Shown piece by piece: positions 1-40,838 of a stretch of DNA of 40,838 nt. Source of the stretch: an uncultured Microbacterium sp. (lineage in GTDB: Bacteria; Actinomycetota; Actinomycetes; Actinomycetales; Microbacteriaceae); assembly GCA_913774845.1 (NCBI GenBank), contig CAJYJO010000052.1, forward strand, positions 1 to 40,838. Reading direction: 5' to 3'. The notes under the pieces are model-generated. The model did not search any database. It saw only the letters and a list, made by a program, of their open reading frames with translations, and was not told the origin of the DNA. Numbering within the stretch: position 1 is the first letter of the stretch; each line of letters begins with the position of its first letter. The translations under genes and the position numbers were made by a program.

Positions 1-20
1 CCCCCCCCCCCCCCCCCCCC
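1..20. other. poly-C tract at left edge
   Basis: The first twenty bases are all C and are followed directly by complex sequence. A pure 20-nt homopolymer is out of character with the rest of the window. It is probably a contig-end or assembly artefact, though a genuine homopolymer cannot be excluded from sequence alone. Confidence 0.6.
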
Positions 21-283
21 AGCACTCCGAGGCTGGGCTGCAGCGCGGAGTCCGGGGCAGCGAGAATCCGGGCCGGCGGGAGCGAGCAGGCCGAGATGCT
101 CCGGACCCCGATGACCGCGGACACTCCGCCTCAGTGCGGAACGCCGGCGACGGGAGTGCAGACCTGGCCGTTCCGGGAGCCGACGGACCGCGCGACCCGG
201 GTTCGGCGCGCGCCGTCGCCGGGGGCCCGGCCCGGGGGATACTCGTCACGAGCGGTGCCGCCCGGCACCCGGAGGGAGAGACC
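21..283. other. unassigned left-edge region upstream of mazG
   Basis: This GC-rich stretch of about 260 bp holds no reading frame I can recognise. A frame in phase with mazG is open from a GTG at 134, but its translation does not resemble MazG and its codon pattern is poor. It has none of the GGATGCCR motifs common elsewhere. The only clear signal is the mazG ribosome binding site at 271-280. Confidence 0.4.
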
Positions 284-937
284 GTGAGCGACGACGCCCT
301 GCGGGAGGCAGCAGAGACCATGCGGGCGGTGCGCGAACGCTGCGCCTGGACGAAGACGATCGACCACCGCGACCTCGTGCCCTACCTGGTGGAGGAGAGC
401 GCCGAGGTCATCGACGCCGTCGAGACCGGCACGCGCGCCGACCTGCGGGAGGAACTCGGCGATCTGCTGTGGCAGGTGCTGTTCCACGCCGAGATCGCCG
501 CGGGCGATGCCGACGATCCCTACGACATCGACGACGTGGCACGGGGTCTCACCGAGAAGATGGTGCGGCGTCATCCGCACGTGTTCGGTGACGCCGTGGC
601 ATCCACTCCCGAAGAGGTGCTCGTGCACTGGAACGCAGCGAAGGCCGCCGAGAAGAACACGCGCACCAGCGTGCTCGACGGGGTCAGCGACCACATGCCC
701 GCTCTCGCGCTGGCACAGAAGCTCGTGGGCAAGGCCGCCCAGGTGGGGGTACCGGTCCCCGCGCACCGGCTGGCCGATCCGGAGACCGAGGTCGAGCTGG
801 GCGACGCGCTGCTGACGCTCGTCCAGCTCGCGCGGGCACGGGGCTGGGACGCCGAGCGGGCGCTCCGAGAGCGTCTGCGCGCCCTCCGCGCCGATGTCCG
901 CATGGTGGAGGAGCGCGCCCCGTCCGAGCGCGCCTGA
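284..937 (+). CDS. mazG: MazG family nucleoside triphosphate pyrophosphohydrolase
   Basis: Cytoplasmic house-cleaning enzyme expected to hydrolyse (d)NTPs to the monophosphate and pyrophosphate, removing aberrant nucleotides. The 217-residue protein carries the MazG metal-binding pattern: an EExxE-type block (EESAEVIDAV) followed by EELGDLLWQ, then a helix with LFHAEIA. The GTG at 284 was chosen because a strong GGAGGGAG ribosome binding site lies just upstream (271-278) and family similarity begins there. A longer in-phase GTG at 134 gives an unrelated N-terminus. At this length it is a single-domain actinobacterial form rather than the two-domain E. coli form. In M. tuberculosis mazG (Rv1021) also lies just before eno, which fits the gene order seen further right. 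Confidence 0.92.
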   Translation: MSDDALREAAETMRAVRERCAWTKTIDHRDLVPYLVEESAEVIDAVETGTRADLREELGDLLWQVLFHAEIAAGDADDPYDIDDVARGLTEKMVRRHPHVFGDAVASTPEEVLVHWNAAKAAEKNTRTSVLDGVSDHMPALALAQKLVGKAAQVGVPVPAHRLADPETEVELGDALLTLVQLARARGWDAERALRERLRALRADVRMVEERAPSERA

Positions 938-1071
938 GCGCGACCCATCGCCGTCGCGAGACCACCCGATCGGCGCAACCTCGCACGCGCCGACGCCGCT
1001 CTTCCGCGTGATCTCGCGTGGAACGGGCGCTCGCGTGCGCCCTGCGTGCACGGCGGTTCGCCCGAGGCTGG

Positions 1072-1077
1072 AACAAT
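1072..1077 (+). promoter_or_regulatory. putative -10 element for leaderless hisS
   Basis: The hexamer AACAAT lies exactly 6 nt before the GTG at 1084, the spacing seen for many leaderless genes in this window. It matches the TANNNT consensus imperfectly because the first T is missing. Confidence 0.3.
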
Positions 1078-1083
1078 GGACGG

Positions 1084-2358
1084 GTGGCATCCGTGAACCC
1101 GCCGCGCGGCATGCGCGACTTCCTCCCCGCCGACAAGGCCCGTCGCGAGCGCGTGCTCGCCGTCATCCGTCAGCGCTACCGCGCGCACGGCTTCGACGAG
1201 ATCGAGACCCCGGTGATGGAGGAGTACTCGCGCCTGCACGCGGGCCTCGGCGGCGACAACGAGAAGCTGTCGTTCAGCATCCTGAAGCGGGGGATGGATG
1301 CCGAGGGCATCCGCGCGGCCGCCGACGACCCCGCCGCTCTCGCCGACCTCGGTCTCCGCTACGACCTGACGGTCCCGCTGGCGCGTTTCTTCGCGACCAA
1401 TCGGGCGCAGCTGCCCTCGGTCTTCCGCGCGATCCAGATCGCCCCGGTCTGGCGGGCCGAGCGTCCGCAGAAGGGCCGGTACCGCCAGTTCGTGCAGTGC
1501 GACATCGACATCATCGGCGACGCCTCGGCGCGCGCGGAAGCCGAGCTCATGACCGCGAGCCTCGACGTGCTCGACGCGCTCGGGCTCGAGGGCGGCTCGA
1601 TCCGCGTCAACGACCGCCGCGTGCTCGACGCGATGCTCGACGTGTTCGGTTTCGCCCCCGACGAGCGCCCGGGCGTGCTCATCACCATCGACAAGCTCGA
1701 CAAGATCGGCCCATCCGGTGTCGTGGCGGAGCTGCGCGAGCGCGGGGCGACCCCCGCGGCGGCCGACGCGTTCGCCGCGTACCTCGACCGGCCCGCGGCG
1801 GTGCCGGCGTTCGATGAGGCGGGGATCCGCGCGGCGCTTCCCGCCGGCATCCCCGACGAGGTCATCGCGCACCTCGTCGCTCTCGGCGAGACGGTCGCCG
1901 CGGCGCGCGGAGCCGACGCGCCGCTCGTCTTCGACCCGTTCCTCGTGCGCGGCATGGGGTACTACACCGGCACGATCTTCGAGCTGGCCCACCCGAGCGT
2001 CGACTACTCGCTCGGCGGGGGCGGACGCTACGACGGCATGATCGGGCGCTTCCTCGGCCAGCAGGTTCCCGCCGTGGGCTTCTCGATCGGCTTCGAGCGC
2101 ATCGTCGACCTGTTGCAGGATGCCGCCGACTCGGCCGACCGTTCGATCGTGCTCGTGCACGACCGCGACGTTCCGCTCGCGCAGCTGCTCGGGCTCAAGG
2201 CGGCCCTCGTCGCAGACGGCGCCCGCGTACGCCTCGAGCAGCGCCCGAAGAACCTCAAGGCCCTGCTCGAGCGGGCGACCGCCGACGGCTACACGGCGTT
2301 CGCGGCGGTCGGTGCCGACACCACCGCGGAGACGCTCGAGGTCAAGCCGCTCGGCTGA
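1084..2358 (+). CDS. hisS: histidyl-tRNA synthetase
   Basis: Class II aminoacyl-tRNA synthetase that charges tRNA-His in the cytoplasm. The 424-residue protein starts with the typical actinobacterial NPPRGMRDFLP. It shows RYDLTVPLARFFA (class II motif 2 region), GYYTGTIFELAHP (histidine/adenylate pocket), GGGGRYDGMIGRFLG and a C-terminal anticodon-binding domain with RPKNLKALLERA. The start was set at GTG 1084 because conserved sequence begins there and no ribosome binding site supports the longer in-phase GTG at 1018. A -10-like hexamer 6 nt upstream suggests a leaderless transcript. The gene ends only 12 bp before the converging regulator gene, with a small inverted repeat (2364-2369 / 2375-2380) between them. 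Confidence 0.95.
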   Translation: MASVNPPRGMRDFLPADKARRERVLAVIRQRYRAHGFDEIETPVMEEYSRLHAGLGGDNEKLSFSILKRGMDAEGIRAAADDPAALADLGLRYDLTVPLARFFATNRAQLPSVFRAIQIAPVWRAERPQKGRYRQFVQCDIDIIGDASARAEAELMTASLDVLDALGLEGGSIRVNDRRVLDAMLDVFGFAPDERPGVLITIDKLDKIGPSGVVAELRERGATPAAADAFAAYLDRPAAVPAFDEAGIRAALPAGIPDEVIAHLVALGETVAAARGADAPLVFDPFLVRGMGYYTGTIFELAHPSVDYSLGGGGRYDGMIGRFLGQQVPAVGFSIGFERIVDLLQDAADSADRSIVLVHDRDVPLAQLLGLKAALVADGARVRLEQRPKNLKALLERATADGYTAFAAVGADTTAETLEVKPLG

Positions 2359-2370
2359 GCGGAGGTCGCC

Positions 2371-3228
2371 TCACGCGACCGCGCTGATCAACGCCTCGCT
2401 CGGGCTCTCGGCGGCAAGGCGTTCCAGACGCGCCGCGGTCGCGGCATCGCGGGGAGAGAACCACACCACGCGCGAGCCCAGACCCTCGTCGATCCACAGG
2501 CTCGACATCTCGAGGTTCAGTTCGCCGACGCGGGCGTGCACGAGGTGCTTGCTCGCGTTGCGCTCGCCGCCGACGTCGCCCAGACGCCACAGTTCTGAGA
2601 AGCGCGGCGACATCGCCTCGAGCTCGCCGATGAAGCGCTGCCACGACGGCTCCTCGTGGTGGCGGCCGTACGCGGAGCGCAGACGCGCGGCGATCCGACG
2701 CTGGGCGTGGTCGAGGTCGACGTGCGCGCGCTGCCAGGCCGTGTCGGTGAAGAGCAGCACCGCGCAGTTCCGCCGGTCGGCGGGGAGGTCGTCGAGGTCG
2801 TCGAAGAGGTAGCGGTAGGCCCGGTTGTACGCGCGGATGTCGAAGCGCGAGGTCTGCACCGCGGCGGGGTAGGGGAGGAGCTTCTCGAGCAGGTCGAGGT
2901 GAGTCTGGCCCACGCACATGCGCGCCTCGCGGTCGGGCGCGGGCAGGTCGGCCAGGGCGAACAGGTGGTCGCGCTCGTCGTCGCTGAGGCGCAGGGCGCG
3001 GGCGATGGCCGCGATCACCTGAGCGGAGGCGGCGATCGGCCGACCCTGCTCGAGCCACGTGTACCAGGTGAGCCCGACGCCGGCGAGCTGCGCGACTTCC
3101 TCCCGGCGTAGACCGACGACCCGCCGACGGGCGCCCTCCGGGAGGCCGACGTCGGCCGGTCGAAGACGGGCGCGGCGGCTGCGCAGAAAACCCGCGAACT
3201 CGGCGCGGACGTCGTCGGATCGAGTCAT
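2371..3228 (-). CDS. XRE-family regulator with MmyB-like ligand-binding domain
   Basis: Transcriptional regulator of 285 residues. The N-terminal helix-turn-helix (about residues 10-90) contains GLRREEVAQLAGVGLTWYTWLEQGR, typical of the XRE/HTH_31 group. The C-terminal half (about 110-280) is the MmyB-like, PAS-related ligand domain with YRYLFDDLDDLPADRRN. The ATG at 3228 is preceded by a strong GAGGGAGGG ribosome binding site, so the longer in-phase start is rejected. A TAGGAT -10 on this strand is at 3248-3253. The gene is divergent from an MFS exporter across an intergenic palindrome. In this family the regulator commonly controls a divergent oxidoreductase or MFS gene, so it probably represses or activates its neighbour and itself. 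The ligand is unknown; related domains have been reported to bind fatty-acid-like molecules. Confidence 0.9.
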   Translation of the reverse strand: MTRSDDVRAEFAGFLRSRRARLRPADVGLPEGARRRVVGLRREEVAQLAGVGLTWYTWLEQGRPIAASAQVIAAIARALRLSDDERDHLFALADLPAPDREARMCVGQTHLDLLEKLLPYPAAVQTSRFDIRAYNRAYRYLFDDLDDLPADRRNCAVLLFTDTAWQRAHVDLDHAQRRIAARLRSAYGRHHEEPSWQRFIGELEAMSPRFSELWRLGDVGGERNASKHLVHARVGELNLEMSSLWIDEGLGSRVVWFSPRDAATAARLERLAAESPSEALISAVA

Positions 3229-3297
3229 GGCATCCCTCCCTCGGGCGATCCTAGGACGCGCCCCGGACATCGACCCGGTGGGTGGCAGGTGCTCCCC

Positions 3298-3329
3298 GTA
3301 CCAGGATGAAGGCACTCCTGGTACCAGGA
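3298..3329. promoter_or_regulatory. palindromic operator between regulator and MFS gene
   Basis: Positions 3316-3329 read TCCTGGTACCAGGA, a perfect 14-bp palindrome. A further half-site, GTACCAGGA, lies at 3298-3306. The 11-mer GTACCAGGATG is thus repeated directly at 3298 and 3321. The palindrome covers the expected -35 of the MFS gene (-10-like CATGCT at 3342-3347, 6 nt before its ATG). It is the likely binding site of the divergent XRE/MmyB regulator. Confidence 0.65.
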
Positions 3330-3353
3330 TGCCGTGCTCTCCATGCTGGCACC

Positions 3354-4799
3354 ATGACCACTTCCGCAGAGCCCGCGACCGGCAGCGCGTCCGTGCCGAT
3401 CCGACCCGACGGCACCGCCGACGTCCCCACCTGGCGCTACCTCGGATTCCTCCTCGGACCGGGTGTCGGTACCTTCGCCTTCAACGCGGTGACCGTGATC
3501 CTCCCGACGCTGCGCGAGCGCTTCGGCGCCGGCGACGTCGCCCTCGAACTCGTGATCGCCGGCTACGGCATCCCCTTCGCCGTCCTGCTCATCCTGGGAG
3601 GCCGCCTCGGCGACCGGTTCGGACGCCACCGGCTCTACGCGCTCGGCATGGGGGTGTTCCTCGTCTCCGCGATCGCGTGCGCCCTCGCCCCGTCGATCGA
3701 GACGCTCATCGCCGCCCGTATCGCGCAGGGGGTCGGCGCGGCGCTGTGCACTCCACAGGTGCTCGGGACCATCCAGGCCACGTCGCGCGGCACCGCCCGC
3801 ACCCGCGCCATCGCCGCGTTCGGGGCGAGCGGCGGCATCGGCGCGGCGGTCGGGCAGGTCGCCGGCGGCGCGCTCGCCGCGCTGTCGTTCGGACCCCTCG
3901 ACGGCTGGCGCGCGGTCTTCGTCGTCGTCGCGCTCCTCGCGCTCGCCGCGATCGTCCTCGCCCCTCTCGCGCCGCGCTCGCCGGCGCACGAGGTGGTCGC
4001 GATCGACCTGGTGGGCACGGCGGCGCTGGCCGTCGGCATCCTGGCCGCCTCCGTCGCCCTCACCTTCGGGCCGGCGTGGAACTGGTCGTGGCCGGTGCTG
4101 GTCGTGCTGATCGTGGCGGCGATCGCCCTCGTGGGCATGTGGCGGCACCAGGATGCCATCGAACGGTCCGGCCGCGTCCCGCTCCTTCCTCCGAGCGTGC
4201 TGCGGCTGCGTCCGCTGCAGCTCGGACTGCTCGCGGCGGGACTGTTCTTCGCCGGGTACTCCGCGCTGCTGTACGTCTTCCCGCGCGCCGTCGAGGCCGG
4301 CGGGCTGACGTCGCTGCAGGCGGGGCTGGCGCTGCTGCCGTTCGCGGTGGTGTTCGCCGGGATGTCGCTGGCGGTCGCCCGCATCCAGGCGCGGCTGGGG
4401 GACGCGACGCTCGTCCTCGGCGTCGCCGTGCAGATCGTCGCCCTCCTCGGCATGGTCGCCACCCTGGCGATGGGCTGGGGCAGCGACGTGGGACTGTGGC
4501 TGCAGCCCGCGCTCGTGCTGCTGGGCGCCGGGCAGGCGCTGATCTTCTCACCGCTCACGCAGCTCGTCGTCCGCGAGGTGCCTGTCGAGGCCGCGGGACT
4601 GTCCGGCGGCATGTTCAGCACCGCGCAGCAGCTCGCCCTCTCGTTCGGCGTCATCGTCATCGGTGGTGCGGTGGGCGTCACCGGGGCGGCGGGCCGTGAC
4701 GAGCTCCTCCTGGGGCTCGCGCTCGACATCGCCCTCGCCGTCGCGGTACTCGCCGTGGCACTCGTCCTGCGGGCGCGGGGAGGCCGGGCGCAGCACTGA
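3354..4799 (+). CDS. MFS transporter, probable drug/metabolite exporter
   Basis: Inner-membrane secondary transporter of 481 residues, the size of 14-helix DHA2 (EmrB/QacA) exporters. Motif A is clear at residues 82-97 (GGRLGDRFGRHRLYAL). The glycine-rich GASGGIGAAVGQVAGGAL matches the antiporter motif C region of proton-coupled exporters. Many hydrophobic segments follow, with a hydrophilic break near DAIERSGRVPLLPP. The ATG at 3354 was preferred to the GTG/ATG starts further upstream because those would run through the operator. A leaderless arrangement is possible. The gene is divergent from an XRE/MmyB regulator and is followed by a strong hairpin, so it is probably monocistronic and ligand-inducible. 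The substrate cannot be told from sequence. Confidence 0.9.
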   Translation: MTTSAEPATGSASVPIRPDGTADVPTWRYLGFLLGPGVGTFAFNAVTVILPTLRERFGAGDVALELVIAGYGIPFAVLLILGGRLGDRFGRHRLYALGMGVFLVSAIACALAPSIETLIAARIAQGVGAALCTPQVLGTIQATSRGTARTRAIAAFGASGGIGAAVGQVAGGALAALSFGPLDGWRAVFVVVALLALAAIVLAPLAPRSPAHEVVAIDLVGTAALAVGILAASVALTFGPAWNWSWPVLVVLIVAAIALVGMWRHQDAIERSGRVPLLPPSVLRLRPLQLGLLAAGLFFAGYSALLYVFPRAVEAGGLTSLQAGLALLPFAVVFAGMSLAVARIQARLGDATLVLGVAVQIVALLGMVATLAMGWGSDVGLWLQPALVLLGAGQALIFSPLTQLVVREVPVEAAGLSGGMFSTAQQLALSFGVIVIGGAVGVTGAAGRDELLLGLALDIALAVAVLAVALVLRARGGRAQH

Positions 4800-4802
4800 G
4801 CC

Positions 4803-4834
4803 CTCGGCATCCCGAACAGACGCGGGATGCCGAG
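4803..4834 (+). terminator. hairpin terminator made of two facing GGATGCC motifs
   Basis: CTCGGCATCCCG (4803-4814) and CGGGATGCCGAG (4823-4834) form a perfect 12-bp stem with an 8-nt loop, directly after the MFS stop codon. There is no T-run. Both arms contain the over-represented GGATGCCR/YGGCATCC octamer. Confidence 0.7.
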
Positions 4835-4902
4835 AGGCCACCGTCGCCGCACCGTCAGGACACGGCCACCCGGCGTTCACCGCGGGACGGTGTCATCGGG
4901 GG

Positions 4903-5724
4903 ATGCGCACGCGTCGACCGGTGACCCTGACCGCGGCGTCCCTGGTCGCCGTCGCCGGGGCGGGGGCGGTGGGGCTGCGCACCCTCATCGCCCGTCAGGC
5001 CGCGATCGCGCGTCGCCGCATCGGCAAACCGCTCGGCGAGCAGGCGCTCGACGCCGACCGGGTGTGGCGGCGCAAGAAGCATCCGGGGGAGCCGGTCGAG
5101 CTGCTCGTGCTCGGCGACTCGATCGCCGCGGGGCTCGGCGCGGGCCATCGCCGCGACACACTCGGCGCCCGTCTCGCCAAGGGCATCGCGCGCGAGGCGG
5201 GGCGGCCCGTGCGGCTGCGCACCGCCGCGGTCGTGGGGTCGGAGACCTCCGCGCTCGCGGGCCAGATCGCGGCGCTCCCGGCGGGGTACCGGCCGGATGC
5301 CGCGGTCATCGTCGTCGGCGGCAACGACGTGACGCACCGCGTTCCGGCATCCCGCTCCGCGGAGCAGCTGGGGGAGGTCGTGCGCGACCTGCGGAGCCGC
5401 GGCGTGCCGGTCGTGGTCGGCACGTGCCCCGACCTCGGCACTCTGCGCGCGATCCCGCAACCGCTGCGCGCCCTCGCCGCGCGGTCGTCGCGGCAGCTCG
5501 CGTCGGCCCAGGCCGCGGCCGTGCATCGGGCGGGAGGGCGGGTGGTGGCGCTCGCGCGGTCCGTGGGTCCGGTTTTCGCGGAGCGGCCCGACGAGATGTT
5601 CAGCGTCGACCGCTTCCATCCCAGCGCGCTCGGCTATCGGCGCACGGCCGAGGCGCTGCTGCCGGCCGTGCTGGCAGCGCTGGAGACGTCGGGCCGGCGC
5701 GGGGGAGACCCGGCACCCGGGTGA
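4903..5724 (+). CDS. membrane-anchored SGNH/GDSL hydrolase
   Basis: Likely esterase or lipase-like hydrolase of 273 residues. An N-terminal hydrophobic segment (about 8-30) would act as signal anchor, placing the catalytic domain outside the membrane. SGNH blocks are visible: GDSIAAG with the nucleophile Ser73, VVGGNDV with the oxyanion Asn, and DRFHPS with the Asp/His pair near the C-terminus. The ATG at 4903 was chosen because it gives a proper signal anchor and full family length; a TGTCAT hexamer 6 nt upstream may be its -10. It stands alone between two hairpins. The substrate is unknown; this group contains many uncharacterised actinobacterial members. Confidence 0.85.
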   Translation: MRTRRPVTLTAASLVAVAGAGAVGLRTLIARQAAIARRRIGKPLGEQALDADRVWRRKKHPGEPVELLVLGDSIAAGLGAGHRRDTLGARLAKGIAREAGRPVRLRTAAVVGSETSALAGQIAALPAGYRPDAAVIVVGGNDVTHRVPASRSAEQLGEVVRDLRSRGVPVVVGTCPDLGTLRAIPQPLRALAARSSRQLASAQAAAVHRAGGRVVALARSVGPVFAERPDEMFSVDRFHPSALGYRRTAEALLPAVLAALETSGRRGGDPAPG

Positions 5725-5754
5725 CCCGCCGTCGACCCCCGCGCGCGCGGCGGG
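5725..5754 (+). terminator. possible terminator hairpin after SGNH hydrolase gene
   Basis: CCCGCCG (5725-5731) pairs with CGGCGGG (5748-5754). An alternative, mutually exclusive stem pairs CCGTCG (5729-5734) with CGACGG (5755-5760). There is no T-tract. Confidence 0.35.
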
Positions 5755-5854
5755 CGACGGTTCTCGGGGCCCGGCTCGCCGAGTTCCTCGACGACCGCGC
5801 CTGCACGAAGTCAGGAGTTCCGCGGGCACCCACCTGACGCATAGCCAGCGGGCC

Positions 5855-5860
5855 TACGTT
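5855..5860 (+). promoter_or_regulatory. -10 element of ctaG
   Basis: TACGTT fits the TANNNT consensus and lies exactly 6 nt before the ACG codon at 5867. That is the spacing found before leaderless ATG/GTG starts elsewhere in the window. Confidence 0.45.
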
Positions 5861-5866
5861 CTTCGC

Positions 5867-6724
5867 ACGCCTCCCGTCGATGTCTTCCTCAGCACCTGGC
5901 GCGCCGATCCGCTCACGCTCGGCGCGCTCTTCGTGGCATCCGTCGCGTACCTGCTCGGCGTGCGTCGGCTGCGACGCGGGGGCGGGAGTTGGCCGCTTCG
6001 ACGCACGATCGGGTTCTTCGTGCTCGGCCTGGCGCCCTACGCGGTCATCGAGCTCGGCTTCCTCGGGGCCTTCTCGTCGCAGCTGCGCTGGGCCTTCTCG
6101 ACCCGTATCGCCCTGCTGCTCTTCGCCGTGCCGGCGGGGATCGCCGCGGGTCGCCCACTCGACCTGATCCCGCAGGGGGTCCGGGAGCGCATCCTCGGCT
6201 CGCGCGTCGCCCGCGTCTTCGGCAACGCCATGGTCGCTACCGTGGTGATCGCCGCGGTCTTCTGCCTGTTCCTCACGCCGGTCGCCGGCATCCTGCGCGT
6301 GGATCCCGTCGCCGAGTCCTCGCTGGGGATCCTCGTGCCCCTCGTCGGGCTCGCGATGGTGCTGCCCATGATGGCGCTGGGCGCCGTGCACACGGGCACG
6401 TTCATCGCGATCGAGTTCCTGCTCGCGTTCGTCGAGCTGCTCATCGACTCCGTCCCGGGCCTCCTCTTGCGGCTCAACGACTCCGTGCTGGACCTGATCC
6501 CGGATGCCACGCACGCGGTGTCGTGGTGGCCGTCGATGCTTCACGACCAGCACCTCGCGGGCGACATGATCTGGTTCATCGCCGAGTTCGCCGACGTGCC
6601 GATCCTGGTCGTCCTGATGATCCGGTGGATGCGCAGCGACCGCGTCGAGGCGCGGGGGTTCGATGAGCTCTCGGACGAGGAGTACGACGAGATGACCCGC
6701 GCTCACCTGCGCGGAGAGCGTTGA
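5867..6724 (+). CDS. ctaG: cytochrome c oxidase assembly protein, CtaG type
   Basis: Polytopic membrane protein of the caa3_CtaG family, which helps insert copper into the cytochrome oxidase CuA/CuB centres. About seven hydrophobic segments are visible. Family features are DVFLSTWRADPL at the N-terminus, WWPSMLHDQHLAGDMIWFIAEFADVP near the C-terminus and a His-containing segment around GAVHTGTFIAIEFLLAF. The start is unusual. The conserved N-terminal residues are encoded upstream of the first canonical start (GTG 5933), and no ATG/GTG/TTG is in phase between 5834 and 5933. An ACG at 5867 sits 6 nt after a good -10, so I place the start there; GTG 5933 would cut into the first helix. Either ACG initiation or a sequence error is possible. 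The C-terminus is charged and cytoplasmic. Confidence 0.82.
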   Translation, partial: TPPVDVFLSTWRADPLTLGALFVASVAYLLGVRRLRRGGGSWPLRRTIGFFVLGLAPYAVIELGFLGAFSSQLRWAFSTRIALLLFAVPAGIAAGRPLDLIPQGVRERILGSRVARVFGNAMVATVVIAAVFCLFLTPVAGILRVDPVAESSLGILVPLVGLAMVLPMMALGAVHTGTFIAIEFLLAFVELLIDSVPGLLLRLNDSVLDLIPDATHAVSWWPSMLHDQHLAGDMIWFIAEFADVPILVVLMIRWMRSDRVEARGFDELSDEEYDEMTRAHLRGER

Positions 6725-6743
6725 CCCGCCCGCCCCGCGCCGA

Positions 6744-6749
6744 CAGGCT
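6744..6749 (+). promoter_or_regulatory. -10 element of leaderless O-methyltransferase gene
   Basis: CAGGCT is 6 nt before the GTG at 6756. It is one of the recurring -10/start pairs in this window. Confidence 0.4.
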
Positions 6750-6755
6750 GGGGGA

Positions 6756-7433
6756 GTGCCCACTCATGAAGACGTCGACGCCTTCCTGACCGAGACCCTG
6801 GTCGGGTCCGACCCCGCGGGAGCGGCCGCGCTCGCGGCCCAGCACGACGCCGGTCTGCCGGCGATCGAGGTCGCCCCCGTGAACGCGAAGTTCCTGCACC
6901 TGCTCACGCGCATCGCGGGCGCTCGCCGGGTGCTCGAGATCGGCACCCTGGGCGGCTACTCCACCATCTGGTTCGCTCGCGCGGTGGGACCGCAGGGGAC
7001 GGTCGTGACCATCGAGGCCGAGTCCGCGAACGCCGCGCTCGCGCGTCGCAACCTCGAGCACGCGGATCTCGCTGCTCGGGTCGAGGTGCGCGTGGGACGC
7101 GGCGCCGACGTTCTGCCGACGCTCGAGGGGCAGGAGCCGTTCGACCTCGTCTTCATCGACGCCGACAAGGAGTCGAACGAGCTGTACCTCGACTGGGCCG
7201 CGCGCCTCGGCCGCCCCGGCACCGTCGTCGTGCTCGACAACGTGGTGCGCGGCGGCGAGGTCGCCGACGCCGGAACGCCCGACAGCAAGGTGCAGGGCGC
7301 TCGCCGCGGCATCCTCATGCTCGGCACCGATCCCCGGTTCGACGCCACCGCGCTGCAGACCCTCGACCGGAAGGGGTGGGACGGGGTGGCCGTGGCGATC
7401 CTGGTGCATGCCGGGGCGGGCCCCGGAGCCTGA
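6756..7433 (+). CDS. SAM-dependent O-methyltransferase (family 3, COMT-like)
   Basis: Cytoplasmic class I methyltransferase of 225 residues. The SAM-binding motif I is VLEIGTLGGYST (residues 59-70). The family 3 O-methyltransferase signatures are DLVFIDADKESNELYLDWA, with the metal-binding Asp, and VVLDNVVRGGEV with a metal-binding Asp/Asn. The mid-region has PVNAKFLHLL. The full length matches caffeoyl-CoA or catechol O-methyltransferase homologues that need a divalent metal. The GTG at 6756 has no ribosome binding site but a -10 6 nt upstream, so it is probably leaderless. The physiological substrate is unknown; neighbours give no clue. Confidence 0.9.
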   Translation: MPTHEDVDAFLTETLVGSDPAGAAALAAQHDAGLPAIEVAPVNAKFLHLLTRIAGARRVLEIGTLGGYSTIWFARAVGPQGTVVTIEAESANAALARRNLEHADLAARVEVRVGRGADVLPTLEGQEPFDLVFIDADKESNELYLDWAARLGRPGTVVVLDNVVRGGEVADAGTPDSKVQGARRGILMLGTDPRFDATALQTLDRKGWDGVAVAILVHAGAGPGA

Positions 7434-7443
7434 AGCGGTCGCT

Positions 7444-8988
<1,545 letters not shown>

Positions 8989-9003
8989 GCGTCCGACACC
9001 GTG

Positions 9004-9033
9004 AGGAGGGGGAGCCGCGAGGCTCCCCCTCCT
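9004..9033 (+). terminator. eno intrinsic terminator
   Basis: AGGAGGGGGAGCC (9004-9016), a GCGA tetraloop, and GGCTCCCCCTCCT (9021-9033) form a perfect 13-bp stem 15 nt after the eno stop codon. Confidence 0.85.
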
Positions 9034-9108
9034 TCGTCGTTCCCGCCGCTTTCGCTGAGCGGTCGCCGAGCGCCCGGCGCGTCCCCGAGGCCCCCTCGCG
9101 CCGAGACG

Positions 9109-9114
9109 TAGACT
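9109..9114 (+). promoter_or_regulatory. -10 element of the ftsB/divIC promoter
   Basis: TAGACT, the same hexamer as at eno, lies between the eno terminator and the GTG at 9161. A GGAAGGG ribosome binding site (9149-9155) precedes the start. Confidence 0.45.
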
Positions 9115-9160
9115 CGCTCGCGGCCCGAATCCCGGGCGGAACGACGACGGAAGGGATGCC

Positions 9161-9766
9161 GTGGAGAGACCGACACTGCCTCCCCGCCGGCCGGTGGCAT
9201 CCGAGGCTCCGAAGGCCAGCAGGAAGACGCCGAGGCCTCCGGCACGACCCGCTCGACCGACGGGTCGACCGACGGCTTCCGAGCGCCGCGTCGATGTGCG
9301 CGAGTGGCTCGGCCGCGTGCGGATCTCGGGCTTCGTCGTCATCATGCTGGGTCTCGTCGTGCTCGGCGCGTTCGTCCTGGTGCCGACGGTGGGGACCTAC
9401 ATGGACCAGCGCCAGCAGATCCAGGCGTTGCGCAGCGCCGTCGAGTTGAGCCAGTCGCAGGTCGCCGATCTGCAGGCGCAGCGCGAACGGTGGTCCGACC
9501 CCGCCTACATCCGCACGCAGGCGCGCGAACGTCTCGGATACACCTTCCCGGGCGAGGTCGTCTACCTGATCGACAACGACCTTCCTGCGTCCGCGACGCC
9601 GCAGGAGCAGGATGCCGTCAGCGGAGACGTCGGTCAGACCCGCACCGACTGGATGGCCCAGCTCGTCCGGTCGGTCGCCGCCTCCGGTGCCGCGCAGGTC
9701 GCGGTGCCCGAGGTCACCGTCGGCGTTCCCGACCCGACCCCGCCGACCGAGACCCCCGCGGGCTGA
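9161..9766 (+). CDS. septum formation initiator, FtsB/DivIC family
   Basis: Bitopic cell-division protein expected in the FtsB-FtsL-FtsQ (DivIC-FtsL-DivIB) subcomplex of the divisome. Of 201 residues, the first 50 are basic and proline-rich and cytoplasmic. A single membrane helix spans about 56-78. A heptad-type coiled coil covers about 80-112. The DivIC signature WSDPAYIRTQARERLGY is at 111-127, followed by PGEVVYLID. The extended N- and C-terminal tails are typical of actinobacterial homologues and longer than E. coli FtsB. The position just after eno is conserved (Rv1024 in M. tuberculosis; ftsB after eno in proteobacteria differs only in partners). GTG start with a GGAAGGG site. Confidence 0.9.
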   Translation: MERPTLPPRRPVASEAPKASRKTPRPPARPARPTGRPTASERRVDVREWLGRVRISGFVVIMLGLVVLGAFVLVPTVGTYMDQRQQIQALRSAVELSQSQVADLQAQRERWSDPAYIRTQARERLGYTFPGEVVYLIDNDLPASATPQEQDAVSGDVGQTRTDWMAQLVRSVAASGAAQVAVPEVTVGVPDPTPPTETPAG

Positions 9767-9846
9767 GGCTCTCGACACGGACGGCCGCGGGCCCACGCCG
9801 GTGCGGTGTGCCGCCCGCCCGCCCGCGGGCCGGGGGAGACGGCGGG

Positions 9847-9852
9847 TACCCT
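9847..9852 (+). promoter_or_regulatory. -10 element of leaderless DUF501 gene
   Basis: TACCCT lies 7 nt before the ATG at 9860, which has no ribosome binding site of its own. Confidence 0.45.
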
Positions 9853-9859
9853 GGAGGCG

Positions 9860-10378
9860 ATGACTACCGCAGCGCTTCCTCCCGCCTCCGATGCCGATCT
9901 GGCCGTCCTGCAGGCCCAGCTCGGCCGAGTGCCGCGCGGGGTCGTGGGGATCGCGGCGCGCTGCGTGTGCGGGAACCCCACCGTGGTGGCCACCTCTCCG
10001 CGCCTCGACGACGGGAGCCCCTTCCCGACGTTCTATTACCTCACGCACCCCGGGGCCACGGCCGCGATGTCGCAGCTCGAGGCGGGACACGTCATGAAGG
10101 AGTTCGCCGACGAGCTCGCGGAAGACGTCGACCTTCAGGCCCGGTATCAGGCCGCGCACGAGGCATACCTGCGTGACCGCGCGGTCTACGGGGAGCCCGA
10201 GGAGATCGCCGGTATCTCCGCCGGGGGCATGCCCACCCGCGTGAAGTGCCTCCACGCCCTGGCCGGCCACGCCCTGGCTGCGGGCCCCGGGGTGAACCCG
10301 ATCGGTGACCGCGCCCTCGAGCGCGGCACCTGGTCGCCGGAGCGGTGCGTGTGCGAGAGCCCCGGGACCGGCGGATGA
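9860..10378 (+). CDS. DUF501 domain-containing protein
   Basis: Cytoplasmic protein of 172 residues belonging to the DUF501 family found next to divIC and eno across actinobacteria (Rv1025 in M. tuberculosis). Recognisable elements are the Cys pairs RCVCGNP, TFYYLTHP, GMPTRVKCLHALAGHALAAGPGVNPIGD and the C-terminal ERCVCE. The spaced cysteines and histidines suggest metal binding, which is inference only. The function is unknown; in related genomes it precedes a Ppx/GppA phosphatase gene, which is replaced here by a subtilase. The stop codon overlaps the ATG of that next gene (ATGA), implying translational coupling. Confidence 0.9.
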   Translation: MTTAALPPASDADLAVLQAQLGRVPRGVVGIAARCVCGNPTVVATSPRLDDGSPFPTFYYLTHPGATAAMSQLEAGHVMKEFADELAEDVDLQARYQAAHEAYLRDRAVYGEPEEIAGISAGGMPTRVKCLHALAGHALAAGPGVNPIGDRALERGTWSPERCVCESPGTGG

Positions 10379-11736
10379 GGCGCGTCGTCGCCGCCGTGGC
10401 ATCCGTCATCCTCGTGACGGTGCTGACCGGCGCGACGGCGGCCCCCACTGTGGCGCTTTCGAGCGCCGCACCTCAGACGGGCGCACCGCAAGCGCCCGCG
10501 AACCCGGTACCGGAAGACCCCACCGACTCGATCCGGGCGGCGGAGTACTGGCTCGGGCAGTACGGCGTGCGGGAGGCCTGGAAGACCACGCGCGGCGCCG
10601 GCCAGAAGATCGCGATCATCGACACCGGCATCGGACGCGGCCCGACCGAGTTCACCGGTGCCGTCGCCGGCGGCATCGATGTGTCGGGGGTCGGTTCGTC
10701 CGACGGGCGCAGCCCGGTCGGGGCGGTGGATGCCAATCACGGCAGCTGGGTCGCCTCGCTCGCGGCCGCCCGCGGCACCGGCAACGGTCGCGGGATGATC
10801 GGTGTCGCCCCCGAGGCGGAGCTGCTGTCCATCTCGGTGGGATTCGGGGCGACGACCTCCAAGCCCTTCACCGAGCAGATCGCCGAGGCGATGACGTGGG
10901 CGGTCGACAACGGCGCGACGGTCATCAATCTCTCGCTCACGACCAACACCCTCGACTGGGACACGAGCTGGGACACCGCCTTCGAGTACGCCTTCGACCA
11001 CGACGTGGTCGTCGTCGTCGCTGCCGGTAACCGCGGCAGCGGCACTGACCGCGTCGGCGCGCCCGCCACGATTCCGGGCGTCCTGGCCGTCGGCGGAGTC
11101 AACCCCGCCGGCACGGCGAGCAACGACGCCTCGACGCAGGGCATCACGATCGGGATATCCGCGCCCAGTGAGCGCCTCATCGGCGTCTCGGCGGACGGCT
11201 CGCTCGTGCAGTGGAACGGCACGAGCGGCGCCGCGCCGATCGTCGCCGGGATCGCCGCGCTCGTGCGCGCCGCGCACCCCGATCTCGACGCGAACAACGT
11301 CCTCAACCGGCTGATCCGCACGGCGAAGCCCGCCGCGGGCGCCGCCTCGACCCCCGACAAGCTGTACGGGTACGGACTGGTGGATGCCGCCGGCGCGGTG
11401 TCGGCGCAGGTGCCGACCGTGACGGAGAATCCGCTCGGCAGCCTCAAGGAATGGATTCGTCTGTACCGCCGGGCGAACGCCGAGCCGACGCCCGAGCCCA
11501 CCTCGACCCCGGTCGCGATCCCGCCGCTGCCGCCGGTCCCGCACGCGCCGGAGGCCGGTTCGCCTCTGCTGCCGTCACGCGATAGCGTGCTCTACGGGTC
11601 GCTGCCGCTCGGTGGGGCGACGCTGGCCGCTATAATGATTGCGCTCGGCGTCAGTGCAGCTGCCCGGCGAATCCGACAGGCACGCATCTCCCGCGAGCCG
11701 AGCCGCACCACAAACGAGGAGTCCCTCCCATCGTGA
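10375..11736 (+). CDS. subtilisin-like (S8) serine protease, mycosin-like
   Basis: Secreted, membrane-tethered serine protease of 453 residues. It has a signal peptide (about 1-23) and the catalytic triad Asp83 (IAIIDTG), His122 (NHGSWVAS) and Ser284 (NGTSGAAPIVAG), with oxyanion Asn219 (VAAGN). A proline-rich linker (about 370-400) is followed by a C-terminal helix (about 408-428) and a basic cytoplasmic tail. This is the layout of MycP mycosins of type VII secretion, but no Esx, EccB/C/D or WXG100 gene is near, so a type VII role is not supported by context. The start ATG overlaps the DUF501 stop. The 3' end overlaps ndh by 4 nt and contains a perfect TATAAT (11631-11636) that is probably the ndh promoter. 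Confidence 0.88.
   Translation: MRRVVAAVASVILVTVLTGATAAPTVALSSAAPQTGAPQAPANPVPEDPTDSIRAAEYWLGQYGVREAWKTTRGAGQKIAIIDTGIGRGPTEFTGAVAGGIDVSGVGSSDGRSPVGAVDANHGSWVASLAAARGTGNGRGMIGVAPEAELLSISVGFGATTSKPFTEQIAEAMTWAVDNGATVINLSLTTNTLDWDTSWDTAFEYAFDHDVVVVVAAGNRGSGTDRVGAPATIPGVLAVGGVNPAGTASNDASTQGITIGISAPSERLIGVSADGSLVQWNGTSGAAPIVAGIAALVRAAHPDLDANNVLNRLIRTAKPAAGAASTPDKLYGYGLVDAAGAVSAQVPTVTENPLGSLKEWIRLYRRANAEPTPEPTSTPVAIPPLPPVPHAPEAGSPLLPSRDSVLYGSLPLGGATLAAIMIALGVSAAARRIRQARISREPSRTTNEESLPS
11631..11636 (+). promoter_or_regulatory. consensus -10 (TATAAT) inside the protease gene, probably for ndh
   Basis: TATAAT is rare in such GC-rich DNA. It is encoded by rare codons (ATA, ATG, ATT) in the C-terminal membrane helix of the subtilase, 97 nt before the ndh start. 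No matching -35 was found. Confidence 0.5.
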
Positions 11737-13133
11737 GCAACACCGTGCCTAAAATCCTCATCGTCGGTGGGGGTTACGCAGGCTTCTACACCGCTTGGAA
11801 GCTCGAGAAGCTCCTCGGCCGCAACGAGGCCGAGGTCACGCTCGTCGACCCGCTGCCGTACATGACGTACCAGCCGTTCCTCCCCGAGGTCGCGGCCGGC
11901 GAGATCGAGCCCCGCCACGTCGTCGTCGGGCTGCGTCGCCACCTCAAGCGCACCACCGTCATCGCCGGCAAGGTCACGGGCATCTCGCACGCCACCAAGA
12001 CCGCCACGATCACCCCGATCGCGGGCGACGAGTCGTTCGAGCAGGGCTACGACCAGATCGTCGTGACCGCCGGCGCCGTCTCGCGCACGTTCCCCATCCC
12101 GGGGATCGCCGACAACGCCATCGGCCTCAAGACCATCGAAGAGGCCGTCGCCATCCGCGACCGTCTGACGTCGAACTTCGACAAGGCGTCGGTGCTGCCC
12201 GCCGGTCCCGAGCGCGACCGCCTGCTCACCGTGGTGGTCGTCGGTGGTGGCTTCGCCGGTATCGAGGTTTTCGCCGAGCTGCGCGCCTACGCGTCGTCGC
12301 TGCTGAAGTTCTACCCGTCGCTGGCCTTCGAGGACACCCACTTCCACCTCATCGAGGCGATGGGTCGCATCATGCCCGAGGTCTCGCAGAAGACCAGCGA
12401 GTGGGTTCTGGCCGACCTCGCCAAGAAGGGTGCGTTCGTGCACCTCGACACGCAGGTCAAGGGCGCCGTCGACGGCGTCGTCGAGCTGTCGACCGGCGAG
12501 AACCTCCCGACCGACCTCATCATCTGGACCGCGGGCGTCATGGCCAACCCCACGGTGGTCCGCGGCAGCGACCTGCCCGTCGAGGAACGCGGCCGCATCC
12601 GCACCCGCCCCGACCTGCGCGTCGGCACCGACGAGGAGATCGTCGAGGGCGCCTGGGCCGCCGGTGACGTCTCGGCGGTTCCCGACCTGTCCGGTGGTGG
12701 CGTGGGCGGTTTCTGCGTCCCCAACGCTCAGCACGCGGTGCGCCAGGGCAAGCTCATGGCCAAGAACCTCGTGGCCGTGCTCCGGGGCGAGAAGCCCAAG
12801 GAGTACAACCACAAGAACTTGGGTGCCGTCGCCGGTCTCGGTCTGTACAACGGCGCGTTCCAATCGGGCAACATCGCCCTGACCGGTCTGATCGCCTGGT
12901 TCGCGCACCGCGGCTACCACGGTCTCGCCATGCCCACGTGGGAGCGCAAGTTCCGCGTGATCGGCGACTGGATGCAGAACTTCCTCCACGGTCGCGAGGT
13001 CGTCACCCTCGAGGCCGTCCAGAAGCCCCGCGCCGCGTTCGAGGAGTTCGCCGCCCGTCCGCGTCCGGCCGCCCCGGCCGCTGACGCCCCGGCTCCGGCC
13101 GAGAAGAAGGCCGAGCCCGTCGCGGCGAAGTAA
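11733..13133 (+). CDS. ndh: type II NADH dehydrogenase (NAD(P)/FAD-dependent oxidoreductase)
   Basis: Single-subunit, non-proton-pumping NADH:quinone oxidoreductase of 466 residues that feeds electrons into the menaquinone pool at the inner face of the membrane. The FAD-binding dinucleotide fold is at the N-terminus (KILIVGGGYAGFYTAW) and the NADH-binding fold near residue 165 (VVVVGGGFAGIEVFAEL). Further FAD contacts are AAGDVSAVPDLSGGG and FCVPNAQHAVRQGK. The C-terminal part has amphipathic segments for membrane attachment and then a low-complexity Ala/Pro/Lys tail. GTG start with a GAGGAG site, overlapping the protease stop (GTGA). It is probably also transcribed from a TATAAT inside the protease gene. 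A strong terminator follows. Confidence 0.93.
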   Translation: MSNTVPKILIVGGGYAGFYTAWKLEKLLGRNEAEVTLVDPLPYMTYQPFLPEVAAGEIEPRHVVVGLRRHLKRTTVIAGKVTGISHATKTATITPIAGDESFEQGYDQIVVTAGAVSRTFPIPGIADNAIGLKTIEEAVAIRDRLTSNFDKASVLPAGPERDRLLTVVVVGGGFAGIEVFAELRAYASSLLKFYPSLAFEDTHFHLIEAMGRIMPEVSQKTSEWVLADLAKKGAFVHLDTQVKGAVDGVVELSTGENLPTDLIIWTAGVMANPTVVRGSDLPVEERGRIRTRPDLRVGTDEEIVEGAWAAGDVSAVPDLSGGGVGGFCVPNAQHAVRQGKLMAKNLVAVLRGEKPKEYNHKNLGAVAGLGLYNGAFQSGNIALTGLIAWFAHRGYHGLAMPTWERKFRVIGDWMQNFLHGREVVTLEAVQKPRAAFEEFAARPRPAAPAADAPAPAEKKAEPVAAK

Positions 13134-13146
13134 CGCGTCTCGATTC

Positions 13147-13182
13147 GAAGACCCCCGCGCCCACCAGGGTGCGGGGGTCTTC
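13147..13182 (+). terminator. ndh intrinsic terminator
   Basis: GAAGACCCCCGC (13147-13158) and GCGGGGGTCTTC (13171-13182) form a perfect 12-bp stem with a 12-nt loop shortly after the ndh stop. Confidence 0.85.
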
Positions 13183-13246
13183 GCGTGTCCCGTACCGAGC
13201 CTCATGAGGGAACGGGACGCGCCCCGCGATACGGTTGGGGGTACGG

Positions 13247-13322
13247 GCCCCCGTAGCCCAATGGCAGAGGCAGGCGACTTAAAATCGCTTCAGTGTGGGT
13301 TCGAGTCCCACCGGGGGTACCA
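13247..13322 (+). tRNA. tRNA with anticodon UAA (Leu), short variable loop, CCA encoded
   Basis: A full cloverleaf can be drawn. The acceptor stem is GCCCCCG/CGGGGGT (13247-13253 / 13312-13318), with a G-U closing pair, then discriminator A and CCA (13320-13322). The D stem is GCC/GGC. The anticodon stem is GGCGA/TCGCT with loop CTTAAAA, anticodon UAA at 13280-13282. The T stem is GTGGG/CCCAC with loop TTCGAGT. The anticodon reads UUA (leucine), but the variable region is only 5 nt (13290-13294), not the long class II arm of ordinary tRNA-Leu. I noticed no TTA codon in the chromosomal genes of this window. Confidence 0.9.
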
Positions 13323-13392
13323 CCACCGCCGCACCGCATGCGCATCGCCTGGGAGTCGGTCCCGCCGCCCATGACGGGGATCGCGCCGCCGT

Positions 13393-13398
13393 TACACT
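13393..13398 (+). promoter_or_regulatory. -10 element of lemA
   Basis: TACACT lies 35 nt before the lemA ATG, downstream of the tRNA. It would give a leader of about 25-30 nt. Confidence 0.4.
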
Positions 13399-13432
13399 GA
13401 AGGGCAATCTCTCGAACGGAGTGTGGGGACTT

Positions 13433-14002
13433 ATGTGGGAGTGGCTCGTACCGGTCATCGTGATCGTCGGCATCCTGGTGATCGCGGGCATCTACCTGTG
13501 GGCCACCTATAACGCGCTGGTGGCGCTCAACGTACGCGTCGACGAGGCGTGGAGCGACATCACCGTGCAGCTCAAGCGACGCGCCGACCTGCTGCCCAAC
13601 CTCATCGAGACGGTGAAGGGCTATGCGGCGCACGAGAAGGCCGTCTTCGAGAACGTCACACGTGCGCGCGCCGAGACCCTTTCGGCGCAGAGCCCCGCTG
13701 AGGCGGGCGTCGCCGAGGGGCACATGCAGCAGGCCTTGAAATCGCTGTTCGCGGTGGCCGAGGCCTACCCGCAGTTGCAGGCCAGCCAGAACTTCCTGCA
13801 GCTGCAGCACTCGATCGTCGACACCGAAGACAAGATCCAGGCGTCGCGCCGCTTCTACAACGGCGGTGTGCGCGAGCTGAACACCAAGATCAAGGTGTTC
13901 CCCAACAACCTGTTCGCTCGGCAGCTCGGCTTCCACGAACGCGAGTTCTTCGAGGTCATCGACGGCGCCGCGATCTCCGAACCGCCTCGCGTGCAGTTCT
14001 GA
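13433..14002 (+). CDS. lemA: LemA family membrane protein
   Basis: Membrane-anchored protein of 189 residues with one N-terminal helix (about 5-27) and a long helical, mostly coiled domain. LemA hallmarks are YNALVALNVRVDEAWSDI, VQLKRRADLLPNLIETVKGYA, HEKAVFENVTRAR, LFAVAEAYPQLQASQNF, LQLQHSIVDTEDKIQASRRFYNG and NTKIKVFPNNLFARQLGF. The ATG at 13433 places the helix at the very N-terminus; the longer in-phase start overlaps the tRNA and is rejected. The exact role is unknown; LemA proteins are conserved and sometimes pair with M48 peptidases or TPM-domain proteins, neither of which is adjacent here. A strong bidirectional terminator follows. Confidence 0.93.
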   Translation: MWEWLVPVIVIVGILVIAGIYLWATYNALVALNVRVDEAWSDITVQLKRRADLLPNLIETVKGYAAHEKAVFENVTRARAETLSAQSPAEAGVAEGHMQQALKSLFAVAEAYPQLQASQNFLQLQHSIVDTEDKIQASRRFYNGGVRELNTKIKVFPNNLFARQLGFHEREFFEVIDGAAISEPPRVQF

Positions 14003-14007
14003 CCTCC

Positions 14008-14039
14008 CGCGCCCCCTCCGCTCCGGCGGAGGGGGCGCG
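14008..14039. terminator. bidirectional terminator between lemA and alkX-like gene
   Basis: A perfect 13-bp stem (14008-14020 / 14027-14039) with loop CTCCGG contains the run CCCCCTCC/GGAGGGGG. It sits between two converging genes and can serve both. Confidence 0.8.
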
Positions 14040-14040
14040 T

Positions 14041-15282
14041 TCAGTTCCGGCGACCGTCGGGGTGGTCGTGGCGTTCGGCGCGCAGCGCGCCGGCGAGGTC
14101 TTCCGCCGCGTCGCCCCACCGCGACACCGTGACGCGCTCGAGCCCCTGCCAGCGCGCTGCCGCAAGCAGCTCCGTGGCGACACGGTCGGCGGCATCCGTC
14201 GGTGCGCCCGGCTCCCACCATGCCGACTGCACGCGCAGGGCGCTGGAGGCGCGGTCGGCCTTGAGATCGGCCCGGCCCACCACATCGTCCCCGACGAGGA
14301 GGGGGAGCGAGTAATAACCGAACCGCCGCTGCGGCGCGGGCGTGTAGATCTCGATGCGGTAATCGAAGTCGAACAGGCGCTCCGCGCGGTCGCGGAACCA
14401 CACCACGGGGTCGAACGGGGTGAGGAGGGCTGCGGCATCCACTTTTCGCGGGCGAGCCGCATCGCGGTGCAGCCACGCCTTCGCGGGGCGACCGGCCGCC
14501 TGCCACCCCTCGATCTCGACGGGGATGAGCTCGCCGGTGTCGACCAGGCGATGGATGCCGGCCATCACCGCCGGGCGGTCGCGGATGCGCCAGTAGTCGG
14601 CGAGGTCTGCTGCCGTGGCGACGCCGTAGGCCACGGAGGCGCGCCGGACGAGCTCGGCGATGGCCTCGGCGCGCGGGACCGTCGTCTCGAGGGCCGAAGC
14701 CGGAAGCACCTGGGACGCCAGCGCGTACCGCCGCTCGAAACCGCGGCGCCCCGCGATGGCGACCTCGCCGAACAGCCAGAGTCGTTCCAGGCCGTTCTTG
14801 ACGTCGTCCCACCCCCACCACGGCCCGCGCGAGCCGCTGCGGGCATCGTGGTCGATCTCGGCCGGGCGCAACGGACCGCGGTCGGCCAACTCGTCGCGCA
14901 ACCACTGCAGGAGGGGCTCGTTGGCCTGCGCCCACGCGTCGTGGCCGTACTTGGCGCGGAGGTCGTCGCGGCGGAACTGCAGCAGCGGCCAGTCGTCGAC
15001 GGAGACGAGGGATGCCACGTGCGCCCAGGACTCGACCCACTTCGGTCGACGCGAAAAGGCGAGTCGGTCGAGCAAGGCGGTGTCGTACGCCCCGAGGCGG
15101 GCGAAGAGTGGCATGTAGTGCGAGCGGGAGAAGACGTTGACCGAGTCGATCTGGAGAATGCGCATGCGCTGCAGGGTGGCCGCGATCTGACGCGTGCCAA
15201 CCGTCTCGGGACGCGGACGGGCGAACCCCTGGGCGGCCAGCGCGACACGGCGAGCATCGGCGCGGCGGAGCGTCATGGTCAT
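14041..15282 (-). CDS. winged-helix DNA glycosylase, AlkX/YcaQ family (HTH_42)
   Basis: Predicted DNA repair glycosylase of 413 residues, close to the 410 of E. coli YcaQ (AlkX), which unhooks interstrand crosslinks and removes alkylated bases. The catalytic QxD motif is at Gln44-Asp46 (ILQIDSVNVFSRSHYMPLFARLG). Further family blocks are RRPKWVESWAHVASL, PLRPAEID, GWDDVKNGLERLWLFGEVAIAGRRGFERRY and LLTPFDPVVWFRDRAERLFDFDYRIEIYTPAPQRRFGYYSLPLLVGDDVVGRADLKADR near the C-terminus. The ATG at 15282 is 7 nt from a TACGGT -10 on this strand, so the gene is probably leaderless; an ATG two codons later is possible. It is divergent from the AI-2E gene with 70 bp between starts. Confidence 0.88.
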   Translation of the reverse strand: MTMTLRRADARRVALAAQGFARPRPETVGTRQIAATLQRMRILQIDSVNVFSRSHYMPLFARLGAYDTALLDRLAFSRRPKWVESWAHVASLVSVDDWPLLQFRRDDLRAKYGHDAWAQANEPLLQWLRDELADRGPLRPAEIDHDARSGSRGPWWGWDDVKNGLERLWLFGEVAIAGRRGFERRYALASQVLPASALETTVPRAEAIAELVRRASVAYGVATAADLADYWRIRDRPAVMAGIHRLVDTGELIPVEIEGWQAAGRPAKAWLHRDAARPRKVDAAALLTPFDPVVWFRDRAERLFDFDYRIEIYTPAPQRRFGYYSLPLLVGDDVVGRADLKADRASSALRVQSAWWEPGAPTDAADRVATELLAAARWQGLERVTVSRWGDAAEDLAGALRAERHDHPDGRRN

Positions 15283-15289
15283 GGGTTTC

Positions 15290-15295
15290 ACCGTA
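15290..15295 (-). promoter_or_regulatory. -10 element of leaderless alkX-like gene
   Basis: Read on the minus strand this is TACGGT, 7 nt before the ATG at 15282. Confidence 0.45.
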
Positions 15296-15340
15296 TCGAC
15301 CCCCTCCGACATCCCGGCCGACGACGGGGGAGCGCGGCGG

Positions 15341-15346
15341 TAGGCT
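15341..15346 (+). promoter_or_regulatory. -10 element of leaderless AI-2E transporter gene
   Basis: TAGGCT lies 6 nt before the ATG at 15353. There is no ribosome binding site, so the transcript is probably leaderless. Confidence 0.55.
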
Positions 15347-15352
15347 GACGGG

Positions 15353-16543
15353 ATGAGCGGAACCGATCCCACGCTGCGCGGATCGTTCCTCGACGCCCTC
15401 AAGCGGCGCACCGTCTCGAGCGACCTCGAGCCCCCGATCCCGCAGGCCCTCCGCCAGGCCACCGCATACGCGTGGCGGCTGCTCGTGATCGCTGCAGCCC
15501 TCGCGGTCGTGATCTTCGTCGTCATCCAGCTGAAGCTCCTCGTCATCCCGCTCCTGGTGGCGATTCTGCTGAGCGCGCTGGTGTGGCCGGCGTTCTCTTT
15601 CCTCCTCCGACGCCGCTGGCCCCGGTGGCTCGCGATCGTGGTCACCGTGCTCGGAACGATCGCGATCATCTCGGGGCTTCTCTGGGTAGCCGTGTGGCAG
15701 ATCACCCGCGAGTTCGGATCGGTGCGGTCGCGGACCGAGGACTCCGTGCGCCAGCTGCGGGCGTACCTCATCGAGGGGCCACTGCATCTCAGCGCGCAGC
15801 AGATCGACGACGGGCTGCGCCAGGCCGGCACGTTCCTGCAGCAGCAGGGGGAAGTGATCTGGACGGGCGCGCTCACCATCGGCTCGACGATCGGCCATGT
15901 CGCCACCGGACTGCTCCTGACGCTGTTCATCCTGCTGTGCCTGCTGGCCGACGGAGGCCGCATCTGGCGGTGGACGACGCGCCTCTTCCCGCGCGCGGCG
16001 CGACCCGCAGTCGACGGTGCCGGTCGTGCCGGCTGGCGCACGATCAAGAGCTATGCACGCACGCAGTTGCTGGTGGCCACGATCGATGCGATCGGCATCG
16101 GCCTCGGGGCCTTCCTGCTCGGTGTCCCGCTGTCCATCCCGATCGGTGTGCTGGTCTTCCTCGGCGCCTTCATCCCGTTCGTCGGAGCGGTCGCGACGGG
16201 CGCCCTCGCCGTCTTCATCGCTCTCGTCTACAACGGTCCGCTCGTCGCCCTGTTCATGCTCATCGTCGTCCTCGGCGTGCAGCAGTTCGAGAGCCACGTC
16301 CTGCACCCCCTTCTCATGGGCACGGCCGTCAAGGTCCACCCGCTCGCCGTCGTCCTCGTGGTCGCCGGCGGCGCGATGATCGGCGGCATCGCCGGCGCCC
16401 TGTTCGCGGTGCCGCTCGCCGCCTTCGTCAACGTGGTCGCCGTCTACCTGAGCACGAAGGCGTGGAAGCACGACGGTGAGGCTTTGGCATCCCCGGATCT
16501 GATCTGGCGGACCGTCCCGCGCGAGCGCGGAAGGAGATCATGA
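15353..16543 (+). CDS. AI-2E family transporter (YdiK/PerM type)
   Basis: Integral membrane protein of 396 residues with about eight hydrophobic segments, arranged as in the AI-2E/UPF0118 family. There are paired helices at about 40-60 and 62-80, a third near 95-120, a long soluble stretch and then a cluster of five helices. Family signatures are IPIGVLVFLGAFIPFVGAVATGALAVFIAL and QQFESHVLHPLLMGTAVKVHPLAVVLVV. Members export diverse small molecules, and some are sodium/proton antiporters; the name does not prove AI-2 transport. M. tuberculosis Rv1101c is a likely counterpart. The stop codon overlaps the ATG of the threonine dehydratase gene, suggesting co-translation. Confidence 0.92.
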   Translation: MSGTDPTLRGSFLDALKRRTVSSDLEPPIPQALRQATAYAWRLLVIAAALAVVIFVVIQLKLLVIPLLVAILLSALVWPAFSFLLRRRWPRWLAIVVTVLGTIAIISGLLWVAVWQITREFGSVRSRTEDSVRQLRAYLIEGPLHLSAQQIDDGLRQAGTFLQQQGEVIWTGALTIGSTIGHVATGLLLTLFILLCLLADGGRIWRWTTRLFPRAARPAVDGAGRAGWRTIKSYARTQLLVATIDAIGIGLGAFLLGVPLSIPIGVLVFLGAFIPFVGAVATGALAVFIALVYNGPLVALFMLIVVLGVQQFESHVLHPLLMGTAVKVHPLAVVLVVAGGAMIGGIAGALFAVPLAAFVNVVAVYLSTKAWKHDGEALASPDLIWRTVPRERGRRS

Positions 16544-17769
16544 ACGACACTCCCACCCTGGCCGAGTTCGAGGATGCCGCGCAGAACCTGCGCGGCATCA
16601 TCACGCGGACACCCCTCGACGAATCGCTCCACCTCACGGAGCTGCTCGGCGTGCCCGTGAGCCTGAAGCTCGAGAACCTGCAGCGCACCGGGTCCTTCAA
16701 GATCCGCGGGGCGACCTACCGTCTTTCGCGTCTGACCGAGGAGGAGCGCGCGCGCGGAGTCGTCGCCGCATCCGCCGGCAATCACGCGCAGGGCGTCGCC
16801 CTCGCCGCGCAGCAGCTCGGCATCGCGGCGACCATCTTCATGCCGCTCGGCGTCCCGGTGCCCAAGCTCCTCGCCACGCGCGGATACGGCGCCGAGGTGA
16901 TCCTCGAGGGTGCGACCGTCGAGACGCCGCTGCGCCTCGCCGCGGAGTTCGCCGAACGCACGGGGGCGGTGCTCATCCATCCGTTCGACCATCGCGACAT
17001 CGTCGTGGGGCAGGGCACGCTCGGACTCGAGCTCGTCGAGGACATGCCCGATCTCGAGACCGTGATCGTCGGCATCGGCGGGGGCGGGCTCGCCGCCGGC
17101 GTCGCCGCGGCCGTGAAGGCCCGTGCGGCCGCGGAGGGACGCCGGGTGCGCGTGATCGGCGTGCAGGCGCACAATTCCGCGGCATATCCCTCGTCGCTGG
17201 CCGCCGGCTACCCGATGCAGGTCGAGACCACCCCGACCATCGCCGACGGCATCGCCGTGGCTCGCCCCGGCGATCTGCCGTTCGAGCTCATCCGCCAGTA
17301 CGTCGACGAGGTCGTCACCGTCACCGAGGACGACATCGCCCGGGCGCTGCTCGTGCTCCTCGAGCGCGCCAAGCAGGTCGTCGAGCCGGCCGGCGCCGTG
17401 GGTGTCGCGGCCATCCTCGCCGGGAAGATCGAGGCGCACGGCCCGACGGTGACCATCCTCTCGGGCGGCAACATCGACCCGCTCCTGTTGCAGCGCGTCG
17501 TGGCGCACGGGCTCTCGGCATCCGGTCGCTACATGTCGCTGCGGATCCCGCTGCCGGATCGCCCGGGTCAGCTCGCCCGGGTGTCCGAACTCCTCGCCGG
17601 GGTGGGCGCGAACGTCATCGAGGTGCTGCACACCCGCCACGGACAGGGGTTGCAGATCAGCGAGGTCATCCTCCAGCTCAGCGTCGAGACCCGTGGCGAG
17701 GAGCACCGCGCCCTGGTGATCCAGACCCTGGAGAGCGCGGGGTTCATCGCGACCGTCGTCCCGAACTGA
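16540..17769 (+). CDS. ilvA: threonine ammonia-lyase (threonine dehydratase), catabolic type with ACT domain
   Basis: PLP enzyme converting threonine to 2-oxobutanoate and ammonia, the first step to isoleucine or of threonine catabolism. Of 409 residues, the catalytic fold (about 1-320) carries the PLP lysine Lys54 in RTGSFKIRGA, SAGNHAQG for the phosphate/substrate and the glycine loop GIGGGGLAAGV near 180-190. The C-terminal part (about 330-409) is a single ACT-like regulatory domain beginning MSLRIPLPDRPGQLARVSELL. This short layout is that of the 400-residue TdcB/IlvA1-like enzymes rather than the 500-residue two-domain biosynthetic IlvA, so tdcB is an alternative symbol. The ATG overlaps the AI-2E stop codon, so the two form an operon; an export partner for an amino-acid-derived compound is conceivable but unproven. 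Confidence 0.9.
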   Translation: MNDTPTLAEFEDAAQNLRGIITRTPLDESLHLTELLGVPVSLKLENLQRTGSFKIRGATYRLSRLTEEERARGVVAASAGNHAQGVALAAQQLGIAATIFMPLGVPVPKLLATRGYGAEVILEGATVETPLRLAAEFAERTGAVLIHPFDHRDIVVGQGTLGLELVEDMPDLETVIVGIGGGGLAAGVAAAVKARAAAEGRRVRVIGVQAHNSAAYPSSLAAGYPMQVETTPTIADGIAVARPGDLPFELIRQYVDEVVTVTEDDIARALLVLLERAKQVVEPAGAVGVAAILAGKIEAHGPTVTILSGGNIDPLLLQRVVAHGLSASGRYMSLRIPLPDRPGQLARVSELLAGVGANVIEVLHTRHGQGLQISEVILQLSVETRGEEHRALVIQTLESAGFIATVVPN

Positions 17770-17929
17770 CGGCCGGCGCCGGTCGAGCGTCTGCGCCCGC
17801 TCAGCGATGCGCAGAAGCTCGGTCGACAGGGCCTCGTCCGGGCGCGGATCGCCGAGATCGGGGTGGGCGCGCGCGTGCTCGAACGCGACGATCGGGTCCA
17901 CGCGCGGCCACGCGGCCCACGCGAGACGA
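17770..17929. other. intergenic stretch between ilvA and the greA terminator
   Basis: No gene is convincing here. A minus-strand frame from GTG 17943 translates into protein-like sequence (VDPIVAFEHARAHPDLGDPRPDEAL). However, it has no stop until it has run antisense through almost all of ilvA, and its start lies inside the greA terminator hairpin. It may be a remnant of a lost gene downstream of greA. Confidence 0.4.
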
Positions 17930-17968
17930 CGCGAGCCGCCCACCCCGGCGACGGGGGAGCGGCTCGCG
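17930..17968 (-). terminator. greA terminator
   Basis: CGCGAGCCGC (17930-17939) and GCGGCTCGCG (17959-17968) form a perfect 10-bp stem, with an inner CCCCG/CGGGG stem closing a GCGA loop. It lies 15 nt beyond the greA stop codon on the minus strand. Confidence 0.75.
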
Positions 17969-17983
17969 GACGGAACGTGGGGC

Positions 17984-18475
17984 TTACTGGCCCGAGTAGG
18001 TCTCGACCTTGACGATCTCGACGGAGATCTCCTTGCCGTTCGGAGCCGTGTACGAGCCCTTGTCGCCCTCTTTCAGGCCCAGGATGGCGGCACCGAGGGG
18101 AGAGGCCTCGCTGTAGACGTCGAGCTCGGAGTTCGCCGCGATCTCGCGGTTGCCGAGGAGGAACTTCTCTTCACCGCCCGCGACGACGGCGGTCACGACG
18201 GTGCCCGACTCGACGACGCCGTGGCTCTCGGGAGCTTCTCCGACCTTGGCGTCCTTCAGCAGCTGCTGGAGCGTGCGGATGCGGGCTTCTTGCTTGCCCT
18301 GCTCGTCTTTGGCCGCGTGGTAGCCGCCGTTCTCCTTGAGGTCGCCCTCTTCGCGAGCGGCCTCGATGCGCTTCGCGATCTCTTCGCGGCCGGTGGTCGA
18401 GAGGTGCTCGAGCTCGTTGGCCAGGCGGTCGTAGGCGTCTTGCGTGAGGAACGTCACCTGAGCGTCGTTGGACAC
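17984..18475 (-). CDS. greA: transcription elongation factor GreA
   Basis: Cytoplasmic factor that enters the RNA polymerase secondary channel and stimulates cleavage of backtracked transcripts. At 163 residues it matches the family. The N-terminal coiled coil contains TQDAYDRLANELEHL, REEIAKRIEAAREEGDLKENGGYHAAKDEQG with the acidic tip (Asp-Leu-Lys-Glu-Asn) and RIRTLQQLL. The C-terminal FKBP-like domain contains SPLGAAILGLKEGD. GTG 18475 was chosen because GGAG stands 6 nt ahead of it and the family start fits; the longer in-phase start is rejected. The greA-DUF4307 order matches Rv1080c-Rv1081c of M. tuberculosis. Confidence 0.96.
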   Translation of the reverse strand: MSNDAQVTFLTQDAYDRLANELEHLSTTGREEIAKRIEAAREEGDLKENGGYHAAKDEQGKQEARIRTLQQLLKDAKVGEAPESHGVVESGTVVTAVVAGGEEKFLLGNREIAANSELDVYSEASPLGAAILGLKEGDKGSYTAPNGKEISVEIVKVETYSGQ

Positions 18476-18539
18476 GGTTTCTCCTTCGTCGAGGCGCAGA
18501 CGGCGTGGATCAGCGAGGCCGTCGGCGGGATATGTCGAA

Positions 18540-18563
18540 CGCCCCGGCATTCGAGCCGGGGCG
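18540..18563 (-). terminator. terminator hairpin between DUF4307 gene and greA
   Basis: CGCCCCGGC (18540-18548) and GCCGGGGCG (18555-18563) form a 9-bp stem with loop ATTCGA, 17 nt after the DUF4307 stop on the minus strand. greA therefore needs its own promoter. Confidence 0.65.
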
Positions 18564-18580
18564 CGTCGTGACCTGCGAGT

Positions 18581-18976
18581 CTACGGGACCCAGCAAGCGT
18601 TGACAAAACCGGTCGTCGCCAGCGACAGCGTGGGAATCTGCTCCGTGAAGGCCCGCGTGTGATCCTCGGATGCCGGGTACTCCACCACCCGCCACCCCAC
18701 CGTGCCGTGCTCCTCGTCGCGGGCCTCGAGGGCGCACGCCACGGGTTGGCCGGTGGGGGCGGTGATCTGGAACGTCGCCGAGACCGATCTGTCGTCGACG
18801 ACCGTGAAGCCGGTGTCGGTCGCCGTGACGGATCCGAGGCTGTTCGACACCGTCGTCCACGCGAGGAAGCCGATCGCGCCCAGGGCCAGCACCGCCACGA
18901 CGGCCCATCCCGCGAATCGGCGCCGCGGGGAGCGCGTACGCCCGTAGCGGTCGTCGAGCTGGGCCTGCGTCGTCAT
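18581..18976 (-). CDS. DUF4307 domain-containing membrane protein
   Basis: Small bitopic protein of 131 residues. The N-terminus MTTQAQLDDRYGRTRSPRRR is typical of DUF4307. One membrane helix (about 21-43) is followed by an extracytoplasmic beta-rich domain (GFTVVDDRSVSATFQIT, PVACALEARDEEHGTVGWRVVEYP). Two cysteines in the outer domain may form a disulfide. The function is unknown. The family is confined to actinobacteria and almost always sits between greA and mca; here mca is absent from the expected next position. A GGGGAG ribosome binding site precedes the ATG. The promoter overlaps that of the divergent small membrane protein gene. Confidence 0.9.
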   Translation of the reverse strand: MTTQAQLDDRYGRTRSPRRRFAGWAVVAVLALGAIGFLAWTTVSNSLGSVTATDTGFTVVDDRSVSATFQITAPTGQPVACALEARDEEHGTVGWRVVEYPASEDHTRAFTEQIPTLSLATTGFVNACWVP

Positions 18977-18992
18977 GGTCTCCCCGGGGCTT

Positions 18993-19012
18993 TAGGCTGG
19001 ATGTCCAGGCTA
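18993..19012. promoter_or_regulatory. overlapping divergent -10 elements in a near-palindrome
   Basis: The plus strand reads TAGGCT at 18993-18998 and the minus strand reads TAGCCT at 19012-19007. Both are followed by GGA, with CTGGA-TG-TCCAG as the symmetric core. The first would serve the gene at 19041 and the second the DUF4307 gene. The two start regions overlap, so the promoters probably exclude each other. Confidence 0.45.
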
Positions 19013-19040
19013 CGCGCTTCCGCCCGGACCGAAGGACTCC

Positions 19041-19316
19041 ATGCTCCCCGTGATCGTCGCCCTCGCGACCACACCCTCCCCGGCCGTCACCCCCGACGAG
19101 TCGATCGTCACGCCGGGCCCCCTCGGTTTCGCCGCGATCGCCTTCATCGGACTCGCCGTGTTCCTCCTCGTGTGGGACATGCTGCGCCGCATCCGCCGGG
19201 GCCGCTACCGCGAAGAGGTCAACGCGCAGCTGGATGCCGAGGAGCAGGCGCGCGCGGCCGGCTCCGCCAGCGAGACCGACGACGAGGACATCGACCCCGC
19301 CGCTCCTCGCGGCTGA
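19041..19316 (+). CDS. small single-helix membrane protein, Rv1083-like position
   Basis: Hypothetical protein of 91 residues. A short extracytoplasmic N-terminus rich in Thr/Pro is followed by one membrane helix (about 27-46, PLGFAAIAFIGLAVFLLVWDML). A basic stretch RRIRRGRYREEV and an acidic C-terminal tail (ASETDDEDIDPAAP) would be cytoplasmic. I do not recognise a named domain. Its size, topology and position between DUF4307 and hemolysin III match Rv1083 of M. tuberculosis, which there follows mca. Function unknown. Confidence 0.75.
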   Translation: MLPVIVALATTPSPAVTPDESIVTPGPLGFAAIAFIGLAVFLLVWDMLRRIRRGRYREEVNAQLDAEEQARAAGSASETDDEDIDPAAPRG

Positions 19317-19333
19317 CGGACGTTGCGCGCGAT

Positions 19334-19350
19334 GGCGGCGATCAGCCGCC
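19334..19350. terminator. short inverted repeat between converging genes
   Basis: GGCGGC (19334-19339) and GCCGCC (19345-19350) flank the stop codon of the hemolysin III gene, in the 25-bp gap to the converging small membrane protein gene. It is weak but could work in both directions. Confidence 0.35.
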
Positions 19351-20079
19351 GTGGTACGCGGGCGCGAGGGCGATCAGCAGGCACGCCGTCCAGTGGCACA
19401 GGAACGCCAGCACGGTGCACACGTGGAAGATCTCGTGGAAGCCGAAGTGTCCGGGCCACGGATTCGGCCTCTTGAGGGCGTAAACGATCGCACCGCCCGT
19501 GTAGAGCAGGCCGCCGACGACCACCAGCACCATCATCGCCACGTTGGCCGCGAGCAGGTCGCCGAGGTACATCACCGCCGCCCAGCCGAGTGCCAGGTAG
19601 AGCGCGACGTACAGCCAGCGCGGCGCGTTGATCCAGAAGACGCGGAACAGGATGCCGAGGATCGCCCCGCCCCACACGATCGACAGCAGGAGCGTCGTCT
19701 TGGGCGTCGGCAGGGCGAGCACCGCGAGAGGCGTGTAGGTGCCCGCGATGAGCAGCAGGATGTTGGCGTGGTCGATGCGCTTGAGCACGGCGAGCGTCTT
19801 CGGCTTCCAATGGAAGCGGTGGTACAGCGCGGAGTTGCCGAACAACAGCATCGAGGTGGCCATGAAGACCGCGGCCGCCCACTTGCCCGGTGCGCCCTGG
19901 GCGAGGGCGATCAGCACGATTCCCGCGGCGATGGCCACGGGGAACGTCCCGGCGTGGATCCATCCCCGCCAGGTGGGCTTCAGGTCGACCTGAGCCCCCA
20001 CGGCCGCCGCTTCGAGCAGAGGGAGCTGGGGCATCTCGGGGCCGTCGGCCGGGGTCGGGGCTGTCACGCTCTCGACCAT
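19342..20079 (-). CDS. hemolysin III family protein (PAQR-type membrane protein)
   Basis: Seven-helix membrane protein of 245 residues in the HlyIII/YqfA/PAQR family. The conserved polar residues proposed to bind zinc are visible: Ser and His in FGNSALYHRFHW, Asp-His in KRIDHANILLLIAGTYTPLA, and the two His in GFHEIFHVCTVLAFLCHW. These suggest a hydrolase-like active site in the membrane rather than a true toxin. The ATG at 20079 gives a 40-residue cytoplasmic N-terminus; an upstream in-phase ATG adds ten low-complexity residues. Divergent from the cis-prenyltransferase gene, as Rv1085c is from Rv1086. Physiological substrate unknown. Confidence 0.88.
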   Translation of the reverse strand: MVESVTAPTPADGPEMPQLPLLEAAAVGAQVDLKPTWRGWIHAGTFPVAIAAGIVLIALAQGAPGKWAAAVFMATSMLLFGNSALYHRFHWKPKTLAVLKRIDHANILLLIAGTYTPLAVLALPTPKTTLLLSIVWGGAILGILFRVFWINAPRWLYVALYLALGWAAVMYLGDLLAANVAMMVLVVVGGLLYTGGAIVYALKRPNPWPGHFGFHEIFHVCTVLAFLCHWTACLLIALAPAYHGG

Positions 20080-20176
20080 ACGTCCGCCCCCATGCCCGGG
20101 CGGGAACATGCCGCGATGCTCACCGATCCCTCAGCTGGGAACGGCCCCCGGGCGTGGTCGACACGCCCGGACGCGG

Positions 20177-20182
20177 TAGCGT
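20177..20182 (+). promoter_or_regulatory. -10 element of leaderless cis-prenyltransferase gene
   Basis: TAGCGT lies 6 nt before the GTG at 20189; no ribosome binding site is present. Confidence 0.5.
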
Positions 20183-20188
20183 AGGCGG

Positions 20189-20971
20189 GTGGCGCGCGTA
20201 CGGAAGAACGAGGGGCGGGGTCCCCTCTACCGTCTGTACATCTCCCGCCTGCGGCGCCGGATGCCGGCGACGGTCCCGCACCACGTCGCGATGATGATCG
20301 ACGGCAACCGTCGGTGGGCGCGGCAACTCGGTTACGACAGTGCCGCGCACGGCCACCGTGCCGGTGCGGCCAAGATGCACGAGTTCCTGCGCTGGTGCGA
20401 CGACCTCGGCATCGACGTGGTGTCGCTGTATCTGCTCTCGAACGACAACCTCGTCAAGCGTGACAGCCGCGAACTGCAGGACCTGCTCGAGATCATCGCC
20501 GAATTGGCCGGCGAGCTGTCCCGCGAGCCCAACTGGCGAGTGAAGCACGTGGGGCGGGCCGAAGGCTTGCCCACCGAGCTCGCGGAGGTGCTGCACGAGG
20601 CGACCGAGCGCACGCGTGGCCATGACGGGCTGCACGTGAATCTCGCGGTCGGCTACGGCGGTCGCAGCGAGATCGTGGATGCCGTGCGCTCCATCATCGC
20701 GAAGCACGATCAGTCCGGCGGTTCTCTCGAGGAGCTCGCTGCGAGTCTCACGCCCGAGCAGATCGGCGAGCACCTGTACACCGGGGGGCAGGCCGATCCC
20801 GACCTGGTGATCCGTACCTCGGGGGAGCAGCGCCTGAGCGACTTCCTGCTCTGGCAGTCGGCGCACTCCGAGTTCTACTTCGTGGAGGCCCTCGGCCCCG
20901 ACCTGCGCGAGGTCGACTTCCTGCGGGCGATCCGCGACTTCGCGGCGCGCGACCGGCGCTTCGGGCAGTAA
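20189..20971 (+). CDS. cis-prenyltransferase (isoprenyl transferase, UppS/Z-FPP synthase family)
   Basis: Condenses isopentenyl diphosphate onto an allylic diphosphate in cis, supplying the polyprenyl carrier of cell-wall synthesis. At 260 residues it shows the catalytic Asp38 in MMIDGNRRWAR, HRAGAAKMHEFLRWC, the SNDNLVKRDSRELQDL stretch, and the C-terminal diphosphate/IPP-binding block RTSGEQRLSDFLLWQSAHSEFYF. Its position next to hemolysin III matches Rv1086, which makes the short product Z,E-farnesyl diphosphate. Whether this enzyme makes the short or the long-chain product cannot be read from sequence; many genomes carry two paralogues, so I give no symbol. GTG start, leaderless. Confidence 0.93.
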   Translation: MARVRKNEGRGPLYRLYISRLRRRMPATVPHHVAMMIDGNRRWARQLGYDSAAHGHRAGAAKMHEFLRWCDDLGIDVVSLYLLSNDNLVKRDSRELQDLLEIIAELAGELSREPNWRVKHVGRAEGLPTELAEVLHEATERTRGHDGLHVNLAVGYGGRSEIVDAVRSIIAKHDQSGGSLEELAASLTPEQIGEHLYTGGQADPDLVIRTSGEQRLSDFLLWQSAHSEFYFVEALGPDLREVDFLRAIRDFAARDRRFGQ

Positions 20972-21178
20972 ACGACCTCGACCCGCGAGATCGGCGTGAT
21001 GGCGCTGTTCACGAACTCGTCATGTTCGCGGCGTGTTAACGACCCGCGGGGGTGTCGGCGGGCCGTACGGTGATCACATCGGACACGGAGTCCGGTCGAG
21101 TCGACCTTCGGATCGCGACTCGTGAGCCACAGGTCGACTCGTGACAACCGGGTGTTCCACCCGGGTCGGGAGTGGGTT
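20972..21178 (+). promoter_or_regulatory. structured leader region upstream of phoH2
   Basis: A TACGGT -10 at 21066-21071 would start a leader of about 100 nt. It contains the palindrome GGTCGA-G-TCGACC (21094-21106), the direct repeat GACTCGTGA at 21117 and 21136, and the hairpin CCGGGTG-TTC-CACCCGG (21148-21164), which ends just before the GGGAG ribosome binding site. I saw no credible antitoxin-like small gene of the PhoAT kind. Confidence 0.45.
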
Positions 21179-22540
21179 GTGACTGCACGAGCACCGTACG
21201 ACCAGCGTCACGTCGTCGAGAGCACCGAGTCCGAAGCGGGAGCCGACCAGGCCCTGCGTACATACGTCCTGGACACCTCCGTCCTGCTGAGCGATCCGCG
21301 AGCGTTCTTCCGCTTCGCCGAGAACTCGGTGGTGATCCCCGTCGTGGTGATCACCGAGCTGGAGGGCAAACGTCACGACCCCGAGATCGGGTACTTCGCC
21401 CGTCAGGCCCTGCGACACCTCGACGAGCTGCGCATCGAGCACGGCCGTCTGGACTTCCCCGTCCCGGTGGGCGCCGACGGCACCCTCCGCGTCGAACTGA
21501 ACAACACCGATCAGCAGGTGCTGCCGTCCGGCATGCGCACGGGCGGCAACGACAGCCGCATCCTGGCCGTCGCCATGAACCTCGCTCAGGACGGCGCCGA
21601 GGTCACGGTGGTGTCGAAGGACCTTCCGATGCGTGTGAAGGCGGCATCCCTGGGCCTGAGCACCGAGGAGTACCTCGCCGAACAGGCCATGGATTCGGGG
21701 TGGACGGGTATCGCCACGATCGACCTCTCGGGCGACGAGATCTCCGACCTGTACGAGACCGAGGTGGGCGTCAGCGAAGCGGTGCAGGGCCTCCCGGTCA
21801 ACACCGGGCTGGTCATCCACTCCGAGCGCGGGTCGGCGCTGGGACGCGTGACCGGCAAGGGGGAGTACCGCCTGGTGCGCGGCGATCGCGACGCATTCGG
21901 CCTGCACGGCCGTTCCGCCGAGCAGCGTATCGCGCTCGACATGCTCCTCGACCCCGAGGTCGGCATCGTCTCTCTCGGCGGCCGAGCCGGTACCGGGAAG
22001 TCGGCTCTCGCGCTGTGCGCCGCTCTCGAGGCGGTGCTGGAGCGGCAGCAGCAGAAGAAGATCATCGTGTTCCGTCCGCTGTTCGCCGTCGGCGGGCAGG
22101 AGCTGGGGTACCTGCCCGGCGACCAGGCCGAGAAGATGGGGCCCTGGGGGCAGGCGGTCTTCGACACGCTCGGTTCTGTCGTGTCGGGCAACGTGCTCGA
22201 GGAGGTCCTCGCCCGCGGTCTGCTCGAGGTCCTCCCGCTCACGCACATCCGCGGACGCTCCCTGCACGACGCCTTCGTGATCGTCGACGAGGCCCAGTCG
22301 TTGGAACGCAACGTGCTGCTGACGGTGCTCAGCCGCATCGGTCAGAACTCGCGTGTCGTCCTCACGCACGACGTGGGCCAGCGCGACAACCTCCGTGTCG
22401 GCCGCCACGACGGCGTGGCGAGCGTCATCGAGACCCTGAAGGGCCACGCGCTCTTCGGTCATGTCACGCTCACCCGTTCCGAGCGTTCGGCGATCGCCGC
22501 TCTCGTCACCGAACTCCTGGAGGCCGGCGAACTGTCCTGA
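21179..22540 (+). CDS. phoH2: PhoH2-type protein: PIN RNase domain fused to PhoH ATPase
   Basis: Predicted RNA helicase/ribonuclease of 453 residues. The N-terminal PIN domain (about 25-165) has the acidic metal ligands Asp32 (YVLDTSVLL), Glu60 (ITELEGKR), Asp125 ([11 protein letters not shown]) and Asp148 ([10 protein letters not shown]). The C-terminal PhoH ATPase has a Walker A at 267-275 (GGRAGTGKS) and Walker B at 367-373 (VIVDEAQ), plus [19 protein letters not shown]. tuberculosis PhoH2 (Rv1095), of this design, unwinds and cleaves RNA and is paired with an antitoxin-like upstream gene; none is evident here. GTG 21179 was chosen for its GGGAG site; the longer in-phase start lacks one. 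A strong terminator follows. Confidence 0.93.
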
Positions 22541-22551
22541 GGGTCGGCGAG

Positions 22552-22583
22552 GAGGGCCGGGATGCCGAGGCGTCCCGGCCCTC
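22552..22583 (+). terminator. phoH2 intrinsic terminator
   Basis: GAGGGCCGGGA (22552-22562) and TCCCGGCCCTC (22573-22583) form a perfect 11-bp stem, 11 nt after the phoH2 stop codon. Confidence 0.8.
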
Positions 22584-22803
22584 GTCGTGTCCCGTGTTCC
22601 AGGGGTTCCGACCTCCGCGCGAACATGAGAGCTTTCTCATCGAAACCTCCCTCGCCTCTCACGAACAGCCGTCAGAGTTATACACGTCGGCGAGGGAGAC
22701 CTCGTCACCGCCTCGGCGGTTCCCCCCTAGGAAACACACGAGAACGCCACGCGCAGGTCACCGCTCTTCGGGTGAGTCGGAAGACCACCGGGCGCCTCTC
22801 CCC
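22584..22803. other. non-coding gap between phoH2 terminator and two-component operon terminator
   Basis: No reading frame is convincing. The stretch contains the inverted repeat ATGAGA-GCTT-TCTCAT (22625-22640), an AT-rich TTATACA (22678-22684) that could be a -10, and several GC-rich short complementary segments. It is less GC-rich than its surroundings. A small plus-strand RNA ending at the hairpin and T-tract at 22804-22832 is possible but unproven. Confidence 0.3.
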
Positions 22804-22831
22804 AAACCCCCGGTCCCCCCACCGGGGGTTT
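22804..22831. terminator. bidirectional terminator downstream of the response regulator gene
   Basis: AAACCCCCGGT (22804-22814) and ACCGGGGGTTT (22821-22831) form a perfect 11-bp stem with a CCCCCC loop. The plus strand continues with another T. It lies 60 nt past the response regulator stop on the minus strand. Confidence 0.8.
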
Positions 22832-22891
22832 TCGGGTGTACGGGAACGAAGTCGGCGCGCGACACCGGCGCGGTCGGCTTCGACGACGGTC

Positions 22892-23548
22892 TCACTCCCA
22901 GCGATACCCCGCACCGCGGACGGTGACGATGTGGGCGGGTCCGAGCTTCGCCCGTAGGTAGCGCACGTACACGTCGACCACGTTGGACGTGGGGTCGAAG
23001 TCCATGCCCCACACGCGACTCAGCAGCTGTTCGCGGCTCAGCACCTGTCCGGCGTGGCGGAGGAACTCCTCGGCGAGGGCGAACTCCCGGGCACTCAGAT
23101 CGACCTCGCGGCCGCCGACCGTCGCGCGGCGGGCGAGGACGTCGAGCGAGACGTCACCGTGGCCGACGGTCATGGTGCCGACCGTCACCGGGTCGCGCAG
23201 CCGGGACCGGACCCGGGCGAGGAGCTCGTCGAACTTGAAGGGCTTGGCGACGTAGTCGTTGGCACCGGCGTCGAGCCCGTCGACCGTATCGCGCGTGCTG
23301 GTACGGGCCGTGAGCATGATGACGGGGATCGACGAGCCCTGCCCGCGCAGGCTGCGCAGGACCTCGAAGCCGTCGAGCGAGGGGAGACCGACGTCGAGCA
23401 GGACGAGGTCGATCTCGCCCGACAGGGCGGTCTCGAGCGCATCGGACCCGTCATCCACGACGAGGGTCTGGTAGCCCGCGGACTCCAGTCCCTTCGCCAC
23501 GAACGCCGAGATGCGCTCCTCGTCTTCCGCGATGAGGATGCGGGTCAT
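22892..23548 (-). CDS. OmpR/PhoB-family response regulator
   Basis: DNA-binding response regulator of 218 residues, partner of the histidine kinase encoded just upstream. The receiver domain (1-115) has acidic pocket Glu8-Asp9, phospho-acceptor Asp52 (VLLDVGLPSLDG), Thr80 (MLTAR) and Lys102 (VAKPFKFDELL). The C-terminal winged helix (about 125-218) ends with SNVVDVYVRYLRAKLG and VTVRGAGYRWE. Its ATG overlaps the kinase stop codon (ATGA), so the two are translationally coupled. Target genes are unknown; the run of genes just upstream (fumC, carbonic anhydrase) may be only a chance neighbour. Confidence 0.94.
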   Translation of the reverse strand: MTRILIAEDEERISAFVAKGLESAGYQTLVVDDGSDALETALSGEIDLVLLDVGLPSLDGFEVLRSLRGQGSSIPVIMLTARTSTRDTVDGLDAGANDYVAKPFKFDELLARVRSRLRDPVTVGTMTVGHGDVSLDVLARRATVGGREVDLSAREFALAEEFLRHAGQVLSREQLLSRVWGMDFDPTSNVVDVYVRYLRAKLGPAHIVTVRGAGYRWE

Positions 23549-24960
23549 CCGGTGGCCTCTCTCTGCATGACGACGTCGCCCGCACGTACGGGCGTCGGAA
23601 GCTCCGCGGGTGACTGCGCCCCCGTGAGCGGGATGTGCAGCGTCACCGTGGCACCGCCTCCCGGGGTGTCGCCGACGGAGCAATGGCCGTCGTGCGCTTT
23701 CGCGATGGCGTCGACGATCGACAGGCCGAGACCCGACCCCTCGATTCCGCGCCGGGTGGAGAGCCGGTCGAAGCGGCGGAAGACGCGGTGACGCGCGGCG
23801 GGCGGGATGCCGGGGCCGTGATCGCGCACCCAGAGGTGCGCCGAGGTGTCGTCGGACGTGCTGCCGATCTCGATCGGGCTTCCTTCGGGGGTGTACTTGG
23901 CCGCGTTGTCGGCCAACTGCAGCCACGCCTGCACGAGCCGGTCGCCGTCGCCTCGGATGCGCACACGTGCCCGCTGCGTCACGCTCCAGGCGTGGCCGGG
24001 GATGGCCGCCGCCAGCTCTGCCACGCGGTCGGTCAGCGACCCCACGTCGATGACGGCGGCCTCGAGAGCGTTGGCCTCCACGTCGGCGAGGGTGTCGATG
24101 TCGTCGACGAGGCGCGACAGTCGGTCGAGCTCGGCGATACCGAGGGCGCGCGTCTCGACGACGTCGTGCGGATCGGCGGGGTCCATCATCTCGAGGTGGC
24201 CCCGCACGATGGTGATCGGCGTCTTCAACTCGTGCCGCACGTCGTCGAGCAGCTGCCGCTGCGCGTCGACAGACATCGCGAGCCGGTCGAGCATGGAGTT
24301 CACCGACGTGGTGAGGTCGGAGATCTCGTCGTTGCCGTGCGCGCGCAGACGGGTTCCGAGATCGTCGATCGTGATCGCATCCGTCGTGTCGCGCAGCAGG
24401 CGCAGGGGAGAGAACAGACGCCCCGTGACGAACCAACCCGCCACGCCGATCAGCACCAGCACGACGAGAGCGGTCACGCCGTAGGTGATCGTCGACAGGG
24501 CGACCAGCTCCATGCGCTGGTCGATCGAGATGACCTGCACGACCGTCCCGCCGCGCAGCTCGACGGCCGCGAACAGGACGGGTCCGTGGACGCTCGTGAG
24601 GCGGCCGGACAGTCGTCCGTCGGCGACGGCCTCGGACAGGGATGCCACGAGATCGGCGTCGTCGACCAAGGACAGGCCGGGCGGCGACGGTGTGGCGGCG
24701 AGCACGGTCGAGCCGTCGAGGGCGATCGTGCCGTCGGTGCGGCCCGGGATGGCGGACTCCACCAGGTCGGTGGCATCCGCCTCGCTGGCGGAGACGGCCG
24801 CGACGAAGCCGTCGAGCTGACGCTCGGCGTTGGCGGTGACGCGCTCGGTCTGCACGAGGAACGTGACGCCCCCGGCGAGGATCATGCCGAGAAGCACGAC
24901 GCCGAGGATCGCGCCGAGAAGACGGGCGCGCGTCGAGACGGTTCTCGTCGCGCGGCTCAT
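23545..24960 (-). CDS. sensor histidine kinase with HAMP domain
   Basis: Membrane histidine kinase of 471 residues. The first helix is at about 14-36. An extracytoplasmic sensor region covers about 37-154 with no recognised ligand domain. The second helix is at about 155-178 and HAMP at about 179-231. The dimerisation/phospho-acceptor helix has His243 (DDVRHELKTPI). The ATPase domain has Asn352 in the N box (LADNAAKYTPEG), Asp380 in G1 (DHGPGIPP) and GSGLGLSIVDAIAKAH. The start ATG at 24960 has both a CGGAGG sequence and a CATAAT -10 6 nt upstream, so the pair may have its own promoter separate from fumC. Confidence 0.94.
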   Translation of the reverse strand: MSRATRTVSTRARLLGAILGVVLLGMILAGGVTFLVQTERVTANAERQLDGFVAAVSASEADATDLVESAIPGRTDGTIALDGSTVLAATPSPPGLSLVDDADLVASLSEAVADGRLSGRLTSVHGPVLFAAVELRGGTVVQVISIDQRMELVALSTITYGVTALVVLVLIGVAGWFVTGRLFSPLRLLRDTTDAITIDDLGTRLRAHGNDEISDLTTSVNSMLDRLAMSVDAQRQLLDDVRHELKTPITIVRGHLEMMDPADPHDVVETRALGIAELDRLSRLVDDIDTLADVEANALEAAVIDVGSLTDRVAELAAAIPGHAWSVTQRARVRIRGDGDRLVQAWLQLADNAAKYTPEGSPIEIGSTSDDTSAHLWVRDHGPGIPPAARHRVFRRFDRLSTRRGIEGSGLGLSIVDAIAKAHDGHCSVGDTPGGGATVTLHIPLTGAQSPAELPTPVRAGDVVMQREATG

Positions 24961-24966
24961 CCTCCG

Positions 24967-24972
24967 ATTATG
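24967..24972 (-). promoter_or_regulatory. -10 element of the histidine kinase operon
   Basis: On the minus strand this reads CATAAT and is separated from the kinase ATG by exactly six bases, CGGAGG. Those bases would also serve as ribosome binding site if transcription began further upstream. Confidence 0.45.
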
Positions 24973-25010
24973 GCGCGCCTCGGCGTCGTGTTCGGACGGG
25001 TGGGGACGGA

Positions 25011-26405
25011 TCAGCCCGGGTGGGTCATCGACAGCAGGTCGAGCTTGGCGTCGAGCACCTCTTCGGTGATCTCGCCGCGCTCGAGGTAGCCGAGGTCGAT
25101 GACCGCCTCGCGCACCGTGATGCCCTTGGCGACCGAGTGCTTGGCGATCTTCGCCGCGGCCTCGTAGCCGATGACCTTGTTCAGCGGGGTGACGATCGAG
25201 GGCGACATGCCGGCGAAGGCCTCGGCGCGCGCGACGTTGGCCTCGAGACCGTCGATCGTCTTGTCGGCGAGCACGCGCATGGCGTTTGAGAGCAGACGGA
25301 TCGACTCGAGCAGGGCCGTTCCCATCACCGGGATGGCGACGTTGAGCTCGAAGGAGCCCGAGGCCCCGGCCCAGGCGACCGTGGAGTCGTTGCCGATGAC
25401 GCGGGCGCACACCATGAGCGTGGCCTCGGGGACAACCGGGTTGACCTTGCCCGGCATGATCGAGGAGCCGGGCTGCAGGTCGGGGATGTGGAGTTCGCCG
25501 AGACCGGTGTTGGGGCCCGAGCCCATCCAGCGGATGTCGTTGTTGATCTTGGTCAGCGAGACCGCGATGGTGCGCAGCGCGCCGGACGCCTCGACCAGTC
25601 CGTCGCGGTTGGCCTGCGCTTCGAAGTGGTCCTTCGCCTCGGTGATCGGCAGCTCGGTCTCGGCGGCCAGGAGCTCGATGACCTTCTGGGGGAAGCCGAG
25701 CGGGGTGTTGATGCCGGTGCCGACCGCGGTGCCGCCGAGGGGGACCTCGCCGACCCGGGGGAGCACGGCTTCGACGCGCTCGATGCCGAGGCGCATCTGA
25801 CGGGCGTAGCCGCCGAACTCCTGACCCAGGGTGACGGGGGTGGCGTCCATGAGGTGCGTACGACCCGACTTGACGATGCCCTTCCACGCCTCGGCCTTCG
25901 TCTCGAGCGCCGTCGACAGGTGCTGGAGCGCCGGGATGAGATCGGTGATGAGGGCCTGCGTCACGGCGATGTGCACCGAGGTCGGGAAGACGTCGTTCGA
26001 CGACTGCGAGGCGTTCACGTGATCGTTCGGGTGCACGGTCGAACCCAGGATGCCGGTGGCGAGCGTCGCCAGCACCTCGTTCATGTTCATGTTGGAGGAG
26101 GTGCCGCTGCCGGTCTGGTACGTGTCGACCGGGAAGTGCGCGTCGTGCTGACCGGTGATCACCTGATCGGCCGCCTGGGCGATGGCATCCGCGATCGCGC
26201 CGTCGAGGGTGCCGAGCTCCTTGTTGGCGAGAGCGGCGGCCTTCTTGATGCGGGCGAGGGCGGCGATCTGGGTGGACTCCAGACCGGAGCCGGAGATCGG
26301 GAAGTTCTCGACGGCGCGCTGTGTCTGCGCGGCGTACAGGGCGTCCTTGGGTACCCGCACCTCACCCATGGTGTCGTGTTCGATGCGGTACTCGGTGTCG
26401 GTCAC
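25011..26405 (-). CDS. fumC: class II fumarate hydratase
   Basis: Iron-independent fumarase of the TCA cycle, interconverting fumarate and malate; homotetramer in the cytoplasm. At 464 residues it is full length. The catalytic His184 is in SGRTHLMDA, the catalytic-base Ser315 in the mobile loop [11 protein letters not shown], and substrate contacts in [14 protein letters not shown] and [15 protein letters not shown] 26405 is preceded by GGAGGA and starts the family-typical [18 protein letters not shown]. It lies 32 bp after the carbonic anhydrase gene in the minus-strand run. M. tuberculosis has fum (Rv1098c) in the same region. Confidence 0.97.
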
Positions 26406-26437
26406 GTCGTCGTTCCTCCGGTTGTGGCGTGCGGTTG

Positions 26438-27094
26438 TCAGATGCGGGCGTCTTCGACGTCGCCCACGATGACGACGGGGAAGGCTTCTCCCTCGTCGAG
26501 TCGGTAGTTGGCGCCCACGACGGCCGTGCGCCCCTCGGCGACGGCCTCGCTGATGAGCTCGGACGCGCGCAGCAGCTCGGTCACGGTGTGACGCAGGTGT
26601 TCGCGACCGACCAGCTCGGGGTCGACGCGGGGGTTCGGGTGCCCGTCGACGGCGGTCTCGCGCTGAACCCGACGCACGGCCGGCACGATCGGGGCGATCT
26701 GCCGCCAGATGTACGCCGGGAGCGTCGGTGCGTCTGCGCCGGTGCTGTCGATCGCCGCGCCGACGGCGCCGCAGGCGTCGTGGGCCAGCACGACGATCAG
26801 CGGGACCTCGAGCACGCCCACGGCGTACTCGAGGCTGCCGATGACCGAGTCGGAGATGACCTGCCCGGCGTTGCGCACGACGAACAGGTCGCCGAGCCCC
26901 TCGTCGAAGATGATCTCGGCAGCCAGTCGCGAGTCCGAGCACCCGAACAGCGCCGCGCTCGGGTGCTGCGAGCTGGCCAGCTCGGTGCGGCGCTCGACGT
27001 CTTGACGGGGATGGGCGGGCTCACCCGCGACGAAGCGCTGATTGCCCTCCACCATCTGCTGCCACACCTGACGGGGGGTCATGCGCTCGTTCAC
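26438..27094 (-). CDS. beta-carbonic anhydrase
   Basis: Zinc enzyme hydrating CO2 to bicarbonate. The 218-residue protein has the zinc ligands Cys52 (FGCSDSR), His105 and Cys108 (LAHDACGAV), and the Asp54-Arg56 dyad. [22 protein letters not shown] is typical of the family. GTG 27094 overlaps the DUF4245 stop codon (GTGA) and has GAGAGG upstream; an ATG four codons later is possible. Placement between DUF4245 and fumC suggests a co-transcribed unit that could supply bicarbonate to carboxylation reactions around the TCA cycle, which is inference. Confidence 0.94.
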
Positions 27095-27723
27095 GGGACC
27101 TCTCTCAACTGCTCGATCTGGGTGGTGACGGATGCGGCCGCGAGAGCCGCCGTCTCGGGTGCCGCGTCGCCGTAGACGAGCACGTAGTCGGGCCCCGCCG
27201 CGGTGGCGAGCGCGTAGTCGATGTTGCCCGTGCCGGACGGGTTGGCGGGGCGGTACACGTTCCAGGTGATGCCGTCGATCTCGATCGTCTCGGTGCTGCG
27301 GGTGCCGTCGAGCACCTGACCGACCCACGCTTCGCCGGTGTCGAAGCCCTGGGCGACGCGCAGGAAGCCCGATTCGCCGGAGCGCACGTAGACCATCGTC
27401 CACGCCTCGGTGCCGCCGACGCCCTCGGTGCTGGCCTGATTCACGCGCCATCCGTCGCCGAGGGAGGGCGACAACACCGGTCGTCCGCGCTCGGTCGCGA
27501 GCTCGGATGCCAGCGCCGGCACGTCGGGAGCGGGCCGGGGCACCGGCTCGCCGCGCGGGACGGCGGCCACGACGACGAGCACCACCGCGACCGTGACGAG
27601 CATGGCCGCGATGAGGTTGCGGAACGTCTTGCTGGAGCGGTAGCGACGAGACGACTCGGCCTTGCGATCGGCCGTCTCCTGCGGGGTCTCGGGGCGACCG
27701 AGGTGGGCGACGACGCGGGCCAT
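27091..27723 (-). CDS. DUF4245 domain-containing membrane protein
   Basis: Bitopic protein of 210 residues. A basic cytoplasmic N-terminus (HLGRPETPQETADRKAESSRRYRSSKTFRN) is typical of actinobacterial DUF4245. One helix (about 36-55) precedes an extracytoplasmic domain with GWRVNQASTEGV, WTMVYVRSGESGFLRVAQG and an ending [13 protein letters not shown]. Function unknown. The equivalent in M. tuberculosis is Rv1100, next to glpX and fum. The ATG overlaps the xseB stop codon; the longer in-phase reading would run back through xseB and is rejected. Confidence 0.9.
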   Translation of the reverse strand: MARVVAHLGRPETPQETADRKAESSRRYRSSKTFRNLIAAMLVTVAVVLVVVAAVPRGEPVPRPAPDVPALASELATERGRPVLSPSLGDGWRVNQASTEGVGGTEAWTMVYVRSGESGFLRVAQGFDTGEAWVGQVLDGTRSTETIEIDGITWNVYRPANPSGTGNIDYALATAAGPDYVLVYGDAAPETAALAAASVTTQIEQLREVP

Positions 27724-27953
27724 CAGCTCTCTCCGTCTTCGCCGCGAGCGGCGTCGAGGCGACGCTTTGCCCCCAGGAGCCACTCCTCGCACCGGGCGTA
27801 GAGCTTCTCGCCGCGCTCCCAGAGGGCGAGCGACTCCTCGAGCGTCGGCGCGCCCTGCTCGAGCTCGGCCACGACGCGCACGAGCTCGTCGCGAGCCTGC
27901 TCGAACGAGAGGGAGGCGACGTCGGCGGCGGAGCCGGGGGTCGTCGCGGTCAT
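27723..27953 (-). CDS. xseB: exodeoxyribonuclease VII small subunit
   Basis: Small helical subunit of exonuclease VII, which degrades single-stranded DNA together with XseA. The 76-residue protein has [54 protein letters not shown], matching XseB throughout. The ATG at 27953 is 7 nt from a TAGAAT -10, so the gene is probably leaderless and has its own start, although it follows xseA by only 10 bp. An ATG three codons earlier is possible. The 3' end overlaps the DUF4245 ATG (ATGA). Confidence 0.94.
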
Positions 27954-27960
27954 GGCATCC

Positions 27961-27966
27961 ATTCTA
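27961..27966 (-). promoter_or_regulatory. -10 element of xseB formed partly by the xseA stop codon
   Basis: On the minus strand this is TAGAAT; its first three bases are the xseA TAG stop (27966-27964). It is 7 nt from the xseB ATG. Confidence 0.5.
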
Positions 27967-29337
27967 GGCGGGCCCCGTCGAGGCGCCGTCGTCGGTTGGC
28001 TCGTCGTCGAGACGGTCGGAGCCCGTCGCCGGCGGATCGACGTCGAGCGCTGTGCCGTGCGGGACGGCGTCGGGAGCCGCGCCCTCGGAACGGGCGGCGA
28101 GGGTCCCCTGCTCGATCGTGAGGGTGAGGGCCGTCCCGGCCGGCGCCTGGATCGCGTCGCGCACGATCGCCCCGTCCGGCAGCTGGGCGATCGCGTACCC
28201 GCGCGCGAGAGTCGCCATCGGCGAGAGCGCACGCAGAGCCGCGCTCAGCTCACGCGTGCGGCGCCGTTCGCTCTCGAGCCGCCGGTCGACGATGTCGCGG
28301 CCGCGGTTCGACAGCATCCACAGCTCCTGCGCCCGGGAGGTGAGCATCGCGTGCGGGGTGCGCAGCGCGGGTCGGGAGCGGATCTGCTCGAGCTGCGCGA
28401 TGTCGTGCACGACCCGTTGGGTCAGGCGCCCCGTGAGGCGGGCGCGGAGCTGTCCGACGAGGGCGCGCTGCTCGCTGACGTCGGGCACGACGCGCTTGGC
28501 CGCATCCGTGGGCGTCGATGCGCGCACGTCGGCGACGTCGTCGAGCAGAGGCCGATCGTTCTCGTGACCGATCGCGCTGACGATCGGAGTGGATGCCGCC
28601 GCCACGGCGCGCAGCAGGCGTTCGTCGCTGAAACCGAGCAGCGTCTGCGGATCCCCACCGCCGCGGGCGATGACGATCACGTCGACCTCGGGGTCGGCGT
28701 CCAGCATCTGGAGGGCGGCGAGGGTCTCCGGCACGCAGCGATCGCCCTGGACGGCGGCGTGCCGCGTCCGGAAGCGCACCCGCGGCCAGCGCAACTCGGC
28801 GTTGCGGTGCACGTCTTTCTCGGCGTCGGAGTTCTCGCCCGTGATGAGACCGATGCAGTGGGGGAGGAACGGCAGTTTCTTCTTGCGGACGGGGTCGAAC
28901 AGGCCCTCCGACCGCAGCTGGACGCGCAGACGCTCGAGGCGCTCGAGCTGTTCGCCGAGCCCCACGTGGCGCATCGCCGAGACGGCGAAGGAGAAGTCAC
29001 CCGTGCGAGGGAAGTAGTCGGCCTTGACGCAGGCGACGACGTGGTCGCCGACCTTTAGGTCTTTCGGGAGGCGGTTCAGCGTGCTCGACCAGATGCGGAA
29101 GGCCACGGTGGACTCGGAGCCGAGATCCTTCAGTCGGCCGAACACGTTGCCGCCGCGACGGTTGAACGAGGTGATCTCGCCCTCGACCCAGACCGACCCC
29201 CACCGTTCGATGAAGCCGCGGATGGTGTCGTTCAGACGCGAGACGGAGGTCGGGGCATCGGTGCGCGACTCGCGCGGATGGACCGAGTCGGCGGGCGGGG
29301 CCTGCCCCGGGACGGTCTCGGGCTGAAAAGAGGTCAT
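27964..29337 (-). CDS. xseA: exodeoxyribonuclease VII large subunit
   Basis: Catalytic subunit of exonuclease VII, 457 residues. An N-terminal OB fold (about 35-125) contains [22 protein letters not shown]. The catalytic domain includes [83 protein letters not shown], and a long coiled-coil segment. [19 protein letters not shown] marks the C-terminal domain, followed by a low-complexity tail. The ATG at 29337 has an AGGG sequence nearby. Divergent from ispH with 67 bp between starts, as Rv1108c and Rv1110 are close in M. tuberculosis. Confidence 0.95.
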
Positions 29338-29392
29338 GGTATCCCTGCGGGTCGCGGTCGGGAGGTTCGGCCGGCGTCCAGGGGCACCCCGG

Positions 29393-29398
29393 TAGAAT
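29393..29398 (+). promoter_or_regulatory. -10 element of leaderless ispH
   Basis: TAGAAT, close to consensus, lies 6 nt before the GTG at 29405; no ribosome binding site is present. Confidence 0.6.
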
Positions 29399-29404
29399 CG
29401 AGGG

Positions 29405-30466
29405 GTGAGCTCACCTGCCGTCCACCTGCCCGTTCCCCGTATCCCGGGTCGACGCGGGCGGCTCCAGGATATCCCCGTCCAGGGCCGCAAGAAGGTGCTG
29501 TTGGCGGCCCCGCGCGGTTACTGCGCGGGCGTCGACCGTGCCGTGATCGCCGTCGAGAAGGCCCTCGAGCGCTACGGCGCCCCCGTCTACGTGCGCAAGC
29601 AGATCGTGCACAACATCCACGTGGTCACCGAACTCGAGAAGAAGGGCGCCGTCTTCGTCGAGGAGGTCGACGAGGTGCCCGAGGGCTCGCACGTCGTCTT
29701 CAGCGCGCACGGCGTGTCTCCGGCCGTGGTGTCCGCGGCATCCGACCGCCACCTGCAGGCGATCGACGCGACGTGCCCGCTCGTGACGAAGGTGCACCGC
29801 GAGGCCGTGCGCTTCGCGCGCGACGACTTCGAGATCCTGCTGATCGGTCACGAGGGGCACGAAGAGGTCGAGGGCACCGCGGGCGAGGCCCCCCAGCACG
29901 TCACCGTGGTCAACTCTCCCGACCACGCCGACACCATCGAGGTGCGCGACCCGTCGAAGGTCGTCTGGCTCTCGCAGACCACGCTGTCGGTCGACGAGAC
30001 CATGGAAACCGTGCGTCGGCTCCGCGAGCGCTTCCCGCAGCTGCAGGATCCGCCCTCCGACGACATCTGCTACGCCACACAGAACCGCCAGGTCGCGATC
30101 AAGAAGGTGGCGGTCGGCGCCGACCTCGTCATCGTGGTGGGCTCGGCCAACAGCTCCAACAGCGTCCGCCTGGTCGAGGTCGCCCTCGAGCACGGCGCGA
30201 AGGCCGCCTACCGCGTCGACTACGTCGACGAGGTCAAGCAGGAATGGCTCGAGGGCGTCGAGACGATCGGCGTCACCAGCGGCGCGTCCGTTCCCGAGGT
30301 GCTCGTCACCGAGGTGCTCGAGGAGCTCGCCGGTGCCGGGTACCGCGACGTCGAAGAGGTGCGCACGGCCGAGGAGGACCTGATCTTCTCGCTCCCCAAA
30401 GAACTGCGGCAGGACGCCTCGGGCAAGCGCGACCAGCGCGCGCTGGGCGGCCGGGGTCGCGCGTGA
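29405..30466 (+). CDS. ispH: 4-hydroxy-3-methylbut-2-enyl diphosphate reductase
   Basis: Last enzyme of the MEP isoprenoid pathway, making IPP and DMAPP with a [4Fe-4S] cluster. At 353 residues the cluster cysteines are Cys40 ([13 protein letters not shown]), Cys124 ([11 protein letters not shown]) and Cys222 ([11 protein letters not shown]). Other active-site blocks are [47 protein letters not shown] and [16 protein letters not shown] start, probably leaderless. The stop overlaps the start of the DUF6264 gene by 4 nt. Products feed the cis-prenyltransferase encoded at 20189. Confidence 0.97.
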
Positions 30467-31020
30467 GCGACGCGTCCGAGCGCCCCCGCCCGCAGTACGG
30501 CGAATACGCCACCCCCGAGGAGCAGCGCGCCCGCATCCAGCGCCCCGAGGTGACCGAGGCGCTCGACGCGGGAGTCGCGCCGCAACCCGTCGCCGAGCCG
30601 GCTCCGACGCCGGCGGCCGCGACCCCCGCGGGAGGTCCGCGCGGACCGCTGTGGGATCGCGTCCTCACGTTCGGCCTGCTCGTCTACGGCCTCGTCTCGA
30701 CGATCTCGACGATCGTCCAGTTGCTCGACTTCCCCGCCTACGCCGAGACGGCGGCGGGCGTCCTGGGCGTCCCCGACGCGAGCTACACCAACCTGACCGC
30801 CGGATACGTCTGGGGCGCCGCGGCGGCGCTGGTGTACGGCATCGGCTGGCTCGGCACGGCGCTGCTGACCTGGCGGCGGCTGCGCCGCGGGCGCATCGCC
30901 TTCTGGATCCCGCTCGTCGGCTTCGTCGTCACCGCGCTGATCGCGGGCGTCTGCGTCACGATCGCCCTCGTGGGCGACCCGCAGTTCATGTCGGCGCTGA
31001 TGAGCAGCGTCCCCAACTGA
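30463..31020 (+). CDS. DUF6264 family membrane protein
   Basis: Membrane protein of 185 residues. A polar, proline/alanine-rich N-terminus (about 1-62, with [17 protein letters not shown]) precedes three hydrophobic segments: about 67-88, 108-130 and 142-166. I place it in DUF6264, known mainly from Microbacteriaceae, from the [12 protein letters not shown] start and three-helix layout. Function unknown. GTG overlaps the ispH stop (GTGA), so it is co-translated with ispH. Confidence 0.8.
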
Positions 31021-31029
31021 ACCGAACCG

Positions 31030-31075
31030 CGCGGCATCCCGTGTCCCCAGTGAACGAGGGAGAGGGGATGCCGCG
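31030..31075 (+). promoter_or_regulatory. inverted repeat of facing GGATGCC motifs abutting the sigma gene start
   Basis: CGCGGCATCCC (31030-31040) and GGGATGCCGCG (31065-31075) form a perfect 11-bp stem whose 3' arm ends at the base before the GTG at 31076. The loop and arm include the GGGAGAGGGG ribosome binding region. It can be the DUF6264 terminator, a translational control hairpin for the sigma factor, or both. Confidence 0.5.
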
Positions 31076-31579
31076 GTGCGAGACGAACACGCGCAGCTGA
31101 CCGCGTTGTACGACGCGCACGCGACACCCGTCTGGCGATACGTGGTGAGTCTCACCGGCGATCACGCCGGAGCCGACGACGTCGTGCAGGAGACCCTGCT
31201 GCGCGCCTGGCGCACGCCGCGCGTGATGAAGGACGACCCGGCGTCGCTGCGGTCGTGGATGTACACGGTCGCCCGCAACATCGTCATCGACGAGGCGCGC
31301 AGCGCCCGCCGGCGGCACGAGCAGCCCGTCGACGTGCTCCCCGAGACCGTCCGCGACGACGACACGGATGCCATGTTCGACGCGCTCCTGGTGGAGGAGG
31401 CGCTCGCGACCCTGACCCCGGATCACCGTGCCGTCATCGTCAGCGCCTACTACGGCGGGCGCAGCGTCGCCCAGACCGCCGAGGAGCTCGGCATCCCCTC
31501 CGGCACGGTCAAGTCTCGACTCCACTACGCGGTGCGGGCCCTGCGGCTCGCCCTGCAGGAAAGGGGGGTGACGCGGTGA
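31076..31579 (+). CDS. ECF-type sigma-70 family RNA polymerase sigma factor
   Basis: Extracytoplasmic-function sigma factor of 167 residues. Region 2 (about 6-75) contains LYDAHATPVWRYVVSLTGDHAGADDVVQETLLRAWR and LRSWMYTVARNIVIDEARS. Region 4 (about 105-160) contains LTPDHRAVIVSAYYGGRSVAQTAEELGIPSGTVKSRLHYAVRALR. It resembles the SigL/SigK-type ECF sigma factors of actinobacteria that pair with zinc-finger anti-sigma factors. The next gene overlaps its stop by 4 nt and encodes such an anti-sigma factor. GTG start with a purine-rich leader. The regulon is unknown. Confidence 0.92.
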   Translation: MRDEHAQLTALYDAHATPVWRYVVSLTGDHAGADDVVQETLLRAWRTPRVMKDDPASLRSWMYTVARNIVIDEARSARRRHEQPVDVLPETVRDDDTDAMFDALLVEEALATLTPDHRAVIVSAYYGGRSVAQTAEELGIPSGTVKSRLHYAVRALRLALQERGVTR

Positions 31580-32280
31580 GCATCGACCACGAGCGTCTGG
31601 CGACCTGGGACGGCGCCTACGTCCTCGGAGCCCTGTCGGCCACGGATCGGGCCGAGTTCGAAGCGCACCTCGCCGACTGTGCGGCATGCCGGGAGGCCGT
31701 CGCGGAGCTCGCGCCGACCGCGGGTCTTCTGTCGCGCCTGTCCGCCGAGCGGGCGCGGGCGATCGGTCCGAGCACCGGTCCCGTGCCGATCGCGGCACCG
31801 GACCCGGCCCTGCGCGACCGGGTCGTGCATGCCGCCCGCCGTCGCCGTGCGCGTCGGACCACGGCGTGGGTGCTGGCGGCATCCATCGCCCTCGTCGGGG
31901 TCGCCGTGCCGAGCGTGGTCGCCCTGACCGGTCTCGCGCAGCAGCCCGCGGGGACCGTGTACGCGCTCGACGACGTCGCCGATGCGCCCCTGGAGGCGTC
32001 GGTCAAGCTGACGTCGGCTCCGTGGGGGACGCGCATCGACCTCGTGTGCCAGTACACCGGCGAAGTGCTCGACGCTCCGCCGGGCGGATGGCCCTACGCC
32101 CTGGCGATCACCGACGACTCCGGGGCGACGAGCGTGCTGTCGACGTGGCGTGCCGGGCCGGGATCGACGACGGAGTTGAGCGCCGGAACCGATCTGTCGG
32201 CCGCCGACATCGGCGCGGTCGAGATTCGCACCCTCGACGGCGACCGCGTCGTGATGCGACGGGACTTCGCGACGCCCTAG
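31576..32280 (+). CDS. membrane anti-sigma factor with zinc-finger (ZAS) domain
   Basis: Anti-sigma factor of 234 residues, cognate to the preceding ECF sigma. The N-terminal cytoplasmic ZAS/zf-HC2 domain has the H-x3-C-x2-C motif at His31, Cys35 and Cys38 (AHLADCAACREAV). A single membrane helix is at about 96-118. The extracytoplasmic domain resembles the RskA C-terminal domain (GTVYALDDVADAPLEASVKLTSAPWGTRIDLVCQY). Two features point to signal-dependent release, by thiol oxidation at the zinc site or regulated proteolysis, but which one is not shown. GTG overlaps the sigma stop (GTGA). Its TAG stop is also the first half of the -10 of the next gene. Confidence 0.9.
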   Translation: MSIDHERLATWDGAYVLGALSATDRAEFEAHLADCAACREAVAELAPTAGLLSRLSAERARAIGPSTGPVPIAAPDPALRDRVVHAARRRRARRTTAWVLAASIALVGVAVPSVVALTGLAQQPAGTVYALDDVADAPLEASVKLTSAPWGTRIDLVCQYTGEVLDAPPGGWPYALAITDDSGATSVLSTWRAGPGSTTELSAGTDLSAADIGAVEIRTLDGDRVVMRRDFATP

Positions 32281-32283
32281 CAT
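32278..32283 (+). promoter_or_regulatory. -10 element of leaderless MOSC gene, overlapping the anti-sigma stop codon
   Basis: TAGCAT begins with the TAG stop of the anti-sigma gene and lies 6 nt before the ATG at 32290. Confidence 0.5.
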
Positions 32284-32289
32284 CGTCGC

Positions 32290-32835
32290 ATGCCCCGTCT
32301 CGTCGCCGTCTGCGCCGTCCACAGCCTGCATCCGGATGCTGGATCGGTCGGTGTGACCGCGATCGACAAGCGCGCGGTCGAGGGTGCGGTCAGGCTCGGC
32401 CCCCTCGGCGTCCGCGCCGACGTGCAGGCCAGCCGCAAGCACCACGGCGGTCCCGACAAAGCCGTCTACGCCTACGCGCAGGACGATGCCGCGTTCTGGG
32501 AGGAGGAGCTCGGCCGGGAGCTGCACCCCGGGTGGTTCGGCGAGAACCTGCGGGTCGAGGGTCTCGACGTCAACGGTGCGCGCATCGGGGAGATCTGGCG
32601 CATCGGCGACACCGTCGAGGTCGAGGTGACCATGCCCCGCACGCCGTGCGCGACCTTCGCGCGGTGGGTGGGCGGTTCCGCTGCGCGCGGGTGGGTCAAG
32701 CGCTTCTCCGACGAGGGGCGTCTCGGCGCTTACCTCCGGGTCCGTCGGGCGGGGGAGGTGCGGGCGGGGGATGCCATCGAGGTGCTGTCGTCGCCCGCGG
32801 GGGCGCAGACCGTGCTCGAGATGTACCGGAGCTGA
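32290..32835 (+). CDS. MOSC domain-containing protein, YiiM-like
   Basis: Protein of 181 residues made almost entirely of a MOSC domain, the molybdenum cofactor-binding fold of Moco sulfurase C-termini. Visible are GVRADVQASRKHHGGPDKAVYAYAQDD, ELHPGWFGENLRVEGLDV, IGEIWRIGDTVEVEVTMPRTPC with the conserved Cys120, and a C-terminal ALxV-like GDAIEVL. E. coli YiiM of this type reduces N-hydroxylated compounds. Which substrate is used here is unknown. Leaderless ATG. Confidence 0.9.
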   Translation: MPRLVAVCAVHSLHPDAGSVGVTAIDKRAVEGAVRLGPLGVRADVQASRKHHGGPDKAVYAYAQDDAAFWEEELGRELHPGWFGENLRVEGLDVNGARIGEIWRIGDTVEVEVTMPRTPCATFARWVGGSAARGWVKRFSDEGRLGAYLRVRRAGEVRAGDAIEVLSSPAGAQTVLEMYRS

Positions 32836-32903
32836 CGCGGCGGCTGGTTCGACCCGACGGTCAGGCGCTGTGTGGCGCGGGGGGTGTGTCGCGGACCTGG
32901 TGT

Positions 32904-32989
32904 GTGCACAACGGCGGGGGATTTTCCGGGCACGCCGATGGCCGCGACGGGGGCGCGGCGTGTCGGCGGGTGTTCCCGCTGTTGTGCAC
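32904..32989. repeat. long nested inverted repeat in the MOSC-fba gap
   Basis: The outer arms are GTGCACAACGGCGGG (32904-32918) and CCCGCTGTTGTGCAC (32975-32989), 14 of 15 pairs. Inner arms GGCACGCCG and CGGCGTGTC pair 8 of 9, making an 86-bp imperfect hairpin. The surrounding 230-bp gap has no gene. It could be a bidirectional terminator, a protein-binding palindrome or a small dispersed repeat. Confidence 0.55.
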
Positions 32990-33020
32990 GGGGGCCCGGG
33001 GTTGCCGGCATCCGGAGACG

Positions 33021-33052
33021 ACGAACGCCCCGGCCGGGGCCGGGGCGTTCGT
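33021..33052 (-). terminator. fba terminator
   Basis: ACGAACGCCCCGG (33021-33033) and CCGGGGCGTTCGT (33040-33052) form a perfect 13-bp stem, 14 nt beyond the fba stop on the minus strand. Confidence 0.8.
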
Positions 33053-33066
33053 GGGAGCGGAGTAGG

Positions 33067-34095
<1,029 letters not shown>

Positions 34096-34128
34096 GGAGG
34101 TGCTCCTTGGTGTTGTCGGGACACCGTC

Positions 34129-34134
34129 ACTCTA
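34129..34134 (-). promoter_or_regulatory. -10 element of fba
   Basis: Read on the minus strand this is TAGAGT, giving a leader of about 25-30 nt with an AAGGAG ribosome binding site. Confidence 0.5.
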
Positions 34135-34232
34135 GCGAAGCCGCCGGATCGTGACGGCGCGGGCGCGGCAGGAACCGGGCGGTTCTGCTGAACGGTTAAG
34201 AACGGCGATTCCTTCGTTGCACGTCCGGTCAA

Positions 34233-34253
34233 ATCCGGCGATTGTCACCGGAT
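34233..34253. promoter_or_regulatory. inverted repeat upstream of glpX
   Basis: ATCCGG (34233-34238) and CCGGAT (34248-34253) flank a 9-bp centre just upstream of the glpX -10, covering the expected -35 position. It may be an operator for the fba-glpX divergent region. Confidence 0.35.
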
Positions 34254-34260
34254 CGCTGGA

Positions 34261-34266
34261 TACAGT
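34261..34266 (+). promoter_or_regulatory. -10 element of leaderless glpX
   Basis: TACAGT lies 6 nt before the ATG at 34273; there is no ribosome binding site. Confidence 0.55.
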
Positions 34267-34272
34267 GGCCCC

Positions 34273-35262
34273 ATGGTGAGCCTGACTGCCGACATGAGCC
34301 CTCTGCACCCCGACCGCAACCTGGCGCTCGAGCTGGTGAGGGCGACGGAGGCGGCATCGATCCGCGCCGTGCCGTTCATCGGTCGCGGCGACAAGGAGGC
34401 CGCCGACGGGGCGGCCGTCGATGCGATGCGCGCCTTCTTCAGCACCGTCAACTTCGACGGCACGATCGTGATCGGCGAGGGCGAGAAGGACAACGCTCCC
34501 ATGCTCTACAACGGTGAGCGTGTCGGCAGCGGCCGTGGACCGCAGTGCGACGTGGCCGTCGATCCGATCGACGGCACCTCGCTGACCGCCGCCGGTCGTC
34601 AGAACGCGCTCTCGGTGATCGCCGTGTCGGATCAGGGCACGATGCTCGACGCCTCCAGCGTCTTCTACATGGACAAGCTCGTCACGGGTCCCGCCGGCGT
34701 CGGCGTGGTCGATATCCGGCTCCCGATCGGTGAGAACATCCGCCTGTTGGCGAAGGCCCTGGGCAAGCCCGTCGACGAGATCGTCGTGTCGGTGCTGAAC
34801 CGGCCCCGCCACGAGAAGCTGATCGCCGACATCCGCGAGGCCGGGGCCGGCACCCGTCTGATGAGCGACGGCGACGTCGCTGGCGGCATCAATGCCGCCC
34901 GTCACAACGCCCGCACCGACATGTGCGTCGGCATCGGCGGCAGCCCGGAGGGCATCGTGACCGCGTGCGCGATCAAGGCGCTCGGCGGCCACATCCAGGG
35001 CATTCTCGCTCCGCGCACCGACGACGAGAAGAACAAGGGTCAGGATGCCGGCCTCAAGGTCGACGGCACGGTGTACGAGGCGGATGACCTCGTCAAGGGC
35101 AAGAACACGATCTTCGTCGCCACGGGCGTGACCGACGGTCAGCTCGTGCAGGGGGTGCGCCGGGAGGGCGACTTCCTCTACACGGAGAGCGTCGTGCTGC
35201 GCGGTGCGTCGGGAACGCTCCGCCGTATCTCGTCGGAGCACCTGACGTCGAAGTGGCTGTGA
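34273..35262 (+). CDS. glpX: class II fructose-1,6-bisphosphatase
   Basis: Gluconeogenic phosphatase hydrolysing fructose 1,6-bisphosphate to fructose 6-phosphate. The 329-residue protein has the metal-binding blocks IGEGEKDNAPML (68-79) and VDPIDGTSLTAAG (96-108), then RPRHEKLIADIREAGAGTRLMSDGDVAGGI and GIGGSPEGIVTACAIKALGG. It is the main FBPase type of actinobacteria (GlpX, Rv1099c in M. tuberculosis). Probably leaderless from a TACAGT -10. Placement back-to-back with fba allows joint control of the FBP node. In M. tuberculosis glpX sits beside fum and DUF4245 instead. Confidence 0.97.
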   Translation: MVSLTADMSPLHPDRNLALELVRATEAASIRAVPFIGRGDKEAADGAAVDAMRAFFSTVNFDGTIVIGEGEKDNAPMLYNGERVGSGRGPQCDVAVDPIDGTSLTAAGRQNALSVIAVSDQGTMLDASSVFYMDKLVTGPAGVGVVDIRLPIGENIRLLAKALGKPVDEIVVSVLNRPRHEKLIADIREAGAGTRLMSDGDVAGGINAARHNARTDMCVGIGGSPEGIVTACAIKALGGHIQGILAPRTDDEKNKGQDAGLKVDGTVYEADDLVKGKNTIFVATGVTDGQLVQGVRREGDFLYTESVVLRGASGTLRRISSEHLTSKWL

Positions 35263-35523
35263 CCGTTCGGCGCTGAGGTGTTGCGGCGCCGGGTGGTTCT
35301 CTGGCGGGTCGGCCGGGTTTCGGGGTGCGGAAAGCGGCCCCGGGGCGGCGGGTGTGGCCCCGGGGTCACGGTGCGGCTCGCGCGAGGTCGGCGCGGTTTG
35401 CCCCGAGCCGACGGCTGGCCTCGGCGAGGCGCGTGAGGTCGTGCGGCTACAGTGCGCCGGTCGCGCGACGAGGTGACGCCTCCGTCGATGCGCAGGTACA
35501 GCCGGGCGTGTCGTGACGCAAGC
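35263..35523. other. GC-rich intergenic region downstream of glpX
   Basis: I see no gene. CGGCGC (35268-35273) and GCGCCG (35286-35291) could form a weak terminator. The run GGCCCCGGGG occurs twice in close succession. A TACAGT hexamer at 35448-35453 has no suitable start codon behind it. Confidence 0.4.
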
Positions 35524-35556
35524 GTGACCGGTCACTCGGAGGCTGTCTGGCAGAAT
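35524..35556 (+). promoter_or_regulatory. palindromic operator and -10 of the small membrane protein gene
   Basis: GTGACCGGTCAC (35524-35535) is a perfect 12-bp palindrome, preceded by another CGTGAC copy. A CAGAAT -10 follows at 35551-35556, so the palindrome covers the -35 position (about 35528-35533). A repressor site is likely; the regulator is unknown. Confidence 0.5.
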
Positions 35557-35613
35557 CGTCAGCAGTGTCAACGGCGACGCTGTGTTCTTCCGAGACCCGA
35601 AGGGGGATCGTCC

Positions 35614-35823
35614 ATGGCAGCTACGACGAATCACACCGCACCTCAGACAGGCGCGCACGCGGTGATCGCCGACGCCGTTGACCCCGCGCGCCGCCCCGAT
35701 GTGCTGTTGCGTAAGCGCCGCGACGAAGGCCACGAGGTGAGCGCCTGGTGGATGGTCGCCGCCTTTGTCGGCGTCTCAGCCGCCGTCGTCAGCCTGTTGA
35801 GCTGGGTGCCCGGCGGGGCGTGA
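35614..35823 (+). CDS. small single-helix membrane protein, unknown function
   Basis: Hypothetical protein of 69 residues. A polar N-terminus (about 1-44) with DPARRPDVLLRKRRDEGHEVSAWW precedes one membrane helix (about 45-65, MVAAFVGVSAAVVSLLSWV) and a very short tail. I recognise no domain. The ATG at 35614 has an AGGGGG site and a dedicated promoter with a palindromic operator about 80 nt upstream. Codon usage matches its neighbours. The longer in-phase frame upstream has a non-protein-like composition. Topology is probably N-in with a short external C-terminus. Confidence 0.65.
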   Translation: MAATTNHTAPQTGAHAVIADAVDPARRPDVLLRKRRDEGHEVSAWWMVAAFVGVSAAVVSLLSWVPGGA

Positions 35824-35867
35824 GCCTCCGTCGGGGCACTCGCACCTCCTCGAGGTGAGCGGTCGGG

Positions 35868-37211
35868 TCAGCCGGTACTCTGCGACCGCTCGTCGAGAAG
35901 CCCAGCTCTCTGCCGGACGTCTCCGAGGTCGGCGTTCGCCAGCCCTGCTCCAGGGTCCGCATGAGCGAGCGGTGCGTCGTCGACCCCGTCGAGGGCCGCG
36001 ATCATCTCCGGCGCCGTCCATCGACGCGTCGTCGCGTCGAGAGCGGCAGGGATCGCGACCGCGTCGAGCTTCGTCTCGTCGATGCCGGGGAACTTGCGGG
36101 CTGTGACGAGGACGCGTGTCTCGAGCGAACCGGCGAACTTGTTGTAGCTGTCGACGGTCTTCTCGATGGAGCGACGCAGCTCGCTCGCGTGGCCGGCGAG
36201 CACCCCGACGCGCTCGTAGAGTTCGGTGCCGAGCGCGAAGAGGGTGCGCGCTTCGTCGGAGACGTCTTGCTGCGTCCAGGTGAAGGCGACGGTCTTGAGA
36301 ACCGCCCAGAGGTTGACGGGTGAGGCGAGGGCGACGCGCCGAGTGAAGGCGTAGTCGAGGAGCGCCGGATCTTCGTCGAGGGCCGAGGCGAGGAGCGACT
36401 CGCTCGGGAGGAAGCAGACGACGAACTCGGGGCTCGTGGTGAGCCCCGCCCAGTAGGCCTTCTTCGCGAGGGTGTCGACGTGGGCGCGCACCGCGCGCGC
36501 GTGCTTCGTGAGCAACGCCGATCGCCGGGCCCCGTCGTCGCCCTGCGCGGTGACGGGGATGGCGCTCGCCTGCAGGTAGGCATCGAGGGGGACCTTGGCA
36601 TCGACCGCGAGAGACTTACCGCCGGGGAGGCGCACGACCATGTCGGGGCGACCGGCTCCGGCGTCACTGGTGATCGCCGTCTGAAGGTCGAAGTCGACGT
36701 AGCGCGTGAGCCCGGCGGCCTCGACGACCCGACGCAGCTGGGTCTCGCCCCAGACGCCGCGCGTCGCGCCGGACCGCATCGCAGACGCGAGGGATTCGGT
36801 GGTGGCGCGCAGAGCTTCGTCGGCTTCGCGTGAGAGGCGAAGCTGCTCACCGAGAGCGGTGTACTGCTCGACGCGGTCGCGCTCGAGCCCGTCGACCTTC
36901 CGCTGCATCGCGTCGAGCGTCTCGCGGACCGGATCGAGGGCCCGGAGCACCGTCTGATCGCGACGATCGCGCTCTTCGCGAGCGGCTTGATCGGCGCGGG
37001 ATTGCCCGACGAGCTCGCGGTACAGCGCCACCTGATGATCGAGCTGGGCCTGCAAGCCGGCGCGCGCGGCCTCGGCCGTCGCCGCCCGCGCGCCGAGGGC
37101 CTGCTGCTCGACGGCGGAGCGGGTCGCGAAGCGCGACGAGGCGGCGAACCATCCGCCCACGACGCCGACAGCGAGGGCGAGGATCACGAAGAGGAGGGCG
37201 ATGGCGTCCAT
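35868..37211 (-). CDS. rmuC: DNA recombination protein RmuC
   Basis: Protein of 447 residues with an N-terminal membrane anchor (about 4-22), a long coiled coil (about 25-130) and a C-terminal nuclease-like domain of the restriction endonuclease fold. RmuC blocks are GVWGETQLRRVVEAAGLTRYVDFDLQ, RPDMVVRLPGGKSLAVDAKVPLDAYL, HARAVRAHVDTLAKKAYWAGLTTSPEFVVCFLPSESLLASAL and SPVNLWAVLKTVAFTW. RmuC limits certain rearrangements such as inverted-repeat recombination. The ATG at 37211 is 6 nt from a CACACT -10 and is preferred to the GTG at 37226, which would overlap it. The C-terminal 30 residues are variable. Confidence 0.94.
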   Translation of the reverse strand: MDAIALLFVILALAVGVVGGWFAASSRFATRSAVEQQALGARAATAEAARAGLQAQLDHQVALYRELVGQSRADQAAREERDRRDQTVLRALDPVRETLDAMQRKVDGLERDRVEQYTALGEQLRLSREADEALRATTESLASAMRSGATRGVWGETQLRRVVEAAGLTRYVDFDLQTAITSDAGAGRPDMVVRLPGGKSLAVDAKVPLDAYLQASAIPVTAQGDDGARRSALLTKHARAVRAHVDTLAKKAYWAGLTTSPEFVVCFLPSESLLASALDEDPALLDYAFTRRVALASPVNLWAVLKTVAFTWTQQDVSDEARTLFALGTELYERVGVLAGHASELRRSIEKTVDSYNKFAGSLETRVLVTARKFPGIDETKLDAVAIPAALDATTRRWTAPEMIAALDGVDDAPLAHADPGAGLANADLGDVRQRAGLLDERSQSTG

Positions 37212-37217
37212 GGGGTC

Positions 37218-37223
37218 AGTGTG
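37218..37223 (-). promoter_or_regulatory. -10 element of leaderless rmuC
   Basis: On the minus strand this reads CACACT, 6 nt before the ATG at 37211. Confidence 0.35.
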
Positions 37224-37265
37224 CACCGAATCTCCGACATCGCCGGAAAGACGGGCCGCGAGGAC

Positions 37266-37859
37266 TCAGGCGACCGCGCGCTCGTCGGGCTCGGCGGCGA
37301 TCTGCGACACCCGGACGCCGAGGTGAGCGGCGAGGGCGTGCACGTCGTCGACGCCCGCGCGCCGGGCGCAGTCGATCGTGATCTCCGCGCACGCCACGGC
37401 ATCGGCCAGGGCGTCGTGGTGCGCGAAGGGGGTGCACCCCGCCTCGGCCGCGACGAGCGGGAGGCGGTAGGAGTCGAGCGTGTACGTCTTGCGCGACATC
37501 TGCACGCTGCACATGTAGCGGTAGGGCGGGCACTCGTCGCCGGTCGCGGCGCACGCGCGTCGCAGCACGGACATGTCGAAGCCCGCGTTGTGAGCGATCA
37601 GCACGTCGGCCCCCGCGAAGGCGGTCAGCTTCTCGAGCTGCGCCGACCACCCGAGTGCGTTCGCGACGTCGGACGGCCGGATGCCATGGATCCCGACGTT
37701 GATCGGAGCGAAGTGGTCGTGACCGGCCGGCGGTTTGATCAGCCACGCCGCGGTGGCGACCACTCGACCGTTGCGCACACGGGCCAGACCCACCGCGCAC
37801 GCGGACGCGCCGCTGGAGTTCGCCGTCTCGAAGTCGATCGCGGTGAAGTCCAGAGCCAC
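37266..37859 (-). CDS. DEDDh-family 3'-5' exonuclease
   Basis: Exonuclease of 197 residues resembling the DnaQ/PolC epsilon domain. Exo I is at DFETAN (Asp9, Glu11), Exo II at LIAHNAGFDMSVLRRA, and Exo III at HHDALADAVACAEI, with the His-x4-Asp typical of DEDDh enzymes. GTG 37859 is preceded by GAGGGTGGG and begins right at the fold. It could be a proofreading, RNA-processing or repair exonuclease. It lies 54 bp upstream of rmuC on the same strand, so the two DNA-metabolism genes may be co-transcribed, although rmuC has a possible -10 of its own. Confidence 0.92.
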   Translation of the reverse strand: MALDFTAIDFETANSSGASACAVGLARVRNGRVVATAAWLIKPPAGHDHFAPINVGIHGIRPSDVANALGWSAQLEKLTAFAGADVLIAHNAGFDMSVLRRACAATGDECPPYRYMCSVQMSRKTYTLDSYRLPLVAAEAGCTPFAHHDALADAVACAEITIDCARRAGVDDVHALAAHLGVRVSQIAAEPDERAVA

Positions 37860-37969
37860 GATCCCACCCTCACCCGCGTCGGCACGGGGGAGGTGAGGCG
37901 CGCCGAGGTCGGTGGCATCCGGTGCTCGAAAGGGCGCAAGCGGCCACGGATGGTGTCGATGGGTCGGCG

Positions 37970-37975
37970 TAGGGT
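37970..37975 (+). promoter_or_regulatory. -10 element of leaderless methyltransferase gene
   Basis: TAGGGT lies 7 nt before the ATG at 37983. Confidence 0.45.
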
Positions 37976-37982
37976 CGGGAGC

Positions 37983-38732
37983 ATGACCGATCGCGAGAAG
38001 TCGACCTCGTTCGGGCAGGCGGCTTCCGCCTACGAGTCCGGTCGTCCCGGGTATCCGGCCGAGGCCGTGGCGTGGATGCTCGAGCCCGTCCGGGAACCGG
38101 GGCGCGCCCTCCGCGTCGCCGATGTCGGTGCCGGAACGGGAAAGCTCACGCGCGCCGTCGTCGAACTCGGCGCCGACGTCGTGGCCGTCGATCCGGATGC
38201 CGACATGCTCGCCACCCTGCGGCAGAACGCGCGGGGCGTGCCGACGTTCGTGGGCAGGGCCGAGAAGCTGCCCCTGCCGGACTCCGGCCTCGACGCCGTC
38301 GTCATGGGTCAGGCCTGGCACTGGGTCGACGTGGAGGCGGCATCCCTCGAGACCGCGCGCGTGCTGCGCAGCGGGGGAGTGCTCGGTCTGATCTGGAACA
38401 TCCGCGACGATCGCGTCGACTGGGTGCGCCGGCTCACCGCGGCAATGGGCGGATCGAACGCCGAGGTGCTTCTCGCCACGACCGGGCCTCGGGTCGCCGA
38501 GCCCTACGGCGAGCTCGAGCACGGTGAATGGTCGTGGGAGAGGCGCATCACCCTGCCGCAACTGCGCGACCTCGTCGTCTCGCGCAGTGACATCATCACG
38601 GCGAGCCCCGAGAAGCGCGCGGGCATCGATGCCGCGGTCGACGGGGTCGTGGCATCCCTTCCCGGGCTCGCCGACGGCGGGTCGATCGCGCTGCCGTACG
38701 TGACCCACGCGTTCCGCGCCCGCCGGCCCTGA
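37983..38732 (+). CDS. class I SAM-dependent methyltransferase (UbiE/type 11-like)
   Basis: Cytoplasmic methyltransferase of 249 residues. The start FGQAASAYESGRPGYPAEAV is typical of this actinobacterial group. SAM motif I is VADVGAGTGKLTRAVVELG, motif II VVAVDPDADML, motif III DAVVMGQAWHWVD and a later GGVLGLIWNIRDDRVDWV. The substrate is unknown. The ATG has a -10 7 nt upstream and no ribosome binding site. It is divergent from the exonuclease gene and followed 39 bp later by ychF, which has its own -10. Confidence 0.9.
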   Translation: MTDREKSTSFGQAASAYESGRPGYPAEAVAWMLEPVREPGRALRVADVGAGTGKLTRAVVELGADVVAVDPDADMLATLRQNARGVPTFVGRAEKLPLPDSGLDAVVMGQAWHWVDVEAASLETARVLRSGGVLGLIWNIRDDRVDWVRRLTAAMGGSNAEVLLATTGPRVAEPYGELEHGEWSWERRITLPQLRDLVVSRSDIITASPEKRAGIDAAVDGVVASLPGLADGGSIALPYVTHAFRARRP

Positions 38733-38757
38733 CGCGGTGAGGGGTCGCCGGGCCGGG

Positions 38758-38763
38758 TAACCT
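38758..38763 (+). promoter_or_regulatory. -10 element of leaderless ychF
   Basis: TAACCT lies 8 nt before the GTG at 38772; no ribosome binding site is present. Confidence 0.5.
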
Positions 38764-38771
38764 GGACTCCC

Positions 38772-39845
38772 GTGGCTCTTACCATCGGAATCGTCGGCCT
38801 TCCCAACGTCGGCAAGTCGACCCTCTTCAACGCTCTGACCAAGAACTCGGTGCTCGCCGCGAACTACCCGTTCGCGACCATCGAGCCCAACGTCGGGGTC
38901 GTGAACCTTCCCGATGCGCGCCTCGACAAGCTCGCCGAGGTCTTCGGCTCGGAGCGTGTCGTACCGGCCGCGGTGTCGTTCGTCGACATCGCCGGCATCG
39001 TGCGCGGCGCCAGCGAGGGCGAGGGCCTGGGCAACCAGTTCCTCGCCAACATCCGTGAGGCGGATGCCATCGCCCAGGTCGTCCGCGGATTCGCCGACGA
39101 CGACGTCGTGCACGTCGACGGCGCGGTGAACCCCGCGAGCGACATGGAGACGATCAACGCCGAGCTGCAGCTCGCCGACCTTCAGACGCTCGAGAAGGCG
39201 ATCACGCGCTACGAGAAAGAGGTCAAGGGCAAGAAGCTCGACCCCTCGGTGCTCGACGCCGCCAAAGCCGCGCAGGACGCCCTTCAGCGCGGCGTGCTGC
39301 TCTCGGCATCCGGTCTCGACCTCTCGCCCATCCGCGAGCTGGGTCTGCTGACCGCCAAGCCCTTCATCTTCGTCTTCAACGTCGACGAGGCGGTGCTGAC
39401 CGACCAGGCCAAGAAGGATGAGCTCGCGGCGCTCGTCGCTCCCGCGAAGGCCGTCTTTTTGGATGCCAAGATCGAGTCCGAGCTGATAGACCTCGACCCC
39501 GAGGACGCCGCCGAGCTCCTCGCCTCCACCGGTCAGGACGAGTCGGGCCTCGACCAGCTCGCCCGCATCGGCTTCGCCACGCTCGGGCTGCAGACCTACC
39601 TCACCGCGGGTCCCAAGGAAGCGCGCGCCTGGACGATCCCGCAGGGCGCGAAGGCGCCGCAGGCGGCCGGTGTGATCCACACCGACTTCGAAAAGGGCTT
39701 CATCAAGGCCGAGGTCATCTCGTTCGACGACCTCGTCGAGCTCGGCTCCGTCGCCGAAGCCCGCGCGAAAGGCAAGGCCCGCCTCGAGGGCAAGGAGTAC
39801 GTCATGCAGGACGGCGACGTGGTGGAGTTCCGCTTCAACAACTAG
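38772..39845 (+). CDS. ychF: redox-regulated ATPase YchF (Obg-like)
   Basis: Translation-associated P-loop ATPase of the TRAFAC class, 357 residues, binding ribosomes and preferring ATP over GTP. G1 is GLPNVGKST (9-17), switch I NYPFATIEPNVGVV, G3 region VDIAGIVRGASEGEGLGNQFL, the altered G4 FVFNVDE (NxxE in place of NKxD, the ATP-specificity mark), a coiled-coil insert near 120-190 and a C-terminal TGS domain with RAWTIPQGAKAPQAAGVIHTDFEKGFIKAEVI. GTG start, leaderless. It is the last clearly chromosomal gene before the accessory right edge. Confidence 0.97.
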   Translation: MALTIGIVGLPNVGKSTLFNALTKNSVLAANYPFATIEPNVGVVNLPDARLDKLAEVFGSERVVPAAVSFVDIAGIVRGASEGEGLGNQFLANIREADAIAQVVRGFADDDVVHVDGAVNPASDMETINAELQLADLQTLEKAITRYEKEVKGKKLDPSVLDAAKAAQDALQRGVLLSASGLDLSPIRELGLLTAKPFIFVFNVDEAVLTDQAKKDELAALVAPAKAVFLDAKIESELIDLDPEDAAELLASTGQDESGLDQLARIGFATLGLQTYLTAGPKEARAWTIPQGAKAPQAAGVIHTDFEKGFIKAEVISFDDLVELGSVAEARAKGKARLEGKEYVMQDGDVVEFRFNN

Positions 39846-40026
39846 CGACGACGGTTTTACGCAGGGCCCTACAGTCCTCGGCGTGGCTGCGTGAGATGTC
39901 ATTCATCGTACTCGTGACAGTGGTGACTGCCGGGCGAGGGGCCGAGCTATTCGCGGGTGGGTTCACGGCCCCGCTTGTCTTGTAGACGCGAACCAACGTG
40001 GCTACGCCACGCGGCAGAGATCAGGT
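39846..40026. other. intergenic boundary between ychF and the toxin-antitoxin locus
   Basis: About 180 bp without a recognisable gene, tRNA or terminator. Base composition drops and the GGATGCCR motif stops here, marking the change from core chromosome to accessory DNA. No clear attachment-site repeat is visible within the window. Confidence 0.4.
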
Positions 40027-40043
40027 TTAACGCGTAGCGTTAA
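40027..40043 (+). promoter_or_regulatory. HigA-type operator upstream of higB
   Basis: TTAACGC (40027-40033) and GCGTTAA (40037-40043) form a perfect 7-bp inverted repeat around GTA. A TTATAT hexamer (40056-40061) follows as -10, 9 nt before the higB GTG. This is the usual place for antitoxin autoregulation. Confidence 0.65.
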
Positions 40044-40070
40044 TGACGGATGTCGTTATATGGTGGCTTT

Positions 40071-40352
40071 GTGATCAGGTCCTTCGGTAGCAGGGACACC
40101 GAGCGACTGTGGCGCCGTGAGCGTGTGCCATCGATCGATCCGAGGATTCATCGAGTGGCACTTCGCAAGCTCCGCCAGTTGGGCTCAGCGGAGACCCTCG
40201 AGGATCTTCGCGTTCCGCCCGGCAACCGGCTGGAAGTTCTTCAGGGCAACCGCGCCGGTCAGTACAGCATCAGAATCAACGACCAGTGGCGGATCTGCTT
40301 CGTGTGGACCGGCGCCGGACCAGAGGAGGTGGAGATCGTTGACTACCACTGA
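40071..40352 (+). CDS. higB: type II toxin HigB (RelE/ParE superfamily)
   Basis: Ribosome-dependent mRNA interferase toxin of 93 residues. Typical HigB elements are the start IRSFGSRDTERLWRRE, RVALRKLRQLGSAETLEDLRVPPGNRLEVLQGNRAGQYSIRINDQWRICFVW and the C-terminal VEIVDYH. GTG 40071 gives the usual family length; an upstream in-phase ATG at 40050 would add seven residues including a TTA codon and lie close to the operator, so it is less likely. The toxin gene precedes the antitoxin gene, the HigBA order. Codon usage is less GC-biased than in the core genes, consistent with horizontal transfer. Confidence 0.92.
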   Translation: MIRSFGSRDTERLWRRERVPSIDPRIHRVALRKLRQLGSAETLEDLRVPPGNRLEVLQGNRAGQYSIRINDQWRICFVWTGAGPEEVEIVDYH

Positions 40353-40641
40353 CAGAATCGAGCCGATTCACCCCGGCGAGGTCCTCATGAAGGACTTCAT
40401 CGAGGGTTTCGGCATCACACAGAACAGGCTCGCCGTGTCCATCGGCGTCCCGCCGCGGCGGATCAACGAGATCGTCCATGGCAAGCGGGGGATCACCGCG
40501 GACACCGCGTTGCGGCTGGCGAAGTACTTCGGCACGTCAGCTGAGTTCTGGATCAATTTGCAGAGCCACTACGAACTCGACCGTGCGGAAGACGCAGCAG
40601 GGGAGCAGATCGCGGCGATCACCCCTCTGCAGGCGGCCTAG
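40339..40641 (+). CDS. higA: antitoxin HigA (XRE-type HTH)
   Basis: Antitoxin and autorepressor of 100 residues. It starts near IEPIHPGEVLMKDFIEGFG and has an XRE helix-turn-helix at about 23-75 (ITQNRLAVSIGVPPRRINEIVHGKRGITADTALRLAKYFGTSAEFWINLQSHYEL). The start is TTG 40339, supported by a GAGGAGG site, and overlaps higB by 14 nt; no ATG or GTG fits upstream. Translation is therefore coupled to the toxin. The gene is intact up to its TAG stop, immediately beyond which the IS481-like element begins. Confidence 0.93.
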   Translation: MTTTDRIEPIHPGEVLMKDFIEGFGITQNRLAVSIGVPPRRINEIVHGKRGITADTALRLAKYFGTSAEFWINLQSHYELDRAEDAAGEQIAAITPLQAA

Positions 40642-40688
40642 CTGTGCTGTCCATGGACGTTGGTTGAGGTGTGCCGCGATAGACGGGT

Positions 40689-40751
40689 GAGGACCTCCCG
40701 GTCGAGAGTGGAGCTGTCTAGTTCCCGCACTCGATGACCTAGGAGGTCCTC
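40689..40751 (+). promoter_or_regulatory. hairpin that would mask the transposase ribosome binding site
   Basis: GAGGACCTCC (40689-40698) is perfectly complementary to GGAGGTCCTC (40742-40751), which contains the AGGAGG ribosome binding site directly before the GTG at 40752. Read-through transcripts from outside would fold and hide the site, a known way of limiting transposase translation. Confidence 0.55.
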
Positions 40752-40838
40752 GTGTCCCACGCTAACGCTGCTCTGACTCCTCGCCAACGGCTCCGGCTCG
40801 CCCGACAGGTCGTTGATGACGGCTGGTCCGTCGCTGCG
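40752..40838 (+). CDS. IS481-family transposase, N-terminal fragment (cut by window end)
   Basis: Only 29 codons are present, with no stop. The peptide SHANAALTPRQRLRLARQVV followed by DDGWSV matches the helix-turn-helix start of IS481 transposases, which catalyse cut-and-paste or copy-paste transposition with a downstream DDE domain. GTG start with an AGGAGG site. Codon use (GCT, ACT, CGA) differs from the host genes. Whether the gene is intact cannot be told. Confidence 0.8.
   Translation, partial: MSHANAALTPRQRLRLARQVVDDGWSVAA

What the first reader, a model, noticed from the sequence alone, without database searches (positions are those of the whole stretch)
598..39475. Strongly over-represented octamer GGATGCCR / YGGCATCC that appears to dictate codon choice
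Reading both strands I found at least 65 copies of GGATGCC or its complement. With base frequencies of about 0.35 G/C and 0.15 A/T about 10 are expected for the heptamer. All 35 or so GGATGCC copies are followed by a purine, and all but one GGCATCC copy (1306) are preceded by a pyrimidine. The real motif is thus the octamer GGATGCCR, more than ten-fold enriched. Inside genes it appears as GCA-TCC (Ala-Ser) and GAT-GCC (Asp-Ala), although GCA and GAT are otherwise uncommon here. Both orientations are about equally frequent, which argues against a replication-polar KOPS or Chi signal. Two facing copies form hairpins at 4803-4834 and 31030-31075, reminiscent of how uptake sequences double as terminators. 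The motif is absent from the HigBA/IS481 edge and from 1-597. A methylation target, a nucleoid-protein or repair signal, or a DNA uptake-like sequence are all open.
Basis: partly seen in the sequence, partly recalled or inferred. Interest (0 to 1): 0.78.

Follow-up and report, generated by a model that had tools for sequence, protein, structure and literature searches.

The report
Genome-wide strand-specific DNA signal, Microbacterium
This soil-bacterium genome carries one eight-letter DNA word thousands of times, inside and between genes and spaced out separately on each DNA strand, which points to an unknown machine that reads one strand of the cell's own DNA.

Summary
GGATGCCR occurs 67 times in the window (5.7 expected) and 5,283 times in the Microbacterium genome (reversed control 282). 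It exceeds synonymous shuffles in all six codon phases and is about tenfold enriched between genes, so codon-pair bias does not explain it. A related genome keeps 71 of 112 aligned copies but 24 of 114 one-mismatch octamers. New here: copies on the SAME strand avoid each other below about 400 bp, while opposite-strand copies do not (second genome). A complete relative shows no replication polarity. Enrichment was not seen in 139 genomes of other families of the order, and some related species use GGATCC or GGATGGC instead. Four related small Microbacterium phages also carry it. I conclude that it is a selected or driven, strand-specific DNA signal. My leading mechanism is a Chi-like signal for the AdnAB end-processing nuclease (0.34), ahead of a DNA-uptake word, another strand-read signal, or a methylation-linked HIP-like word. 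The reader protein is not identified.

The parts
597..604 (-). GGATGCCA
1085..1092 (-). GGATGCCA
1296..1303 (+). GGATGCCG
1845..1852 (-). GGATGCCG
2118..2125 (+). GGATGCCG
3228..3235 (-). GGATGCCA
3327..3334 (+). GGATGCCG
3566..3573 (-). GGATGCCG
4034..4041 (-). GGATGCCG
4151..4158 (+). GGATGCCA
4805..4812 (-). GGATGCCG, left arm of hairpin with 4825-4832
4825..4832 (+). GGATGCCG, right arm of hairpin with 4805-4812
5295..5302 (+). GGATGCCG
5345..5352 (-). GGATGCCG
5934..5941 (-). GGATGCCA
6286..6293 (-). GGATGCCG
6502..6509 (+). GGATGCCA
7307..7314 (-). GGATGCCG
8601..8608 (+). GGATGCCA
8745..8752 (+). GGATGCCA
9154..9161 (+). GGATGCCG
9195..9202 (-). GGATGCCA
9610..9617 (+). GGATGCCG
10397..10404 (-). 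GGATGCCA
10728..10735 (+). GGATGCCA
11382..11389 (+). GGATGCCG
13468..13475 (-). GGATGCCG
14190..14197 (-). GGATGCCG
14433..14440 (-). GGATGCCG
14553..14560 (+). GGATGCCG
15010..15017 (+). GGATGCCA
16485..16492 (-). GGATGCCA
16572..16579 (+). GGATGCCG
17516..17523 (-). GGATGCCG
18668..18675 (+). GGATGCCG
19232..19239 (+). GGATGCCG
19650..19657 (+). GGATGCCG
20259..20266 (+). GGATGCCG
20677..20684 (+). GGATGCCG
21642..21649 (-). GGATGCCG
22560..22567 (+). GGATGCCG
23805..23812 (+). GGATGCCG
24640..24647 (+). GGATGCCA
24771..24778 (-). GGATGCCA
26048..26055 (+). GGATGCCG
26183..26190 (-). GGATGCCA
27505..27512 (+). GGATGCCA
27953..27960 (-). GGATGCCA
28591..28598 (+). GGATGCCG
29736..29743 (-). 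GGATGCCG
31032..31039 (-). GGATGCCG, left arm of hairpin with 31066-31073
31066..31073 (+). GGATGCCG, right arm of hairpin with 31032-31039
31366..31373 (+). GGATGCCA
31489..31496 (-). GGATGCCG
31877..31884 (-). GGATGCCG
32769..32776 (+). GGATGCCA
33006..33013 (-). GGATGCCG
33948..33955 (+). GGATGCCG
35043..35050 (+). GGATGCCG
37679..37686 (+). GGATGCCA
37913..37920 (-). GGATGCCA
38195..38202 (+). GGATGCCG
38338..38345 (-). GGATGCCG
38650..38657 (-). GGATGCCA
39062..39069 (+). GGATGCCA
39304..39311 (-). GGATGCCG
39461..39468 (+). GGATGCCA

Best explanation
GGATGCCR is a DNA-level signal that Microbacterium keeps at about one copy per 1.2 kb on each strand. SHOWN: it is strongly favoured where synonymous choice allows it and is enriched between genes; it is kept in close relatives; a site is less likely to carry it when another copy lies within about 300-400 bp on the same strand, and a copy on the other strand has no such effect. 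INFERRED: its reader therefore travels along, or reads, one strand in one direction, and a copy serves a stretch of a few hundred bases. Most likely mechanism (inferred): a Chi-like role. An end-processing helicase-nuclease, here AdnAB, enters at a DNA end, unwinds, scans one strand, and on meeting GGATGCCR stops degrading and hands the 3' strand to recombination. Ends can arrive from either side, so both orientations are needed everywhere. The exact word drifts between species, giving the dialects GGATGCCR, GGATCC and GGATGGC.
For: DNA-level selection or drive: six of six phases and intergenic DNA enriched; 71/112 copies kept at 82% identity against 24/114 one-mismatch octamers and 27% of all octamers. 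At YG_TCC sites both GCC and GCG give way to GCA, so one mutational path such as C-to-T deamination does not explain it. Strand-specific saturation: same-strand pairs 0.43-0.84 of expectation in bins from 9 to 400 bp; opposite-strand pairs 0.90-1.19 apart from 2.86 for plus-minus pairs below 30 bp (smaller bins scatter more, on few pairs). Label permutation: 266 same-strand pairs at 50-400 bp against 335.6 +- 12.8, alternations 807 against 647.5 +- 18.1. 0 of 185 control octamers as low. Seen again in G070 (0.31-0.70 from 30 to 400 bp) and in 31 loci of other species. Among sites able to carry the word, 79% do if a same-strand copy is within 300 bp, 89% otherwise (p 1e-5); other strand 88% and 85%; G070 77% and 87%, p 0.005. 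AdnAB is present and gives the only two PDDEXK_1 matches in this genome. Four of four small related Microbacterium phages, with no annotated exonuclease or recombinase, carry the octamer 2.5-3 times above synonymous shuffles (0 of 300 each); the pyrimidine variant is not enriched.
Against: No leading-strand polarity, a property of E. coli Chi (passages of PMC8022716). Enrichment and codon dominance are far stronger than I recall for Chi. Three words within one genus is fast drift for a core enzyme, and the parts of AdnA/AdnB that I could compare do not group by word: G064 (GGATCC) is nearer G034 (GGATGCCR), 68/76%, than G043 (GGATCC), 62/64%. The palindromic dialect GGATCC shows no repulsion, and for GGATGGC the test is inconclusive. 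In G070 the closest bin (9-30 bp) is not depleted (0.88, 11 pairs). The phage evidence is one related group, so not independent, and its copies show no end-directed orientation (p 0.59). Phage Min1 also lacks an annotated exonuclease yet has no excess (7 against 7.4), and three larger phages with an exonuclease gene show 1.8-2.2 by the Markov measure, so the link to phage exonucleases is weak. No reader was demonstrated. Whether AdnAB responds to Chi was stated to be unknown (passage of PMC4824097).
Confidence: 0.34

Rival explanations
1. DNA-uptake word: competent cells preferentially take in or recombine DNA carrying GGATGCCR, and the word accumulates by molecular drive, as DUS and USS do in Neisseriaceae and Pasteurellaceae. 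Strand specificity would come from single-strand entry.
For: Abundance, lack of replication skew, presence as facing pairs and dialects inside a family all resemble DUS/USS (abstract of PMC3630211; passages of PMC1939737). ComEC is in 98 of 99 genomes of the genus, the miss being 77% complete; a T2SSE/TadA-type ATPase is in 24 of 24. Micrococcus luteus, another actinobacterium, transforms through Flp pili plus ComEA/EC (passages of PMC4322843). The 10 of 156 5-kb tiles with at most one copy average 62% GC, as recently acquired DNA might.
Against: H. influenzae uptake does not depend on USS orientation (passages of PMC1939737), whereas saturation here is same-strand only. Four phages carry the word, which uptake drive does not predict. 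ComEC and the ATPase are equally present in Microbacterium species without the word. Intergenic density is no higher than coding density (188 observed, 220 expected at uniform density). One search found no paper joining Microbacteriaceae and DNA uptake sequence; the 15 papers listed of 117 do not mention Microbacterium.
Confidence: 0.26
2. Methylation-linked, HIP-like word: a methylase marks GGAT... on one strand and repair guided by the mark protects or creates copies, so the word accumulates as a by-product and saturates once each strand has a mark within range.
For: HIP1 in cyanobacteria behaves alike: very abundant, linked to orphan methylases, replaced by other words in exceptional genomes, with a model in which an added site stops mattering within about 1000 nt (passages of PMC4390886). 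Microbacterium has a near-universal beta-type adenine methylase: strong match in 22 of 22 Microbacterium genomes tested and 101 of 110 family genomes; the nine with a weak match or none all have at most about 370 copies per Mb. All three words share GGAT. Phage copies fit too.
Against: That methylase is also present where the word is absent (G088), and what I take to be its recognition region is nearly the same in species using GGATGCCR, GGATCC and GGATGGC. C5 methylase matches are missing in five of the 13 motif-rich genomes tested. Actinobacteria are recalled to lack MutS/MutL repair (not tested). Other methylase families were not searched.
Confidence: 0.18
3. Another strand-read chromosomal signal (nucleoid or segregation protein, replication restart, transcription-linked signal).
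For: Any one-strand reader with a range of some hundred bases would fit.
Against: No polarity along the chromosome of G070, flat distribution along genes, no sense or antisense preference strong enough for a transcript signal (505 sense, 599 antisense).
Confidence: 0.19
4. Codon-pair or amino-acid bias, mutation bias, or a statistical artefact.
For: Asp-Ala, Gly-Ile and Met-Pro dipeptides are 1.2-1.4 times over-frequent.
Against: 1104 genic copies against 209 in within-gene synonymous shuffles and 284 in context-keeping ones; tenfold in intergenic DNA. Context-blind mutation cannot know of a same-strand copy 200 bp away.
Confidence: 0.02

Closest known systems
Chi (crossover hotspot instigator) of RecBCD/AddAB
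   Same: short non-palindromic word, orientation matters, abundant, species-specific
   Different: no leading-strand polarity, far denser (1.6 per kb), much stronger codon override (comparison recalled), three words inside one genus; the enzyme here is AdnAB, whose response to Chi was stated to be unknown (PMC4824097)
DUS of Neisseriaceae / USS of Pasteurellaceae
   Same: thousands of copies on both strands, no polarity, facing pairs, dialects within a family
   Different: same-strand-only spacing, copies in some phages, 8 bp core, Gram-positive host, no uptake data
HIP1 (GCGATCGC) of cyanobacteria
   Same: extreme abundance, replacement by other words in some species, saturation by distance in the published model
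   Different: GGATGCCR is not a palindrome, and none of the methylases tested tracks the word
KOPS / SRS for FtsK/SpoIIIE (recalled)
   Same: short, frequent, non-palindromic octamer
   Different: no polarity along a complete chromosome

Membership tests
Chi | Orientation-dependent recognition | tested here: inconclusive
   Same-strand-only saturation implies it; recognition itself was not measured
Chi | Polarised to the leading strand | tested here: not met
   350 plus and 354 minus in 22 stretches around G070; most uneven stretches 13/20 and 18/24
Chi | Attenuates a helicase-nuclease / stimulates recombination | not testable with these tools
   AdnAB present, activity not testable
DUS/USS | Strong over-representation on both strands without polarity | tested here: met
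DUS/USS | ComEC and a pilus-type ATPase in the host | tested here: met
   ComEC 98/99, T2SSE/TadA-type ATPase 24/24; ComEA was not located
DUS/USS | Word enhances DNA uptake | not testable with these tools
   no transformation data
DUS/USS | Effect independent of orientation (H. influenzae USS, PMC1939737) | tested here: inconclusive
HIP-like words | Palindrome | tested here: not met
   GGATGCCR is not palindromic; the GGATCC dialect is
HIP-like words | Cognate methylase whose presence and specificity track the word | tested here: inconclusive
   not so for PF01555 and PF00145; other methylase families not searched
KOPS/SRS | Polarity towards the terminus | tested here: not met
Codon-pair bias | Disappears under synonymous shuffling and outside genes | tested here: not met

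The most novel reading that the evidence does not exclude
GGATGCCR and its dialects are the regulatory stop signal of AdnAB, the third bacterial class of end-processing helicase-nucleases, for which no signal is known. It would be set at gene-scale density on each strand, drift to new words between species of one genus, and be copied by small phages that depend on host end-processing.
Probability: 0.28. Interest if true: 0.92.

Novelty: new variant of a known kind. Interest (0 to 1): 0.77.

Why it matters
Each leading reading would fill a gap. A word read by AdnAB would answer whether that enzyme class is regulated by Chi, stated to be unknown in PMC4824097 (passages read). A word read during DNA uptake would be, to my recall, the first uptake word outside Gram-negative bacteria. 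In either case the word could restrict which DNA recombines between species, and the dialects make that testable inside one genus that has many isolated phages (98 Microbacterium records in one terminase search). The same-strand spacing test separates one-strand readers from orientation-blind ones using sequence alone and can be applied to DUS, USS, Chi and HIP1.

Tried and rejected
Replication polarity: an apparent run of plus-strand copies in the listing was a listing effect; counts in the stretches are balanced. Methylase as dialect reader: not supported for the universal PF01555 protein nor for C5 methylases. AdnAB whole-gene exchange as the cause of the dialect switch: not seen in the partial genes held (the earlier version, read minus-strand loci in the wrong strand and is discarded). 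ComEC exchange: no sign, but the alignment is poor for several genomes, and the ORF taken there as ComEA was wrong, so ComEA was not tested. Deamination of GGACGCC: GGACGCCR is not depleted overall and non-deamination sources are displaced too. G088 and Curtobacterium show no dialect that I could find. In one search the printed labels of the two antisense phases are swapped: YG|GCA|TCC is 287 against 6.1, Y|GGC|ATC|C is 281 against 138. The first control set for spacing held only 11 words, one of them part of the motif; with 185 words replaces it.


Full report
What was checked. The window holds 67 copies of GGATGCCR against 5.7 expected. The genome that contains it (G000, 3.37 Mb, 55 contigs) holds 2631 on one strand and 2652 on the other, against 142 and 140 for the reversed control word. 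Nearest named relatives of a window protein (GlpX, 97-98% identical) are Microbacterium testaceum, M. hydrothermale and unnamed Microbacterium. The window is ordinary chromosome: histidyl-tRNA synthetase, enolase, fumarase, exonuclease VII, LytB/IspH, GlpX, YchF.

Is it more than codon bias? In 803,739 bases of this genome (the window plus the stretches), with 655 genes called by my own simple scorer, 1104 copies lie in genes. Synonymous shuffles within genes give 209 (largest of 60: 230); shuffles that also keep the neighbouring bases give 284 (largest of 20: 310). All six phases are enriched, including those with rare amino acids (Met-Pro 39 against 10, the CAT phase 31 against 2.5, Gly-Cys 9 against 1.3). 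In 129 kb between called genes GGATGCCG occurs 143 times against 12.9 and GGATGCCA 40 against 4.0, while GGATGCCC and GGATGCCT stay at 4 and 4 (all). Asp is GAT in 83% (106/128) and 88% (351/400) of G_GCC_A and G_GCC_G contexts, and in 0 to 24% of other contexts.

Is it kept? Between this genome and G070 (82% identical over 72 kb) 71 of 112 aligned copies are conserved, against 24 of 114 one-mismatch octamers and 27% of all octamers. In 11 named relatives picked from the 80 loci, with 17-25 aligned copies each, six at 83-87% identity keep 52-80% of copies against 27-39% of all octamers; five at 77-78% keep 10-29% against 17-21%, so positions turn over while density can stay. This is what a dispensable-in-place but collectively favoured signal should do.

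Spacing. Pair counts show repulsion of copies on the same strand (observed/expected 0.43, 0.51, 0.58, 0.74, 0.84 in bins from 9 to 400 bp, then 0.96-1.04) and none between strands, apart from an excess of close plus-minus pairs below 30 bp (finer bins). Orientation alternates along the genome, 807 changes against 475 non-changes. Permuting orientation labels on fixed positions gives 647.5 +- 18.1 changes, and 335.6 +- 12.8 same-strand pairs at 50-400 bp where 266 are seen. None of 185 other frequent octamers has a same-strand ratio as low (mean 1.31, lowest 0.78; motif 0.67) or as much alternation. The effect is seen again in G070, sampled in 22 stretches around its chromosome (0.31-0.70 at 30-400 bp, but 0.88 on 11 pairs below 30 bp), and in 31 of 43 Microbacterium loci chosen for more than 0.6 copies per kb. 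Whole-genome forward and reverse counts are more equal than chance in the 63 of 99 genomes with more than 3000 copies (mean squared deviation 0.46 of binomial, p 7e-5), but less equal in the other 36 (1.83), so over all 99 the mean is 0.96 (numbers typed). A sharper test uses only places where a synonymous choice decides whether the word exists: 258/327 (79%) carry it if another same-strand copy is within 300 bp, 767/860 (89%) otherwise, p 1e-5, each of three codon classes alone p below 0.01. For opposite-strand copies it is 88% and 85% (p 0.051; one class alone, Asp-Ala, 90% and 83%, p 0.015, so if anything upward). The 32 sites more than 2 kb from a same-strand copy carry it less often (66%), as motif-poor tracts would (all). 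In G070 the figures are 122/159 and 371/427, p 0.005; opposite strand 87% and 82%, p 0.09. This is the main new result: the benefit of a copy saturates per strand.

Distribution. In 99 genomes sampled in the genus, totals run from 466 (a 44% complete genome; 538 among the rest) to 6592. Many other genera of the family are enriched and others not (199 genomes). In 139 genomes of other families of the order the highest density is about 405 per Mb, against 1569 per Mb here. Groups beyond the order were not sampled.

Dialects. In the genus, GGATCC occurs 470-1908 times in 96 of 99 genomes and 6067, 6168 and 8244 times in three (G043, G057, G064). These three have near-background GGATGCCR (544, 538, 903). 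In named loci, nine with GGATCC at 2.9 times expectation or more (three Microbacterium, two records labelled only Actinomycetota, two Leucobacter, two Clavibacter) all have GGATGCCR at 0.4-1.3; M. paludicola (L091) is intermediate in both (1.9 and 2.3). G032 instead has CGGATGGC/GGATGGCC (coding 132 against 38, intergenic 19 against 2.1). At codon level: G|GAY|GCC|R is GAT in 86-88% in G000 and G070, 31% in G057 and 40% in G032; G|GAY|CCN is GAT in 76-91% in GGATCC species, 38-55% in G000 and G070; G|GAY|GGC followed by C or G is 56-57% in G032 and 3-15% in G000 and G070. GGATCC shows no repulsion, and GGATGGC is inconclusive (255 copies), so I cannot claim that all three words work alike.

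Phages. Eleven were examined. Efeko, Jahseh, Clownery and Bodhi17 (17 kb; three labelled Orlajensenviridae, the fourth a near relative) hold 14, 15, 17 and 14 genic copies against 5.6, 5.4, 6.1 and 4.7 in synonymous shuffles, 0 of 300 reaching the count in each; the pyrimidine variant is not enriched. Four other Microbacterium phages, Min1, Lahqtemish, Softsoap and Didgeridoo, show 0.9, 1.8, 1.8 and 2.2 of a Markov expectation; by synonymous shuffles Lahqtemish shows 8 against 7.4 (the other three were not shuffled). Curtobacterium phage Buldak and Arthrobacter phages Chestnut and Maja are at 0.8, 0.0 and 1.6. Lahqtemish, Softsoap and Didgeridoo have an annotated exonuclease; Min1 has none and still no excess, which weakens any rule linking the word to phage nucleases. 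The four small phages are related (Efeko and Jahseh 78.5% identical where aligned, 6 of 12 copies kept), so they are one observation in evolutionary terms, and the counts of the host species were not measured.

Candidate readers. AdnAB: two adjacent PDDEXK_1 genes in this genome and no third match; the second matches solved UvrD/REP-type helicase chains of 1095 residues, which I take to be mycobacterial AdnB (E 3e-125; the species is recalled), the first has a weaker UvrD domain plus nuclease. Competence: ComEC 98/99, T2SSE/TadA-type ATPase 24/24. Methylases: a PF01555 adenine-type protein in all 22 Microbacterium tested, strong in 101 of 110 family genomes, nearest solved relatives by sequence RsrI, then others including CcrM, but not dialect-specific. 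None tracks the word.

Literature. Searches for the heptamer itself (5512 papers hold the string, 20 listed, none on genome signals by title), for uptake words in Microbacteriaceae (none), for such motifs in Actinobacteria, competence in Microbacterium and over-represented octamers brought up no description of this word in their listings. This covers open-licence papers only. Passages were read of PMC1939737, PMC4390886, PMC4322843, PMC8022716, PMC4824097 and PMC2843746; the abstract of PMC3630211; the first of three parts of PMC2346458.

Verdict. A real, selected or driven, strand-specific signal (my confidence about 0.95). Mechanism not settled: Chi-like 0.34, uptake 0.26, other strand-read signal 0.19, methylation-linked 0.18, codon or mutation bias 0.02.

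Noticed in passing
L200:3117-4082 minus strand (G000 contig 30), and equivalents in L201-L219: An adenine-type DNA methylase (PF01555, RsrI/CcrM relatives) is in all 22 Microbacterium genomes tested and strong in 101 of 110 Microbacteriaceae; its target is unknown and it may be a CcrM-like regulator of this family.
   Followed up: partly
G043, G057, G064; loci L089, L090, L093, L096, L101, L126, L127, L128, L130: GGATCC is about 3-4 times over-represented (6,000-8,000 copies in each of the three genomes) where GGATGCCR is near background.
   Followed up: partly
L271, L272, L275, L276, L277, L278, L280: GGATCC is scarce in seven of nine actinobacterial phages counted (for example 0 against 19 expected in Buldak, 2 against 12.8 in Lahqtemish; not in Min1, 26 against 27.4), which suggests host restriction at that site.
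   Followed up: no
G034, G098, G043, G057, G064, G032, G088 AdnA genes: The AdnA nuclease domain matches PDDEXK_1 in two pieces (insertion near profile position 133) in these 7 of 20 genomes and in one piece in the other 13, apparently marking two clades of the genus.
   Followed up: no
own sample, 10 of 156 5-kb tiles: Tiles with at most one copy average 62% GC; motif-poor, low-GC tracts look like recently acquired islands and could be mapped with the word.
   Followed up: no
window 14041-16047 minus strand: An AlkZ-like DNA glycosylase (PF06224) is encoded in the window.
   Followed up: no
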